Source: Narthecium ossifragum (lineage: Eukaryota; Streptophyta; Magnoliopsida; Dioscoreales; Nartheciaceae). From it: a DNA stretch of 64,000 nt. The stretch's first letter is position 1. Each line of letters opens with the position of its first letter. The stretch is from NCBI GenBank assembly GCA_963920575.1, contig OY986965.1:15080290-15144289 (forward strand). The letters run 5' to 3'. A program made the position numbers and the translations under genes. Below the pieces are notes generated by a model. That model was not told the origin of the DNA and made no database searches. It saw nothing but the letters and a program-made list of their open reading frames with translations. Shown piece after piece: positions 1 through 64,000 of the stretch.

Positions 1-369
1 CCGATGATTTAAAGTAAAGAAATACATGGTCCGAATAAAAGTAAAATCATGCAAACATGCTTCATCAAAGAAGAAGGGAATGTTCGTAACAAACAAAGTA
101 CGTGAAAGACAAGAAGTCTTGCATAAATCTTCGATGAAGCTACAATTAAATTCAGCATGATTTAAGAAATTCGGAAAAGCAAGGTTTGGTACCGCATAAT
201 GTTCAACAAGTGGGATGAAGGAAAGGGTAGAGGCTCATAGTGAGGTTTTCTAAAGGAGGTCTCACAAGGATCATTCAAGTCATCACAGACATCATCCATC
301 ACATCAAAGACTGACATGTGATTTTTACATGAAATTTCATCAATATATGCATCAAGATTAGGTAAGTCC

Positions 370-598
370 TCATAAAAATCTTCATGAACCGGCAAATTAA
401 TATCATAAGAATCCTCCTCCTCAAGGTTTGATATATTCTCATAAAAACATTCATAGACCGGCGATACAATATCATATGAATCATTATCAAAATAAGGTAT
501 CTCCTCATGAAAAGCTTCATAAAATGACAAGTTGATATCAAATGATTCATCCTCAATATTAGGTATGTGCTCGTGGAAAGCTTCATAACCCGGCATAA
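370..598 (-). repeat. 66-69 bp tandem repeat, four copies
   Basis: The phrase TTCATgAACCGG and variants recurs at about 381, 450, 516 and 582, a period of 66-69 bp. The units keep reading frame (22-23 codons), giving a repeated acidic peptide with Phe/Tyr at fixed positions. Confidence 0.75.
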
Positions 599-699
599 TA
601 ACATCATCATAACTATGGGAGGTATCAAATCATGCATGCATTCCTCAATACCATTATCATCAAGAAACACCGGAGGGATCGATTCATTCATATCCGAAG

Positions 700-1200
700 G
701 CTTATTATCATCTAAAGTCTCCCGAACCAGTAATACCTCAAAAGGAATCTCATCGTTGCATGCATCATAAGCATTGGTAAGATGAGAATTATAAGCATTA
801 TCATCTACATTAGGAGGCAGTACCTCATTCACACAACCATCAACCTCATCATAATATGAATCCATCAAAGAAGCGATTTGTCCAATTCGGGCTTCAATAT
901 TGGCTATTAATTGTGAATGAGAATGTACAATTGGTGTTAGTGCCTCAAAAGTCTCACGAACCGGTAAAACCCCAAAAGGAATCTCATCGTTGCTTGCATC
1001 ATAAACATTGGTAAGATGAGCATCATAAGCATTATCATCAATATTAGGAGGCACTACCTCATTCACACAACCATCAACCTCATCATAATATGAATCCATC
1101 AAAGAAGCTAGTTGTCCAATTCGGGCTTCGATATTAGCTATTACTTATGAATGAGAATGTACAATTGGTGTTAGTGTCTCAACAGTCTCTAAATCGTTAA
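700..1200 (-). repeat. About 235-bp tandem duplication in the acidic reading frame
   Basis: The block starting at the gtctc-cgaacc-gtaa segment near 717 recurs near 951, and a partial third start is visible near 1189. Blocks such as AAAAGGAATCTCATCG and TCCAATTCGGGCTTC are shared at about 234-bp spacing. Confidence 0.75.
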
Positions 1201-1726
1201 GAGTCCTTTCATCTAAAGATGGATCTACTTGTGCTTGTAATTCAAAGGGACTGATAGGCTCATACCAATGTTGGGATGGTGGGTATTGTGTTTGAGGAAG
1301 ATAAGATGGTTCAAAACTAGGTGTCAAGTATTGGTCCGGTATGCTTGAATCTTATGGTTGAACATTATGAGGATAGTAACCTTGGAATTGCCAATAAGGG
1401 TATGAATGATCACTCAAATCCGGATCATAGGTGCATGAATGTGAATCATATGTCGGGTTTGAGAAATCATATGTATCATTAACATAAGCGGGTGCATAAT
1501 TAGATGGTAAAAAATAATCGTTCATTGTAGCACCTGGTGGCATATACTCATTGGCCATGTATAAATAATTAATTAAACAAGGACCAAGCAAAAAGTTAGA
1601 AATACGTTACAATGGGCTGGTCCAAGCACGAGACGTCCGTCGTCGACCGTAAACCGTTGATTCTCCTCACGTCGACGTCTCCTAACGACAAGAAGATATA
1701 GCAATGTAAATACGAATTTCTTTTTT

Positions 1727-2161
1727 CTTTTTTTACTTTTGAGACCTTGAAAACTTCTTAAATTACAAATGTACCCTTACAATCTTTGCCTTTACATATG
1801 TACCCCTGAAAACATTGTGATAATGTTAACCATACCCTCCAATTACTAGTCGGTTAATATTCATGGAATATGCCTGGAATATGCCTAACGTCATTAAATA
1901 ACCCTTTTAAAAAGACAATTATACCCCTGGTTATATTTCTACTCTGGTTTAGTTAGATGTTAATGGGGATAAGCAATTAAGTAATTTTGTTCACCCTGGT
2001 TATGTTTCTACTTTGGTTAAGTTAGATATATGTACGGACTTGGACGAAGGGGCATGGTTAACATTATCACAATGTTTTCAGGGGTACATATGTAAATGCA
2101 AAGATTGTAAGGGTGCATTTGTAATTTAAGAAGTTTTCAAGGTCTCAAAAGTAAATAACCC
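1727..2161. mobile_element. Mutator-type terminal-inverted-repeat element, non-autonomous
   Basis: About 110 bp at the left (from 1727) is repeated in inverted orientation at the right (to 2161). Both arms contain TTTTGAGACCTTGAAAAC and AACATTGTGATAATG. The right end reads GGGTTATTTAC from outside inward, the same terminal word as the large Mutator-like element at 18203-44949. There is no coding capacity in the roughly 430 bp. T-rich flanks (TTTTTTTAA on the right) hide the target duplication. It lies in the Athila-like leader, so it inserted later. Confidence 0.8.
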
Positions 2162-2289
2162 TTTTTTTAAAGATATGAAACAAAATTTAAACTAAAGATA
2201 TTTATAAGGATTATTAGACTAAGCAAAGCAATTCAATCATCTCCTATAAATTATTCAGAATTATAAGGATTACTGTTCCATACCGACCC

Positions 2290-2307
2290 CCTACCTCAAC
2301 GGCGCCA
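2290..2307 (-). other. Primer-binding site, Athila-like
   Basis: On the minus strand the LTR end is followed by AAATTT and then TGGCGCCGTTGAGG. The first seven bases match the 3' end of plant tRNA-Asp (…GGCGCCA), the usual primer for Athila-type elements. The match beyond the first ten bases is poor. Confidence 0.55.
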
Positions 2308-2313
2308 AAATTT

Positions 2314-3974
2314 TGATTGGACTTGAAAAGTGTCGCGGCTTAACAAGTATACTCAAAATTATAAATTTATAATCAAACTACTAACTAACTACTTTAGGGG
2401 TAGATAGCAGTGAGTCTAAGTCGAATCCACAGGGAATGCGTAGGAAAGTAATTAAACTACTAAACTCAATCTAAGTATTCCTACCAATAAGTTGAGAAAA
2501 GATTCAGAATTGAAACTAAATTAACTTCATAATAAAGGATTAATAAATACGAGAAAAAGATACCATAGAATTCTTAGTCAATAACTAGGATTATACCATG
2601 TCTTCCTAAGATCAGGGCACATTAATCACGCTGAATGGCTATCCTAATAGTTGATAAGTGAATGGCTAGTTCTCCTTATCACTCAACAAGTTCTGGTTAG
2701 GATTCCTTGTTGGCAAGAACAATTACCTAAATGTCAGTAATCGAATGATTAGTTACGTTCACTGCTAATGAATCCTCTGATTAGGATGAATTCATCGCAA
2801 GTACTAGTAATGATATGGATTTAGGTGTAAGATCGTAAGATCAAGATGGGTTAGCATCTTGATGGCCAAATCTACAAAGGTAGGATGTATGGAGGATTAG
2901 AGATAAAATGTAGTGGGACTAGCACTACTATAGTGGTTCTAGCAGTATACAATATCTAATCACAAAGAAGATTTCATCTGAGATACCATGGGACTAGCAT
3001 GATCCTCTTATTTAGATGAATCCAATCCAAGCCCTAGCATGCACAAGCTCTAGAATCGAATGCAAACGAGAACAATCCACACATCCAGCAGGGAAATCAA
3101 CACCGAAATATGAAATAAATAGAGATCAATCCATACAAGCCAATCAATGATGTATACAAGCCCTAAATCTAAGAAATCCATAATAGAAACCCTAGTTACA
3201 TCACAAGAATCCCATGATAAAAAGTTTAGATACTCATCTTTAGGGCTTGATCCATAGATGAAGGTTGATGAAGCTCTTCCACCATGGATTTCCTCCCAAA
3301 GATCTAATCTAATTTATGTAAAAGAAGGAAGAAAAACGACCAAGAAGGCTCAGCGAAAGGGCCAAGGAAGAGCCTCCCAAATTCGGATTAAAAATCATAT
3401 ATATATAGGAGAACTCCCAAAACTAGGGTTTAGTTGAGTTGGACTCTAGTGCAACTCGGATTCCCTGAATTGATCTTGGCAGCCTATTTCGGTCGCAACT
3501 GGGTCCAATCCATCCCGAAACTAAAAACGAGTCCAAAACTAAAGATGTAGATTAGGAAGTCTTCTGTCAGATCCTGAAGATTTCATAATATTCTGAGTTA
3601 TCTAGAATATTTGGCGAATATTCTCTTGAGCTTCGACGGTGCAGCTTTCAGCTTATGTCTCTTCATGTATTCTTCAAATCTGCTATCACACCATCAGGAA
3701 GCTTGGAAAAGTATCAAACAATAAAGTTGTAGATCTCTACGTCTTCTACAATATTCCAAAGTTTCAGAATATTTGAACCTTTGTGAAATATCTGGCGAAT
3801 ATATTACTGACGGTCGACGAAGTAGTTTATTTAGTCATTTTAGCCGAATTTCCTGCATTTCTTCTCAAAGCATGATTAAACCTAAAATCAACTAACAAAC
3901 TATCAAATACAAACACTCTTGGGCTACTAAAGGTAATTTTTGGGGTTTAATTGTGAATATTTAGTGACTCATCA
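2314..3974 (-). repeat. 5' LTR of the Athila-like element (1661 bp)
   Basis: The LTR is bounded by the inverted ends TGAT and ATCA. The TCGAATCCACAGGGA motif lies about 105 bp inside the plus-strand start, which is near the LTR 3' end in element orientation. The rest is AT-rich without reading frames. It contains several near-repeats, for example the block around GTACTAGTAATG and the similar stretches near 3590 and 3770 about ATATTTGGCGAATAT. Confidence 0.7.
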
Positions 3975-4226
3975 GGTAGACATGTGACTGACCTCGATTC
4001 GATTGCCAGGGTTGTGGGCGATGAAACTTTGTCCCGACGAATGGAGTCATTGGGTGACTGAGGTCCCAATGACATCTTGGGTAGACTTGTGGCAGTACTG
4101 GTTCCTTCCCCTTATCTTAGCTAAGTCGGGCGAACACATCTGGACGACTGTCGTCCTGAGTCTCATCGATAATGATTTTGAACTTTAGCAACTTGAAGTT
4201 TGCTACATCAGTCAACACCATTCCCA

Positions 4227-4706
4227 CTAAAGCGGCTTTAGGAAATGGGTTAGCATCAACTCCCATGTTTTTGGTGGAAAACCAATTCTACCGGAGTCAA
4301 TAGCATCCTGAAAAACATTACAGAAGATCAAACTTTGATTAGTATGATGTGACCAAGCATTATGCCACTTACAATATTTTTTACCCTTAATTTGATAAGG
4401 ACTTTGCATAGCATGTCCATCGTTCAGTTTGATTTGTTTATCTTTCAACAATTGATTAAATATCTGGTCGGCCTTTGATATATCAAATGAAAAACTTCGC
4501 ACTTGACGTTTCCCTTCTTTTACTACTTCCTTACCCTTAAGTTCTCGCTCAAGCCTTACGAATACTTTACATATATAAGGTTTACCTTTTAACAATGTGG
4601 TCAAACAAACATCGTCCATACTGAAACATTCATCATCAACTTCATTAACCTGATTAACTTCATAGTTTAAATCTTTATAATAGGTTCCTCGTGAGGACGA
4701 TTTCAT
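4227..4706 (-). CDS. gag C-terminal part with CKWHN motif, fragment
   Basis: The frame continues the gag region of the Tat-like element. The Lys-rich segment near residue 115 has KKYCKWHNAWSHHTNQSL followed by FCNVFQDAIDSGRIGFP. This Cys/His pattern between capsid and protease is typical of plant Tat elements and probably binds zinc or RNA. No protease motif follows before the element is cut by the Athila-like LTR. Confidence 0.65.
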   Translation of the reverse strand: MKSSSRGTYYKDLNYEVNQVNEVDDECFSMDDVCLTTLLKGKPYICKVFVRLERELKGKEVVKEGKRQVRSFSFDISKADQIFNQLLKDKQIKLNDGHAMQSPYQIKGKKYCKWHNAWSHHTNQSLIFCNVFQDAIDSGRIGFPPKTWELMLTHFLKPL

Positions 4707-4784
4707 TTGATCTTCTTATCTTAATAATTGCTCATAGCATATGGCGCTAGTCTGCAATTGAAAGAGATCGATAAAATCCATATC

Positions 4785-5459
4785 TTAGAATTTCTTTTTA
4801 AGTTCAAAGGCTAATCCACTTTTAGCGATTTTTACAAATTTCCTCTCGGGCAAGGGAATAAAGCACCTACTCCTCACTCTTTTTAACCTTTGTAAAAACG
4901 ATTCTGCGTTCTCATCCGGTCGTTGCCTCTGCTGAGCCAAATCGGCCATTGTAATCTCTGGTTCCGTCTTATAAAATTGTGAATGGAAGGCATGTTCAAT
5001 TTGCTGCCAATTTTGTATAGAATTGGATGGCAACTTAATAAACCATGAGTAAGCTACTCCTGATAAGGAGTTCGGGAACAACCTTAATTTCACAAAATCG
5101 TTCACTTCTCCACATTGCATGGAGAATTTCCATATGTGTTCAATAGTTGATGTCTTATCCACACCAGAGAACATAGTAAATTTTGGAACTCTATAGTTCC
5201 TAGGAAATGAATATAGCTGATCGACCCAATCAGGATAAGGTTTTCTATAAGTTGGACGAGTAGCTGGTCGTCCTAAACCTATTTGTTCTTGTAATATTTC
5301 AGCTACTTGCTCTCGTAGAACATCGACCGGGTTATAAAAAGGGTTATGATACACTTGATCATACTGCTCGTTTTGTGGTCGAGCATTATATGGTGGTGCT
5401 TCATATGGTCGATAATTATTTTGATAAGAGATATTACCCATTCTTTGGCCATCACCCAT
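4785..5459 (-). CDS. gag core protein (Retrotrans_gag type), fragment
   Basis: The 224-residue frame encodes the capsid-like core of a Ty3/gypsy gag. It shows the family blocks in order: PDWVDQLY and FPRNYRVPKF (about residues 75-95), FSGVDKTSTIEHI (about 98-110), LRLFPNSLSGVAYSWF (about 125-140), WQQIEHAFHSQFY (about 150-162) and MADLAQQRQ plus ESFLQRLKRVR near the end. This protein would form the virus-like particle that packages the element's RNA. No enzyme motifs are expected or seen. The frame is continuous here but separated by stops from its upstream and downstream parts. Confidence 0.75.
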   Translation of the reverse strand: MGDGQRMGNISYQNNYRPYEAPPYNARPQNEQYDQVYHNPFYNPVDVLREQVAEILQEQIGLGRPATRPTYRKPYPDWVDQLYSFPRNYRVPKFTMFSGVDKTSTIEHIWKFSMQCGEVNDFVKLRLFPNSLSGVAYSWFIKLPSNSIQNWQQIEHAFHSQFYKTEPEITMADLAQQRQRPDENAESFLQRLKRVRSRCFIPLPERKFVKIAKSGLAFELKKKF

Positions 5460-5629
5460 TCTCTGGTCATAAAAATTGTTTCCTACTGGCCGATTATTCT
5501 GGCCACCTAATTGACCAAAGTTATTCTATCCAAACCATTGGCCTTGGCCACCCATGTTTTTGTTTTGGCCAACGTTTTGGCCATTGTATGGAAAATTACT
5601 ATTCTGGCCATTAGGAGGAACATGGTTAC

Positions 5630-6370
5630 CTAAGTTAAAAGGTACTCCACTAGTTGGTACTCCTTGAGTAATAGGTACCCCACTGTTTTACCTTGTGGAG
5701 GTACATGTACTGGCGATGTGAATAATCTAGGTGTCTGGCCGACTAGGTTAGGTCTTTGGCCATTATCATTATTCATCGGAGGTCGATGATGAGTTGAACT
5801 AGCATGACCAATTTGGCTATTTTGGCCGATGTGGTTTTGACCGCTCATTAGGTTTTGCAAAAGAACATAACCAGTGTTGTTCTCAGGCCCAATAATAGTG
5901 TTAGGCGAAAACATATGATTATTCTAAGTTGTTTTTTGACCGATAGGAATAATTGGTAAGGTCGGTCTAACAATATTTTGCCCAGAACTTGCGTGTAGCA
6001 AAGTCACGTTGATAAAGTTTTGCATGGTGTCGATAAAAGGCCCTAAAGCTAGAGCGATATGGTTGGTCATTTGTTGATTATTAGCATGCAAGACTTCATC
6101 GACCATAGTATTCGCAGTCCTAAAAGTCATAACTTCATGTTCGAGGCCATCTCTGGCCGCTGTATTTCCTTGCTCCACATAGCGATAAACCACCCTATCA
6201 CGATATTCTATGTGTGGTTGTTCTAAGGGTGATGGGTTAACTTGTTTACTTCCACTAACATTCGGAATAGGTCGACCATCGCCGTGATCGGCATTTCCAC
6301 CACTACTGTTAGTATATAATCCAGTCCTAGTGATGACCATACCGTCTGGTCCAACTTGACCGATTTCCAT
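5630..6370 (-). pseudogene. gag N-terminal leader region, Tat-like element
   Basis: Two minus-strand frames (5924-6370 and 5630-5914) encode a Gly/Asn/Gln-rich protein containing repeated GQN/GQ-type words, followed after a break by the gag core at 4785-5459. In plant Tat-type elements the gag core is preceded by such a disordered segment. The stops between the three frames indicate decay of a once continuous gag frame. No catalytic domain is present. Confidence 0.45.
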
Positions 6371-6385
6371 AAAGACTTGACACAG

Positions 6386-6408
6386 GGTTCCACCGGGTGT
6401 GCCAAAAA
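6386..6408 (-). other. Primer-binding region of Tat-like element
   Basis: The minus-strand sequence after the LTR is GTTTTTGGCACACCCGG. A similar word occurs at 46774-46800 (TTTTTTGGCACGTCTAG), which suggests a second element of the same type there. Confidence 0.45.
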
Positions 6409-6409
6409 C

Positions 6410-7455
6410 TGTTAGCGTGGAAATTTAACCGTTGACCGGTCAAATAATCAAGGTCAAAATTACCTTACATTTAAGAATCAGGAGATTGTGGTTTAGTCGA
6501 ACTCCTTCAAACTATGTTCGAATAGAGGTGTCAAGTTAAATAGAAATCTGGATTGAACCTAATTAAATAATCTAATAAAATTAATTATTAGGATTAGACT
6601 TAAATTAATCTTAATTTAATCTATTGTAAATAAGAAAGCATGTAAAGCTATTAATTACTAAATAGAAAGCAATAAAGATCATCCTAAATTACTAAATCAG
6701 AGAAAATATATATCTAAACCTATTGCTTAACTTAATCTAGATTATGATATGAAAACTCTTTAATTAAGTTAATCTAAAGAAAACAGTAAACAAAACTCTA
6801 AAGAAAACTATGAAAAAAACATCATAAAATCTAACATTATATTGTCTACCTAAGAACAGTAATCTAAACTACATTATATAGAAAAGAAAAACTAAACGTA
6901 GAGGAAACATGATAATATTATTGAATAGAACTAACTTACATGAACATGAAATATTCTGAAAAGACAGTAAGAAAATACACAGTGAAAGAAGATTACACAG
7001 TGAAAGAAGAAGACTATTCATATTAAAGCGGTTTGATAACTTCTCAGCACGTTTTCTGTTATCTTCCATCTTTCACTCTTGAAGAGCCGCGTGTCCCACG
7101 TTCTTCGCTGTTTCTCGTTTCTTCATATCATGGTTTGGCCGATGAAGGTTCTGTTTGGTTGATGAGCTTTCTTATTGCTGCATTATCGTCCTTCTTGGCC
7201 GATACTTTCTTCCTGCATCCAACTTCATCGTCCTTAGTTGATATCTTTCTTGTCCTTAAATCATCATCATTCGTAGCCGATGACTTCTTTTTGCGAAGAT
7301 GATCGTCGAGTTTAAATGATAATTTTCTTCTTCTGACCGATGATCTCTTATTTATCTTAAAACATCATCGTCCAATTGCATTTGAAAGGTTGTCGATCAT
7401 ATTTATTATACTGACATGTCAATCATTGATTGGTTAGCCATTATTTTGGCTAACA
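6410..7455 (-). repeat. 5' LTR of the Tat-like element (1046 bp)
   Basis: Boundaries are the inverted ends TGTTAGC (6410) and GCTAACA (to 7455). The primer region lies immediately outside the lower end. Inside, the motif ggCCGATg-cttt is repeated several times between 7135 and 7350 in a short degenerate array. The target duplication cannot be tested because the other end is outside the window. Confidence 0.6.
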
Positions 7456-8072
7456 ACAACTATTTTTTGCCAATCTAAAACAAACGGAAAAATATTGATG
7501 GCTGTAACTGAATAAATGACAATGGCAACTGAATAAAGGACAAAACTGATTATACAAAATTCAAATCCATAAGTACATTTTAGAGAAGGAATCAACCAAA
7601 ACTGCAAAGAAAAAGAAAGTGAAAATGGAAAGAAAAATAGCGAAATGTGTCTTAATAGGGATGCATCTAGCAAAGAAACTTGGGCGACAAACTATATAAC
7701 AATAAAATCGATCTTCTAAACGTATTATGAAAGCTATTTACTACAGGGACAACAGATAGAGAACAGAGCTCAGAAGCCAAGCCTAACAAGCACATTTCAC
7801 CGAAGAAGCTTCATGAAGATTCTTCTTACATGTTAGCATCTTGTTACGAGCCAAATCATAGCTGAACCGGATCTAAGCCCAAGCCCAAGCATGGGTGGAC
7901 CCACGATGGGACCCATGTGAGGACCTATCCCTCTATTCCTGTGGCTCATTGTTAACCACAAAGGCAATTTGATAAATTGCGTCTTGTCGGTTAGTTTCTC
8001 ACTCGCATGTGCGCTCACAGCCTCTGTTTGATAATTGTGTTTGACTAGATCCAGTTAGGAGGTTTTTGACAT

Positions 8073-8147
8073 GTGGATCGATCCAAGCTAGTGTTGGATC
8101 GATCCAGCTAGGTCTTGGATCGATCCGACTTAGTCTTGGATCGATCC
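8073..8147. repeat. GGATCGATCC cluster 1
   Basis: Four copies of (T)GGATCGATCC at roughly 22-25 bp spacing, separated by variants of aagctagtgtt/agctaggtctt. The core is a perfect palindrome. Confidence 0.8.
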
Positions 8148-8876
8148 GGGCACTGTAGCACGTCGGTAGAGTTGTGAGGGGACAGCCACGACGGCCGTCG
8201 CCCTCCGCTGTCACTCTGATTTCGCTTTTCCCCGGCCTTCCCGGCTTTCCCCCGGCCTTTTCTTCCTCTTCTCTTCCTTCTCTTCTTTTCTCTTCTTCTT
8301 CCGGCGGAGCTCTGCTTCTTCCCCTGTTTTCTGGCAGCCATCTTCTTCTTCGCCGTTCTTCCTCCTCCGGCCACCGTTTTGGGAGCTTGAAAGCTCGTTG
8401 GATCTGTGGCGGCGTGAGGAAGATCCTTGAAATGGTCTAGTTGCTTGATTAGCGGCCGTTTAGTGGGGAATTAGCCGAGGATTAGCATTTCCGATAGGTG
8501 TTCTACCTACGTGAGTTGTTTAATGGGTTTCTCTAAATCTAGCCGTTTGATCTTGCTGTTCTTTGTGTGGTTAGCTTCCTTTTGCTTAGTATAATTTCTG
8601 GTTTAAGTTTCATAAACTTTGGTTGAGATTTTAGTAGGATTTGAGCATGATTAGACTCGGATTTTCCGGTTTCTCTGTTCTTGAGGAACAACCAGTGTAC
8701 GGCGCGTTTTCCGATTTGTACATGCATGTTCTTGGGTTGTGATGAACATAAGAGTTGTAGATCTATGCGTTATCTTTCCATTTCAGCTTATTTCGTATTT
8801 TTTCGATTATGCTACGAATTGTAGTGATTTTTCTCGTGGCCTGCGACGAGACTGATCTGAAGCTGGTATGAAGCTG

Positions 8877-9119
8877 TTTGGATCGATCCAAATAGTCCAG
8901 ATCGATCCAATGTTTTCTGGATCGATCCAAATGTTCCGGATCGATCCCAAAGCTGGCTGATGGTGTTTTATGGACTATTTTTAGTGGTTTTGATTAGCGT
9001 TTTTCCCGGTAATCGAGCCGTGGATGTTGTTGGATCTAGGATCGATCCAGGTTGCACCTAAGATGGTCTGTTCACTGAGGGCAGTCGGATCGATCCATGG
9101 GTATGTTTGGATCGATCCA
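8877..9119. repeat. GATCGATCC cluster 2
   Basis: About seven copies of GATCGATCC within 240 bp, the first four at 20-25 bp spacing and the later ones more spread. Same palindromic core as cluster 1, within the same LTR. Confidence 0.75.
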
Positions 9120-9194
9120 GTGTTTCCCAGGAACAGTATCTGAGGGTAGCAGAGAATGGCATGTTTAGTGATATTGCTATAAACTGTTGTTTGT

Positions 9195-9421
9195 TACCGC
9201 TTTGTGGTTGAACCAGGAGTGTGATGACTCCCAGGATTGTGTAGAATAAATGGGCTGGCTGTATCCCCTTTATCGCTTTGTGGTTAACCGAGGGAGTCAT
9301 GAACCCTCGGGAATGCTTAGTATAAATGGACCGTCTGTATGCCCTTTATCGCTTTGTGGTTAACCGTGGGAGTCATGAACCTCGGTAATGTTTAGTATAA
9401 ACGGGCCGTAAGTATGCCCTT
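9195..9421. repeat. 76-bp tandem repeat, three copies
   Basis: Units start at 9195, 9271 and 9347 with TAtCGCTTTGTGGTT and end with gtATGCCCTT. Each carries a small inverted repeat around the CTCGG and CCGAGGG words and a conserved TAGTATAAA. A diverged single unit is visible in the second Tekay-like LTR near 61205-61290. Confidence 0.8.
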
Positions 9422-10412
9422 TGATTGTTGCTTGTTTATACTGTTGCATGCATTGTTGTTTGTGCATTAGATGCCTAGGGTCGTGTTAGCTCTGTCGCTT
9501 TGAGTGCTGAGAGTTGGTTGTCATAACCACGGTTGTTCCGTCAAGTGTGGAGGTCCCGCTTGGAGAAGGGTGTCCTACTGGTATCGTCATGTCCACCCTG
9601 TGTCAGGAATGTCGGAGAATGTCCACCCTAGGCAGTGGCTGTCGAAAGACGTACTTTGGACAGGTACCCTTCGGGTTATTGACGAGATTTATGGGGTCCT
9701 TGACAGGCCTCAGTACTTGGCACAGAGTTAGTTTAGTTGCAGTTTCCCCTTCTTTGTGTGTGACGTAGAGTAGAACCCTACTGAGCTTAGTGCTCACTCC
9801 TACCCGGGCGGCGTTTGTAGGTACAGGTACCAGCTCTCCTGCGGTGCGCCCCAGTTGCTCATCCTGCGGTGGCGCGTCGACGTCAGGGCATGTTTGAGGG
9901 CCATGGCGGTTTCTGCTGTGGTTTTCAGAAGACTACTGATGATGTAACCCTTATGAGTTTTATAACATTTTTTGTAATTGAGGACTGTTTATGTAAATCT
10001 TAATGTAACTCTGCTTTATGTACAGTTTTGTAATAATAGGAGTTGTTAGATTTACTTCTGTCCTCAGACTACTTGTTGTAACTGTTTCCGCCAGTTGCTG
10101 TTAGTAGATTTAGGAACCCCCCCTCGCGTCCCGATCCGGGTGGGTCTTCCGGGCCGGGGCGCGACAACCCATGTCCCTTGAGGCGGCTTAGCCAAGCCGG
10201 CCTTAGCTGGTTATTTCCTTAGCTAGTTCTTAATTGCTTTCCTAGTTGATTTCCTTGTTTGAGTTCAGTCATGCTTTGCTTTATTAGTTCCTATTATGAG
10301 TCCCAGTTATTAGGATGTTTGAGTTATGATTGAGTCTTAGTAGGAAAGTTTGATTACTTGCTGATTAAAGCAAGATAGTTCTCTAGTTGGAGTATAACTC
10401 TCTTGAGGCCTT

Positions 10413-10418
10413 TATAAA
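10413..10418 (+). promoter_or_regulatory. TATA box of family D LTR
   Basis: TATAAA sits in GAGGCCTTTATAAAAGGACC. The same context recurs in nearly every A, A2 and B LTR of the window. A short inverted repeat CTTGC…GCAAG lies about 50 bp upstream. Transcription is expected to start about 30 bp downstream, near the conserved CTTGTATTAGG. Confidence 0.7.
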
Positions 10419-10769
10419 AGGACCTCTATAGTTTGTATTAGGGCATGGACGAATTTTGAAGAATAAAGTAGAGTTATTAGTAGAATAATCTTAGGAGTAG
10501 CTATAACTTAATATTCCACAACCCACCAGCCATCTCCACCTTCTCTTCTACAGCCGGCCCTTGTCCATCAGCCGGCCACTACCAACCACCGGCCGCCGTC
10601 CGCCGCTACCAGCCACCTTCCACGTCTCCAACTCCGGCGTCCTTCCTTGGCCGCTGCCTCTATTCCTCAACCTCTCTTGGCTTGGATCTCTAGGAGTAGC
10701 TGGCCAACCCTAGAGGAGCTGCAAGGTATCCCTCTTCTCATCCGTCTCTCTCCTCTAGTCTACGCCTTC

Positions 10770-12368
10770 TGATGAATAAATTTTATATCTCGCAAGTATA
10801 CGAATCGGTGCAATCAGTATAGCAGCAAGACGAGTATCGTACCCACAGAGATTTGTAGAGATTAATAGAGTAAAATGCTAAAGAACAGAAAAGAAAGAAA
10901 ATATGGAAGGGAAAAGAAGAAATATGAAGTCTCGAAAATAGATGACCTAATAACGAAATAAGAAAACGATAGAAATATGATGGATGAATACTAAGGTTCC
11001 GATTTCACCATAACATCCTCATTCTATGCATTGAATCAATAAAGATTTCAGTTTAATTCCAATGGCTCGTTCTTCCGGTATGATGATCCGTTTGGCCGCG
11101 GTCTTCATCAAGTACCCTCAATTAACCCTAGCTAATGAACCCATAACTAAGTGTTAACCAAGAATCCATTAAGCTCTGAAGAACAATCATGAACCAAGAA
11201 TACTCTTAGCTTGAACCCGGCCTCGACATAAACTCATTCATTCATAGATCCTGCAAGATTAGGGAATGAACCCTCGCCCAATCTCACATAAAACAATCTA
11301 TAATACTTTTATTGGCCAGATAAAGGTATTTAAGATCTCAGTTATAATAATGAATGAAAAAAGGAAAATAAACTGATTAAATAAATATGATCCAATAACA
11401 TAGAATGATTCAGTTAGGGCTACATCGGTACCTTATAGAAGAAACTAGCCACTCATGTTCACCATGAGGGCAACAAAACTAATGAAGAAATAAAGAAGAA
11501 ATAAGAAAAGAAAACCAAGCCTGGAACCCTTCTCCTCGCCTCCAAACGCTGCCAAAAAGTCCTCCCAAAAGTCCCTTTTGATAACCCTAAGTATCCTATT
11601 TATAGGCCTAAACTCGGGTTAAATCAAAACCGTTGATTTAATTCACTGGGAACGTCCGATCGATCGGACTTTAGGTGTTGGATCGATCCGTCTCATTAAA
11701 AACATCAATTCCTGGCTTCGCCCGAGTCCGATCGATCGAACTATAAGCGCTGGATCGATCGGATGCGTAAAAATCCATCTTCTCTGGCTATTATTGAGTC
11801 CGATCGATCGAACTTTAGATGTCCGATCGATTTGGCTCATTAAAATCTGCAATTTCTGACATTTTCCGAGTCCGATCGATCCAACTCTAGGAGTCGGATC
11901 GATCTGGCTCAGTAGGAGTGATGGTTCGATCGATCGGACCATGTTCAGCCAAAAAACACATGTTCTGTCACGTTTCTGCGTAGTCCGATCGATCGGAGGA
12001 TCGCTCGGACTTCCAACTTATTTACTGTGCTGCCATTCAGACTGCGCCATCGGTACTAAAATTACCGTAACTTCCTCTAGGAAACTCGGAATCACGAACC
12101 GTAAAATTCTCCAGAATCTAGACTTCAAGAGCTTTCCATCCATATATGGCACATAATCTGATTCTTCATGAGCAGGTACAGATTAATCTTTAAAGTTGAT
12201 CCATGCACTCTTTTCAGCTTCTTTTCTCCTTTTTCCTGCATTTTCCAAACAATTATGTGAAGCAACATATAGATATAAAAATAGGAATAAAGATGCTGAT
12301 TAAGGATAATAATCTAGCAATTGAGATGGTTATAAGGTTGTTCAGAGTGCACTTTCATGCACTCATCA
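10770..12368 (-). mobile_element. Athila-like solo LTR (1599 bp)
   Basis: Ends are TGATGA and TCATCA, flanked by the perfect duplication CCTTC (10765-10769 and 12369-12373). The motif ATCGTACCCACAGAGAT lies about 65 bp from the plus-strand start, the same placement as in the LTR at 2314-3974, which suggests minus orientation. The flanking D-LTR sequence, gtctacgcCTTC joined to CTCGTCGAATACC, matches uninterrupted LTRs elsewhere in the window, which confirms the insertion. An array of GATCGATC words occupies 11653-12008. Confidence 0.85.
11653..12008. repeat. Degenerate 50-60 bp repeats built on CCGATCGATCGGAC
   Basis: Pairs of gtCCGATCGATCgaact and ggATCGATCcgg words alternate about every 55-60 bp (11655, 11685, 11730, 11753, 11803, 11825, 11871, 11895, 11925 and 11985). 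The array lies in the Athila-like solo LTR and gives a repetitive but meaningless open frame on the minus strand. Confidence 0.75.
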
Positions 12369-13730
12369 CCTTCCTCGTCGAATACCTAGGGTCCTTCTCC
12401 TAAAACCCTAAAGGTATCTCTCGACCTAACCATAGATTTGGCTAAGGAGGAGCCAAGACCAAGCAAGAGACCGGTACCCGTGCCTACAAGAAGGCTCGGT
12501 GTGTCACATCTCATCACAATAGAGTTTCCCTATATCATAAGAACAAAACATAGCCCTCGTGTTTATTTATCATCTTACAATAAACTGAATAAGATTGGAT
12601 ATGATCTAAGTCCAACCATCAACACAACTGATGTGAATGAAATTAGCCGGATGATCATATTCTTAAACAAATCCATATCTTGAGGACTTCTGAAAATCTC
12701 ATAGTTTCCTCCAATAGAAAGAATCTTACTATCCAACAAGCAAAAAATTATAAAGTGCAAGATGCTAGACTTTCTAGATCTTTCTACGAACAAAGTGGAA
12801 ATGGAAGTACAAAGTAGAATTTGCCTAAATAGGGATGCGTTTCAACTAAGAAACTTAAGTGATAAACTAAAAATCAATAAAATTGATCTTCTAAACGTTT
12901 ATGACTGGTATTAACTACAGGGACGATGGATAGAGAATAGAGCTCAGAAGCCAATCGTAACAAGCATAATTCACCCCAAAAACATGAAGATTCTTCTTAC
13001 GTATTAGCATCTCGTCATAGCAAAGCTCTCTGTATAATTAGAACATAAATGGAAGGCATAACTGATGGACCCAAATGCTGCCCTGGGGTTTATCATCTTA
13101 CAATAAATCGAATCAGAATGGATCGAACTAAGTCAAACAAGATCAAAGGCTCTTGCTATCCAACAAGATAAGATTAGCCAAAGCCAAAACGCTAGACTTT
13201 CTAGCTCTTTTATGCACAGCTTTGAGCATTCTGCTTTCACAAGGAACAGTTAAATTCAACACATCCAAAAAAAAAACATCTTTTTAAACAGCACTTGTTT
13301 TGCTTTAAAAGTTGTGAAAGAGCTTTTTAGGGCAACACTAAACGAGCCCCAAATTTCACAGCGAGAACATCTCTTATTGCTTTAAATATCTAATCACCAA
13401 CCATAGCCTTCTCATAGTGACGCAAAAAATGAAATAGATTGAATTATATAGTTCTAGTAAATAAGAAAAAGGAAGGCTTCTGAAGCAGGCAGGATTCTTT
13501 AATGGGGGATAATTATACTTATTTGGTATCTCATGTCAAACAAGCATGCTTTAGCTTGAAAATTCCCATATTCAAGTATACTTTTATGTAGTATTTGCAA
13601 AATCACAGACTTAAATAAGAAAACCATCGTAACAATCATAAAGTCATGCACTAGGAAACAACACATATGAGAACATGTCTAGATATAAAATTCCAAGAGT
13701 AGCATGGGGCCATTGCATGTGCAATGATAC

Positions 13731-14160
13731 CTGATTAATGACCACATTCGCCATCTCACGAAACTACTTTTTCAAGACAGACTTGTGATACAGGTTACTC
13801 GGCTTGTTTTGCTTCTTCGTCTTTGTGGTTGCAACTTGCAAGCACTACAGATAGATCCTTCCCACCTGGCTGGATGGACACGGTCTTACTGTTGGCTAAC
13901 CCTGACAAAATTCAAAAACAAAAAAAATCATAAGCACCAAAAACCATAACACAAGCATTTCTTACATAAGCAAGATCAAGCAGGATTAGAGGCCATACCA
14001 GAGTGGTTGTAGGAGTTGACATTGTACAGATTGTTGCTCTCCCTGCTGAACTGCACCTTGGCGTTGAAATTACCAAACTGCTTCACAACAAATGGCTTTT
14101 TCTTTTTCACAGTCTCCCAAATAACTATACAGGATACAGGAGGCCGGGAACTGAAGCCAT
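13731..14160 (-). pseudogene. RPL28: 60S ribosomal protein L28 (eL28) pseudogene, exons 1-2
   Basis: Exon 1 (14160-13999) starts MASVPG and reads on to [17 protein letters not shown] and [15 protein letters not shown] 97-bp GT-AG intron follows. Exon 2 (13901-13731) encodes LANSKTVSIQPGGKDL and, in another frame, YHKSVLKK. These blocks match plant cytosolic eL28, a large-subunit ribosomal protein. The copy is broken: about eleven extra bases after codon 8 bring a stop, exon 2 has a frameshift after KQAE and a stop within the KK-F segment, and the third exon (RPDL…KRNRQA in intact genes) is not found. Because the intron is kept, it arose by DNA duplication, not by retrotransposition. The copia element lies about 80 bp upstream of the start. 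Confidence 0.85.
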
Positions 14161-14242
14161 TTCTTCAAACTAATCTCCCTGGAACAAGCAAATACAAGAT
14201 TATGTACTTTTTAACAAAAGGTTAGCACCAACTCTCAATTGA

Positions 14243-14528
14243 TAAAGAACTTTAGAGGAAGGTTGAGAGAAATAGATATGTCTCACTTTTTTTATTTTCT
14301 TGTGATTGTTGTGGTTTACATCAAGTATATACAACCATACAGGATACAGGATAGGCTTCCACAACTGTTGGTTGAAGTTTAAATTGCGGATTCAGATTCA
14401 AGTAAATCTGCAGTTCTATAAACCTTTATCTTCATCCACAGTCCTTATCTTCAACACCCTTCGTATCTCCATGACTTCTCTCCAAGATATTTGATTTCAA
14501 ATGTCTATCCTGAAGGTCATCTTCAATA
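14243..14528 (-). repeat. 3' LTR of the copia element
   Basis: About 286 bp, matching 18017-18202 joined to 44959-45065. The ends read TAAAGAAC and TTCAATA on the plus strand. Terminal TG/CA is not evident, so boundaries are good to a few bases. Confidence 0.75.
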
Positions 14529-14735
14529 TGCCCCGGCAATCTCAAGGGGAGTAAGCGAACGTTAAGATTATCCCACAACAGAGTAAAACGACTAGTTGAC
14601 AGAGGCTTGGTGAGGACATCAGCAAGCTGATCTTTACTTGATACAAAGCAAACTTGCAGCTGATGCTTGGCCACCCGATCACACACGAAATGAAAATCAA
14701 TTTCGGTGTGTTTAGTTCGAGCATGAAGGAAGACA
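14432..14735 (-). pseudogene. copia RNase H C-terminal remnant
   Basis: The frame has HARTKHTEIDFHFVCDRV and FVSSKDQLADVLTKPLS, the last conserved blocks of copia RNase H. It directly follows the truncated reverse transcriptase at about 14720-14735, so about 1.2 kb of pol is deleted there. Confidence 0.8.
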
Positions 14736-15209
14736 TACACCTCCCAGTATCCTCGAGAACCAAGCACGCGGGGCTTGTTTGAGGCCGTATAAAGCTTTGT
14801 GAAGATGACAAAGATGTGAAGGATACTGGGGATGTTGAAATCCCGGAGGTTGAGTCATATAGACTTTCTCATCTAAAACACCATGAAGGAAGGCATTTTG
14901 AATGTCGATTTGATGAAGAATCCAGTTTGAGGAAACAACAACTGATAACACAGTGCGTATTGTTGTAGGTTTGACAACTGAACTATAAGTTTCTGAGAAA
15001 TCGATTTCTTGTTGTTGATGATGGCCCTTTGCGACTAGGCGTGCCTTGTATCGATCTATTGATCCATCGGCCCTTCTTTTAATTTTGAAAACCCATTTGC
15101 AGCTGACTATATTTTTCCCTCCTTTATCCTGGACAAGTGACCAAGTGCCATTCCGCAAAAGGGCATCAAATTCAACATTCATAGCTTGACGCCATTTTGG
15201 ATGCTTCAC
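14712..15209 (-). pseudogene. copia reverse transcriptase, N-terminal half
   Basis: The frame contains WRQAMNVEFDALLRNGTW, CKWVFKIKRRADGSIDRYKA, ARLVAKGHHQQ, IDFSETYSSV, IDIQNAFLHGVL and LYGLKQAPRAWF, the fingers and palm blocks of copia reverse transcriptase in order. The catalytic YVDD block that should follow is missing: sequence after RAWFSRI jumps to the end of RNase H. The enzyme is therefore inactive. Confidence 0.85.
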
Positions 15210-15411
15210 GGCTTCGGTGTAAGAGCTTGGTTCTTTAGCATCAGGTCAGGTGTACACTCAACTAGCAGTGCTTTTGGAAGAGGATAGCGAATTATGCTGT
15301 ATGTTCGTACCTTGGGTTTTGAAATCTGATTCTGAGATCGAGTTTGCATCAAGTGAGGTAGGACAGATTGATTGGAAACATGTACAACAACAATAGATGG
15401 GGTTGAAGTAG

Positions 15412-15846
15412 CTATAGATATATCAGCAAAAGTTGAGGTACCAACATTAGCAGTAGTGGATGGGAAAGAAGTAGATGTTGCTGCATGAACACCAAAGCCG
15501 GATGAAGCACTTGGAGAGTTGGAACAACCAAGGTTGTTTGTGACAGGTGAAACATCGATGACAGGTTGCAAATTTGACAATACTTTCTGCAAGGAAATGT
15601 TAGGAGCAGCGATAGGAGCCGAAACATGTGGTTGCAAAGATGATATGTGATAGAAGTGCAATGAGGAGAATGGAGGGAAGGTAATGGCAGCAAAGTAGAA
15701 GAAGAAGGTGGGGTTGATTGAGTAGCACCGGAGAAAGGGAATATGGATTCATCAAAGACAACATTACATGAAATATATGTACGCCCGCTGGTTGGATCAA
15801 GACATCTATAGCCATAGTGATTTTGACTATAGCCTAAGAAACACAA
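15412..15846 (-). pseudogene. Linker between copia integrase and reverse transcriptase
   Basis: Starts with CFLGYSQNHYGYRCLDP and SGRTYISCNVVFDESIFPF, the conserved end of copia integrase, followed by a Ser/Pro/Thr-rich linker. A second frame (15206-15661) carries the later part of this linker. Confidence 0.7.
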
Positions 15847-16694
15847 GTTCTTGATCTATAATCCAGTTTATGTTGATGATATGGTCGTAAGCATGGCCAA
15901 CACGCACAACCAAAAATATGTAAAAACTTGTAATCGGGTTTTCGATGAAATAAGACTTCAAATGGAGATCGATGTCTTAAAACAGGTGTTGGCAGCCTGT
16001 TGATGAGAAAACAAGCAGTTTGGAAAGCGTCCTCCCAGTATGTCTGAGGTAGAGATGAATGAACCATAAGGGAGAGTCCCATCTCAACAATATGTCAGTG
16101 GCGTTGCTCAACGGATCCATTTTGTTGATGGGTATGAGGACAAGCTAGACGGTGTGCAATACCATTGGATTTAAAGAAGGAGTTCAAACGACGGTATTCA
16201 CCACCCCAGTCACTTTGGATGGCTTTAATTTTTCTAGTAAATTGTCGTTCGACTAAGGATTGAAAATGATGAAACACATGCTCAACATCAGATTTTAATT
16301 TTAATGGGAATAGCCAAATGAATTTACTGTAGTCATCAACAAAGACTACATAATATCTACACCCACTAGTAGATAGAACAATGGAAGGACCCCATACATC
16401 AGAAAAAATTAATTCTACAGGGCTAGTAGACCTAGACTCAGACAAATGAAAGGGAAGACTGTGACTTTTGACGAGCTGACAATCCGAACAAACCAAAGGT
16501 CTTTTATTGGAAGATGTATGAAGACCATGACGAGCGATGATCTTTTGAGCGGTAGGAAAAGCTGGATGCCCGAGCCTCCGGTGCCAATCATTCAGGGAAA
16601 CACAGATACCAAGAAATGCTGATGGAGAGATCAGACGAGAGGACTGTAGTATGGAATACAATCCATCACGGATCGGTCCGCGGAGTAGTGTCAT
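15834..16694 (-). pseudogene. copia integrase (GAG-pre-integrase plus core)
   Basis: The frame 16095-16694 has the pre-integrase block DWHRRLGHP with the CSDCQLVKSH zinc-binding pair. The rve-type core follows: SDVWGPS with its Asp, the FVDDYSKFIW block, IQSDWGGEY with the second catalytic Asp, and HTHQQNGSVEQRH with the Glu. After a stop the frame 15834-16082 continues with YWEDAFQTACFLINRLP and FEVLFHRKPDY, the usual C-terminal part. The three acidic residues are retained, but frames are broken near 16090. Confidence 0.85.
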
Positions 16695-17084
16695 TCCCGT
16701 ACTGCAATCCTTGATAGCAAAGAAGGAGCCATGAAATTCAAAAAAGACATAATTATCTTTTGCAAATTTCTGAACAGACAGTAGATTTTTACTAATGTCA
16801 GAAACATGAAGGACATTACGAAGAATAAATGATGAACTAGGAGTAGAGATTTTAGAGGAGCCAATATGACAAATTCGCAGACCTGCACCATTTCCAACCC
16901 GGATTTGATCTGATCCAGTATATTCTTCAGCTCGAAGATTCTAGTTGTTGAGGTCCGCTATGAGGTGATGAGTTGCTCCAGACTCCATATGCCAATCAGT
17001 ATCTGGTTGAGTTGCAGTGGAAGCTAGCAAAGCATGTGAATGATTATTAGAGGGCATATCACTCTGGTAAGATAAATCGAACCT

Positions 17085-17145
17085 GTGGAAACATTTTAGT
17101 GCCGTGTGACCAGCTTTGCCGCAAACTTGACAAACTGGTCGATTG
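17085..17145 (-). pseudogene. CCHC zinc knuckle of copia gag
   Basis: In one minus-strand frame this reads CQVCGKAGHTALKC, a perfect C-X2-C-X4-H-X4-C nucleic-acid-binding knuckle. A stop separates it from the frame above. The region 16700-17080 should hold the protease. A continuous frame is lost there, and only 16691-16897 is open. Confidence 0.75.
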
Positions 17146-17192
17146 CTTCCTGACGATCCAGTACTGTAGTTGCCATGTCCACGAGAACCATT

Positions 17193-17938
17193 TCACCCCC
17201 GTGATTTGATGTTTGAGGAGGAATTGAATCCTACAGTCCCACTATTTTGGTGACCCCGACCTTTGTAACTGGATTGACGAGATGGTATATTGGCTGAGGA
17301 ACTGGTAAAGCTTTTTGATTGATGTAGCTGCTCAAGTCTCATTTCATGATTGAGAAGATGACTATACAACTCTTCCAAGTTCATTGGATCAATACGAGTT
17401 GTAACAGAGGTGACAAACGGATAATAGTCAGATTCTAGGCCAGCAAGGAGAAAGGACTCAATCTCATCGTCCTTCAAGGGCTGGCCAGCAGCGGCAAGAG
17501 TATCTGGAAATTAACCTCTTGATGCGCTGAAAATAATCCGCAATGGAGGAAGTTCCCCTCGTGCAGAGTAGCTAACTGAGTCCGAATCTGGAGAATGCAA
17601 GCACGAGATTGAGAGGTATACATCCTCTCAAGTGCTTGCCAAACTTCACGAGAAGTCAAATAACCCACGACTTGGGCAAGAATGCCTTCTGATAGAGAAG
17701 ACATGATGATACTGAGCAGGATTTGGTCCTGTCGAACCCAGCTTTTGTAGGCTGGGTTTGGAGTAGAGATCAATGTAGCACCGACAGCAGTACTTGGAGC
17801 CGGAATGTATGCTGGCGGAGGAGGTATGGAGCCGTCAAGATAACCAAAAACCTCTTGTCCTCGTAAATAAGGTACTAACTGTGACTTCCAGAGAAGAAAA
17901 TTGTCACGGCCAAGCTTAACTGTAACTAGGTGAGGCAT
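17193..17938 (-). pseudogene. copia gag (UBN2/Retrotran_gag type)
   Basis: The first frame (17474-17938) starts with VKLGRDNFLLWKSQLVPYL and has WVRQDQILLSIIMSSLSEGI and a VWQALERMY block, the typical copia gag order. It then shifts into the frame at 17193-17477 containing ESFLLAGLESDYYPFVTSV and the Ser/Asn-rich C-terminal tail. Gag would form the particle. The switch between frames at about 17475-17520 is a frameshift, so the protein cannot be made in one piece. Confidence 0.8.
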
Positions 17939-18016
17939 GGATAGCTGGTGGAGGACGAAGAAGACGTATCCGAGATCAAAGACATGATGACGTTAGTCAA
18001 AATAACCTTGATACCA

Positions 18017-18202
18017 TAAAGAACTTTAGAGGAAGGTTGAGAGAAATAGATATGTCTCACTTTTTTTATTTTCTTGTGATTGCTATGGTTTACATCAAGT
18101 ATATATAACCATACATGATACATGATAGGCTTCTACAACTGTTGGTTGAAGTTGAAATTACAGATTCATATTCAAGTAAATCTGCAGTTCTGCTTGTTAT
18201 AA
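18017..18202 (-). repeat. 5' LTR of the copia element, proximal part
   Basis: This part runs from the primer-binding side to the Mutator-like insertion point and continues at 44959-45065. The primer site reads TGGTATCAAGG on the minus strand (18006-18016). The first eight bases match the initiator-Met tRNA 3' end. The interrupted LTR read through the insertion has the same order as the intact one at 14243-14528. Confidence 0.8.
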
Positions 18203-18316
18203 GGGTTATTTACATATATATCCTCAAAAAACTTTTGAAATACGTATTTACCCCTATATTCTTCATATTTTCATATATACCCCTGGAAAGTTCAAATAAT
18301 CTCAAAAATACCCTTC
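18203..18316 (+). repeat. Left terminal inverted repeat of Mutator-like element
   Basis: Matches the reverse complement of 44836-44949 with roughly eight differences over 114 bp, for example AACTTTTGAAATACG against AACTTTCGAAATACG. Similarity stops at ACCCTTC. Confidence 0.92.
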
Positions 18317-18650
18317 CGTGTACTTCCGTCGGGTTAAGTAACCTAACCATGGGGTAAATTCTAACCGGGCTGGGTAACGTTACTTAAATACCCCCACCAC
18401 ATATCTAGGCTTTAATTGGGCATCTCCTAAAATTTCTCCAGGGCGATCATTAACACACATATCTCCTAAGTTTTCATATGTTCCTACTAGATAAACACAG
18501 TGATCACCCCCTAGGGCTTCCTCCGTGCCCATCGATCGGCTTCACCGACGTCGATACCCGTTGATCGGCTTCACCGCGCCCATCGATCGTTGCACCCATT
18601 CACCTCTCTTAGGGTTTTCTACGGCTTGCCTGACCTAAATTGGGAGAGCT

Positions 18651-18989
18651 ATGGATGATGATCTTACTGATATGTACGTTATCAAGGGACCATTGCAAGA
18701 GGGATGCTACCCGCCTCGAGTCCAAGATATAAGGTATGTTGCAGTTTTGTTCTATGCATAGGTTGAGTACATTGCAAGAGTGATGTTTTTTTTTACGGGT
18801 GTGATGGTTTTTGAGTATGTTTTTTGGATGAGCACATTGCATTGGTTGAATACTTCATCACTTAGCTCTATGCATTGCAAGAGGGAAAGTTATGGATGAT
18901 GATGTTATGGAAGATCCCCTTGCTGGCTTGTATGTTAGCCTACAGGAACCATTGCAAGAGGGATCTATCCCTCGAGTCAAAGAAATCAG
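18651..18989 (+). repeat. Tandem duplication of transposase exon 1
   Basis: Two copies about 241 bp apart both start ATGGATGATGAT, both contain CCATTGCAAGAGGGAT and CCTCGAGTC, and both end at a splice donor AG|GTATGTTG followed by AGTTTTGTTCTATGCAT. Each joins in frame to exon 2 (acceptor TTATTAG at 19238-19244). Either could be the used first exon. The second has a longer acidic start. Confidence 0.8.
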
Positions 18990-20466
18990 GTATGTTGAAG
19001 TTTTGTTCTATGCATATTTTGTTGAATAAATTGGCTGAATGTGATGCATATTTGTTATGTAGCAAGCTTGTTTGTTTTCAAAATTGGCTGAATTGCATTG
19101 GGGTTCAGAATGTGAGAGTTATTCAATATGCAATGACAGTTACTAACAATGGTGTTCAGATTGTTCATGTTATATCTCAATGCATAAACAATTGAACATG
19201 CTTTGAATGATCATTGATCCTACCTTATTTTTCCCTGTTATTAGAGTGGCCCAAGCTTCATCAGAACCAATGATGGAAATCAAATTATATCATTCTGGAT
19301 TTTGGAAAAGTCAGACCAAGTCTGGTACGATGCAATATGAGTGTGGTAAGTTAAAGACAATAAAGGTGCATCCAAGTCGATCTACATTTGAGGAGCTAAA
19401 GGGAGATATAACAGCTATCTATTCATGGACCTTTCGCGCCCAGTTGCACATGTCATGCCTTCTACCAGGAAGCAATCCAAGGTATTATCATCATATTCAC
19501 AATGATGAAGACTACAAAGGAATGATTCAGCTTCATGAGATCTACTCGAAGAAGGTTGTGGAATTGTATGTAGAGACTGGCCAAGCAAGTGATTTATATA
19601 GCAGTGCAAGGGCTACAGCTAGTGCCACTGCAGAGGCCATGGTAGATGTCAGTGTGGATGCTACCTCAGAGGCCAGGGTAGGTGTTACTTCAGAGGCTAT
19701 TGCAGAGGGTACAACAGAGGGTACAGCAGGGGCAACTACAGGGGTAACAACAAATGCTAGTGCACAAAGTGAAGGAAATGGTAAATCTGTTGGTCAAGCA
19801 CATGGCACAGCTAAGGGCAAGGCTACAGCAGCAGTAAGAGCAGAATGTAGTGCAGAAGGCAAAACTGGTGCTAAGGCAAAGGCTAAGTCAAGGGCTACAG
19901 TGACTGAGTTTGCAAGCTTCTTTAGTGATTGTTATGGATCAGGGGAAGCTTATGTAGATGATTTTGAAGAAGACTGGGAAGATAATACGATGCACCTTCT
20001 CTAGGGCTTTCGTATATGGTCTCTTGCCTAGTCTCGGCTCCTCCTTAGCCAAAGCTATGGCTAGGTCGAGATATACCTTTAGCGTTTTAGGAGAAGCACC
20101 CTAGGTATTCGACAAGGAAGGCAGAAAACCGAAGGAGAGAGACGAATGAGGAAGAGGATTACCTTGCAGCTTCCTCAATGGTTGGCTGGCTTCTCTTGGA
20201 GATCCAAGCCTTGGAGAACGTGGATGATGGCTGGTAGTGGTGATGATGGTGGCGAAGGAGTGGACGGCAGCGGAGAAGGAGACCGGTGATGGAGAAGGAC
20301 CAGCTGTAGAGAGAGATGAAGGTGGCTGGTGGATTATGAGGAAACTAGGTTACAGCTACTCTTAGGTTTACAGCTACTCCTAAATTATCCTACTAATAAC
20401 TCTATTTTATTCTCATAATTCGTCATGCATAATACAAGCTATAGAGGTCCTTTTATAGAGGCCTTA

Positions 20467-21871
20467 TGTTACGAGCGGTCTACTCGTGATCCTCTCGTAA
20501 TGGGTCTCTACTGCTCCAATCGATCAGAATCGGCCTGATCGGACTTGATTTGAGTCCAATGGGCTGAAGCTGGATCGAATCTGGTTCAGATCTAGCTCAG
20601 ATTGGGGTAGGACTCGACTGGGTCAAGTCTGGATTGGTTGATTGGCTCTTGGAATTGAATCTGGCTCGGATTGGGCTAAGTGGCTTGGCTAAAACGGCTA
20701 GGAGTGGGTTAAGTAGCTGAGCCAAATCAGATTGGGCTGAGTCTGAATCAACTGGCTGGCTGAACCAAGTTAGAGTTGGCTGAGCCAACTTGGTTGGGCT
20801 GAACCGGAGTTGATCCAAGGGCTGTGGTTCGCCGGAGTAGATCGCCGGCGTAGGGACGGTGGCGGCGGTCGAGATACTTCCAGGAAGGGTCGCCTGGAGG
20901 TGGGGAAGAGATCCGAAGGGTTGGATTGGTCGGAGAATGGCTGGATCAATGGGATCTAGGAGGTGGCCGGCGGTGGGTTTAGAGGGGATCGACGTCGGGG
21001 ACGACGGCGGGCTTCGGGAGTGGCTTAGGAAGGTTGGGATCGGGTCTAAGGAGGTCGGCTATGGGTTTAGAGTGGGTTGGAGGTAAGATAGGGGTCGGAC
21101 GGGGCTTGCCGGTGATGGGGACGGAGATCGGGTTCGCCGAGGACGGCGCCGAAGGCGATGGAAGACGGCGGGGAAGGGCTGGGCGGAGTCGTGTTGCCAA
21201 GGGGAAGAGGATGGCGGGTTTAGAAGGCGACGGGGGTGGCCGGAGAGGAGAGAACGGCGGTATGGCCGGCGGTAGGGTAGGGTTTGACCACGGAAGAGAA
21301 GATGGGGAAGAAGATGAACAGTGCTGGGGTGACGTGGCGGTGGGGTCGCTGACGTGGCGGAGAGAGAAAGTAACCGGGAGAAGGAAATTGAAGGTGAAGG
21401 CGATGCCGGCTGCGGAGAAGATGACCGACGGGGAAGAAGATGGATCTATGGTAGATATCGGGTGGAAGCTATATTATCTCTACTCCTATGATATTCTACT
21501 CCTATGATAATTTATCAACTACTCTTAATCATTCATCTCATCATTCATCATTCATCATAACCTAATACAAACTACTAAGGTCCTTTTATAGAGACCTGAC
21601 AGAGTCTTAATCCAACTAAAAAACCCCCTTGCTTAATTAGCAAGTAATAAGGCTTTCAAACTCAACTCAACTTCCTAACTCAAAGGGACTCTTAATTAAT
21701 TCCTAACAATCAAATATCAACTAGGACTCAATAAAAGACTAATGATAAATACTAATTAAATACTCTAGTTTGAACTAGGGAAGTCCAAGTCAAACTAGAA
21801 AAGAGGTTGAACTAGCTTGGTTCCTCTTCTGGGTTCGGGTCCAGTTGGTCGAGTCGGATCGACTCGTATCA
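20467..21871 (-). repeat. Family B 3' LTR (1405 bp)
   Basis: Bounded by TGTTACGAGCGG and ATCGACTCGTATCA on the plus strand. Contains the minus-strand TATA box (plus CCTTTTATAGAGACC near 21583), the CTTGC…GCAAG hairpin near 21630 and two TGACGTGG words near 21330-21356. Confidence 0.9.
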
Positions 21872-21885
21872 CCCCCCCTTCCTTC
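21872..21885 (-). other. Polypurine tract, family B
   Basis: Plus strand CCCCCCCTTCCTTC, that is GAAGGAAGGGGGGG in element sense, directly next to the 3' LTR. The hairpin word GCCTTG…CAAGGC lies a few bases upstream of it. Confidence 0.85.
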
Positions 21886-21951
21886 AAAATTGGCCTTGTC
21901 CTCAAGGCCAGAGTCAGGTCAGGTAGGATGGTTCCATGTGGCTGGTCAGAA

Positions 21952-22782
21952 TCAACTTGTTGCTGTAGTTCTGGACTCGGTGGGGGAGAAACCAGGTCGA
22001 TCCCATGTCGGGTCCAGTGGTAGCAGTGGCAGTGATGGATGAGCATCTGGCGGTCGATCTGACGGCTCAGGTAGCTCAAGGAATATGATCTTCAATGGCT
22101 CTCCTGGATCATGCTCATCATGTCCCATCAGTAGTGTTGCCCATGACCATAGGATGGGATCTGATGTCCATGGTCTGATCAGCTGTGCAGGGACTTGGCT
22201 TGAATCTTGGTCAAGCTGGCTTTGATCCAATCTGAAATGAAGATGGCTGGACCATGCTTCTGCTGCACTAGTCTGGACTTGGAATTGGTTGAACCAAGTT
22301 GAATCTTCAGCTGTGTTGAGTCGTACTATGGTCCAAACATGTCTGACTTGGTTGGCTCTACCGGTGTCAATCTGGACTTGAGTCAGTTGAGTCAAACTGG
22401 TGTTACCATCATAATCAGATCTAATCAGATTGAAGGAGATATCTGAATAAGGAGGGTAGCTCCTTTGATGGCTCATATCAACCTTTGAATGCTTGATCAA
22501 CGGCTGAGGATGCATCTGGATCACTTGGAGTTGATCTGGATGGTCCTGATTGCTGGGGACTCTTGGATCAGGTTCAGATCGAAGATCGGAACCACTGGAT
22601 CGAAGATCACGCTGATCAAACGGCTGGATCAAGTTGCAGTCTTGATCGGATGGCCGAGAAGCTGTCGGAGCTGGATCAACGGCGAAACGAGCTCGTCGGA
22701 GAGTGGCAACGACACAGGAAGCTTCGCAGTGACCTGGCGATTCCATCCGTACGGTTTGATCCCTGGATGGGGCTTCGAGCAC
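21952..22782 (-). pseudogene. Family B gag-like reading frame, C-terminal part
   Basis: A 276-residue frame rich in Ser, Pro, Gln and Asp, following a frameshift from the frame at 22862-23590. It has the block AEAWSSHLHFRLDQSQLD and ATLLMGHDEHDPGEPLK, both found in other B copies and, diverged, in family A (41741-42241). No known domain is recognised. Conservation between two families suggests either a real protein or a shared nucleotide-level function. Confidence 0.5.
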
Positions 22783-22861
22783 GCCGGATCTGAAGGTGGC
22801 GGCGCGGTGGAGTTCGTCGCGCGGTGTTCACCGGTGTTCTAGGCCGCGACGATGCTTGAGC

Positions 22862-23590
22862 TCATCGAGAACAGGTACGGGAAGGTCTTGGGACCTTTCT
22901 CGTGCGGTTTGATCTTGGGATCAACCTCGGTAAGTGGCGGAGTGAAGGACGGCGGAACAGGGGCTTTCGCCGGAGTTGGGTTCCGTCGATCCGAGCTTCG
23001 AACGTGGTCGTGGTCGGCCACGGTAGCTTCGGGGAAGGCCGCCTATGCTTCCCCGGTGTATAGGTGGAGAGGACGGCGTCGCAGGGCGGCGTTGGGGTGG
23101 CGGCTCGGGGACGACCCGTCGGCGCGGATGGTGAGCCGGGACGAAGTGTTGTCGGCTCCAGAGCGAGCCGGGCGAAAGGTAAGGGATGAGCCGCGGCTCG
23201 AGCCAAACCGGGAGGAGAGAGAATATCCCGGGAAAAATATGGAAAATTAGGTAAAATTCCAGGAAAATCATGGGAAGGTTCTAGAAGGTGTTCACCCGTA
23301 TCTAGCGGAGTTAAACTCGGAGTTACAATGGGAGTTGCTCTCGGAGTTGTAATTGGAGTTGCAGCCGAAGTTGCAGACGGAGTCATAACCCGAGTTGGCT
23401 CGGGGTCAGATTCCGTAATCTGGATTGCAGCTGGAGTAGGGGTCTGGCTCAGAGTCTGAGTTACCGTTAACCACCTATTGGAGATATGCTCCCACTTCAG
23501 GCTGGTGCGCTCCAAGTTTCTGCTTTGGCGTTCCATCAAAGTTGAACATAGCTTCAACTGGTCCAAACTTTCCTGGGGTACTCCGTACAT
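22862..23590 (-). pseudogene. Family B gag-like reading frame, N-terminal part
   Basis: The 242-residue frame starts MYGVPQESLDQLKLC about 65 bp below the primer site, has a helical start (LMERQSRNLERTSLKWEHI) and then Thr/Pro repeats such as ATPITTPRATPIVTP. Placement just after the primer site is where gag starts. In the copy at 49353-50741 the N- and C-terminal parts are in one frame. Confidence 0.5.
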
Positions 23591-23639
23591 GGTGGCGAAG
23601 TTTCCAGTAGGGTCTGAACCGCACAGTCGGTGGAACGGA

Positions 23640-23651
23640 GCTCTGATACCA
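23640..23651 (-). other. Primer-binding site for initiator-Met tRNA, family B
   Basis: The minus strand reads TGGTATCAGAGC, a 12-base match to the 3' end of plant initiator-Met tRNA, three bases (ACT) after the LTR end TCGTAACA. Confidence 0.92.
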
Positions 23652-23654
23652 AGT

Positions 23655-26462
23655 TGTTACGAGCGGTCTACTCATGATCCTCTCGTAATGGGTCTCTACT
23701 GCACCAATCGATCAAAATTGGCCTGATCGGACTTGATTTGAGTCCAATGGGCTAAAGCTGGATCGGATCTGGTTCAGATCTGGCTCAGATTGGGGTAGGA
23801 CTCGACTGGGTCAAGTCTGGATTGGTTGATTGGCTCTTGGAATTGAATCTGGCTCGGATTGGGCTAAGTGGCTTGGCTGAAACGGCTAGGAGTGGGTTAA
23901 GTGGCTGAGCCAAATCAGATTGGGCTGAGTCTGAATCAACTGGCTGGCTGAACCAAGTTAGAGTTGGCTGTACCAACTTGGTTGGGCTGAACCGGAGTTG
24001 ATCCAAGGGCTGTGGTTCGCCGGAGTAGATCGCCGGCGTAGGGACGGCGGCGGCGGTCGAGATACTTCCAGGAAGGGTCGCCTGGAGGTGGGGAAGAGAT
24101 CCGAAGGGTTGGATTGGTCGGAGAATGGCTGGATCAACGGGATCTAGGAGGTGGCCGGCGGTGGGTTTAGAGGGGATCGACGTCGGGGACGACGGCGGGC
24201 TTCGGGAGTGGCTTAGGAAGGTTGGGATCGGGTCTAAGGAGGTCGGCTATCGGTTTAGAGTGGGTTGGAGGTAAGATAGGGGTCGGACGCGGCTTGCCGG
24301 TAATGGGGACGGAGATCGGGTTCGCCGAGGACGGCGCCGAAGGCGATGGGAGACGGCGGGGAAGGGCTGGCCGGAGTCGTGGTGCCAAGGGGAAGAGGAT
24401 GGCGGGTTTAGAAGGCGACGGGGGTGGCCGGAGAGGGGAGAACGGCGGTAGGGTAGGGTTTGACCACGGAAGAGAAGATGGGGAAGAAGATGAACAGTGC
24501 TGGGGTGACGTGGCGGTGGGGTCGCTGACGTGGCGGAGAGAGAAAGTGACGGGGAGAATGTTACGAGCGGTCTACTCGTGATCCTCTCGTAATGGGTCTC
24601 TACTGCTCCAATCGATCAGAATCGGCCTGATCGGACTTGATTTGAGTCCAATGGGCTGAAGCTGGATCGAATCTGGTTCAGATCTGGCTCAGATTGGGGT
24701 AGGACTCTTCTGGGTCAAGTCTGGATTGGTTGATTGGCTCTTGGAATTGAATCTGGCTCGGATTGGGCTAAGTGGCTTGGCTGAACCGGCTAGGAGTGGG
24801 TTAAGTGGCTGAGCCAAATCAGATTGGGCTGAGTCTGAATCAACTGGCTGGCTGAACCAAGTTAGAGTTGGCTGAGCCAACTTGGTTGGGCTGAACCGGA
24901 GTTGATCCAAGGGCTGTGGTTCGCCGGAGTAGATCGCCGGCGTAGGGACGGCGGCGGCGGTCGGGATACTTCCAGGAAGGGTCGCCTGGAGGTGGGGATG
25001 AGATCTAACGGCTCGGATTGGTCGGAGAATGGCTAGATCAACGGGATCTTGGAGGTGGCCGGCGGTGGGTTTAGAGGGGATCAACGTCGGGGACGACGGC
25101 GGGCTTCGGGAGTGGCTTAGGAAGGTTGGGATTGGGTCTAAGGAGGTCGGCTATGGGTTTAGAGTGGGTTGGAGGTAAGATACGGGTCGGAAGTGGGGTT
25201 GACGGCGATGGGGACGGAGCCGGGTTGTTGGGTTGCCGTGGGGATCACCGGAGAAGATGGAGTGGGGTGACGGAAAAGTGATGGGCGGGGTCGTGGTGGC
25301 TCGGGGAAGAGAATGGAGGTCTTGGATGGCGAAGGGGCTGGCCGGAGAGGAGGTAGGGAAGGATGCCGGCGGTGGAGCTTAGGGTTTGGCACGGGAGAGA
25401 AGAGGGAGGAAGGAGATGCTGACGTGGCAGGTGACTGGGAGAGAGGGCTGACGTGGAGGAGAGAGAAAGTGACGGGAGATAGAGAAACACTGGTGGAGGC
25501 GGTGCCGGCTGCGGAGAAGATGACCGACGGGGAAGAAGGTGGATCTATGCTGGATATCTGGTGGAATCTACTTTACTTCTACTCCTATGATATTCTACTC
25601 CTATAATAATTTATCAACTACTCTTAATCATTCATCTCATGCATTCATTCATCATGCATCATAACCTAATACAAACTACTAAGGTCCTTTTATAGAGACC
25701 TTGACATAGTCCTAATTCAATAAGAAAACCCCCTTGCTTAATTAGCAAGTAATAAGGTTTCTGACTCAACTCAACTTCCTAACTCAAAGGGACTCTTAAT
25801 TAATCCCTAACAATCAACTAGGACTCAATAAAAGACTAATGATAAATACTAATTAAATACTCTACTTTGAACTAGGGAAGACCAAGTCAAACTAGGAAAG
25901 AGGCTGAACCAGTTTGGTTCCTCTTCTGGGTTCGGGTCCAGTTGGTCGAGTTGGATCGACTCGTATCAGAGAAGGAAATTGAAGGTGAAGGCGATGCCGG
26001 CTGCGGAGAAGATGACCGACGGGGAAGAAGATGGATCTATGGTAGATATCGGGTGGAAGCTATATTATCTCTACTCCTATGATATTCTACTCCTATGATA
26101 ATTTATCAACTACTCTTAATCATTCATCTCATCATTCATCATTCATCATAACCTAATACAAACTACTAAGGTCCTTTTATAGAGACCTGACAGAGTCTTA
26201 ATCCAACTAAAAAACCCTCTTGCTTAATTAGCAAGTAATAAGGCTTTCAAACTCAACTCAACTTCCTAACTCAAAGATACTCTTAATTAATTCCTAACAA
26301 TCAAATATCAACTAGGACTCAATAAAAGAGTAATGATAAATACTAATTAAATACTCTAGTTTGAACTAGGGAAGTCCAAGTCAAACTAGGAAAGAGGTTG
26401 AACCAGCTTGGTTCCTCTTCTGGGTTCGGGTCCAGTTGGTCGAGTCGGATCGACTCGTATCA
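23655..26462 (-). repeat. Family B 5' LTR, split by a family B solo LTR
   Basis: Begins TGTTACGAGCGG at 23655, breaks at 24558, resumes at 25974 and ends CTCGTATCA at 26462. Net length is about 1.39 kb. It matches the 3' LTR at 20467-21871 closely throughout. Confidence 0.9.
24559..25968 (-). mobile_element. Family B solo LTR inside a family B LTR (1410 bp)
   Basis: Perfect duplication GAGAA (24554-24558 and 25969-25973). Ends TGTTACGAGCGG and CTCGTATCA. The surrounding B LTR reads continuously if this unit and one GAGAA are removed, so it is a separate, later insertion into the same family. Confidence 0.92.
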
Positions 26463-29400
26463 CCTTAAGAGAGTTCTAGTCCAACCTGAATACTACTTTG
26501 CTTTAATCAGCAAGTAACTAGACTTTCCTAATAAGACTCAATCTTATCTCAACTTTCTAATAACAAGGACTCATAATAAGAACTGATTTAATCAAATCAT
26601 AAACTGAACTCAATCTAGGAAACTGACTCAATCAAGATAACTACTAACTAGGAAATCAACTAAGTAACCAAACCAGCTTGGGGATAGGAATCCTTTTCGC
26701 GGGTTGGGCTTAGGACGCCCAAAGGGACCTGGTTGCAGCCAGCTCCTTGGCGTGGGCCCACCCAAGCAAGGGCGTGGGTCCCTTCTTGGATTGGCTCAGT
26801 TCGTCCTCGTATCAGAAGAAGACCTGGACTTTAGGCCTAGGCATCCTAATGCAAACCCATTGACTAAGGATCCAGATGGCACCCAAGATGAGGCAGACTA
26901 TGTTCCTGATGATAGTCACTACCACCCATGCAGTGACAGTGAGGAAGATGAAGATGATATGCATATGTCTGAGGATAACATTGATTATGTGCCTAAGTAT
27001 GAAGGGGTCATGGCCAATGTTGACATGGAAAATCCCAATTTAAATGTGGGTTCTAAGTTCAAAGATGTAGACCAACTCAGGCTTGCACTTAGGCAACATT
27101 CCATCAAGCATAACTACGAGTTCTTTATCAAGAAGAGTGACAAGAGCAGGGTGACTGTCAAATGCAGAGATCTTGACTGCATCTGGAGGATTTATGCATC
27201 AAGACTTTATGATGGGAAGACATTTGAGGTCAAGACAGTGAGGGGGGATCACATATGTTTTGGCCGCAATGCAGCTGGAGGGGAGATGGCCACTTCAGCA
27301 TGGATTTCAAGTAAGATTACCCAGTTGATGGCAGATAATCCAAAGGTTAGACCTAGGGACATAAGTAAGCTCATGTGGGATAAGTATCAAGTCAGAGTAT
27401 CATACATGAAGTGTTGGAGGGGCAAAGAGCTTGCATATGAACAGGTATATTGGTAACATTGATGATTCTTTCAATGATGTTCCTAGTTTGAGAGAGGAGC
27501 TGCTTGTGAGAAGCCCTGGAAGTGTGATTGAGTATACAGAGGGCCCAGACCATACCTTTGAGAGATTCTTCTGTTGTTTCAAGGCATGCATGGATGGGTT
27601 CATTGCAGGATGCATGCCTTTTTTGGGTGTTGACTCAACCCATCTGAAGGGTAGGTATCTGGGTCAGCTAATGGCAGCTATAGCTTTGGATGGTAACAAT
27701 GGGTTGCTTCCAGTTGCTTTTGCTATGGTTGAGTCTGAGTGTGGGAATGCATGGAGGTGGTTCTTTGAGATATTGTCAGTAGCTATGGATGGTAGGGTTG
27801 ATGACTTGACAGTCATCTCTGATCAAGACAAAGGCATAAAAGAAGCTATGCAAGTGGTCCTACCTAATGCAGAACACAGGATATGTATGTGGCACTATTA
27901 CAAGAATTTTCGGAAGGTGTTTCCAGGAGATACCTTTGAGACTGCTGTGTGGAATGCTGCTAGGGCATTCACAGAACATGAGTTTGCTGCTGCCATAGCA
28001 GAGGTCCTAGGGAACTCAAATGGAGAAGCTGTTGTTGCTCATTTGGGGGCCATTAATAGTACATGGTCAAGGCACACCTTCAAGGATACTGGTAAGAATA
28101 TCTACATATGTAACAACTTGTCAGAGTCATTTAATTCCTGGGTATCAAATGAGAGATTTCTGCCATGTGTTGGGTTGGTGGACATGTTGAGGAGGAAGGT
28201 CATGACCAAAATGGATTTGCGAAGGAGGCTGTCAAGTAGGGGGAAGGGAAACTTGGTTCCTAATGTCAGGAAGTATGTAACTGATTTGTCAAGGAATTTA
28301 GGAGGTTACTCAGTAGTTATGGCAAGTGAATCCAGAGCAGAGGTGACATCTCCTTATGATAGGAATGAGGTTGACCTTGAAAAGCATACATTCAATTGTA
28401 GAAGATGGCAGCTGTCAGGCATGCCTTGTTTTCATGCTGCAGCAGTAATAGGTCAAGCAAGGAACCCAAATTGGGAAAGTTTTGTCCATGAATACTTCAG
28501 CTTGCAAAGGTATATATAAGTAACTATACAATATCCATGATTAAATAACCAAACATTGACCTGCAGCTATATGATGTGATACAGATACAGGGCAGCTTAT
28601 GAAGGGTTCATCAGTACACTACCAGATAAAGATCAGTGGAAAAAGATTGATCTTGGCTATACCTTGCTTCCACCCCATACACAGAGGCCTAGAGGCAGGC
28701 CAAAGAAGAAGCGCATCCGAGGAGCAGATGAGAGGACAAAGAGTAAAAGACTACATAGGTGCTCAAGATGCAAGAAGTGGAGCCACCATCAGAACACCTG
28801 CAAGGAACCTTTAGTTGGAAGAGTTGAAGAAGATGGTGAAGGGTCTCGAAGTCAGGGGTAAACACTTAGCTTTTGATGGATTTCTTATGTACCAGTTGAA
28901 TGAATATGTTAACAATTCATGCAGGGGTGCATCTAGGACTGAGACTGGCCGTGGAGATGCTGGAGCCAGGGGTGTTAGAGGTAGAGGGAGAGGCGGAGTC
29001 GGAGGAAGAGGAAGAGGTGGACCTAGGGGTGGGGGCGATCGTGCTGGTGTGGCCATGGGGAGTTCTGATGCCAGGGGTGGCAGGGAAAGAAGAAGAGGAA
29101 GAGGAAGAGGTGGGAGAAGGCCAACAAATTTTGATGTAGGGCAGATGTACTATAGGTAAGTACTTAGTATAGTAATTGACAGTTTACTAGTGCTTGTGGG
29201 TTTGACAATAAAATCTGAAACTTTGGCAACATAATTGACACAGTCAGCCTGCAATGACCCCTCATGGACTGGGGATGGGCCTTTATACACCTGATGACAC
29301 AGCTCCCGAGCCATGAGAGTTAAAGCTGCAGTCAAAAGAGGAGGAGGGCAAGGTAGGGGCACAAGAGGAGGTAAAGGCATGATACGAGGTCGAACCAAGC

Positions 29401-29638
29401 TCAGCTTGGGCAAACCCAACCCACGCCAAGGAAGGACTTGATCGAGTCTAGTCCTAGATGTGCAAGCCGAGCCCTAGCTGAACTGGCTTCAAGCCCAAGC
29501 CCGAGCATGGCCTGGACTAAGACCCACGCCCAGGAGGAACTAAGGAGGTCCCACGCAGGTCGGACCCCACCTCCTAGCTGACCCGACCATGGACCAAGCC
29601 AAGACCAAGTCCACGCCCAAGCATGGATCCATAGTCCC

Positions 29639-30592
29639 TGATACGAGGTCAAACCAAGCTCAGCCTGGGCTAGCCCAACCCACGACAAGGAAGGACTTGA
29701 TCGAGTCTAGTCCTAAATGTGCAATCCTAGCCCTAGCTGAACTGGCTTCAAGCCCAAGCCCGAGCATGGGCTGGACCAAGGAGCAGGTCCCACGCAGGTC
29801 GGACCCCACCTCCTAGCTGACCCGACCATGGACCAAGCCAAGACCAAGTCACGCCCAAGCATGGATCCATAGTCCCGGCCTTGGAACCAGGTCCCAAGCC
29901 TAATCCGGCATTAGGGATCCTAATCCCTAGCTGGATCACTTTCTTAGTTGGTTATTAGTTGATTTATTAGTTTGGATTATGATTGGTTCAGTTTTCTATT
30001 AGTAGTTATCTTGATTGAGTCTTATTATGAAAGGATTAAAACTTGCTGATTATAGCAAGATAGTAGCTATCTGATTAGATCTTATTGAGGCCTCTATAAA
30101 ATGACCTCCATAGCTTGTATTAGGCATGGACTAATTTATGAGAGTTATTATTTAGTACAGATAAATCCTAGGAGTAGAAGTAATTAGGAGTAGCTGTAAC
30201 CCTAATTCCACAAACCACCAGCCACCTTCACCCTTCTCTCTCTACAGTCGGATTCTTCTCCACCAGCCGGCCACTATCATCACCGCCGCTACCCGCCACC
30301 TCCGCCGTCCAACCCCAAGTCCCCGGCATCCCCTTGGCTGCCGTGCTTCCCTCCACCACGTTCTCCAAGGCTTGGATCTCCAAGAGAAGCCAGCCAATCC
30401 TAGAAGAGCTGCAAGGTATCCCTCTTCTCATCCATCTCCTCCTCTAGTCTTCGCTTTTCTCATCGAATACCTAAGATCCTTCTCGTAAAACCCTAAAGGT
30501 ATCTCTCGAACTAGCCATAGATTTGGCTAAAGAGGATCTGAGACAAGGCAAGAGACCATGTACGAAAGCCCTATAGAAGGTGCATCGTAACA
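29639..30592 (+). repeat. Family A 5' LTR, second layer
   Basis: Starts TGATACGAGGTC, ends GTGCATCGTAACA, followed by the primer site. It pairs with 38219-39200. Confidence 0.9.
30042..30100 (+). promoter_or_regulatory. LTR promoter: conserved hairpin and TATA box, family A
   Basis: CTTGCTGATTATAGCAAG (30042-30059) is an inverted repeat about 35 bp upstream of TATAAA (30095-30100) in GAGGCCTCTATAAAATGACC. The pair is found at similar spacing in A, A2, B and D LTRs although the bases between differ. The expected transcription start is near CTTGTATTAGG. Confidence 0.65.
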
Positions 30593-30636
30593 ACTTGGTA
30601 TCAGAGCTCCGTTTCGCGGACTGTGTCGCCCAAAGC

Positions 30637-31433
30637 TGATACGAGGTCGAACTGAGCCATCCCAAGAAGGGACCCACGTCTCTGCTTGGGTGGGCCCATG
30701 CCAAGGAGTTGGCTGTACCCAGATCCCTTTGGGTGTCCTAAGCCTAACCAGCCAAAAGGATTCCTATTTCCTAGCTAGTTTGCTTACTTAGTTGATTTCC
30801 TAGTTTGAGTTCAATTTGTGCTTAGCCAATTTTGGTTGAGTCAAGTAACCTGCTTACCTAGTTCATTCCTGATTATTAGGAGTCAGTTTGAGTTGAATTA
30901 GTAAGAGTCTTTTACTTGCTGTCCAAGCAAGAAGGTATTCATGTTATAGTAGGACTCTCTTGAGGCCTCTATAAAAGAACCTCCATAGCTTGTATTATGC
31001 ATGACGAATTATGAGAATAAAATAGAGTTATTAGTAGGATAATTTAGGAGTAGCTGTAAACCTAGGAGTAGCTGTAACCTAGTTTCCTCATAATCCACCA
31101 GCCACCTTCATCTCTCTCTACAGCCGGTCCTTCTCCATCATCGGTCTCCTTCTCCGCTGCCGTCCACTCCTTCGCCACCATCATCACCACTACTAGCCAT
31201 CATCCACGTTCTCCAAGGCTTGGATCTCCAAGAGAAGCCAGCCAACCATTGAGGAAGCTGCAAGGTAATCCTCTTCCCCATCCATCTCTCTCCTCCGGTT
31301 TTCAGCCTTCCTTGTCGAATACCTAGGGTGCTTCTCCTAAAACCCTAAAGGTATATCTCGACCTAGCCATAGGAGGAGCCGAGACTAGGCAAGAGACCAG
31401 ATACGAAAGCCCTAGAGAAGGTGCATCGTATCA
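30637..31433 (+). repeat. Family A2 5' LTR
   Basis: Contains the hairpin CTTGCTGTCCAAGCAAG near 30916 and TATAAA at 30970-30975. Ends CATCGTATCA, followed by ACTTGGTATCAGAGC. Compared with the 3' LTR it lacks about 35 bp near 30825. Confidence 0.9.
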
Positions 31434-31495
31434 ACTTGGTATCAGAGCTCTTTCCTCCTACCTGTGCCGTCCAGAATCCTTTCGAAAGAGTCCAC

Positions 31496-32193
31496 ATGGC
31501 AAGAAGAGCACCTGGCCAAAACCCTAGTTATACCGCGGATTGCTCAACCCCTACACAAATCACTGTTCATCCGACTAGACCTACTCCTCTACCTGGTCAA
31601 ACATCTCTTCCACATCATCATCCCTTACTTCCATCATTATCCCTACAGATCTCTAACCCTAACCCTACTGTACCTGGCCGAGTTCCTCCACAACCATACC
31701 AGCCCCTATACCCGGCCCATGCCCAGCCTCCATACCAGCAGCCTATGCCACCTCCCTACGCACCGTACAACCCTAGTCTTCCCTACAATCCATCACCACC
31801 GTATCAGCCATTACCTACTCCCTACAACCAACCCAAACCTACAAACGCCAATGGCTATTTGAGTACAACTTGGACTCCGAATCCTACTGGAACTAGGATT
31901 ACAAATCCTGCTCCAACTAGGAATCTGAGTCAAACTCAGAGTACGACTTGGACTCAAAATCCTACTAGAACTAGGATTACAAATCCTACTCCAACTAGGA
32001 ATCCTAGTCAAAATTGGAGTACGGCTTACCCTACCGTTGAACAATGGAAGGAAGCTGTCCAAACTTGGAGCCCTCTACCTTACCCTTCTGCAGAACAGTG
32101 GGAAGCAATGATCAAAGGATATTCTCCTACAAATCTGACAAGCCCTACCAGAGTTCAGATTTCCAGAGAAAATACCATTCTAGCTACAACTTG
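31496..32193 (+). pseudogene. Family A2 proline-rich gag-like protein, N-terminal part
   Basis: Starts MARRAPGQNPSYTADC about 50 bp after the primer site, so its first 40 residues differ from family A. It then follows the same Pro/Tyr-rich segment, the TWTPNPTGTRITNPAPT repeats and AEQWEAMIKGYSPTN. The B solo LTR cuts the frame at 32194. The continuation after 33501 (near PKPSSTWIRTPHTPPTHE) is no longer in a good frame. Confidence 0.55.
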
Positions 32194-33495
32194 TGATACG
32201 AGTCGATCCGACTCGACCAACTGGGCCCGAACTCAGAAGAGGAACCAAACTGGTTCAACCTCTTTCCTAGTTTGACTTGGTCTTCCTTAGTTCAAACTAG
32301 AGTATTTAATTAGTATTTATCATTAGTCTTTTATATTTATTTGAGTCCTAGTTGATATTTGAGTTAGGAAGTTGAGTTGAGTCAGAAACCTTATTACTTG
32401 CTAATTAAGCAAGGGGGTTTTCTAGTGGATTAGGACTCTGTCAAGGTCTCTATCAAAGGACCTTAGTAGTTTGTATTAGGTAATGATGAATGAAGAGTTA
32501 TGAATTATTAGGAGTAGTTGATAAATTATCATAGGAGTAGAGATAATATAGCTTCCACCAGATATCCACCATAGATCCACCTTCTTCCCCGCAGCCGGCA
32601 CCGCCTCCACCAGTGTTTCTCTCTCTCCCGTCACTTTCTCTCTCCTCCACGTCAGCACCACGTCAGCACTCTCTCTCCTCGTCACTAGCCACTATTCATC
32701 GTCTCCCTCCCGTGGCCGAACCCTAGCTTCACCGTCGTCAGCCGTTCTCTCCCTCTCCGGCCAGCCCCGTCGCCACCTAAACCCGCCATCTTCTTCCCCT
32801 ACCTCCCACGACTCCGGCCATATCCCTTCCATCGCCTTCCACCTTCTCCGGCGTCTTCCCCGGCAACCTCATCTTCACAGCCACCGTCCGCCATCCGCCA
32901 AACGACCTGATCTCACCCGTAACCTTTCATAAAACCCTTCCCCGGCCTCCGTAGACCCGATCCCAACCATCCCTGACCATTCCCGGCCTCCAGCCGAGCT
33001 CCTCGTCGTCCCCGACGCCGGTGAACCCAACCCCGCCGCCCTCGACCTCTAGATCCCGCCGATCTAGCCCACCTCCGACCAATCCACTCCGGTGGATCTC
33101 TTCCCCCAACAACCCGCGACCCGTCCTACCACTATCCCGACCGCCGCCGCCGCCCCTACGCCGGCGATCCACTCCGGCGATCCTCAGCCGTCGGATATTC
33201 CTCAAGCCACTTGACCAAATTGGTTCAGTCCAGTCCAGTCCGGTTCAACCCAACCACTGATTCAGCCAGATCCAACTAATTGAACCTGGTCCACCTGATC
33301 CAGATCAATTCAGACTTGACCCAGTCAAGTCCCATCCAATCAGGCTCAGCCAGATCCGATCCAGCTCAAGCCAGATCCGATCCAGCTAGCCAATTCAGCC
33401 AATTGGACTCAAATCAAGTCCGATAAGGCCGATTCTGATCGATTGGAGCAGTAGAAACCCATCACGAGAGGATCACGAGTAGACCGCTCGTAACA
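32194..33495 (+). mobile_element. Family B solo LTR, fourth layer (1302 bp)
   Basis: Perfect duplication ACTTG (32189-32193 and 33496-33500). Starts TGATACGAGTCGATCC and ends CGCTCGTAACA. The sequence after the second ACTTG (GTATCAGAACCTAAACC) is partly like a primer site and partly like the A2 internal GATTGCGGAACCTAAACC. Because the A2 reading frame resumes at once, I call it a solo LTR. CCACGTCAGC words lie near 32646-32667. Confidence 0.85.
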
Positions 33496-33500
33496 ACTTG

Positions 33501-35105
33501 GTATCAGAACCTAAACCTAGCTCTACCTGGATTAGGACTCCTCATACTCCACCTACCCACGAGCTGCCCCATGACCCAACCCATGAACAACACTCGCTGC
33601 CCCTTTTTCCAACCACACCACATCCCAGCCCAGTCAACACTCGCAACCATCATCTCCTTCATTATTCCCCTCATCCAAACCCTATCTTCCCGCCACCAGC
33701 AAGTCTCCCTATTCCTCTTCGGCAGCTCACGTCAATAACCAAGCCCACCATCTTCCCCCCTACAAACCCACGTCCCTTCCTTTACCACCCCCATTGTTGA
33801 TTGTTATCTCCGGCGATCTACCCACCATCCATGAAGCTGCAGCCACCGACCTCACATTAGTTCAAGCCCTCCCCGCAGGTCCTCCTCACAGCCACCCCAA
33901 CCTCTCCTCCCATATCTGTTCCATGTACCAACCTGCCGCCTCCCAAGTCCATCTTCCCCGACCCCCGCGGTAAACCTCAAGCAAGTCACGGTATACCTCT
34001 GCCCAAGACTACCATGACCTCCTCTCACCGGCCGCTGAAGGATCTCATGGGGCAACAAAGGCCATCCCCTAAACCTCCTGACCCTTCCTGTATCCTTACC
34101 GAGGCCAAACCCAAACCCCCTCCAGATTCGCCAACCGTACCAAAACCCCATCCTCTCATCCCCTCTTCTCCATGGGATTGGAATTCCGACGAGCATCCCT
34201 CACCGGCGATTGAGTTCCGGGCACTTTCGGCTGCCAGATCTCTTTCTATTCCCAGCCTACAAGACTTGGACAGATTCAATCCATGCTCAACCAGATTTGG
34301 TTACACCAACCAAATCCGATCAAGCCCAGATCCAGACCAGTTCAAGCTAAGTCAGGATCAATTGGATTTAACCAAATTCAGCCAAGTCAGATCTGATCCA
34401 AGCCCACCACCAAGTCCAAACAAGCTCAGCCAATCCGACTTGATCAAGCTTGATTTCAAACTTCCACCATATCAGATCCAGATGTTCCCTACGCATCTTC
34501 AGTTGATCAGGCATCCCACAACCGAGCTGAGCTATCCAAGGAGCTACCCTCCTTATTCGGTTGCCTTCTTCCAGCTGACCAGATCCATGAGCATCGCCCA
34601 GCAACCATCAATCACTCAAAGTTTCAGAACGACTTTGTCGACTTTGACCATAAGGACTGATGTTGAAGCTAGAGCCTTGATGATTCCTTTCGAGCAAAGC
34701 AAAGAGATATCCCAGCTCAACTGCACTCGACCGTATTCAGCTGCCATATTGGGTCTACTTCCACCTTGGAAGGACTCGCTTTGAGTTGATCTAGTCTTCG
34801 ATCCCGGACGACCGATGATGACTATGCACAACCACCTATCTGTAGCTGCCATTTACTTCTTGGAGTTCCAGCGACCCCAAGATCCACCGGCGCTTCAGTT
34901 CCCTTCTTCCAGACCGGCAGCATGGCCCCCTGACTCGCTGCTTCAGATACATAGATCCACCATGGGTGCGACCAGGATTCTCACCACCGAGTTTAGAGCA
35001 ACAGTTGCGGTCCAGCCAGGTCACTTCGGTCCGACAAGCGCAGAGCACTTTTCCCTTAGCAAATTCAGGCCTTGAGGACAAGGCCCATTTCGAAGGGAAG
35101 GGGGA
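33501..35105 (+). other. A2 internal region downstream of the B insertion
   Basis: About 1.6 kb of decayed Pro/Gln-rich sequence. One frame (34014-34784) is open for 256 residues and has LRSAYP-type low complexity, but lacks the AEAW…LHFRLDQS block, so this copy is shorter or diverged there. No known domain. Confidence 0.4.
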
Positions 35106-35935
35106 TGATACGAGGTCGAACTGAGCCATCCCAAGAAGGGACCCACGTCTCTGCTTGGGTGGGCCCATGCCAAGGAGTTGGCTGTACCCAGATCCCTTTG
35201 GGCGTCCTAAGCCTAACCAGCCAAAAGGATTCCTATTTCCTAGCTGGTTTGCTTACTTAGTTGATTTCCTAGTTTGAGTCCAGTTTGTGCTTAGCCAATT
35301 TCTAGTTAATTGAGTCCTAGTTTTGGTTGAGTCAAGTCACTTGCTTACCTAGTTCATTCCTGGTTATTAGGAGTCAGTTTGAGTTGAATTAGTAAGAGTC
35401 TTTTACTTGCTGTCCAAGCAAGAAGGTATTCAGGTTATAGTAGGACTCTCTTGAGGCCTCTATAAAAGAACCTCCATAGCTTGTATTATGCATGACGAAT
35501 TATGAGAAGAAAATAGAGTTATTAGTAGGATAATTTAGGAGTAGTTGTAAACCTAGGAGTAGTTGTAACCTAGTTTCCTCATAATCCACCAGCCACCTTC
35601 ATCTCTCTCTACAGCCGGTACTTCTCCATCACCGGTCTCCTTCTCCGCTGCCGTCCACTCCTTCGCCACCATCATCACCACTACCAGCCATCATCCACGT
35701 TCTCCAAGGCTTGGATCTCCAAGAGAAGCCAGCCAACCATTGAGGAAGCTGCAAGGTAATCCTCTTCCTCATCCGTCTCTCTCCTCCGGTTTTCAGCCTT
35801 CCTTGTCGAATACCTAGGGTGCTTCTCCTAAAACCCTAAAGGTATATCTCGACCTAGCCATAGCTTTGGCTAAGGAGGAGCCGAGACTAGGCAAGAGACC
35901 AAATACGAAAGCCCTAGAGAAGGTGCATCGTATCA
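35106..35935 (+). repeat. Family A2 3' LTR (830 bp)
   Basis: Starts TGATACGAGGTCGAAC right after the tract GAAGGGAAGGGGGA. Ends GCATCGTATCA. The inverted word GCCTTG…CAAGGC lies at 35072-35087. Confidence 0.9.
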
Positions 35936-35958
35936 AAAGCCTTCTAGAAGCTACTCTG

Positions 35959-37009
35959 ATGGCAGGAGTACCAGCCTATCCTATACTGCCATCTATGATA
36001 CCCCTACCATATCATCATCTACCTCCACCTTATGCAGCCTACAATCCAATTCCTCCTAACCAGCCTAATACCCAACCCTACTGTACCTGGCCGAGTCCCT
36101 CCACTACCATATCAGCCTCCTACTCAGCCGGTCCATCCTTCACCCATACCTGGTCCCACTACCCTTCCTCCGCCACCATACCAGCCCCTATACCCGGCCC
36201 ATGCCCAGCCTCCATACCGGCAGCCTATGCCACCTCCCTACGCACCGTACAACCCTAGTCTTCCCTACAATCCATCACCACCGTATCAGCCATTACCTCC
36301 AACCTACAACCAACCCAAACCTGCAAACACCAACGGGTATTTGAGTACAACTTGGACTCCAAATCCTACAGGAAATAGGATTACAAATCCTACTCCAACT
36401 AGGAATCCGAGTCAAGCTCAGAGTACGACTTGGACTCAAAATCCTACTGGTACTAGGATTACAAATCCTACTCCAACTAGGAATCTTAGTCAAACTTGGA
36501 GTGCGGCTTACCCTACAGCTGAACAATGGAAGGAAGCTGTCCAAAGTTGGATCCCTCTACCTCACCCTTCAGCAGAACAGTGCGAAGTAATGATCCAACG
36601 CTATTCTCCTACAAACCAGTCAAGCCCTACCGGAGTTCATATTCCTAGTCAAAATCCCATTTTAGCTGTGACTTGGATTGCGGAACCTAAACCCAGTTCT
36701 ACCTGGATTAGGACTACACATACGACTTCGACTCCACATGAGATTCCGAGATCAACTCCAAGTGAGGCGGCAGCAAGCATCAGGGAAGAAAAGATCAAGA
36801 AGATAGTTGAGGAGTTAGAGCTATCAAATCCTCAGCTTGAGCAACACCCGCTGCCACTTTACCCAGCTTCACCACCTCAGCCAGATCCCGCCCCACATCT
36901 CAGACCAGTCAGCACCCTATCATCATCTTCTTCCTTTATTCCCTTCATCCAAACCCTACCTCCCCACCACCAGCAATTCCTCTTTAGCAGCCAACCTCAC
37001 CTTAGTTGA
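35959..37009 (+). pseudogene. Family A proline-rich gag-like protein, second-layer copy
   Basis: Starts MAGVPAYPILPSM, then Pro/Tyr/Asn-rich sequence (PPYAPYNPSLPYNPSPPYQP). Two pairs of TTWTPNPTG/NRITNPTPT repeats follow, then QWKEAVQSWIPLPHPSAEQ, GVHIPSQNPILAVTWIAEP and a helical EKIKKIVEELELSNPQLEQ. A deletion near 36070 shifts the frame, so the protein is split. In the relative at 59030-59833 this region is continuous. Confidence 0.55.
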
Positions 37010-37739
37010 AGCCCTCCCCGCACCATGTAACCTTCCCCAAGGCCCTCCTCACTCCTAACCCAACCCCAAATCCCAAATCCCTCTCCTTCAACTTCGGCAG
37101 CAACCCCCGAGGTAATTGCTGCCTACCTGTCCCTGATCCTACCATAACCTCCTTCCACAGCCCACTGAAGGATCTCTCAAGCCACCAAAGACCATCCCCT
37201 AACCCTCCTGACCCTTCCCGTAGCCTTACCGAGGCCGAATCCAAACCCCCTCCAAATCCGCCACCTGGACCGAACCCCCATCCTCTCATCCCCTCTTCTC
37301 CATGGGATCCAAACCCTGATGAACATCCCTCACCGGCAACCAAGTTCAGTCCCCTCTCAGTTGCCAGAGCACTTCAGCCATCTGATAAGATCAAAGCAAA
37401 TCACTACGGTTTGAACCTGATCAAACTCCGACTCCATCACCTACAATTGGTCGAGTCAGATTGCAACTTACAAGACTTGGTCAGACTCCATCCAAGCACG
37501 ACCAGGTTTGGTTACACCAACCAGATCCGGCTAGATCTGATTGCAGCCAGCTAAGCTCCATCAAGCTCAGCTAAACTGAACCTGATCAAGATCCAAATAG
37601 TGCAGCAGAAGCGTGGCCCAGCCGACTTCACTTCAGACTGGACCAAAGCAAGCTTGACTCAGCATCAAGCCAAGACCCTGCACTTCCGACCAGGCCATGG
37701 AGATCATATACCGTTCAATCGTCATGGGCGACACTACTC

Positions 37740-38423
37740 ATGGGACGTGACGAGGATGATCCAGGAGAACAATTGAAGATCCCATGTTTGGAGCCACCTG
37801 AACCATCAGATCGTCCCCCGGATGCTCCGTCCTCGGCACGACTGTATCCAGTCGCCGTCTTGGGTCTACTTCCACCTTGGAAGGATTTGATTCAGGTTGA
37901 CCGAGTCTTTGACCTAGGACGCCAGCACTTGAGGTGGCCCAATCGTCGATCTACAGCCGCCCTCTACTTCTTGGAGTTCCAGAGGCCGCCAGATCCACCT
38001 AAGTTACAACCTTCTCCTTCCAAACCGGCAGCATCGCCCCCTAACTCGCCGCTTCGGATACCATTAGATCCACCTTGGGACCGACCAGGTTTCTCACCAC
38101 CAAGTCTAAAGTTGCAGTTGCGGTCCAGCCAAGTCACTACGGGTCGACAAGAGCAGAGTTCTCTTCCCTCAGCAAATTCTGGCCTTGAGGACAAGGCACT
38201 CTTCGAAGGGGGAGGGGATGATACAAGGTCAAACCAAGCTCAGCATGGGCCAGCCCAACCCACGACAAGGAAGGACTTGATCGAGTCTAGTCCTAGATGT
38301 GCAAGCCTAGCCCTAGCTGAACTGGCTTCAAGCCCAAGCCCGAGCATGGGCTGGACCAAGGAGCAGGACCCACGCAAAGGAGGAACTAAGGAGGTCCCAC
38401 GCAGGTCGGACCCCACCTCCTAG
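37740..38423 (+). pseudogene. Family A downstream frame running through the polypurine tract
   Basis: A 227-residue frame starting at DEDDPGEQLK. It contains WDRPGFSPPSLKLQ and LEDKALFEGGGDD, then passes through the polypurine tract into the 3' LTR. The LEDK…EGG…DD ending resembles in position and composition the end of pol in plant Ty3/gypsy elements, where a similar GAGGACAA word precedes the tract. This is a hint of descent, not proof. Confidence 0.4.
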
Positions 38424-39200
38424 CTGACCCGACCATGGACCAAGCCAAGACCAAGTCACGCCCAAGCATGGATCTATAGTCCCGGCCTTGGAACCAGGTC
38501 CCAAGCCTAATCCGGCATTAGGGATCCAAATCCCTAGCTGGATCACTTTCTTAGTTGGTTATTAGTTGATTTATTAGTTTGGATTATGATTGAGTCAGTT
38601 TTCTATTAGTAGTTATCTTGATTTAGTCTTATTAGGAAAGGATTGTAACTTGCTGATTATAGCAAGATAGTAGTTATCTGATTAGATTTTATTGAGGCCT
38701 CTATAAAAGGACCTCCATAGCTTGTATTAGGTATGGACGAATTTATGACAGTTATTATTTAGTAGAGATAAATCCTAGGAGTAGAAGTAATATAGGAGTA
38801 GCTGTAACCCTAATTCCACAAACCACCAGCCACCTTCACCTTTATCTCTCTACAACCGGATTCTTCTCCACCAGCTGGCCACAATCATCACCACCGCTAC
38901 CAGCCACCTCCGTCGTCCAACCCCAAGTCCTCGGTGTCCCCTTGGCTGCCGTGCTTCCCTCCACCACGTTCTCCATGGTTTGGATCTCCAAGAGAAACCA
39001 GCCAACCCTAGAGGCGCTGCAAGGTATCCCTCTTCTCATCCGTCTCCTCCTCTAGTCTTCGCCTTCCTCATCGAATACCTAGGGTCCTTCTCCTAAAACC
39101 CTAAAGGTATCTCTCGACCTAGCCATAGATTTGGCTAAAGAGGATATGAGACAAGGCAAGAGACCATGTACGAAAGCCCTATAGAAGATGCATCGTAACA
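38219..39200 (+). repeat. Family A 3' LTR, second layer (982 bp)
   Basis: Starts TGATACAAGGTC (one change from the usual TGATACGAGGTC) and ends GATGCATCGTAACA. TATA box in CTCTATAAAAGGACC near 38703. Confidence 0.9.
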
Positions 39201-39930
39201 GTCCCGGCCTTGGAACCATGTCCCAAGCCTAATCCGGCATTAGGGATCCTAATCCCTAGCTGGATCACTTTCTTAGTTGGTTATTAGTTGATTTATTAGT
39301 TTGGATTATGATTGAGTCAGGTTTTTATTAGTAGTTATCTTGATTTAGTCTTATTAGGAAAGGATTGTAACTTGCTGATTATAGCAAGATACTAGTTATC
39401 TGATTAGATCTTGTTGAGGCATCTATAAAAGGACTTCCATAGCTTGTATTAGGGAGGCATGACAAATTATGAGAATAAAATAGAGTTATTAGTAGGATAA
39501 TTTAGGAGTAGCTGTAACCCTAGTAGTAACTGTAACTTAATCTTCCACAAATCACCCAGCCACCTTCATCTCTCTCTATTGTTGGATTCTCTCTCCACCA
39601 GCCGGCCGCCATCCATCGCCGCCCGTCGCTGCCATATACAGTGCACGTCCCCATCACCGGGGTCCATCCTTGGCCGCCGCACCTCCTCTGCCACCTCCCT
39701 TGGCTTGGATCTCCAAGAGAAGCCAGCCAACCATAGAGGAAGCTGCAAGGTATCCCTCTTATCATTCGTGTTCCTCCTCCAGTCTTCGCCTTCCTCGTCG
39801 AATACCTAGGGTCCTTCTCCTAAAACCCTAAAGGTATCTCTCGACCTAGCCATAGATTTGGCTAAGGAGGATCCGAGACCAGGCAAGAGACCAGGTACGA
39901 AAGCCCTTGAGAAGGTGCATCGTAACAACT

Positions 39931-39942
39931 TGGTATCAGAGC
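39931..39942 (+). other. Primer-binding site, outer family A element
   Basis: TGGTATCAGAGC, three bases after the LTR end GCATCGTAACA; complementary to initiator-Met tRNA. Confidence 0.92.
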
Positions 39943-39989
39943 TTCGTTCCGCGGACTGTGCCGCCCAAAGCCTTCTAGAAGCTACTCTG

Positions 39990-41349
39990 ATGGCTGGAGT
40001 ACCAGTCCCTATTCTGCCCTATGTCTTGGTGGGATCAGAACCAACTTCTCCTTTCCCACTTCCTACTCACCTGACCTGGGCCCTACCAGTCTATCCTAGA
40101 CCACCACCTACGAAACCTCTGCCACATCATCATCCCTTACCTCCGTCATCATCCCTAGAGAACCCTAAACCTAACCCTACTTGCCCTAGAACTCCCCATG
40201 GAGTCATCCCTATCCAAAGAGGAACCGGCCATATTCCCAACTATGCCATAGTTGGATCAGGTCCAATTACTCCTAACCAGTCTACTACCCAACCGGTTCA
40301 ACGCCCGTCTATACCTGGCCCCACCACCTTTCCACCACCACCACATCAGCCTCTATATCCAACCTATCACCCCCATCCATACCTGCAGCCTACCCCCCCT
40401 CCATATATGTCCCTTATAGCACAATTCTTCCCCAACCCTATTATTACCCACCTCACACCCCACCAGCCTATGAACCGACCCATTATCCAAACGATGAGCC
40501 CCCAATCCCTCCCTACAAACCAGCACTTATTTATCAGCCATTACCTCCACCCTACAACCAACCCAAACCTGCAAACTTGGACTCCAAATCCTACTGGAAC
40601 TAGGATTCCAAATCCTACTGGAACTAGGATTACAAATCCTACTGAAACTAGGATTACAAATCCTACTGGAACTAGGATTACAAATCCTACTCCAACTAGG
40701 ATTACAAATCCTACTCCAACTATGAATTAGAGTCAAACTCAGAGTATGACTTGGACTCAAGATCCTACTGGAACTAGGATTACAAATCCTACTCCAACTA
40801 GGAATCCTAGTCAAACTCGGAGTACGACTTACCCTACAGCTGAACAACGAAAGGAAGCTGTCTAGAGTTGGATCCCTTTGCAGCCCTTCAGTAGAACAGT
40901 GGGAAGCAATGATCCAACGATATTCTCCTTTAAATCAGTCAAGCCCTATCGGAGTTCAGATTCCCAGTCAAAATCCCATTCTAGCTGCGACTTGGATTGC
41001 GGAACCTAAACCCAGCTCTACCTGGATTAGGACTCCACAGACTCCGACTCTGACTCCACATGAGATTCCGAGATCAATTCCAAGTGGGGCGGTAGCAAGC
41101 ATCAAGGAAGAAGAGATCAAGGAGATAGTTGAGGAGCAACAACTATCAGATACTCAGCTTGAGCAACCCCCTCTGCCACCTTACCCAACTTCACCACCTC
41201 ACCCAGATCCCGCCCCACATCTCAGCCCAGTTAGTACCCTGCCATCATCTCCTTCATTATCCCCTTCATCCAAACCCTACATCCCCACCACCAGCAATTC
41301 CTCTTCGGCAGCCCCCGTCACTACTAACCAAGGCCCTCCTCACTCCTAG
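39990..41349 (+). pseudogene. Family A proline-rich gag-like protein, outer copy, broken
   Basis: Starts MAGVPVPILPYV 50 bp after the primer site. The first part is a long Pro/Tyr/His-rich segment. Then come at least six perfect or near-perfect 8-residue repeats of NPTGTRIT (40575-40725), more than in any other copy. A stop at 40728 breaks the frame, which reappears at 40909-41349 with the conserved GVQIPSQNPILAATWIAEP and EEIKEIVEEQQLSDTQLEQ blocks. These last two blocks have counterparts in family B. Function is unknown. Position suggests gag. Confidence 0.55.
40570..40810 (+). repeat. 24-bp coding tandem repeat, AATCCTACTGGAACTAGGAT type
   Basis: Unit AAATCCTACTGgAACTAGGATTAC, eight codons, six to eight tandem copies, some with CC in place of GG. 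Other A copies have two pairs of units separated by a spacer, so the array expanded here. Confidence 0.85.
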
Positions 41350-41740
41350 CCCGATCCCAAATCCCTCTCCTTCAACTCCGGCAGTAACCCCCAAGGTGTT
41401 GCCTACCTGTCCCTGATCCTACCATAACCTCCTTCCATGGCCCACTGAAGGATTTCTCAATCCACCAAAGACCGTCCCCTAACCCTCCTGACCCTTCCCG
41501 TAGCCTTATCGAGGCCGACCCCAAACCCCCTCTAGATCCGCCACCGGTACCGAACCCCCATCCTCTCATCCCCTCTTCTCCATGGGATCCAAACCCTGAT
41601 GAACATCCCTCACCGACGACCAAGTTCAGTACCCTCTCAGTTGTCAGAGCCCTTCAGCTATCTGATCAGATCAAATCAAATCACTACGGTTTCAACCTGA
41701 TCAAACTCCGACTCCATCACCTACAATTGGTCGAGTCAGA

Positions 41741-42241
41741 TTGCAGCTTACAAGACTTGGTCAGATTCCATCCAAGCACGATCAGGTTTGGTTACACCAA
41801 CCAGATCAGACCAGGCTAAGTCAGACTCAATTGGATGCAGCCAGAATCAATCCGGCTAGATCTGATTGCAGCCAGCTAAGCTCCATCAAGCTCAGCCAAA
41901 CTGAACCTGATCAAGATCCAAATAGTGCAGCAGAAGCGTGGCCCAGCCGACTTCACTTCAGACTGGACCAAAGCAAGCTTGACTCAGCATCAAGCCAAGA
42001 CCCTGCACATCCGACCAGGCCATGGAGATCAGATCCCGTTCAATGGTCATGGGCGACACTACTCATGGGACATGACGAGGATGATCCAGGAGAACCATTG
42101 AAGATCCCATGCTTGGAGCCACCTAAACCATCAGATTGTTCCCGGATGCTCCGTCCTCAGCACGATTGTATCCAGCCACCGTCTTGGGTCTACTTCCACC
42201 TTGGAAGGATTTGGTTCAGGTTGAACGAGTCTTTGACCTAG
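41741..42241 (+). pseudogene. Family A downstream conserved block, outer copy
   Basis: The frame includes AEAWPSRLHFRLDQSKLD and ATLLMGHDEDDPGEPLK, matching the family B frame at 52058-53221. Upstream it is a Gln/Asp-rich stretch of low complexity. It is not in frame with the N-terminal part. Confidence 0.45.
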
Positions 42242-42506
42242 GACGCCAGCATTTGAGGTGGCCCAATCGTCGATCTACAGCCGCCCTCTACTTCTTGGAG
42301 TTCCAGAAGCCGCCAGATTCACCTAAGTTTTAGCCTCCTCCTTCCAGACAGGCAGCATGGCCCCCTCACTCGCTGCTTCGGATACCACTAGATCCACCAT
42401 GGGACCGACCAGGTTTCTCACCACCAAGTCCAAAGTTGCAGTTGCGGTCCAGCCAGGTTGACCTCGGATCGACAAGAGCAGAGTTCTCTTCCCTCAGCAA
42501 ATTCAG

Positions 42507-42543
42507 GCCTTGAGGACAAGGCACTCTTCGAAGGAGGAGGGGA
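42507..42543 (+). other. Hairpin plus polypurine tract, outer family A element
   Basis: GCCTTGAGGACAAGGC forms a 6-bp stem with a 4-base loop (42507-42522). It is followed by CACTCTTC and the tract GAAGGAGGAGGGGA up to the 3' LTR at 42544. The same arrangement occurs in all complete A and B copies here. Confidence 0.8.
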
Positions 42544-43518
42544 TGATACGAGGTCGAACCAAGCTCAGGGGCCAGACCAACCCATGCCAAGGAAGGACTT
42601 GATCGAGTCTAGTCCTAGATGTGCAAGCCGAGCCCTAGCTGAACTGGCTTCAAGCCGCCCGAGCATGGGCTGGACCAAGACCCACGCCCAGGAGGAACTA
42701 AGGAGGTCCCACGCAGGTCAGACCCCACCTCCTATCTGACCCGACCATGGACCAAGCCAAGACCAAGTCCACGCCCAAGCATGGATCCATAGTCACGGCC
42801 TTGGAACCAGGTCCAAAGCCTAATCAAACATTAGGGATCCTAATCCCTAGCTGGATCACTTTCTTAGTTGGTTATTAGTTGATTTATTAGTTTGGATTAT
42901 GATTGAGTCAGTTTTCTATTAGTAGTTATCCTGATTGAGTCTTATTAGGAAAGGATTGTAACTTGCTGATTATAGCAAGATAGTAGTTATCTGATTAGAT
43001 CTTGTTGAGGCCTCTATAATAGGACCTCCATAGCTTGTATTAGGGAGGCATGACGAATTATGAGAATAAAATAGAGTTATTAGTAGGATAATTTAGGAGT
43101 AGTTGTAACCCTAGGAGTAGCTGTAACTTAATCTTCCACAAATCCCCCAACCACCTTCATCTCTCTCTATTGTCGGATTCTCTCTCCACCAGCCGGCCGC
43201 CATCCATCGCCGCCCGTCGCTGCCATCTACAGTGCACATCCCCTTCACCGGCGTCCATCCTTGGCTGCCACACCTCCTCCGCCACCTCCCTTGGCTTGGA
43301 TCTCCAAGAGAAGCCAGCCAACCATAGAGGAAGCTGCAAGGTATCCCTCTTATCATTCGTGTTCCTCCTCCAGTCTTCGCCTTCCTCGTCGAATACCTAG
43401 GGTCCTTCTCCTAAAACCCTAAAGGTATCTCTCGACCTAGCCATAGATTTGGCTAAGGAGGATCCGAGACCAGGCAAGAGACCAGGTACGAAAGCCCTTG
43501 AGAAGGTGCATCGTAACA
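42544..43518 (+). repeat. Family A 3' LTR, outer element (975 bp)
   Basis: Starts TGATACGAGGTCG and ends GTGCATCGTAACA. Carries TATA-like CTCTATAATAGG near 43012, one base off the family consensus TATAAAAGG. Confidence 0.9.
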
Positions 43519-43523
43519 AGGCA

Positions 43524-43989
43524 TGGACATAGGAGCAGGATGAGGCCTGGCTGGAGGCACACAGTAGCTGGCCTAGATTCTTGCAACTATGTATTGACAA
43601 GTACTTGGAATTTTTTGAATCAATACTCTATGTATTGACACAGTTACAGTTATGTGTTTGTGTTGGAACAGCTATCTGTGTTGTCAGTGGATGGATATTT
43701 GTGTTGGAACACAGTCATGTATTTGTTTTCTCTATTTGTGTAAATTTTTGAATACAGTCATGTATTTGTGTTATCAACACAACTATTTATTTGGAACTGA
43801 ATTTATGTATAGGGGAACTACATAAGGGTGACTATATATAATCTGGGGTAAATTTTGGCACAACCATGTTACAAAATTCTGTCATAGTTACTAATTAAAG
43901 TGTTACAAACTCAAATGAAATACAGGAGTACAATTTGTAAGATCAAAATTAATTTGATCAAAAATATTCAAGGGAAGCCTGGTACATAC
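43524..43989. other. Intergenic region between the two convergent Mutator-element genes
   Basis: Continues the transposase 3' region beyond the nested LTR insertion. Holds short degenerate repeats of the type TATTTGTGTTgGAACA (43650-43760). No reading frame or RNA gene seen. Confidence 0.5.
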
Positions 43990-44553
43990 TCAAATGAAAT
44001 ACATGTATACAATTCCTAAGATCAACATTGTTCCAATTGCAAAAAACAAAGCACGTAGCAAAAGAAACATCTCTCCAACAGATTTTTCAACTCGTTCCAT
44101 GATGATTAGTGATGCAGATAGACTTTCTTCATGCGATCCCATCCTTCTTATCAACAACTTCTCCAATTCTTTTACTTGATGCTTCAATACACTTATCTGA
44201 TCAGAAACATTCAAGAAGACCACAAATGATTGCTCGGATGATTGCTCCAGACCATCAATCCACATGTAATAGCCACACCCCCTGTCATACTTGTTCTGAA
44301 ACGTGAACAAGCCAAAACTTGCATTATGGAAATTTTGATTAATTTATCAGATTAAGCTATCAATACAGCCGAAATGTACCTTATAGTTTGGGCAACCATA
44401 GAAGCGCCTCCCTTTGTTATGATCTTGCCCAGATATACAAACAGGACATGGCTCTTTGCAACCGCAAAGGATGACCTTGGAATCAAAGCCGGATGAAGCT
44501 GCTGGAGAAGATGGCCCGGATGATGCCCATCTACTATTCTTCCTCAGGGCCAT
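43990..44553 (-). CDS. GRF zinc-finger protein with coiled coil and C-terminal membrane anchor
   Basis: Exon 1 is 44553-44380 and exon 2 44295-43990, with a GT-AG intron of 84 bp. The product is about 159 residues. A GRF-type zinc finger spans the junction: CGCKEPC, then NKGRRFYGCPNYK and, after splicing, GCGYYMWID. A short coiled coil (ISVLKHQVKELEKLLIRRM) and a hydrophobic C-terminal segment (LFFAIGTMLILGIVYMYF) follow. GRF fingers bind single-stranded nucleic acid in other proteins. Here the role is unknown. It lies convergent to the transposase inside the same inverted repeats, so it is either the element's second gene or a captured host gene. Both exons are intact. Confidence 0.8.
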
Positions 44554-44835
44554 GGAGAAGTTGGTCCCAAACCCGACGGATCTTCACCGGAAATGCGAGG
44601 CCTTGCACAGATTTAGAGTCGTGGGGGCGATCTAACTTCGTGGGCGAGCTCGATGTCGGCAACAATGGCGTATTTTGAAGCATAGGGCTTGAAGGAATGA
44701 GGCTGATGAAGGATGCAGGGGTTTAAATGAGGGTTTGTATCACTGCAACGGTACTCCGGGGGCAAAACTGTCTTTTTCCCTGCTAACGTTAACGGCGTTG
44801 GGAATATTTCCACTGGATTCCACGACAACTAACCC

Positions 44836-44949
44836 GAAGGGTATTTTAGAGATTATTTGAACTTTTCAGGGGTATATATAAAAATATGAAGAATATAAGG
44901 GTAAATCCGTATTTCGAAAGTTTTTTGAGGATATATATGTAAATAACCC
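44836..44949 (-). repeat. Right terminal inverted repeat of Mutator-like element
   Basis: Inverse partner of 18203-18316. The GRF gene start (44553) lies about 280 bp inside it, so this arm probably includes that gene's promoter region. Confidence 0.92.
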
Positions 44950-45065
44950 TTGTCATAAACCTTTATTTTCATCTACAGTCCTTATCTTCAACACCCTTCG
45001 TATCTCCATGACTTCTCTCCAAGATATTTGATTTCAAATGTCTATCCTGAAGGTCATCTTCAATA

Positions 45066-45600
45066 AAACTCAAGCGTAGGGATAAGAGGACATTGAGACG
45101 AAATCATCCACCAAAAGAAGAAAAACAGAGTGGTAAGATGTCATGTTAAATGGGAACAGGGAAAGGCACAAAGATTTATATCGATATACAACCTATCAAA
45201 TCCCGTAAAAGACCAAGCACTACCAACTAGGACATCATGGAAATCTATGGGACAAGCATGCAAACTAAAAACAGAAACTTTATAGACAATGTTAGAAAAT
45301 GACATCGAAAAGCATACAAGATCCAGAGTTAAGCCTTAAAGAATCAAATCAACAGCAGCAATAGAAAACACACAAACCTCTGATTAGACAAGCTGGATAT
45401 AAGGTCAAATGCCCTAATGTAAATTTGCTTAGGAACTTCTAGCCCAGAGTATGATTACAGTATTGATTCTGAAAGAATGAACTCCAATCTTAGAAAACCC
45501 CGTCACTAATAAGATTCTCTTTTCAAAAGCACATGGAGAACTAACTGTTAGCCATAAATATAACCATATCCTAAAGTCATTTGGGCCATTACCAAGATCA
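45066..45600. other. Unannotated flank of the copia insertion
   Basis: AT-rich sequence continuing the host side of the copia insertion. I see no reading frame, RNA gene or repeat boundary in it. Confidence 0.4.
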
Positions 45601-47590
45601 ATGGTAATTTCGTAAATATTACCAATAGGCCAATAAATAGTTCAGTTTTGACACAGCTGAAGTATTTTGACCATAATGTTTAGATAGAGTATCCAAATTG
45701 GGAGATTCTTGAACCATTGAAAAGAGGACGAAAAGATCTACAACTTTGCTCTTGACAAGATCTTCAGATTCCATCGTTTACTGTATCAAACCGGCAGTCA
45801 AAGTGTATAGTGGTAAAGTAGTAATTAATGGCCGAATTTCTAAATACAATCGTCCAAAATGGCCGATGTCATCGTCCCTTTTTCCATCGGCCAAAATCCC
45901 ATCATCCATATTTGGCTAATCGGCCATATTAGATATTAATACAGTCTAATTGTTTTAGTCATAACTTTCTCATCTGATATCCAAATTGGACATTTCTGGT
46001 ACCCTTGGAAAGATAATTTCAATCTCTACAACTTACATGTTTAGAGTTTTTCCATACTCCAAGGTTATCATCGGAAACATTACAACGGAAGATAGGAGAC
46101 ATTGTTTAGTGGCAGTACCAGAGCAGTTCAGACCAGTTATGCAGTTCTGGTGGTTTCAACTTTCAAAGTACTTCTGATAGTTGCAGCATAGTGGGTGGTT
46201 CGAGTGGTTTCAAGGTGGTTACCAGAAGCTCTATAAAAGACCATGAACATGAAGAAAAAGCTCTCTCCCGAAATCAAGAGCAAAAGACGCTTTATTTATC
46301 TTTTAGCATGTATCAAGAGACTTAGATCTATTTAAAATGTAGCCTTTTAAATTCAGTAATGAAGTCTTTTTCTTTCATAGGAGTAGTGCTACCGTAATAA
46401 TTCTATTCATAGGAGTAGATCTATCACTCATATGAATAGTTTTAACATAGCTCATCGTCCATTTCCACCACTTTTCATTTCCCATCTTTCATTTTTCTCA
46501 TCTTTCATTTCTAATCTGTCTTTTTCTCATCGCCCACTTCTCATTACTCATCGACCATTCTTCTCATCTACCATTTCCCACCATCACTATCTTTCATGTT
46601 TCATTATTTCTTATCATCAACCATCAACCATTTCTCACTCTCTCATCGTTCATTCTTCACTTTATCTTTCCGCAGCATCGACGCCTCCGTTCGAATTGAG
46701 TTCGAAGGTCCTTATCACAATCCCTGATTTTGGTTTGTTAGACCTTGACAGGTCAATGGTCAGATTTCTGTTTTAATATTTTTTGGCACGTCTAGTTGGA
46801 CAATGTGTTGAAGCTGTTGAAAGAAGAAGGAATAAAAGGAGATGTGACGCTTCCAGATTTGCTATTTTCAGAGACGTGAAAAGGGATATGGACTCTGATT
46901 TTGGTCAAATTTTTCTTAGATGGTGTATGTCCCCCAATGAAAGTTTCAGAGGTGAGAGAACCAAAGTCATTTTGCCATCTTTCCTACAAAATCAATGTGG
47001 TTTCACTTTATTGGTGAGAAACCCGCCATTGACAAAACAACAAAATCCAAGTGGTTGTTGTTTAATAAAAGACAATTCTGTGGGGGCAAATTGTCCAAGT
47101 AATGGTATGGACATGAACAATGGCAAAAAATCACCAAGTACTAATTTAAAGATGTTCAATATAATTAAACAAAAACGTCCTAATCATAATATGGTGATGG
47201 TCGATCAAAAGGAGCAGAATCTTGCAGAGGGTGGTCTTAAGATAAAAATGACCAAATTGAAGATGAATGATCTGAAGCTGCAAAAACATCCGATTCATCA
47301 TATAATGGATGATCCAATTGACCGAAAAAGGCCAAAGTATGACGTAGTAATGGATGGTTTAAAAGAACTAAAATATCCTAGTATATTTAGAAGGCTCATT
47401 TATGGCAGAGGAAAGGGCCTAGAGGAAAAAAAAAAAGGCTGAGCAAGTATGTGGCCGGGTAACATGCAAAAAAAAAATTTGGCCGACCAACATCAAGACT
47501 TTGTTCAAGAATGGACGATACAAACTTTTGATCACTCGAATGATCGACGGTTTATTCAACCCGTTGGGTGATCAGCCAAAAATCCCTTGA
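45600..47590 (+). mobile_element. Probable Ty3/gypsy (Tat-like) LTR and leader remnant
   Basis: A TATA box in CTCTATAAAAGACC (near 46230) is followed by a long C/T-rich leader. At 46774-46800 comes TTTTTTGGCACGTCTAG, resembling the primer region of the Tat-like element at 6386-6408. An open frame (46783-47442, about 219 residues) of Lys/Met/Asn-rich repetitive sequence begins there. CCGATG/GGCCGA words recur in both LTR regions. The 5' boundary of the LTR is not defined and the frame has no recognised domain. Confidence 0.4.
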
Positions 47591-47892
47591 TTTCACAACA
47601 GAATCCTGATTTTTCATCTGCTTTTTTCCTCTTCTTGCTCATAGGGTCGCCCTCTCCCTCCGCTTTGACCACCGTATCCGCAGCCCTCTTCTTCTTGGAG
47701 ATCCCTTGCCGCCGACGAAGTTATCAGGGAGGGTGCCCCACCATTCGCACCCTCGCAATGGGCCTAAGGAAGTATGACACCGCCGGCGATGATGGCGTCC
47801 ATTAAATCGGTGCAGTGCTTCTTGAGGATGATGATCGCAGTGGCCATGGCTTACTGCAGGTTTGGCAGAGATCCTCTGCATCGAGGCCTTGG

Positions 47893-48420
47893 AACCCATC
47901 TTTCTCGCATTTGCGCCACCACCAACCTCCTCGTATGGACCACCCTCGACATCATCGTCTTCAAGAAGGCTATTCGTGATCGGCACCATGCAAGGCATGA
48001 TCACCGGCTTCCTCTGCATCTCTCCCGGTGCCGGACTGATTCAGGGCTGGGCAGCCATAGCGATGGGATCTTCTCTTTGAAAGCGTCCCATGTTTCACCA
48101 TGATGTTGATCCACAGGCGCTCCACCCTCATCCAGCACATCGACGACACCCTCGGAGTCCTCCACACCCATGCCGTCGCCGGAGTCCTCGGTGGGCTCTC
48201 CACTGACCTCTTTGCGAAGCCCACCCTCCGCAACCTCTACCTCTCCGTCACCAACTCCGGCGGAGGGATCTACGGTGGCATCAACGGATCCTAGTTCACC
48301 AAGCAGATCGCCGGCAAGCTGATCATCATCAGGTGGAACGTCGTCGTCACCACCATCATATGCATCGGCATATTCCTAGAGCACATCCCTTTGTTTAGGC
48401 TCCTCTTCCCTCCCTTCTCG
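47893..48420 (+). pseudogene. AMT2-type ammonium transporter pseudogene, C-terminal half
   Basis: Translated pieces in several frames match the second half of plant AMT2 transporters, membrane proteins that carry ammonium into cells. In order: [16 protein letters not shown], then [20 protein letters not shown] with QGWAAIAMG, then VPCFTMMLIHRRSTLIQ, then DDTLGVLHTHAVAGVLGGL and LYLSVTNSGGGIYGG, a stop, and [14 protein letters not shown]. At least two frameshifts and one stop are seen, no intron, and the N-terminal half (about 250 residues) is not recognisable. 47600-47890 may contain more decayed gene sequence that I cannot align. Confidence 0.75.
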
Positions 48421-48935
48421 AAGTTTGTCACCAAAGGCTTCGTCTTCGAGCAGGAATTCGGCAAAAGACTTGCACAGGAAGGTGTGGGAGATCACCAAGA
48501 AACTGGCCGGCTGGCTTAATGACGGCTCTTGCGAGCATGTACCCTGCTTCTTGTTCTGCAAATTAAGATATGGATGCATTGAAAAAATCAAAAAGTGCAT
48601 TAGTTGACATGCATGCATTTACTGGGCAAAGAAACATGCATTTATTGGCCTGACATGCATTTTATTGGCCTGCCTAACATGTGGAGTACATGTCAAAAAG
48701 TGTACGTAAAAAGGTGCCGTGAAAAAGTGCCATGCATGGCCGATCAATGTTTTCTAAAAAATAACATATATATATTACATGAGGAAGAGTGGTTTTTGAA
48801 ATGTCTCAACTAGAAGACATAAAGAGCGGTCCAGATTCATCTCCAAACACATCCAACGGTCCAGATTCCATCTAAAACCTCAAGATTTCATCTAAAATTT
48901 GATCCCCGCTCAAAACTCCCACCCACCCAATTCAG
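48421..48935. other. Unannotated, with short ATGCATTT repeats
   Basis: Between the AMT2 remnant and the GA microsatellite. Near 48605-48690 variants of gACATGCATtTaTTGGCC recur three or four times. No gene seen. Confidence 0.4.
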
Positions 48936-48937
48936 CT

Positions 48938-48940
<3 letters not shown>

Positions 48941-48980
<40 letters not shown>
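48941..48980 (+). repeat. (GA)n microsatellite
   Basis: About twenty consecutive GA units with one interruption (GATAGA) at the start, followed by a G-run. Confidence 0.95.
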
Positions 48981-48983
<3 letters not shown>

Positions 48984-49019
48984 GGGGGGGGATGGGACTC
49001 ACATCCCACTCATGTCGCA

Positions 49020-49290
49020 TCCCTCTTCCTCTACCCCTCACCCATCCCCTCCCCACGCCATGTTCCCCATCCCCCTCTTTCCCTCTCTATTCCCCTCACC
49101 CATCCCCTCTCCTCTCCCCACGCCGACCTCGCCCGACCTCGTCCAACCCGCCGTCAGCCGCGCCGTGGCCGACCTCGCCCGACCTCGTCCAACCCGCCGT
49201 CCGCCGCGCCGTTGCCGACCTCGCCCAACCCGAACGGCGTGACCATCGCCCCACGCCGTCACTGACCAAGCCACGCCCGATGTCACCGGC
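49020..49290. repeat. C/T-rich tandem repeat, left part of a region split by a Tekay-like LTR
   Basis: Words such as CTCACCCATCCCCTCTCC and CCGACCTCGCCC recur. The same words make up the 396-bp repeat at 62592-63480, so the two stretches were one region before the Tekay-like LTR inserted. Open frames here are composition artefacts. Confidence 0.65.
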
Positions 49291-49352
49291 CATGTGAGGA
49301 CCCGTTCCTCCAACCTGGTCCGACCGCGTTGGGTCATCTTCCCCGTCGAGAA

Positions 49353-50741
49353 CTATAGAAGGACTTGATTTGATTCGAAACCTGGTCCAAACTGGACTTG
49401 AATCAGTTGAGCCAAACCGGTGTTACCATCATAATCAGATCTGATCGAATTGAATATGGCATCTGAATAAGGAGGGTAGCTCCTTTCAGGGCTCATATCA
49501 ACCTTCGGATGCTTGATCAACGGTCGAGGATGCATCTTGATCACCTGGAGTTGATTTGGATGGTCCTGATTGCTGGGGACTCTTGGAGCAGGTTCAGATC
49601 GAAGATCGGAACCACTGGATCGAAGATCACGCTGATCAAACGGCTGGATCAAGTTGCAGTCTTGATCGGACGGCTGAGAAGCTGCCGGAGCTGGATCAAC
49701 GGCGAAACGAGGTCGCCGGAGTGTGGCAACGGCACAGGAAGCTTCGCAGGGACGTGAGGGTTCCATCCGTACGGTTTGATCGACGGATTGGGCTTCGAAC
49801 ACGCCGGATCTGAAGGTGGCGGCGCGGTGGATGTCGTCGCCGGTGATCGTCGGTGATCTAGGCCGCGACGGGGCTCGAGCTCGTCGGGAACAGGTACGGG
49901 AAGGTCTTGGGACCTTTCTCGTGAGGTCTGATCTTGGGATCAACCTCGGATCTTGGTGGAGTGGAGGAGGCCGGAACAGGGGCTTTCGCCGGACTTGGAT
50001 GTCGGCGATCCAGGCCTCAATCGTGATCGTTGTTGGCCACGGCGGCTTCCGGGAAGGACGCCGATGCTTCCTCGATGAACAGGTAGGGAGGAAGACGTCA
50101 GACGGCGGCGTTGGGGTGGCGGCTCGAGGTCGAGCCGAAGGCGCGGATGACGAGCCGGGACGACGAAGGGTCGGCTCAGGGTGAGCCGGGCGTGGGTGAG
50201 GGTGGTGAGCCGAAGGCAAGCCGTGGCTTGAGCCAGAGACGGGCCGAATCCAAGGAGGAGAGAGAAAACCAGGGGAAATTCCGGAAAAATATGGAAAAAT
50301 AGGTAAAAATCCAGAAAAATCATTGGAAGGTAGAAGGAAGGTTTCACCCGGGTTTGACAGAGGTTGCAACAGCAGGTGCTCTGGTTCGATCTGAGAATCG
50401 GACGGTTGTTGCTCCTCGATTAGCTCCTGGACCTTTTCTCCCTTACTGATTGCTGGTCTCTCATTCGGACTCGCAATTACAACCGGAATCATAATCTGAG
50501 TTGGCTCAGGGTCAGGTTCTGGAATTTGGGTTGCAGCTAGAGTAGGGGTTTGACTCGAAATCTGAATCCCTGTGAGACTTGTTTGAGTCACAGTTGACCA
50601 TCTACTAGTAATCTGCTCCCACTTCCTACTGGTGCGCTCCAAGGTTCTGCTTTGGCGTTCCATCAAAGTTGAACAGAGCTTCAACTGGGACTGCAAAATC
50701 TTGAATTGCTGCTCCAAACTTTCCTGGGGTACTCCGTACAT
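49353..50741 (-). CDS. Family B gag-like protein, longest uninterrupted copy (462 aa, 3' truncated)
   Basis: Opens with MYGVPQESLEQQFKILQ about 65 bp inside the primer site (50791-50802) and stays open for 462 codons until the block's broken edge. It has a helical start (LKLCSTLMERQSRTLER), a Ser/Thr/Pro segment (GIQISSQTPTLAATQIPEP), an acidic helix (GEKVQELIEEQQPSDSQIE), Arg/Pro-rich middle and Ser/Asp/Gln-rich end. Family A has matching GVQIPSQNPILAATWIAEP and IKEIVEEQQLSDTQLEQ. No enzyme motif. Position fits gag. Not recognised by sequence; a structural or RNA-binding role is only a guess. Confidence 0.5.
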   Translation of the reverse strand: MYGVPQESLEQQFKILQSQLKLCSTLMERQSRTLERTSRKWEQITSRWSTVTQTSLTGIQISSQTPTLAATQIPEPDPEPTQIMIPVVIASPNERPAISKGEKVQELIEEQQPSDSQIEPEHLLLQPLSNPGETFLLPSNDFSGFLPIFPYFSGISPGFLSPPWIRPVSGSSHGLPSAHHPHPRPAHPEPTLRRPGSSSAPSARPRAATPTPPSDVFLPTCSSRKHRRPSRKPPWPTTITIEAWIADIQVRRKPLFRPPPLHQDPRLIPRSDLTRKVPRPSRTCSRRARAPSRPRSPTITGDDIHRAATFRSGVFEAQSVDQTVRMEPSRPCEASCAVATLRRPRFAVDPAPAASQPSDQDCNLIQPFDQRDLRSSGSDLRSEPAPRVPSNQDHPNQLQVIKMHPRPLIKHPKVDMSPERSYPPYSDAIFNSIRSDYDGNTGLAQLIQVQFGPGFESNQVLL

Positions 50742-50790
50742 GGTGGCGAAGTTTCCAGTAGGTTCTGAACCGCACAGTCGGTGGAACAGA

Positions 50791-50802
50791 GCTCTGATAC
50801 CA
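50791..50802 (-). other. Primer-binding site, family B copy
   Basis: GCTCTGATACCA on the plus strand, i.e. TGGTATCAGAGC in element sense, adjoining the LTR at 50806. Confidence 0.9.
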
Positions 50803-50805
50803 AGT

Positions 50806-52164
50806 TGTTACGAGCGGTCTACTCGTGATCCTCTCGTAATGGGTCTCTACTGCTCCAATCGATCAGAATCGCCCTGATCGGACTTGATTTGAGTCCAATT
50901 GGCTGATTTGGCTAGCTGGATCGGATCTGGCTTGAGCTGGATCGGATCTGGCTGAGCCTGATTGGATGGGACTTGACTGGTTCAAGTCTGAATTGATCTG
51001 GATCAGGTTGACCAGGTTCAATTGGGCTAAGTGGCTGGATTGGGTTGGATTGGACTGACTGGCTCGGCTGAATCAATTAGAGTTGGTTGAGTTGAACCTG
51101 ATTTGAAGTGGCTGAACCGGTTTGATCCAAGGGCTGAGAATCGCCGGAGTAGATCGCCGGCGTAGGGACGGCGGCGGCGGTCGGGGTAGTGGCAGGGAAG
51201 GTCGCGGGGTGATGGGGAAGAGATCTACCGGCTCAGATCTGGAGGATAGGTGGCGGATCGAGCGGATCTGGGAGGTGGACGGCTGGTTTAGAGGAGGCCG
51301 GCGTCGGGGACGACGACGGGGCGCTCGACGGGCCTTGGGACGGTCGGGATCGGGTCTAGGGATGCCAGGGAAGGGTTTTAGGAAGGTTTGGAAGTGGGAT
51401 AGGGGTCGGACGCGGTTTGCCGGTGATGGGGACGGAGATCGGGCTCGCCGGGGACGGCGCCGAAGGCGATGGAAGACGGCGGGGAAGGGATGGCCGGAGT
51501 CGTGGGAGGTAGGGGAAGAAGTTGGCGGTCTTGGTTGGCGACGGGGAAGGCCGGAGAGGGCTTGACGGAGGGAAGGCCGGCGGTAGGTAGGGTTGGGTCA
51601 CGGGAGAGAAGAGAGGAAGGAGATGAGCTGACGTGGCGATGACGTGGCGTGGGGTCGCTGACGTGGCGGAGAGAGAAAGTGGCGTGGAGAAAGAGAAACA
51701 CTGGTGGAGGCGGTGCCGGCTGCAGGGAAGATGACCGACGGGGAAGAAGATGGATCTATGGTGGATTTCGGGTGGAATCTACTTTACTTCTACTCCTATG
51801 ATATTCTACTCCTATGATAACTTATCAACTACTCTTAATCATTCATCTCATGCATCCTTACCTAATACAAACTACTGAGGTCCTTTTATAGAGACCTTGA
51901 CAGAGTCCTAATCCACTAGAAAAACCCCCTTGCTTGATTAGCAAGTAATAAGGTTTCTGACTCAACTCAACTTCCTAACTCAAAGGGACTCTTAATTAAT
52001 TCCTAACAATCAACTAGGACTCAATAAAAGGCTAATGATAAATACTAATTAAATACCCTAGTTTGAACTAGGGAAGTCCAAGTCAAAGTAGGAAAGAGGT
52101 TGAACCAGTTTGGTTCCTCTTCTGGGTTCGGGTCCAGTTGGTCGAGTCGGATCGACTCGTATCA
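50806..52164 (-). repeat. Family B LTR shared by two internal regions (1359 bp)
   Basis: Starts TGTTACGAGCGG and ends GACTCGTATCA. Followed by a C-run (52165-52177) that is the polypurine tract of the next internal region. An LTR with internal sequence on both sides indicates recombination between two copies or tandem duplication. Confidence 0.85.
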
Positions 52165-53221
52165 CCCCCCCCCCCCCTTCCTTCAAAATTGGCCTTGTCC
52201 TCAAGGCCAGAGTCAGGTCTGGTAGGATGGCTCTATGTGGCTGGACCGAATCAACTTGCTGCTGTAGTTCTGGACTCGGTGGGGAGAAACCAGGTCGATC
52301 CCATGTCGGCTCCAGTGGTAGCAGTGGCCGTGATGGATGAGCATCTGGCGGTCGATCTGACGGCTCAGGTAGCTCCAGGAATATGATCATCAATGGCTCT
52401 CCTGGATCATCCTCATCATGTCCCATCAGTAGAGTTGCCCATGACCATAGGATGGGATCTGATCTCCATGGTCTGATCAACTGTGCAGGGACTTGGCTTG
52501 AATCTGGGTCAAGCTGGCTTTGGTCCAATCTGAAGTGAAGATGGCTGGACCACGCTTCTGCTGCACTAGTCTGGGCTAGAAGTTGGTTGAACCAAGTTGA
52601 ATCTTCTGCTGTGCTGAGTCGTACTCTGGTCCAAACATGTCTGACTTGGTTGGCTCTACCGGTGTCAATCTGGACTTGAATCAGTTGAGCCAAACCGGTG
52701 TTACCATCATAATCAGATCTGATCAGATTGAATATGGCATCTGAATAAGGAGGGTAGCTCCTTTCAGGGCTCATATCAACCTTCGGATGCTTGATCAACG
52801 GTCGAGGATGCATCTTGATCACCTGGAGTTGATTTGGATGGTCCTGATTGCTGGGGACTCTTGGAGCAGGTTCAGATCGAAGATCGGAACCACTGGATCG
52901 AAGATCACGCTGATCAAACGGCTGGATCAAGTTGCAGTCTTGATCGGACGGCTGAGAAGCTGCCGGAGCTGGATCAACGACGAAACGAGGTCGCCGGAGT
53001 GTGGCAACGGCACAGGAAGCTTCGCAGGGACGTGAGGGTTCCATCCGTACGGTTCGATCGACGGATTGGGCTTCGAACACGCCGGATCTGAAGGTGGCGG
53101 CGCGGTGGATGTCGTCGCCGGTGATCGTCGGTGATCTAGGCCGCGACGGGGCTCGAGCTCGTCGGGAACAGGTACGGGAAGGTCTTGGGACCTTTCTCGT
53201 GAGGTCTGATCTTGGGATCAA
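52058..53221 (-). CDS. Family B gag-like protein, C-terminal part (387 aa, truncated at start)
   Basis: Open frame that overlaps the previous copy's sequence in its first part and then continues through AEAWSSHLHFRLDQSQLD, ATLLMGHDEDDPGEPL and WDRPGFSPPSPELQ. It then passes through the polypurine tract, read as a Gly run, into the LTR. A sister sequence in family A shows the same blocks. The natural start is missing because of the inversion at 53244. Confidence 0.45.
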   Translation of the reverse strand: MIPRSDLTRKVPRPSRTCSRRARAPSRPRSPTITGDDIHRAATFRSGVFEAQSVDRTVRMEPSRPCEASCAVATLRRPRFVVDPAPAASQPSDQDCNLIQPFDQRDLRSSGSDLRSEPAPRVPSNQDHPNQLQVIKMHPRPLIKHPKVDMSPERSYPPYSDAIFNLIRSDYDGNTGLAQLIQVQIDTGRANQVRHVWTRVRLSTAEDSTWFNQLLAQTSAAEAWSSHLHFRLDQSQLDPDSSQVPAQLIRPWRSDPILWSWATLLMGHDEDDPGEPLMIIFLELPEPSDRPPDAHPSRPLLPLEPTWDRPGFSPPSPELQQQVDSVQPHRAILPDLTLALRTRPILKEGGGGVIRVDPTRPTGPEPRRGTKLVQPLSYFDLDFPSSN

Positions 53222-53243
53222 CCTCGGATCTTGGTGGAGTGGA

Positions 53244-53431
53244 GCGCACCAAGTAGGAAGTGGGAGCAGATTACTAGTAGATGGTCAACTGTGACTCAAA
53301 CAAGTCTCACAGGGATTCAGATTTCGAGTCAAACCCCTACTCTAGTTGCAACCTCTGTCAGACCCGGGTGAAACCTTCCTTCTGATCAGATTGGAGATTG
53401 GATGGGACACCGCGTTGGGTCACGCCCGATG
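53244..53431. other. Inverted scrap and filler junction
   Basis: 53244-53384 matches, in reverse complement, 50527-50640 joined to 50338-50372. 53405-53431 then contains ACCGCGTTGGGTCA (also at 49322-49337) followed by CACGCCCGATGTC (also at 49272-49284). Such copied fragments are typical of double-strand-break repair. Confidence 0.7.
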
Positions 53432-54279
53432 TCTCTACTGCTCCAATCGATCAGAATCGCCCTGATCGGACTTGATTTGATTCCAATTAGCTGATTTGGC
53501 TAGCTGGATCGGATCTGGCTTGAGCTGGATCGGATCTGGCTGAGCCTGATTGGATGGGACTTGACTGGTTCAAGTCTGAATTGATCTGGATCAGGTTGAC
53601 CAGGTTCAATTGGGCTAAGTGGCTGGATTGGGCTGGATTGGGCTGGATTGGACTGACTGGCTCGGCTGAAGCAATTAGAGTTGGTTGAGCCAACTTGGTT
53701 GGGCTGAACCGGAGTTGATCCAAGGGCTGTGGTTCGCCGGAGTAGATCGCCGGCGTAGGGACAGCGGCGGCGGTCGGGGTAGTGGCAGGGAAGGTCGCGG
53801 GGTGATCGGGAAGAGATCCACCGGAGTGGATTGGTCGGAGAGTGGCTAGATCGACGGGATCTGGAGGTCGACGGCGGGAGGATTTGGGTTTGCCGGCGTC
53901 GGGGACGACGGAGAGCTCGGCTGGGGTCCTTGGGACGTCGGTAAGGATCGTGGGGAGACGAGGAACGGATCTGGGAGGTTTGGAGGCGGGATAGGGGTAG
54001 GACGTGGGGTGCCGGAGATGAGGACGAAGGTCGGGCTTGCCGGGGAAGGCGCCGGAGAGGACGGAGGAGGCGGAGGAGCGGCTTGGCGAGGTCGTGGGAT
54101 CTTGGGGAAGTCGGTGGTGACCTTGGTTGGCGACGGGGGCGGCCGGAGAGGGGTTGACGGAGGAGATCGGCGGTGAAGCTCGGGTTCGGCTGGAGGAAGA
54201 CGATGAACAGCGCTGACGTGGCGGTGGGGTCGATGGCGTGGCGGAGAGAGAAAGTGACGGGAAGAGAGAGAAATACTGG
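53432..54279 (-). repeat. Truncated family B LTR
   Basis: Lacks the first 35 bp (starts at TCTCTACTGCTCC) and ends at GAGAAATACTGG, joined to the A2 LTR. Has a local triplication of GGaTTGGGcT near 53625-53650. Confidence 0.75.
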
Positions 54280-55097
54280 ATGGGACCCACGTCCTTGCTT
54301 GGATGGGCCCACGCCAAGGAGTTGGCTGCACCCAAGTCCCTTTGGGCGTTCTAAGCTCAGCCGGCCAAAGGAATCCTATTCCTAGTTGGTTTGCTTACTT
54401 AGATGATTTCCTAGTTAGTAGTTATCTTGATTGAGTCAGTTTCCTAGTTTGAGTTCAGTTTATGATTTGCTTTATTAGTTCCTATTAAGAGTCCTAGTAA
54501 TCAGGAAGTTTGAGTTATGATTGAGTCTTAGTAGGAAAGTATGGTTACTTTCTGATTAAAGCAAGGTAGTTCTCTAGTTGGAGTAGAACTCTCTTGAGGC
54601 CTCTATAAAAGGACCTCTATAGCTTGTATTAAGTCATGGACGAATTTATGAGAGTTATTATTTAGTAGAGATAAATCTTAGGAGTAGAAGTAATATAGGA
54701 GTAGCTGTAACCCTAATTCCACAAGCCACCAGCCACCTTCATCTCTCTCCTGCCGGATTCTTTCTCCACCAGCCGGCCACCATCCATTGCCGTCCACCGC
54801 TGCCATCTACAGTGCACGTCCCCATCACCGACGTCCCCTTGGCTGCCGTGCTTCCCTCCACCACGTTCTCCAAGGCTTGGATCTCCAAGAGAAGCCAGCC
54901 AACCCTAGAGGAGCTGCAAGGTATCCCTCTTCTCATCCGTCTCCTCCTCTAGTCTTCGCTTTCCTCGTCGAATACCTAGGGTCCTTCTCCTAAAACCCTA
55001 AAGGTATCTCTCGACCTAGCCATAGATTTGGCTAAAGAGGATCTGAGATAAGGCAAGAGACCCGGTACGAAAGCCCTTGAGAAGGTGCATCGTATCA
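54279..55097 (+). repeat. Family A2 LTR, truncated at its 5' end
   Basis: Starts within the LTR at TGGGACCCACGTCC and ends GTGCATCGTATCA directly before GTCGA. TATA box in CTCTATAAAAGGACC near 54603. Confidence 0.8.
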
Positions 55098-55399
55098 GTC
55101 GAGGGTCTGGTTTAGTGGTTTGGCTCGGTTGGCCTTGGTTTGCGATCGGTTGATTGCATCACTGCTTTTGGACCCTAGGGGCAATTTAGTAAAATTGAGC
55201 CATGGTGGTCGGTTTCACATCTGCGTAGTGCACACACAGCCTTGATTGATGTATATGATTGAATAGATACAGTTGGAGTGTTCGGGATCGACAGATCCGG
55301 ACGAGATTGCGAAGAGATATCGCAATTTGGGGTTTAGTTGGACTCGGTCCGATTAAACTGGCTAGACTAGGTCGGTTTAGCCACTTAAGTTGCTAAGCC

Positions 55400-55403
<4 letters not shown>

Positions 55404-55441
<38 letters not shown>
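55404..55441 (+). repeat. (CT)n microsatellite
   Basis: About nineteen CT units inside the Tekay-like LTR, at the start of a C/T-rich stretch (55400-55560) that produces spurious open frames on both strands. Confidence 0.95.
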
Positions 55442-55444
<3 letters not shown>

Positions 55445-56482
55445 CTTTCCCTTTTCTTCTCCCCCGTGCCCGACCTCCCTCTTTAGAACCTTTCTTCTCC
55501 TCCGCTAGCGACCGCGCCGGCCCTCTCCCCTCCTCTGGAGGTCCTTCGCCATCCCCGCCGACGGCGAGGGCCTACCGAGCTCTCCTCGTTCTCTCCTTTC
55601 CCCCAAAACCATGCGGCCTCGCCTTCCCTCTTCTTCCCTTCTCTTCCTGTCGTGCGTGAATGATGGACTCCCGGCGATCTGGAGGTGGCGGCGGCGGCGA
55701 GGGCCTACTACTCCTTCCTTCCCTTCCCGCGGCGGCTCTTCTCCCCCTATCTTCCGTCTTCTCCGGCAACGGCTGTGGGTAAGGGAGTGCCCGGTAGACT
55801 CCCAACGACTCAAGGCGGCTCTCCAACGAGCTGGAGACGACGACGGCGACGGAGGATGGCGGATCACGGCGGATCAGCAAGGATTGAAGACTGGATTGGC
55901 GTTTAAGGTAGGGTTTCTACCTACAGCTTTGGGTTAAGCTAGATCTAGGGTTTGGTTTGATTGTTTGTTGATTTCTTTGTGCTAATTAGTTCCTCGTAGC
56001 ATGCTTAACATCTGATCTAGCTTCCATACGGTTTTTAGTTCGATTTAAACCGGATTTATACATGTTTTTCCCGGATTTTCGCCAATGCTCTGTTCTTCGA
56101 TGAACAGATGAGCTGTGTGAGCATGAACTTGTGTAACTTTCAAAATGAAAGTTATAGATCATTGAAACTACTTTCAATTGACGCTGGTCTCATGATTGTC
56201 TCATTTATATAGGATTTTTGGTGAATTTTCTCCTAAACTGCTGCGAAAAAGGAATTAAGAAATTAGTTAGTTAAGTAAGTGGAAATTAGACATCAATTAG
56301 ACTCAATTCTCGGACATGACGCTCCTAACATGCAATTGAATACATGATTAAGTTTGATTTCAAGTTTGGCGTCGTTTGGATGTCAATTCGGCGAGATTTC
56401 ATCGATTTTGGCCGAAGACCGAAATACGTGGTTTTCATCTATTTTCGTTCGTCCGTTTGAATTGGATTTCGGGTATGCATAT

Positions 56483-57469
56483 TGTTACGATGCACCTTCT
56501 CAAGGGCTTTCGTAACTGGTCTCTTGCCTGGTCTCGGATCCTCCTTAGCCAAATCTATGGCTAGGTCGAGAGATACCTTTAGGGTTTTAGGAGAATGACC
56601 CTAGGTATTCGACGAGGAAGACGAAGACTAGAGGGAGAGACGGATGAGATGAGGGAAACCTTGCAGCTCCTCTAGGGTTGGCTGGCTTCTCTTGGAGATC
56701 CAAGCCTTGGAGAACGTGATGGAGGGAAGCACGGCAGCCAAGGGGACGTCGGGGACTTGGGGTTGGACGGCGGAGGTGGCTGGTAGCGGTGGTGATGATA
56801 GTGGCCGGCTAGTGGAGAAGAATCCGGCAATAGAGAGAGATGAAGGTGGCTGGGGGATTTGTGGAAGATTAAGTTACAGCTACTCCTAGGGTTACAGCTA
56901 CTCCGAAATTATCCTACTAATAACTCTATTTTATTCTCATAATTTGTCATACATACCTAATACAAGTTATGGAGGTCCTTTTATAGAGGCCTCAACAAGA
57001 TCTAATTCAGATAAATACTATCTTGCTATAATCAGCAAGTTGTATCCTTTCGTAATAAGACTCTATCAAGATAACTACTAACAGAAAACTGACTCAATCA
57101 TAATCCAAACTAATAAATCAACTAATAACCAACTAAGAAAGTGATCCAGCTAGTGATTAGGATCCCTAATGCCGGATTAGGCTTGGGACCTGGTTCCAAG
57201 GCGGGGACTATGGATCCATGCTTGGTCGTGGACTTGGTCTTGGCTTGGTCGATGGTCGGGTCAGCTAGGAGGTGGGGTCCGACCTGCGTGGGACCTCCTT
57301 AGTTCCTCCTGGGTGTGGGTCCTGCTCCTTGATCCAACCCATGCTCGGACTTGGGCTTAAAGCCAGTTAAGCTAGGGCTCGCCTTGCACATCTAGGACTA
57401 GACTCGATCAAGTCCTTCCTTGGCGTCGGTTGGGTTGGCCCAGGCTGAGCTTGGTTCGACCTCGTATCA
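56483..57469 (-). repeat. Family A 3' LTR (987 bp)
   Basis: Plus strand TGTTACGATGCACC to CCTCGTATCA. Polypurine tract follows at 57470-57484 (plus TCCCCTCCCCCTTTG). Confidence 0.92.
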
Positions 57470-59029
57470 TCCCCTCCCCCTTTGAAGAGTGCCTTGTCCT
57501 CAAGGCCTTAATTTGCTGAGGGAAGAAAATTCTGCTCTTGTCGACCCGGAGTGACCTGGCTGGACCGCAACTGCAACTTTCGACTCGGTGGTGAGAAACC
57601 TGGTCGGTCCCATGGTGGATCTAATAGTATCCGAAGCGGCGAGTGAGGGGGCCATGCTGCCGGTCTGGAAGGAGGAGGCTGTAACTTAGGTGGATCTGGC
57701 GGCCTCTGGAACTCCAAGAAGTAGAGGGTGGCTGTAGATCGACGATTGTGCCACCTCAAGTGCTGGCGTCCTAGGTCAAAGACTCAGTCAACCTGAATCA
57801 TATCCTTCCAAGGTTGAAGTAGACCCAAGACGGTGGCTGGATACAGTCGTGCCGAGGACGGAGCATTCGGGGGACGATCTGATGGTTCAGGTGGCTCCAA
57901 ACATGGGTTCTTCAATGGTTCTCCTGGATCATCCTCGTCACATCCCATGATTAGTGTCGCCCAAGACCATAGAATAGGATCTGATCTCCATGGCCTTGTC
58001 GGATGTGCAGGGTCTTGGCTTGATGCTGAGTCAAGCTCGCTTGGGTCAAGTCTGAAGTGAAGTCGGCTGGGCCACGCTTCTGCTGCACTTTTTGGATCTT
58101 GATCAGGTTCAGTTTGGCTGAGCTTGATGGAGCTTGGCTAGCTGCAATGAGATCTAGCCGGATTGATTCTGGCTGCATCCAATTGAGTCTGACTTAGCCT
58201 GGTCTGATCTGAGATTGGTCGGATCTGGTTGGTGTAACCAAACCTGGTTGTGCTTGGATGGAATCTGACCAAGTCTTGTAAGCTGCAATCTGACTCGATC
58301 AATTGTAGGTGATGGAGTCGGAATTTGATCAGGTTCAAACCGTAGTGATTTGATTTGATCTGATCAGATGGCTGAAGTGGTCTGGCAACTGAGAGGGGAC
58401 TGAACTTGGTTGCCAGTGAGGGATGTTCATCAGGGTTTAGATCCCCTGGAGAAGAGGGGATGAGAGGATGGGGGTTCGGTCCAAGTGGCGGATCTGGAGG
58501 GGGTTTGGGGACGGCCTCGGTAAGGCTACGGGAAGGGTCAGGAGGGTTAGGGGACGGTCTTTGGTGCCTTCAGAGATCCTTCAGTGGGCCATGGAAGGAG
58601 GTTATGGTAGGATCAAGGACAGGTAGGCAGCGATTACCTTGGGGGTTGCTGCCGGAGTTGAAGGAGAGGGATTGGGGATTGGGGTAGGAGTGAGGAGGCC
58701 CTTGGAGAAGGTTACATGGTGCGGGGAGGGCTTCAACTAAGGTGAGGTTGGCTGCTAAAGAGGAATTGCTGGTGGTGGGGAGGTGGGCTTTGGATGTAGG
58801 GAATAACGAAGAAGATGATGACAGGGTGCTGACTGGTCTGAGATGTGGGGCGGGATTTGGCTGAGGTGGTGAAGCTGGGTAAAGTGGCAGCGGGTGTTGC
58901 TCAAGCTGAGGATCTGATAGCTCTGGCTCCTCAACTATCTCCTTGATCTTTTCTTCCCTGATGCTTGTTGCCGCCCCACTTGGAGTTGATCTCGGAATCT
59001 CATGTGGAGTCGGAGTCGTATGTGTAGTC

Positions 59030-59833
59030 CTAATCCAGATAGAGCTGGGTTTGTTCCGCAATCCAAGTCACAGCTAAAATGGGATTTTGACTAGGAATAT
59101 GAACTCCGGTAGGGCTTGACTGGTTTGTAGGAGAATAGCATTGGATCATTGTTTCCCACTGTTCTGCTAAAGGGTGAGGTAGAGGGATCCAACTTTGGAC
59201 TGCTTCCTTCCATTGTTGAGCTGTAGGGTAAGCCGTACTCCAAGTTTGACTAGGATTCCTAGTTGGAGTAGGATTTGTAATCCTAGTACCAGTAGGATTT
59301 TGAGTCCAAGTCGTACTCTGAGCTTGACTCGGATTCCTAGTTGGAGTAGGATTTGTAATCCTATTTCCAGTAGGATTTGGAGTCCAAGTTGTACTCAAAT
59401 ACCCGTTGGTGTTTGCAGGTTTGGGTTGGTTGTACGGTGGAGGTAATGGCTGATACGGTGGTGATGGATTGTAGGGAAGACTAGGGTTGTACGGTGCGTA
59501 GGGAGGTGGCATAGGCTGCCGATGTGGAGGCTGGGCATGGGCCGGGTATAGGGGCTGGTATGGTGGCGGAGGAAGGGTAGTGGGACTAGGTATGGGTGAA
59601 GGATGGACCGGCTGAGTAAGAGGCTGATATGGTAGTGGAGGGACTCGGCCAGGTACAGTAGGGTTAGGGTTAGGGAACTGATGGCCAAGGGGAAGAGGAT
59701 GAGTGGGTTGAACCGGTTGGGTAGTAGGCTGGTTAGGAGGAATTGGATTGTAGGCTGCATAGGGTGGAGGTAGATGATGATATGGTAGGGGTATCATTGA
59801 TGGCGGTATAGGATAGGCTGGTACTCCTGCCAT
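59030..59833 (-). CDS. Family A proline-rich gag-like protein, best-preserved copy
   Basis: 268 codons from MAGVPAYPIPPSM, about 50 bp inside the primer site. Layout: a Pro/Tyr/Asn-rich segment with PPYAPYNPSLPYNP and PPYQPLPPPYNQP (residues about 15-145), two tandem units of TTWTPNPTGNRITNPTPT type (about 150-200), AQQWKEAVQSWIPLPHP, then SPTNQSSPTGVHIPSQNP. A one-base shift near 59040 moves the continuation to 58570-59061, which has REEKIKEIVEEPELSDPQL and more Pro/Ser. No signal peptide, membrane segment, Cys knuckle or enzyme motif. It might be a derived gag or a captured proline-rich host protein. Confidence 0.5.
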   Translation of the reverse strand: MAGVPAYPIPPSMIPLPYHHLPPPYAAYNPIPPNQPTTQPVQPTHPLPLGHQFPNPNPTVPGRVPPLPYQPLTQPVHPSPIPSPTTLPPPPYQPLYPAHAQPPHRQPMPPPYAPYNPSLPYNPSPPYQPLPPPYNQPKPANTNGYLSTTWTPNPTGNRITNPTPTRNPSQAQSTTWTQNPTGTRITNPTPTRNPSQTWSTAYPTAQQWKEAVQSWIPLPHPLAEQWETMIQCYSPTNQSSPTGVHIPSQNPILAVTWIAEQTQLYLD

Positions 59834-59880
59834 CAGAGTAGCTTCTAGAAGGCTTTGGGCGGCACAGCCCGTGGAACGGA

Positions 59881-59892
59881 GCTCTGATACCA
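59881..59892 (-). other. Primer-binding site, family A reference copy
   Basis: Minus strand TGGTATCAGAGC, matching the 3' end of initiator-Met tRNA, three bases from the LTR. Confidence 0.92.
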
Positions 59893-59895
59893 AGT

Positions 59896-60886
59896 TGTTA
59901 CGATGCACCTTCTCAAGGGCTTTCGTAACTGGTCTCTTGCCTGGTCTCGGATCCTCCTTAGCCAAATCTATGGCTAGGTTGAGAGATACCTTTAGGGTTT
60001 TAGGAGAAAGACCCTAGGTATTCGACGAGGAACGCGAAGACTAGAAGGGGAGACGGATGAGAAGAGGGATACCTTGCAGCTCCTCTAGGGTTGGCTGGCT
60101 GGCTTCTCTTGGAGATCCAAGCCTTGGAGAACGTGGTGGAGGGAGGCACGGCAGCCAAGGGGACGCCGGTGACTTGGGGTTGGACGGCGGAGGTGGCTGG
60201 TAGCGGTGGTGATTACAGTGGCCGGCTGGTGGAGAAGAATCCGGCTATAGAGAGAGATGAAGGTGGCTGGGGGATTTGTGAAAGATTAAGTTACAGCTAC
60301 TCCTAGGGTTACAACTACTCCTAAATTATCCTACTAATAACTCTATTTTATTCTCATAATTCGTCATGCATACCTAATACAAGTTATGGAGGTCCTTTTA
60401 TAGAGGCCTCAACAAGATCTAATCAGATAACTACTATCTTGCTATAATCAGCAAGTTACAATCCTTTCCTAATAAGACTCAATCAAGATAACTACTAATA
60501 GAAAACTGACTCAATCATAATCCAAACTAATAAATCAACTAATAACCAACTAAGAAAGTGATCCAGCTAGGGATTAGGATCCCTAATGCCGGATTAGGCT
60601 TGGGACCTGGTTCCAAGGCCGGGACTATGGATCCATGCTTGGGCGTGGACTTGGTCTTGGCTTGGTCCATGGTCGGGTCAGCTAGGAGGTAGGGTCCGAC
60701 CTGCGTGGGACCTCCTTAGTTCCTCCTGGGTGTGGGTCCTGCTCCTTGGTCCAGCCCATGCTCGGGCTTGGGCTTGAAGCCAGTTCAGCTAGGGCTTGGC
60801 TTGCACATCTAGAACTAGACTCGATCAAGTCCTTCCTTGGCGTGGGTTGGGCTGGCCCAGGCTGAGCTTGGTTCGACCTTGTATCA
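59896..60886 (-). repeat. Family A 5' LTR (991 bp)
   Basis: Plus strand TGTTACGATGCACC to CCTTGTATCA. TATAAA on the minus strand at 60397-60402 within CCTCTATAAAAGGACC, with the CTTGC…GCAAG inverted repeat near 60437-60456. Confidence 0.92.
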
Positions 60887-62591
60887 CATATTGAGAACCA
60901 TTAATGAGCACGTATGCTAAGTTTCGCTTTAATTGGACGCACATAGTGAAACCTAGGTTATACCCTAATCTTGTCGACTATTGATAATTAAAGCATGATT
61001 AATCAATTGTAACTTGTCTAATTCACCTACTATCCTGAATTGATGTTCTTAGCAGTATTCAGTAGATACATGATGTTTTGATAAGTTTGGAAGATTAATC
61101 CCTTGACTTCGACAACTTTGTTTAAGTTGATAATCTTCTAGTTTAATTGGCATTTGATTATGAAGTATGTTTAGTATCCATGTATTGTATACTCTAAGCC
61201 CTATGCACGGCTTATGGTTGAACCAAGGGAGTCATGCCCCTTGGGATGTTTACATAATTATTTGGGCCGAGGGTGTGCCCTAGTTAGTGTGTTTTGTAAC
61301 TATTGTGTATTGTTTTGCCGGGGTTGTATCCTGTTGTAGAAATCGTGGTTGACGGCTGTGGACGCCGTTGTAATGCCGGATTTTGATATGTTGGGTGTTT
61401 GTTATAATTGCTTTGCTAGATAGATCTTTATTGCTTCGCTAGATAGATCTTTATTGTTTTAGACCCCTTGCTATGTTCACCCTTTGGCAAGCTGTAGGCT
61501 ACGCCTAGCCCTGTATGTTGTGATGTCATATTGTTGCATGCTTATATTTCTGTATCTCTATTCCTGAGCATTGCATGCATCTTGATTGCATTAGAAGCAT
61601 TAAGGATAGGTGGTAGGCGATTGATTCGATCGCCTATCCGGGGTTCTCGGGTAGCCCGGATCTAACCCTAGGACCGCGGTTTGGGTAGTCGAGGATTAGG
61701 GCGTGATTGTCATGAATAATTATGTTTTATATCATTTGAGGTTATTGTTATAGTCGACCATGTTTGATATTCTTGTACTTGAGGTGTATAGGTCTAGTCG
61801 GATCTTCTAGGCCAAGCGTTAAGGATGGTTGTCGATGGTCCCTGATATGTCTGTCCCCGCGAGAGATGGTATGACTGGGCAGGGTGGTATGACCGCAGTC
61901 TTTGTTTACTCTCGTTTGTTCTTGGGTGAGGGTGGGACCTGGACAGGAGCCCTCGGGAATCGACGGGGTTATGGGGCCCCTTAGCATACCTTAGGCTCAG
62001 GCGGAGAACAACACAGTTGAAGTTTCCCTTCCTTTCTGTGAGACGTAGAGTAGAACCCTACTGGCCATTGTTGCTAACCCTACCTGGGCTGCATCGACGA
62101 TGCCGGTCAATGCAGTTCCTTCTTTCAGGTGTTCTTCTAGAAGATGGCGTGATATTTCGAGGTGATCGAGGACTTAGAGCTTCGAGGAGTTATTTTACAG
62201 TTAATTTACAGTTTTAATCAATGATGTATAAATTGGTGTATAATCTGAAATATTCGAGAACAGAATTGTATGATTATTAATTCAATTGTATTTGAAAAAT
62301 GTTGTCATATTATTTATGTAGACATTTGAGAAATGTAATAATTAGTTATTTATAATGGTGTCATTGCTCAAATTGAAATTGTAAAATGAACAGGTTTCTT
62401 GTGTTGTAATTAATTATAAAGGAGACTCTGCCGATTTTGTTATGAACTGGAGGATCATATTGTTCAAATTAGATGTGAAAATTGTTATATACTTGTGTGC
62501 CTATTGATGATGTAAACAGGTTTAGGTGGCTCACGCCTCGTTCTCGATGGGTTTTCTGGGTCGGGGAGTGACAAGCCACGCCCGACGTCCA

Positions 62592-63480
62592 ACGCCATCG
62601 CCCACGCCGACCTAGCCCAGACGGTGCTCTGCAACCAGATGAGAAGCCAGCGACGCCCGAGGTAGTGTTCCTCTCACCCATCCCCTCTCCTCTCTCCCTC
62701 TCTGTTCCCCTCACGCATCCCCTCTCCTCTCCCCACACCGACGTCGCCCGACCTCGCCCAACCCGCCGTCAGCCCCCTCTCTGTTCCCCTCACCTATTCC
62801 CTCTCCTCTCCCCACGCCGACGTCGCCCGACCTCGCACAACCCACCGTCAGCCACAAGATCCACAAACGTCACCGACCTCGCGCAACCCACCGCTGACAA
62901 GATTTACGAACTGACACCCAACTAGGCGGTCCTCGAGCTCTGTGCCGCATCGCGTCGCACGCTCCACTTCGGCCATTTTCTCGCCCGACGCCATCGGCCA
63001 CGCCGACCTCGCCCAGACGGTGCTCTGCGATCAGCTGAGAAGCCGGCGATGCCCGAGGTAGTGTTCCTCTCACCCATCCCCTCTCCTCTCTCCCTCTCTG
63101 TTCCCCTCACCCATCCCATCTCCTCTCCCCACTACGACGTCGCCCGACCTCACCCAACCCACCGTCATCCCCCTCTCTGTTCCCCTCACCCATCCACTCT
63201 CCTCTCCCCACGCCGACGTCACCCGACCTCGCGCAACCCACCGTCAGCCACAAGATCAACGAACGTCGCCGACCTCGCCCAACCCGTCGTCGACAAGATC
63301 CACGAATGGACACCCAACCAGGAGGTCCTTGACCTCCGTGCGGCATCGCGTCGCATGTTCCACGTCAGCCTTTTTCTTCCTTTGGCGGGGAGTGGCCGCT
63401 GCCTCTCATTCCTCTCTCACCAACTCCATCGGCCACGCCCGATGCCATCGACCAGCTGAGAAGCCGGCGACTGATTTCAA
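62592..63480. repeat. 396-bp tandem repeat, two full copies and a partial
   Basis: Units start at CGCCATCG-CCACGCCGACC near 62592 and 62990, with a partial near 63440. Each has CAGACGGTGCTCTGC, then GAGGTAGTGTTCCTCTCACCC, a C/T-rich stretch and CAACCCACCGTCAGCCACAAGATC. Frames are open by composition. One unit contains a peptide QEVLDLRAASRRMFH that might be a real exon remnant, but the copies disagree. Confidence 0.75.
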
Positions 63481-63640
63481 CGAGGTAGTGTTCGTCTGGG
63501 TCTTTGGTCCATTTTTTTTTGGGTTTCTTGGGATTTTTTGGTGGAGGGTTAGATTGCCATATGCTAGGTTTAGTGTTCATTGATTGTATACGCTAGGTTT
63601 AGAGTTCATTGATTGTATCTTTTCCTTTTGTAGATCCACC

Positions 63641-63682
63641 CTGATGGCTGATGATAATAATGATCAACTTATCGTTGGCATA
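63641..63682 (+). CDS. Possible first exon of an unidentified gene
   Basis: After TTTTGTAG (a possible splice acceptor) an ATG opens MADDNNDQLIVGI, followed by a consensus donor GTAAGT at 63683. It would be a short first coding exon. Too little is in the window to identify a gene. Confidence 0.3.
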
Positions 63683-63844
63683 GTAAGTCATTTGCATGTG
63701 AATGTTGGTTTTTTGTCTTTTACTACAATATTCATTTAGTTTGATCTATTTTATGTCACATTTTACTCAATTTTATTTTGGGTTACGAAGCGTGTTAAAT
63801 TTATTATGAATGTTTGTATTGTTAATAAAGTTTGTATTGTTAAT

Positions 63845-64000
63845 AATAATAAGCCATCAAAAGCTGCATTAGCTCAACGTGCACGGTGAGAACGGGAAAA
63901 AAATCAACAAAATGAAACTGGATGTTTAAATAAGCAACTGACACAACGTATACGGCGAGAACGTGAGAAATTAGGAGGATCTGTTGGATTTTCTGAACCT
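63845..64000 (+). pseudogene. Basic repeat segment, Gln-Arg-x-Arg-Arg-Glu type, partial
   Basis: The frame reads AALAQRAR, a stop, EREKNQQN and then LTQRIRREREKLGGS to the window edge. The two half-repeats share QRxRRERE. It may be the next exon of the gene starting at 63641, or the N-terminal part of a transposon protein. The TGA inside suggests decay or an intron boundary I cannot see. Confidence 0.3.

Follow-up and report, generated by a model that had tools for sequence, protein, structure and literature searches.

The families A, A2 and B, found at positions 19983-60886 of the window (the whole 64,000-nt stretch of DNA analysed), are quite probably three related families of helper-dependent, i.e. 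non-autonomous, plant LTR retrotransposons which share particles and have become mosaic by template switching. Transcription would start at the LTR promoter, and the RNA would enter the particles of an autonomous relative not seen here and be reverse-transcribed with a Met-tRNA as primer; the integrase of this relative would carry out the insertion. The particles would probably be common to the families, and the reverse transcriptase could switch templates in them and give rise to mosaic LTRs and internal regions. A sense ORF whose conserved ATG follows shortly after the primer site, at the usual position of gag, would probably be translated and may have a role in packaging or assembly.

Inventory and hallmarks of the group

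The group consists of five elements with two LTRs (three A, one A2 and one B, all with target site duplications, TSD), three solo LTRs and fragments (Table 1), which bears out the five two-LTR copies and several solo LTRs described in an earlier note on this DNA. Of the four families named there, A, A2 and B were placed, but family D, for which no position had been given, is unconfirmed; the stretches 53431-55097 and 10250-10769 are candidates for it. The insertions are nested to a depth of up to four: in one nest, a B solo LTR lies in A2#1, A2#1 in A#2 and A#2 in A#1, and in a second nest B#1 lies within an A2 solo LTR which itself cuts the ORF of a MULE transposase. The outer end of this A2 solo LTR reads TAATACG and differs from TGATACG by one base. 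With nested inserts subtracted, the internal regions measure 1783 (B#1), about 2322 (A#2), about 2365 (A2#1), 2426 (A#c) and 2616 nt (A#1). The two LTRs of an element are, gaps excluded, 95.1% (A#2), 95.6% (A#c), 96.3-96.8% (A#1), 97.9% (A2#1) and 97.6-98.8% (B#1) identical.

Table 1 Features of the A, A2 and B group in the window.
Feature	Position	Strand	TSD	Remark
A2 solo LTR	19983-26814 (19983-20466 + 26463-26814)	-	GAAGA	split by B#1; in MULE transposase ORF
B#1, two-LTR	20467-26462	-	CCTTA	3' LTR 20467-21871
B#1 5' LTR	23655-24558 plus 25969-26462	-		interrupted by B solo LTR
B solo LTR	24559-25968	-	GAGAA	inside B#1 5' LTR
A#1, two-LTR	29380-43518	+	AGGCA	outermost of nest
A#1 5' LTR	29380-29638 plus 39206-39927	+		39201-39205 is duplicated GTCCC
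A#1 3' LTR	42544-43518	+
A#2, two-LTR	29639-39200	+	GTCCC	LTRs 29639-30592, 38219-39200; in A#1 5' LTR
A2#1, two-LTR	30637-35935	+	AAAGC	LTRs 30637-31433, 35106-35935; just past A#2 primer site
A2#1 block	31683-32193	+		91% identical, ungapped, to A (36165-36675)
B solo LTR	32194-33495	+	ACTTG	inside A2#1 ORF
B#2, rearranged	49353-53350	-		truncated internal, LTR 50806-52164, truncated internal
B ORF in B#2	49353-50741	-		from first ATG (MYGVP...), open to truncation
B-type LTR	53431-54278	-		truncated
LTR X	54279-55097	+		5'-truncated, mosaic
A#c, two-LTR	56483-60886	-	CATAT	uninterrupted; 5' LTR 59896-60886, 3' LTR 56483-57469
A ORF start in A#c	59013-59833 (end approximate)	-		from first ATG (MAGVP...); frameshift near end

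All 12 occurrences of TGATACGAG in the window are starts of placed LTRs; 0.35 occurrences are expected, and 12 were reached in 0 of 100 shuffles. Target duplications of 5 bp flank the bounded insertions (8/8). The exact initiator-Met primer site TGGTATCAGAGC is present at six places in the window, where it always follows directly on one of these LTRs, and in all six cases viewed the 3' LTR has a purine tract in front of it. Shared ends, primer site and polypurine tract had been claimed before and are thus upheld. By their direct LTRs with TG..CA ends, short TSD, primer site and polypurine tract, the elements belong to the order of LTR retrotransposons. A TATAAAA core occurs 14 times, always in an LTR copy of the group or an LTR-like fragment, and sits in an LTR stretch common to A, A2 and B. 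This common stretch aligns at 64-69% identity over 193-437 columns with E 1e-15 or lower, the exception being one match of 111 columns with E 7e-4.

Relatedness of the families and absence of recognisable pol and Gag

A, A2 and B are homologous in four parts, namely the leader, a segment in the middle of the ORF, the 3' end and the LTR core. Between A and B, the internal identity amounts to 73-75% in the leader, 59-63% in the mid-ORF segment and 62-66% at the 3' end, and one internal block of 230-281 columns reaches 77-84%. If translated across the purine tract, the conserved 3' end of all three families gives LEDKALFEGGGDD, a sequence that may be reminiscent of the end of plant gypsy polyproteins. 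The protein motifs said to be shared by A and B were recovered in part: both are present in A#1 and B#2, but B#1 is without the acidic helix.

None of the 30 element ORFs scanned contains a retroelement Pfam domain, whereas 6 of 10 control ORFs from the same window matched domains in the same scan, including Gag at 4785-5525 and 17474-17992; 31 of the 51 further ORFs of at least 90 aa lay outside the Pfam scan. Two unrelated Pfam matches in element ORFs were both below the cut-off (E 0.27 and 0.48). A motif scan of the sense frames yielded no reverse transcriptase, protease, zinc-knuckle or integrase-finger motif, the sole match being an isolated LPQG. With reverse transcriptase, integrase and protease all missing from the 30 ORFs by Pfam and motif scan, the elements are non-autonomous, and the claim of internal regions of 1.8-2.6 kb free of pol motifs holds (1783-2616 nt measured). 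In searches for homologous proteins, none of 7992 scored candidates for the B ORF and none of 1030 for a piece of the A ORF reached E 1 or lower. The database is poor in plants, since a control search with the MULE transposase of the window gave only two matches, one of them from Juncus effusus, and the missing homologues of the A and B ORFs therefore say little. A 24-base pattern of LTR end plus primer site had no match in viral contigs.

The sequence comparisons support A, A2 and B as one related group without pol. Alternatively, each family could have arisen separately, by internal deletion from an autonomous family of its own, with the ORF a functionless leftover of 5' gag (upstream of the capsid) and the end of pol. 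The gag position of the ORF, the putative likeness of LEDKALFEGGGDD to the gypsy polyprotein end, the weak signal of selection and the non-triplet indels described below would fit such deletions. However, several distinct internal segments are common to A and B and follow one another in the same order, which suggests either one pol-less ancestor or exchange between A and B, and the 30 ORFs are devoid of Gag or pol matches; we regard independent deletions as possible but rather unlikely. The earlier proposal of a single pol-less ancestor with a helper fits a related group without pol, though each family may instead have lost pol independently, from related autonomous ancestors.

Properties of the sense ORF

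The first ATG lies 63-65 nt past the LTR in all five readable leaders and opens a long ORF. This conserved start codon had been overlooked, as had the mosaic structure between the families. The usual position of gag is just past the primer site. In each of the eight internal pieces, no more than 2 of 500 dinucleotide shuffles had an open frame longer than the longest one observed; the shuffles by themselves contain open frames of 80-145 aa on average. Structure models were poor, with a mean pLDDT of 50 for the A ORF (5 rows) and of 44 for the B ORF modelled alone, in which only a helix at residues 28-79 was fairly confident.

Comparison of A and B in the main frame gave a dN/dS of 0.32-0.41 (Fisher p 0.0003-0.003). 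The strong selection on the ORF that these Fisher tests would imply was rejected, as it was undone by a null that keeps base and CpG composition. Under this null, the p values of the mid segment were 0.06 and 0.02 and those of the 3' block 0.08, 0.01 and 0.02, all uncorrected and not independent, and non-coding frames of two neutral controls came down to 0.03 and 0.01. Copies within a family look neutral (main-frame dN/dS 0.79-1.38), and of the 38-52 indels between A and A2 in the 3' part only 6-11 are multiples of three, most being non-triplet. As judged from these substitution patterns, purifying selection on the sense ORF is suggestive only. The ORF is probably translated, and its retention may reflect a part in packaging or in the assembly of particles; this is the weakest step of our explanation.

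If the elements were of the LARD type, their internal region would act only as RNA and the ORFs would be by-products of a C-rich sense strand. Such a strand is indeed seen in the skews, and the missing known domains, the neutral copies and the length of the open frames in shuffles agree with this idea. It is at odds with open frames longer than in shuffles in 8/8 pieces, with the conserved position of the first ATG and with the fact that the main frame has the lowest dN/dS between A and B, and we consider it doubtful. In the original definition of LARDs, the internal region is reportedly non-coding; from this definition A, A2 and B may differ by an ORF with a conserved start that is longer than in shuffles and for which selection is suggestive only. 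Under a rule of no domain and at least 2000 bases, as worded in PMC6022998, all five two-LTR elements would be LARDs.

A further reading, which we hold to be improbable, is that gag and pol had gone from the lineage before it split into A, A2 and B, and that the lineage persists with a protein of its own, unrelated to Gag, which is encoded at the gag position and links the element RNA to a foreign particle, where the families exchange pieces by template switching. The protein in this reading comprises an alpha-helical stretch, a GVQIPSQ-type motif, an acidic helix and a proline-rich part.

Mosaic structure and relation to known systems

A block of 511 nt in A2#1 is 91% identical to A#2 without any gap, whereas its flanks are less similar: outside the block, A and A2 are 65% identical, or about 75% if gaps are ignored, in which case the contrast with 91% is smaller. 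The synonymous distance between A and A2 is 0.11 in the block; in the 3' part, by comparison, most in-frame alignments give about 0.4-0.5. Protein constraint was rejected as the cause of the likeness, because the synonymous distance is low there too. LTR X is A2-like up to about 54758 and A-like afterwards, with one clear switch: 52 of 56 informative sites are A2-like up to X position 480 and 42 of 44 beyond it are A-like, positions 321-400 being free of informative sites. We conclude that the families are mosaic, probably because templates were switched in a particle that they shared.

Mosaics could also stem from exchange outside particles, by gene conversion or unequal recombination among genomic copies. 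The nested copies are close together, and B#2, whose LTR has a primer site at one side and a purine tract at the other and which includes an overlap of 579 bp with 99.1% identity, is a head-to-tail remnant indicative of DNA-level recombination. The single switch in LTR X, on the other hand, lies 115-165 nt downstream of the TATA box and thereby near the expected first template switch, but it may lie in U5. On balance, DNA-level exchange appears to us the less plausible origin. Against helper dependence with template switching we count that no helper was seen, that selection on the ORF is not firm and that gene conversion could also make mosaics.

In soybean, LTR swapping is said to have produced mosaic LTRs that would fit a switch within R. 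Co-packaging and recombination at the first template switch have published precedents (PMC5668417, PMC12786077). Mosaic LTRs of ONSEN recombinants are described as fitting an R-region switch between co-packaged RNAs, similar to what we propose for A, A2 and B, but ONSEN is autonomous and the exchange occurs within one family, whereas here it would occur between families (PMC5668417).

The earlier impression that no named family has this make-up is not supported: barley contains RLG_Sabrina, RLG_WHAM and RLG_Derami (and RLG_Surya), a related set of non-autonomous LTR families whose proposed common origin is a single non-autonomous derivative; their primer site and LTR termini are conserved, and three of them are described as being without an identified autonomous partner (PMC5738225). 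By description only, A, A2 and B resemble this set as related non-autonomous families with conserved LTR ends (PMC5738225). Helper-dependent groups of this kind are already known from cereals. According to the same source, gag is intact in Sabrina_A and WHAM but broken in Derami (PMC5738225), whereas the ORFs of A, A2 and B scanned here gave no Gag domain. TR-GAGs, which can transpose, are likewise built of two LTRs and a single main ORF in the place of gag (PMC8704663), but the Pfam Gag domain is absent from the 30 ORFs scanned here. Additional ORFs in the internal region of plant LTR elements encode conserved proteins of unknown function and are reported for the most part downstream of pol and ahead of the 3' LTR, often in antisense and in elements with gag-pol (PMC7264820; Retand, PMC11963269); the A, A2 and B ORF, in contrast, is in sense and right after the primer site. 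Unlike TRIMs, which are shorter than 2000 bases, the shortest two-LTR element here exceeds 4 kb. Retrozymes were rejected, as no Rfam hammerhead reached the gathering score in the window.

Non-autonomous LTR elements contribute much to big plant genomes, and little is known about how they recruit their helpers. The parts common to A, A2 and B, i.e. leader, ORF segment, 3' end and promoter core, are likely those needed for recruitment. If such elements do retain a protein other than Gag, this would be an unusual strategy for a parasite, and mosaics between families would reveal which elements share particles.

Nested insertions of three related LTR families

Self-comparison together with reading of the element ends shows that the region 19983-60886 contains eight insertions with defined bounds; they belong to three LTR families, A, A2 and B, and each has a 5-bp target duplication. 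The exact LTR start occurs 12 times in the window, compared to 0.35 expected, and all 12 were assigned in the insertion scheme. The LTR pairs are 95.1-98.8% identical across elements. Judged by this identity, copy A2#1 postdates the A#2 copy in which it lies, while A#2 (95.1%) looks slightly older than the A#1 element around it (96.3-96.8%), the reverse of the nesting order, albeit by a small difference. In the rearranged copy B#2 the order is internal-LTR-internal, arranged head to tail, and an overlap of 579 bp is 99.1% identical; this structure points to a tandem-array remnant. Where the B solo LTR inserted into A2#1, the target site (33496-33511) happens to resemble a primer site with late mismatches; comparison with the A copies suggests ordinary ORF sequence.

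Positions of the elements and of other features of the window
Feature	Position	Strand	Remarks
A#1	29380-43518		5' LTR holds A#2
A#2	29639-39200		inside A#1 5' LTR; holds A2#1 immediately downstream of its primer site
A2#1	30637-35935		inside A#2; contains B solo LTR
B solo LTR	32194-33495		inside A2#1
A2 solo LTR	19983-26814	minus	contains B#1; interrupts MULE transposase ORF
B#1	20467-26462	minus	inside A2 solo LTR
B solo LTR	24559-25968	minus	inside B#1's own 5' LTR
B#2	49353-53350		rearranged
LTR fragment	53431-54278		next to B#2
LTR X (5'-truncated LTR fragment)	54279-55097	plus	next to B#2
A#c	56483-60886	minus	uninterrupted
Direct repeats in A and A2 ORF	31843-32068, 36349-36550, 40574-40871
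MULE transposase ORF	19207-20004 and 26668-28519	plus	cut by A2 solo LTR holding B#1; MuDR DNA-binding and MULE domains in second part
LTR-core fragment	10250-10769		TATA core at 10413
Gypsy-type Gag	4785-5525	minus	unrelated retroelement piece
Copia RT, integrase and Gag	14712-17992	minus	unrelated retroelement pieces
snoR24 (CD-box snoRNA) matches	7765-7854 and 12939-13024	minus	above Rfam gathering score; in 79% duplicated stretch
Direct duplicate	62586-63377		adjacent, 396 bp, 88.9% identical

The earlier note had proposed that the families are related, and homology between A and B in both internals and LTRs bears this out. Identity is 73-75% in the leader (77-78 columns from the primer site onward), 59-63% in a mid-ORF segment, 77-84% in an internal block of 230-281 columns, 62-66% at the 3' end including the purine tract, and 64-69% in the LTR stretch around the TATA box common to the families. 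The TATAAAA core in the same surroundings occurs 14 times in the window, on every occasion in an LTR of the group or a fragment resembling one. Among these is the LTR-core fragment at 10250-10769, which lies beyond the range of the earlier note, is about 80% identical to LTR X and has no clear LTR ends; it is perhaps a further family or the 'D' named there.

Coding content of the internal regions

That the internals hold no protease, reverse transcriptase or integrase motif, as claimed earlier, was confirmed within the ORFs and frames scanned: no retroelement Pfam domain was detected in 30 element ORFs (31 of 51 further ORFs of at least 90 aa lay outside the scan), and a motif scan of the sense frames gave one isolated LPQG and otherwise nothing. 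Among control ORFs of the window, 6 of 10 matched domains (copia RT, integrase and gag, gypsy gag, MULE).

In all five readable leaders, the main ORF starts from the first ATG, which lies at nt 63-65 counted from the LTR end; it is a sense ORF beginning with MAGVP (A#c, A#1), MARRA (A2#1) or MYGVP (B#1, B#2). In each of eight internal pieces, no more than 2 of 500 dinucleotide shuffles gave an open frame as long as the longest one observed. Frame-pair scores favoured the main frame in most comparisons, most clearly for A#c against A2 (720 versus 523 and 409; best antisense 555), whereas those for A#1 against A2 do not separate the frames (376, 368). The direct repeats inside the A and A2 ORF have a spacing of 24 nt (partly 54), a multiple of three, so the frame stays open. 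Structure models gave no fold for the ORF.

Evidence for selection on this ORF is suggestive only. Between A and B, dN/dS of the mid segment was 0.41 and 0.32 in the main frame; the other frames contain 6-7 stops and gave 0.79-1.14. For the 3' block, the main-frame values were 0.34-0.40. Under a null in which the same substitutions were shuffled within base and CpG classes, p was 0.06 and 0.02 for the mid segment and 0.08, 0.01 and 0.02 for the 3' block, all uncorrected and from overlapping comparisons; in two neutral controls, non-coding frames reached p 0.03 and 0.01. Within families, main-frame dN/dS was neutral (0.79-1.38), as would be expected for dead copies. The majority of A versus A2 indels in the 3' part are not multiples of three.

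Mosaics and a probable replication cycle

A 511-nt block of A2#1 (31683-32193) aligns ungapped to A#2 (36165-36675) at 91% identity, compared to 64-66% in the flanks with gaps counted (about 75% with gaps ignored). Within the block, synonymous distance is only 0.11, so that exchange rather than protein constraint explains the similarity. In LTR X, 52 of the 56 informative sites up to position 480 are A2-like, and beyond it 42 of 44 are A-like. With the TATA box at position 326, the switch falls some 115-165 nt past it, probably in R or early U5. For ONSEN, most LTR recombinants were consistent with a first template switch that takes place in R and joins RNAs packaged together (PMC5668417; review PMC12786077). 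We infer the same cause for the mosaics here, with gene conversion as the rival origin.

By the rule in PMC6022998, the elements would be LARDs; without a Gag domain in the ORFs scanned, they do not fall under TR-GAG. Barley RLG_Sabrina, WHAM and Derami are described in PMC5738225 as related non-autonomous families without identified partner, thought to derive from one non-autonomous derivative. The present set is distinguished by carrying, at the gag position, an ORF that has no Gag domain, and by exchange between families.

The following cycle is the most likely one; its signals are seen in the sequence, with helper and particle as presumed partners. RNA would be transcribed from the LTR, packaged in the particle of an unseen helper, primed by initiator Met-tRNA, subjected to template switching with related RNAs inside the same particle, and inserted via the helper's integrase. 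As for the main ORF, which stands at the gag position, a contribution to packaging is a guess.
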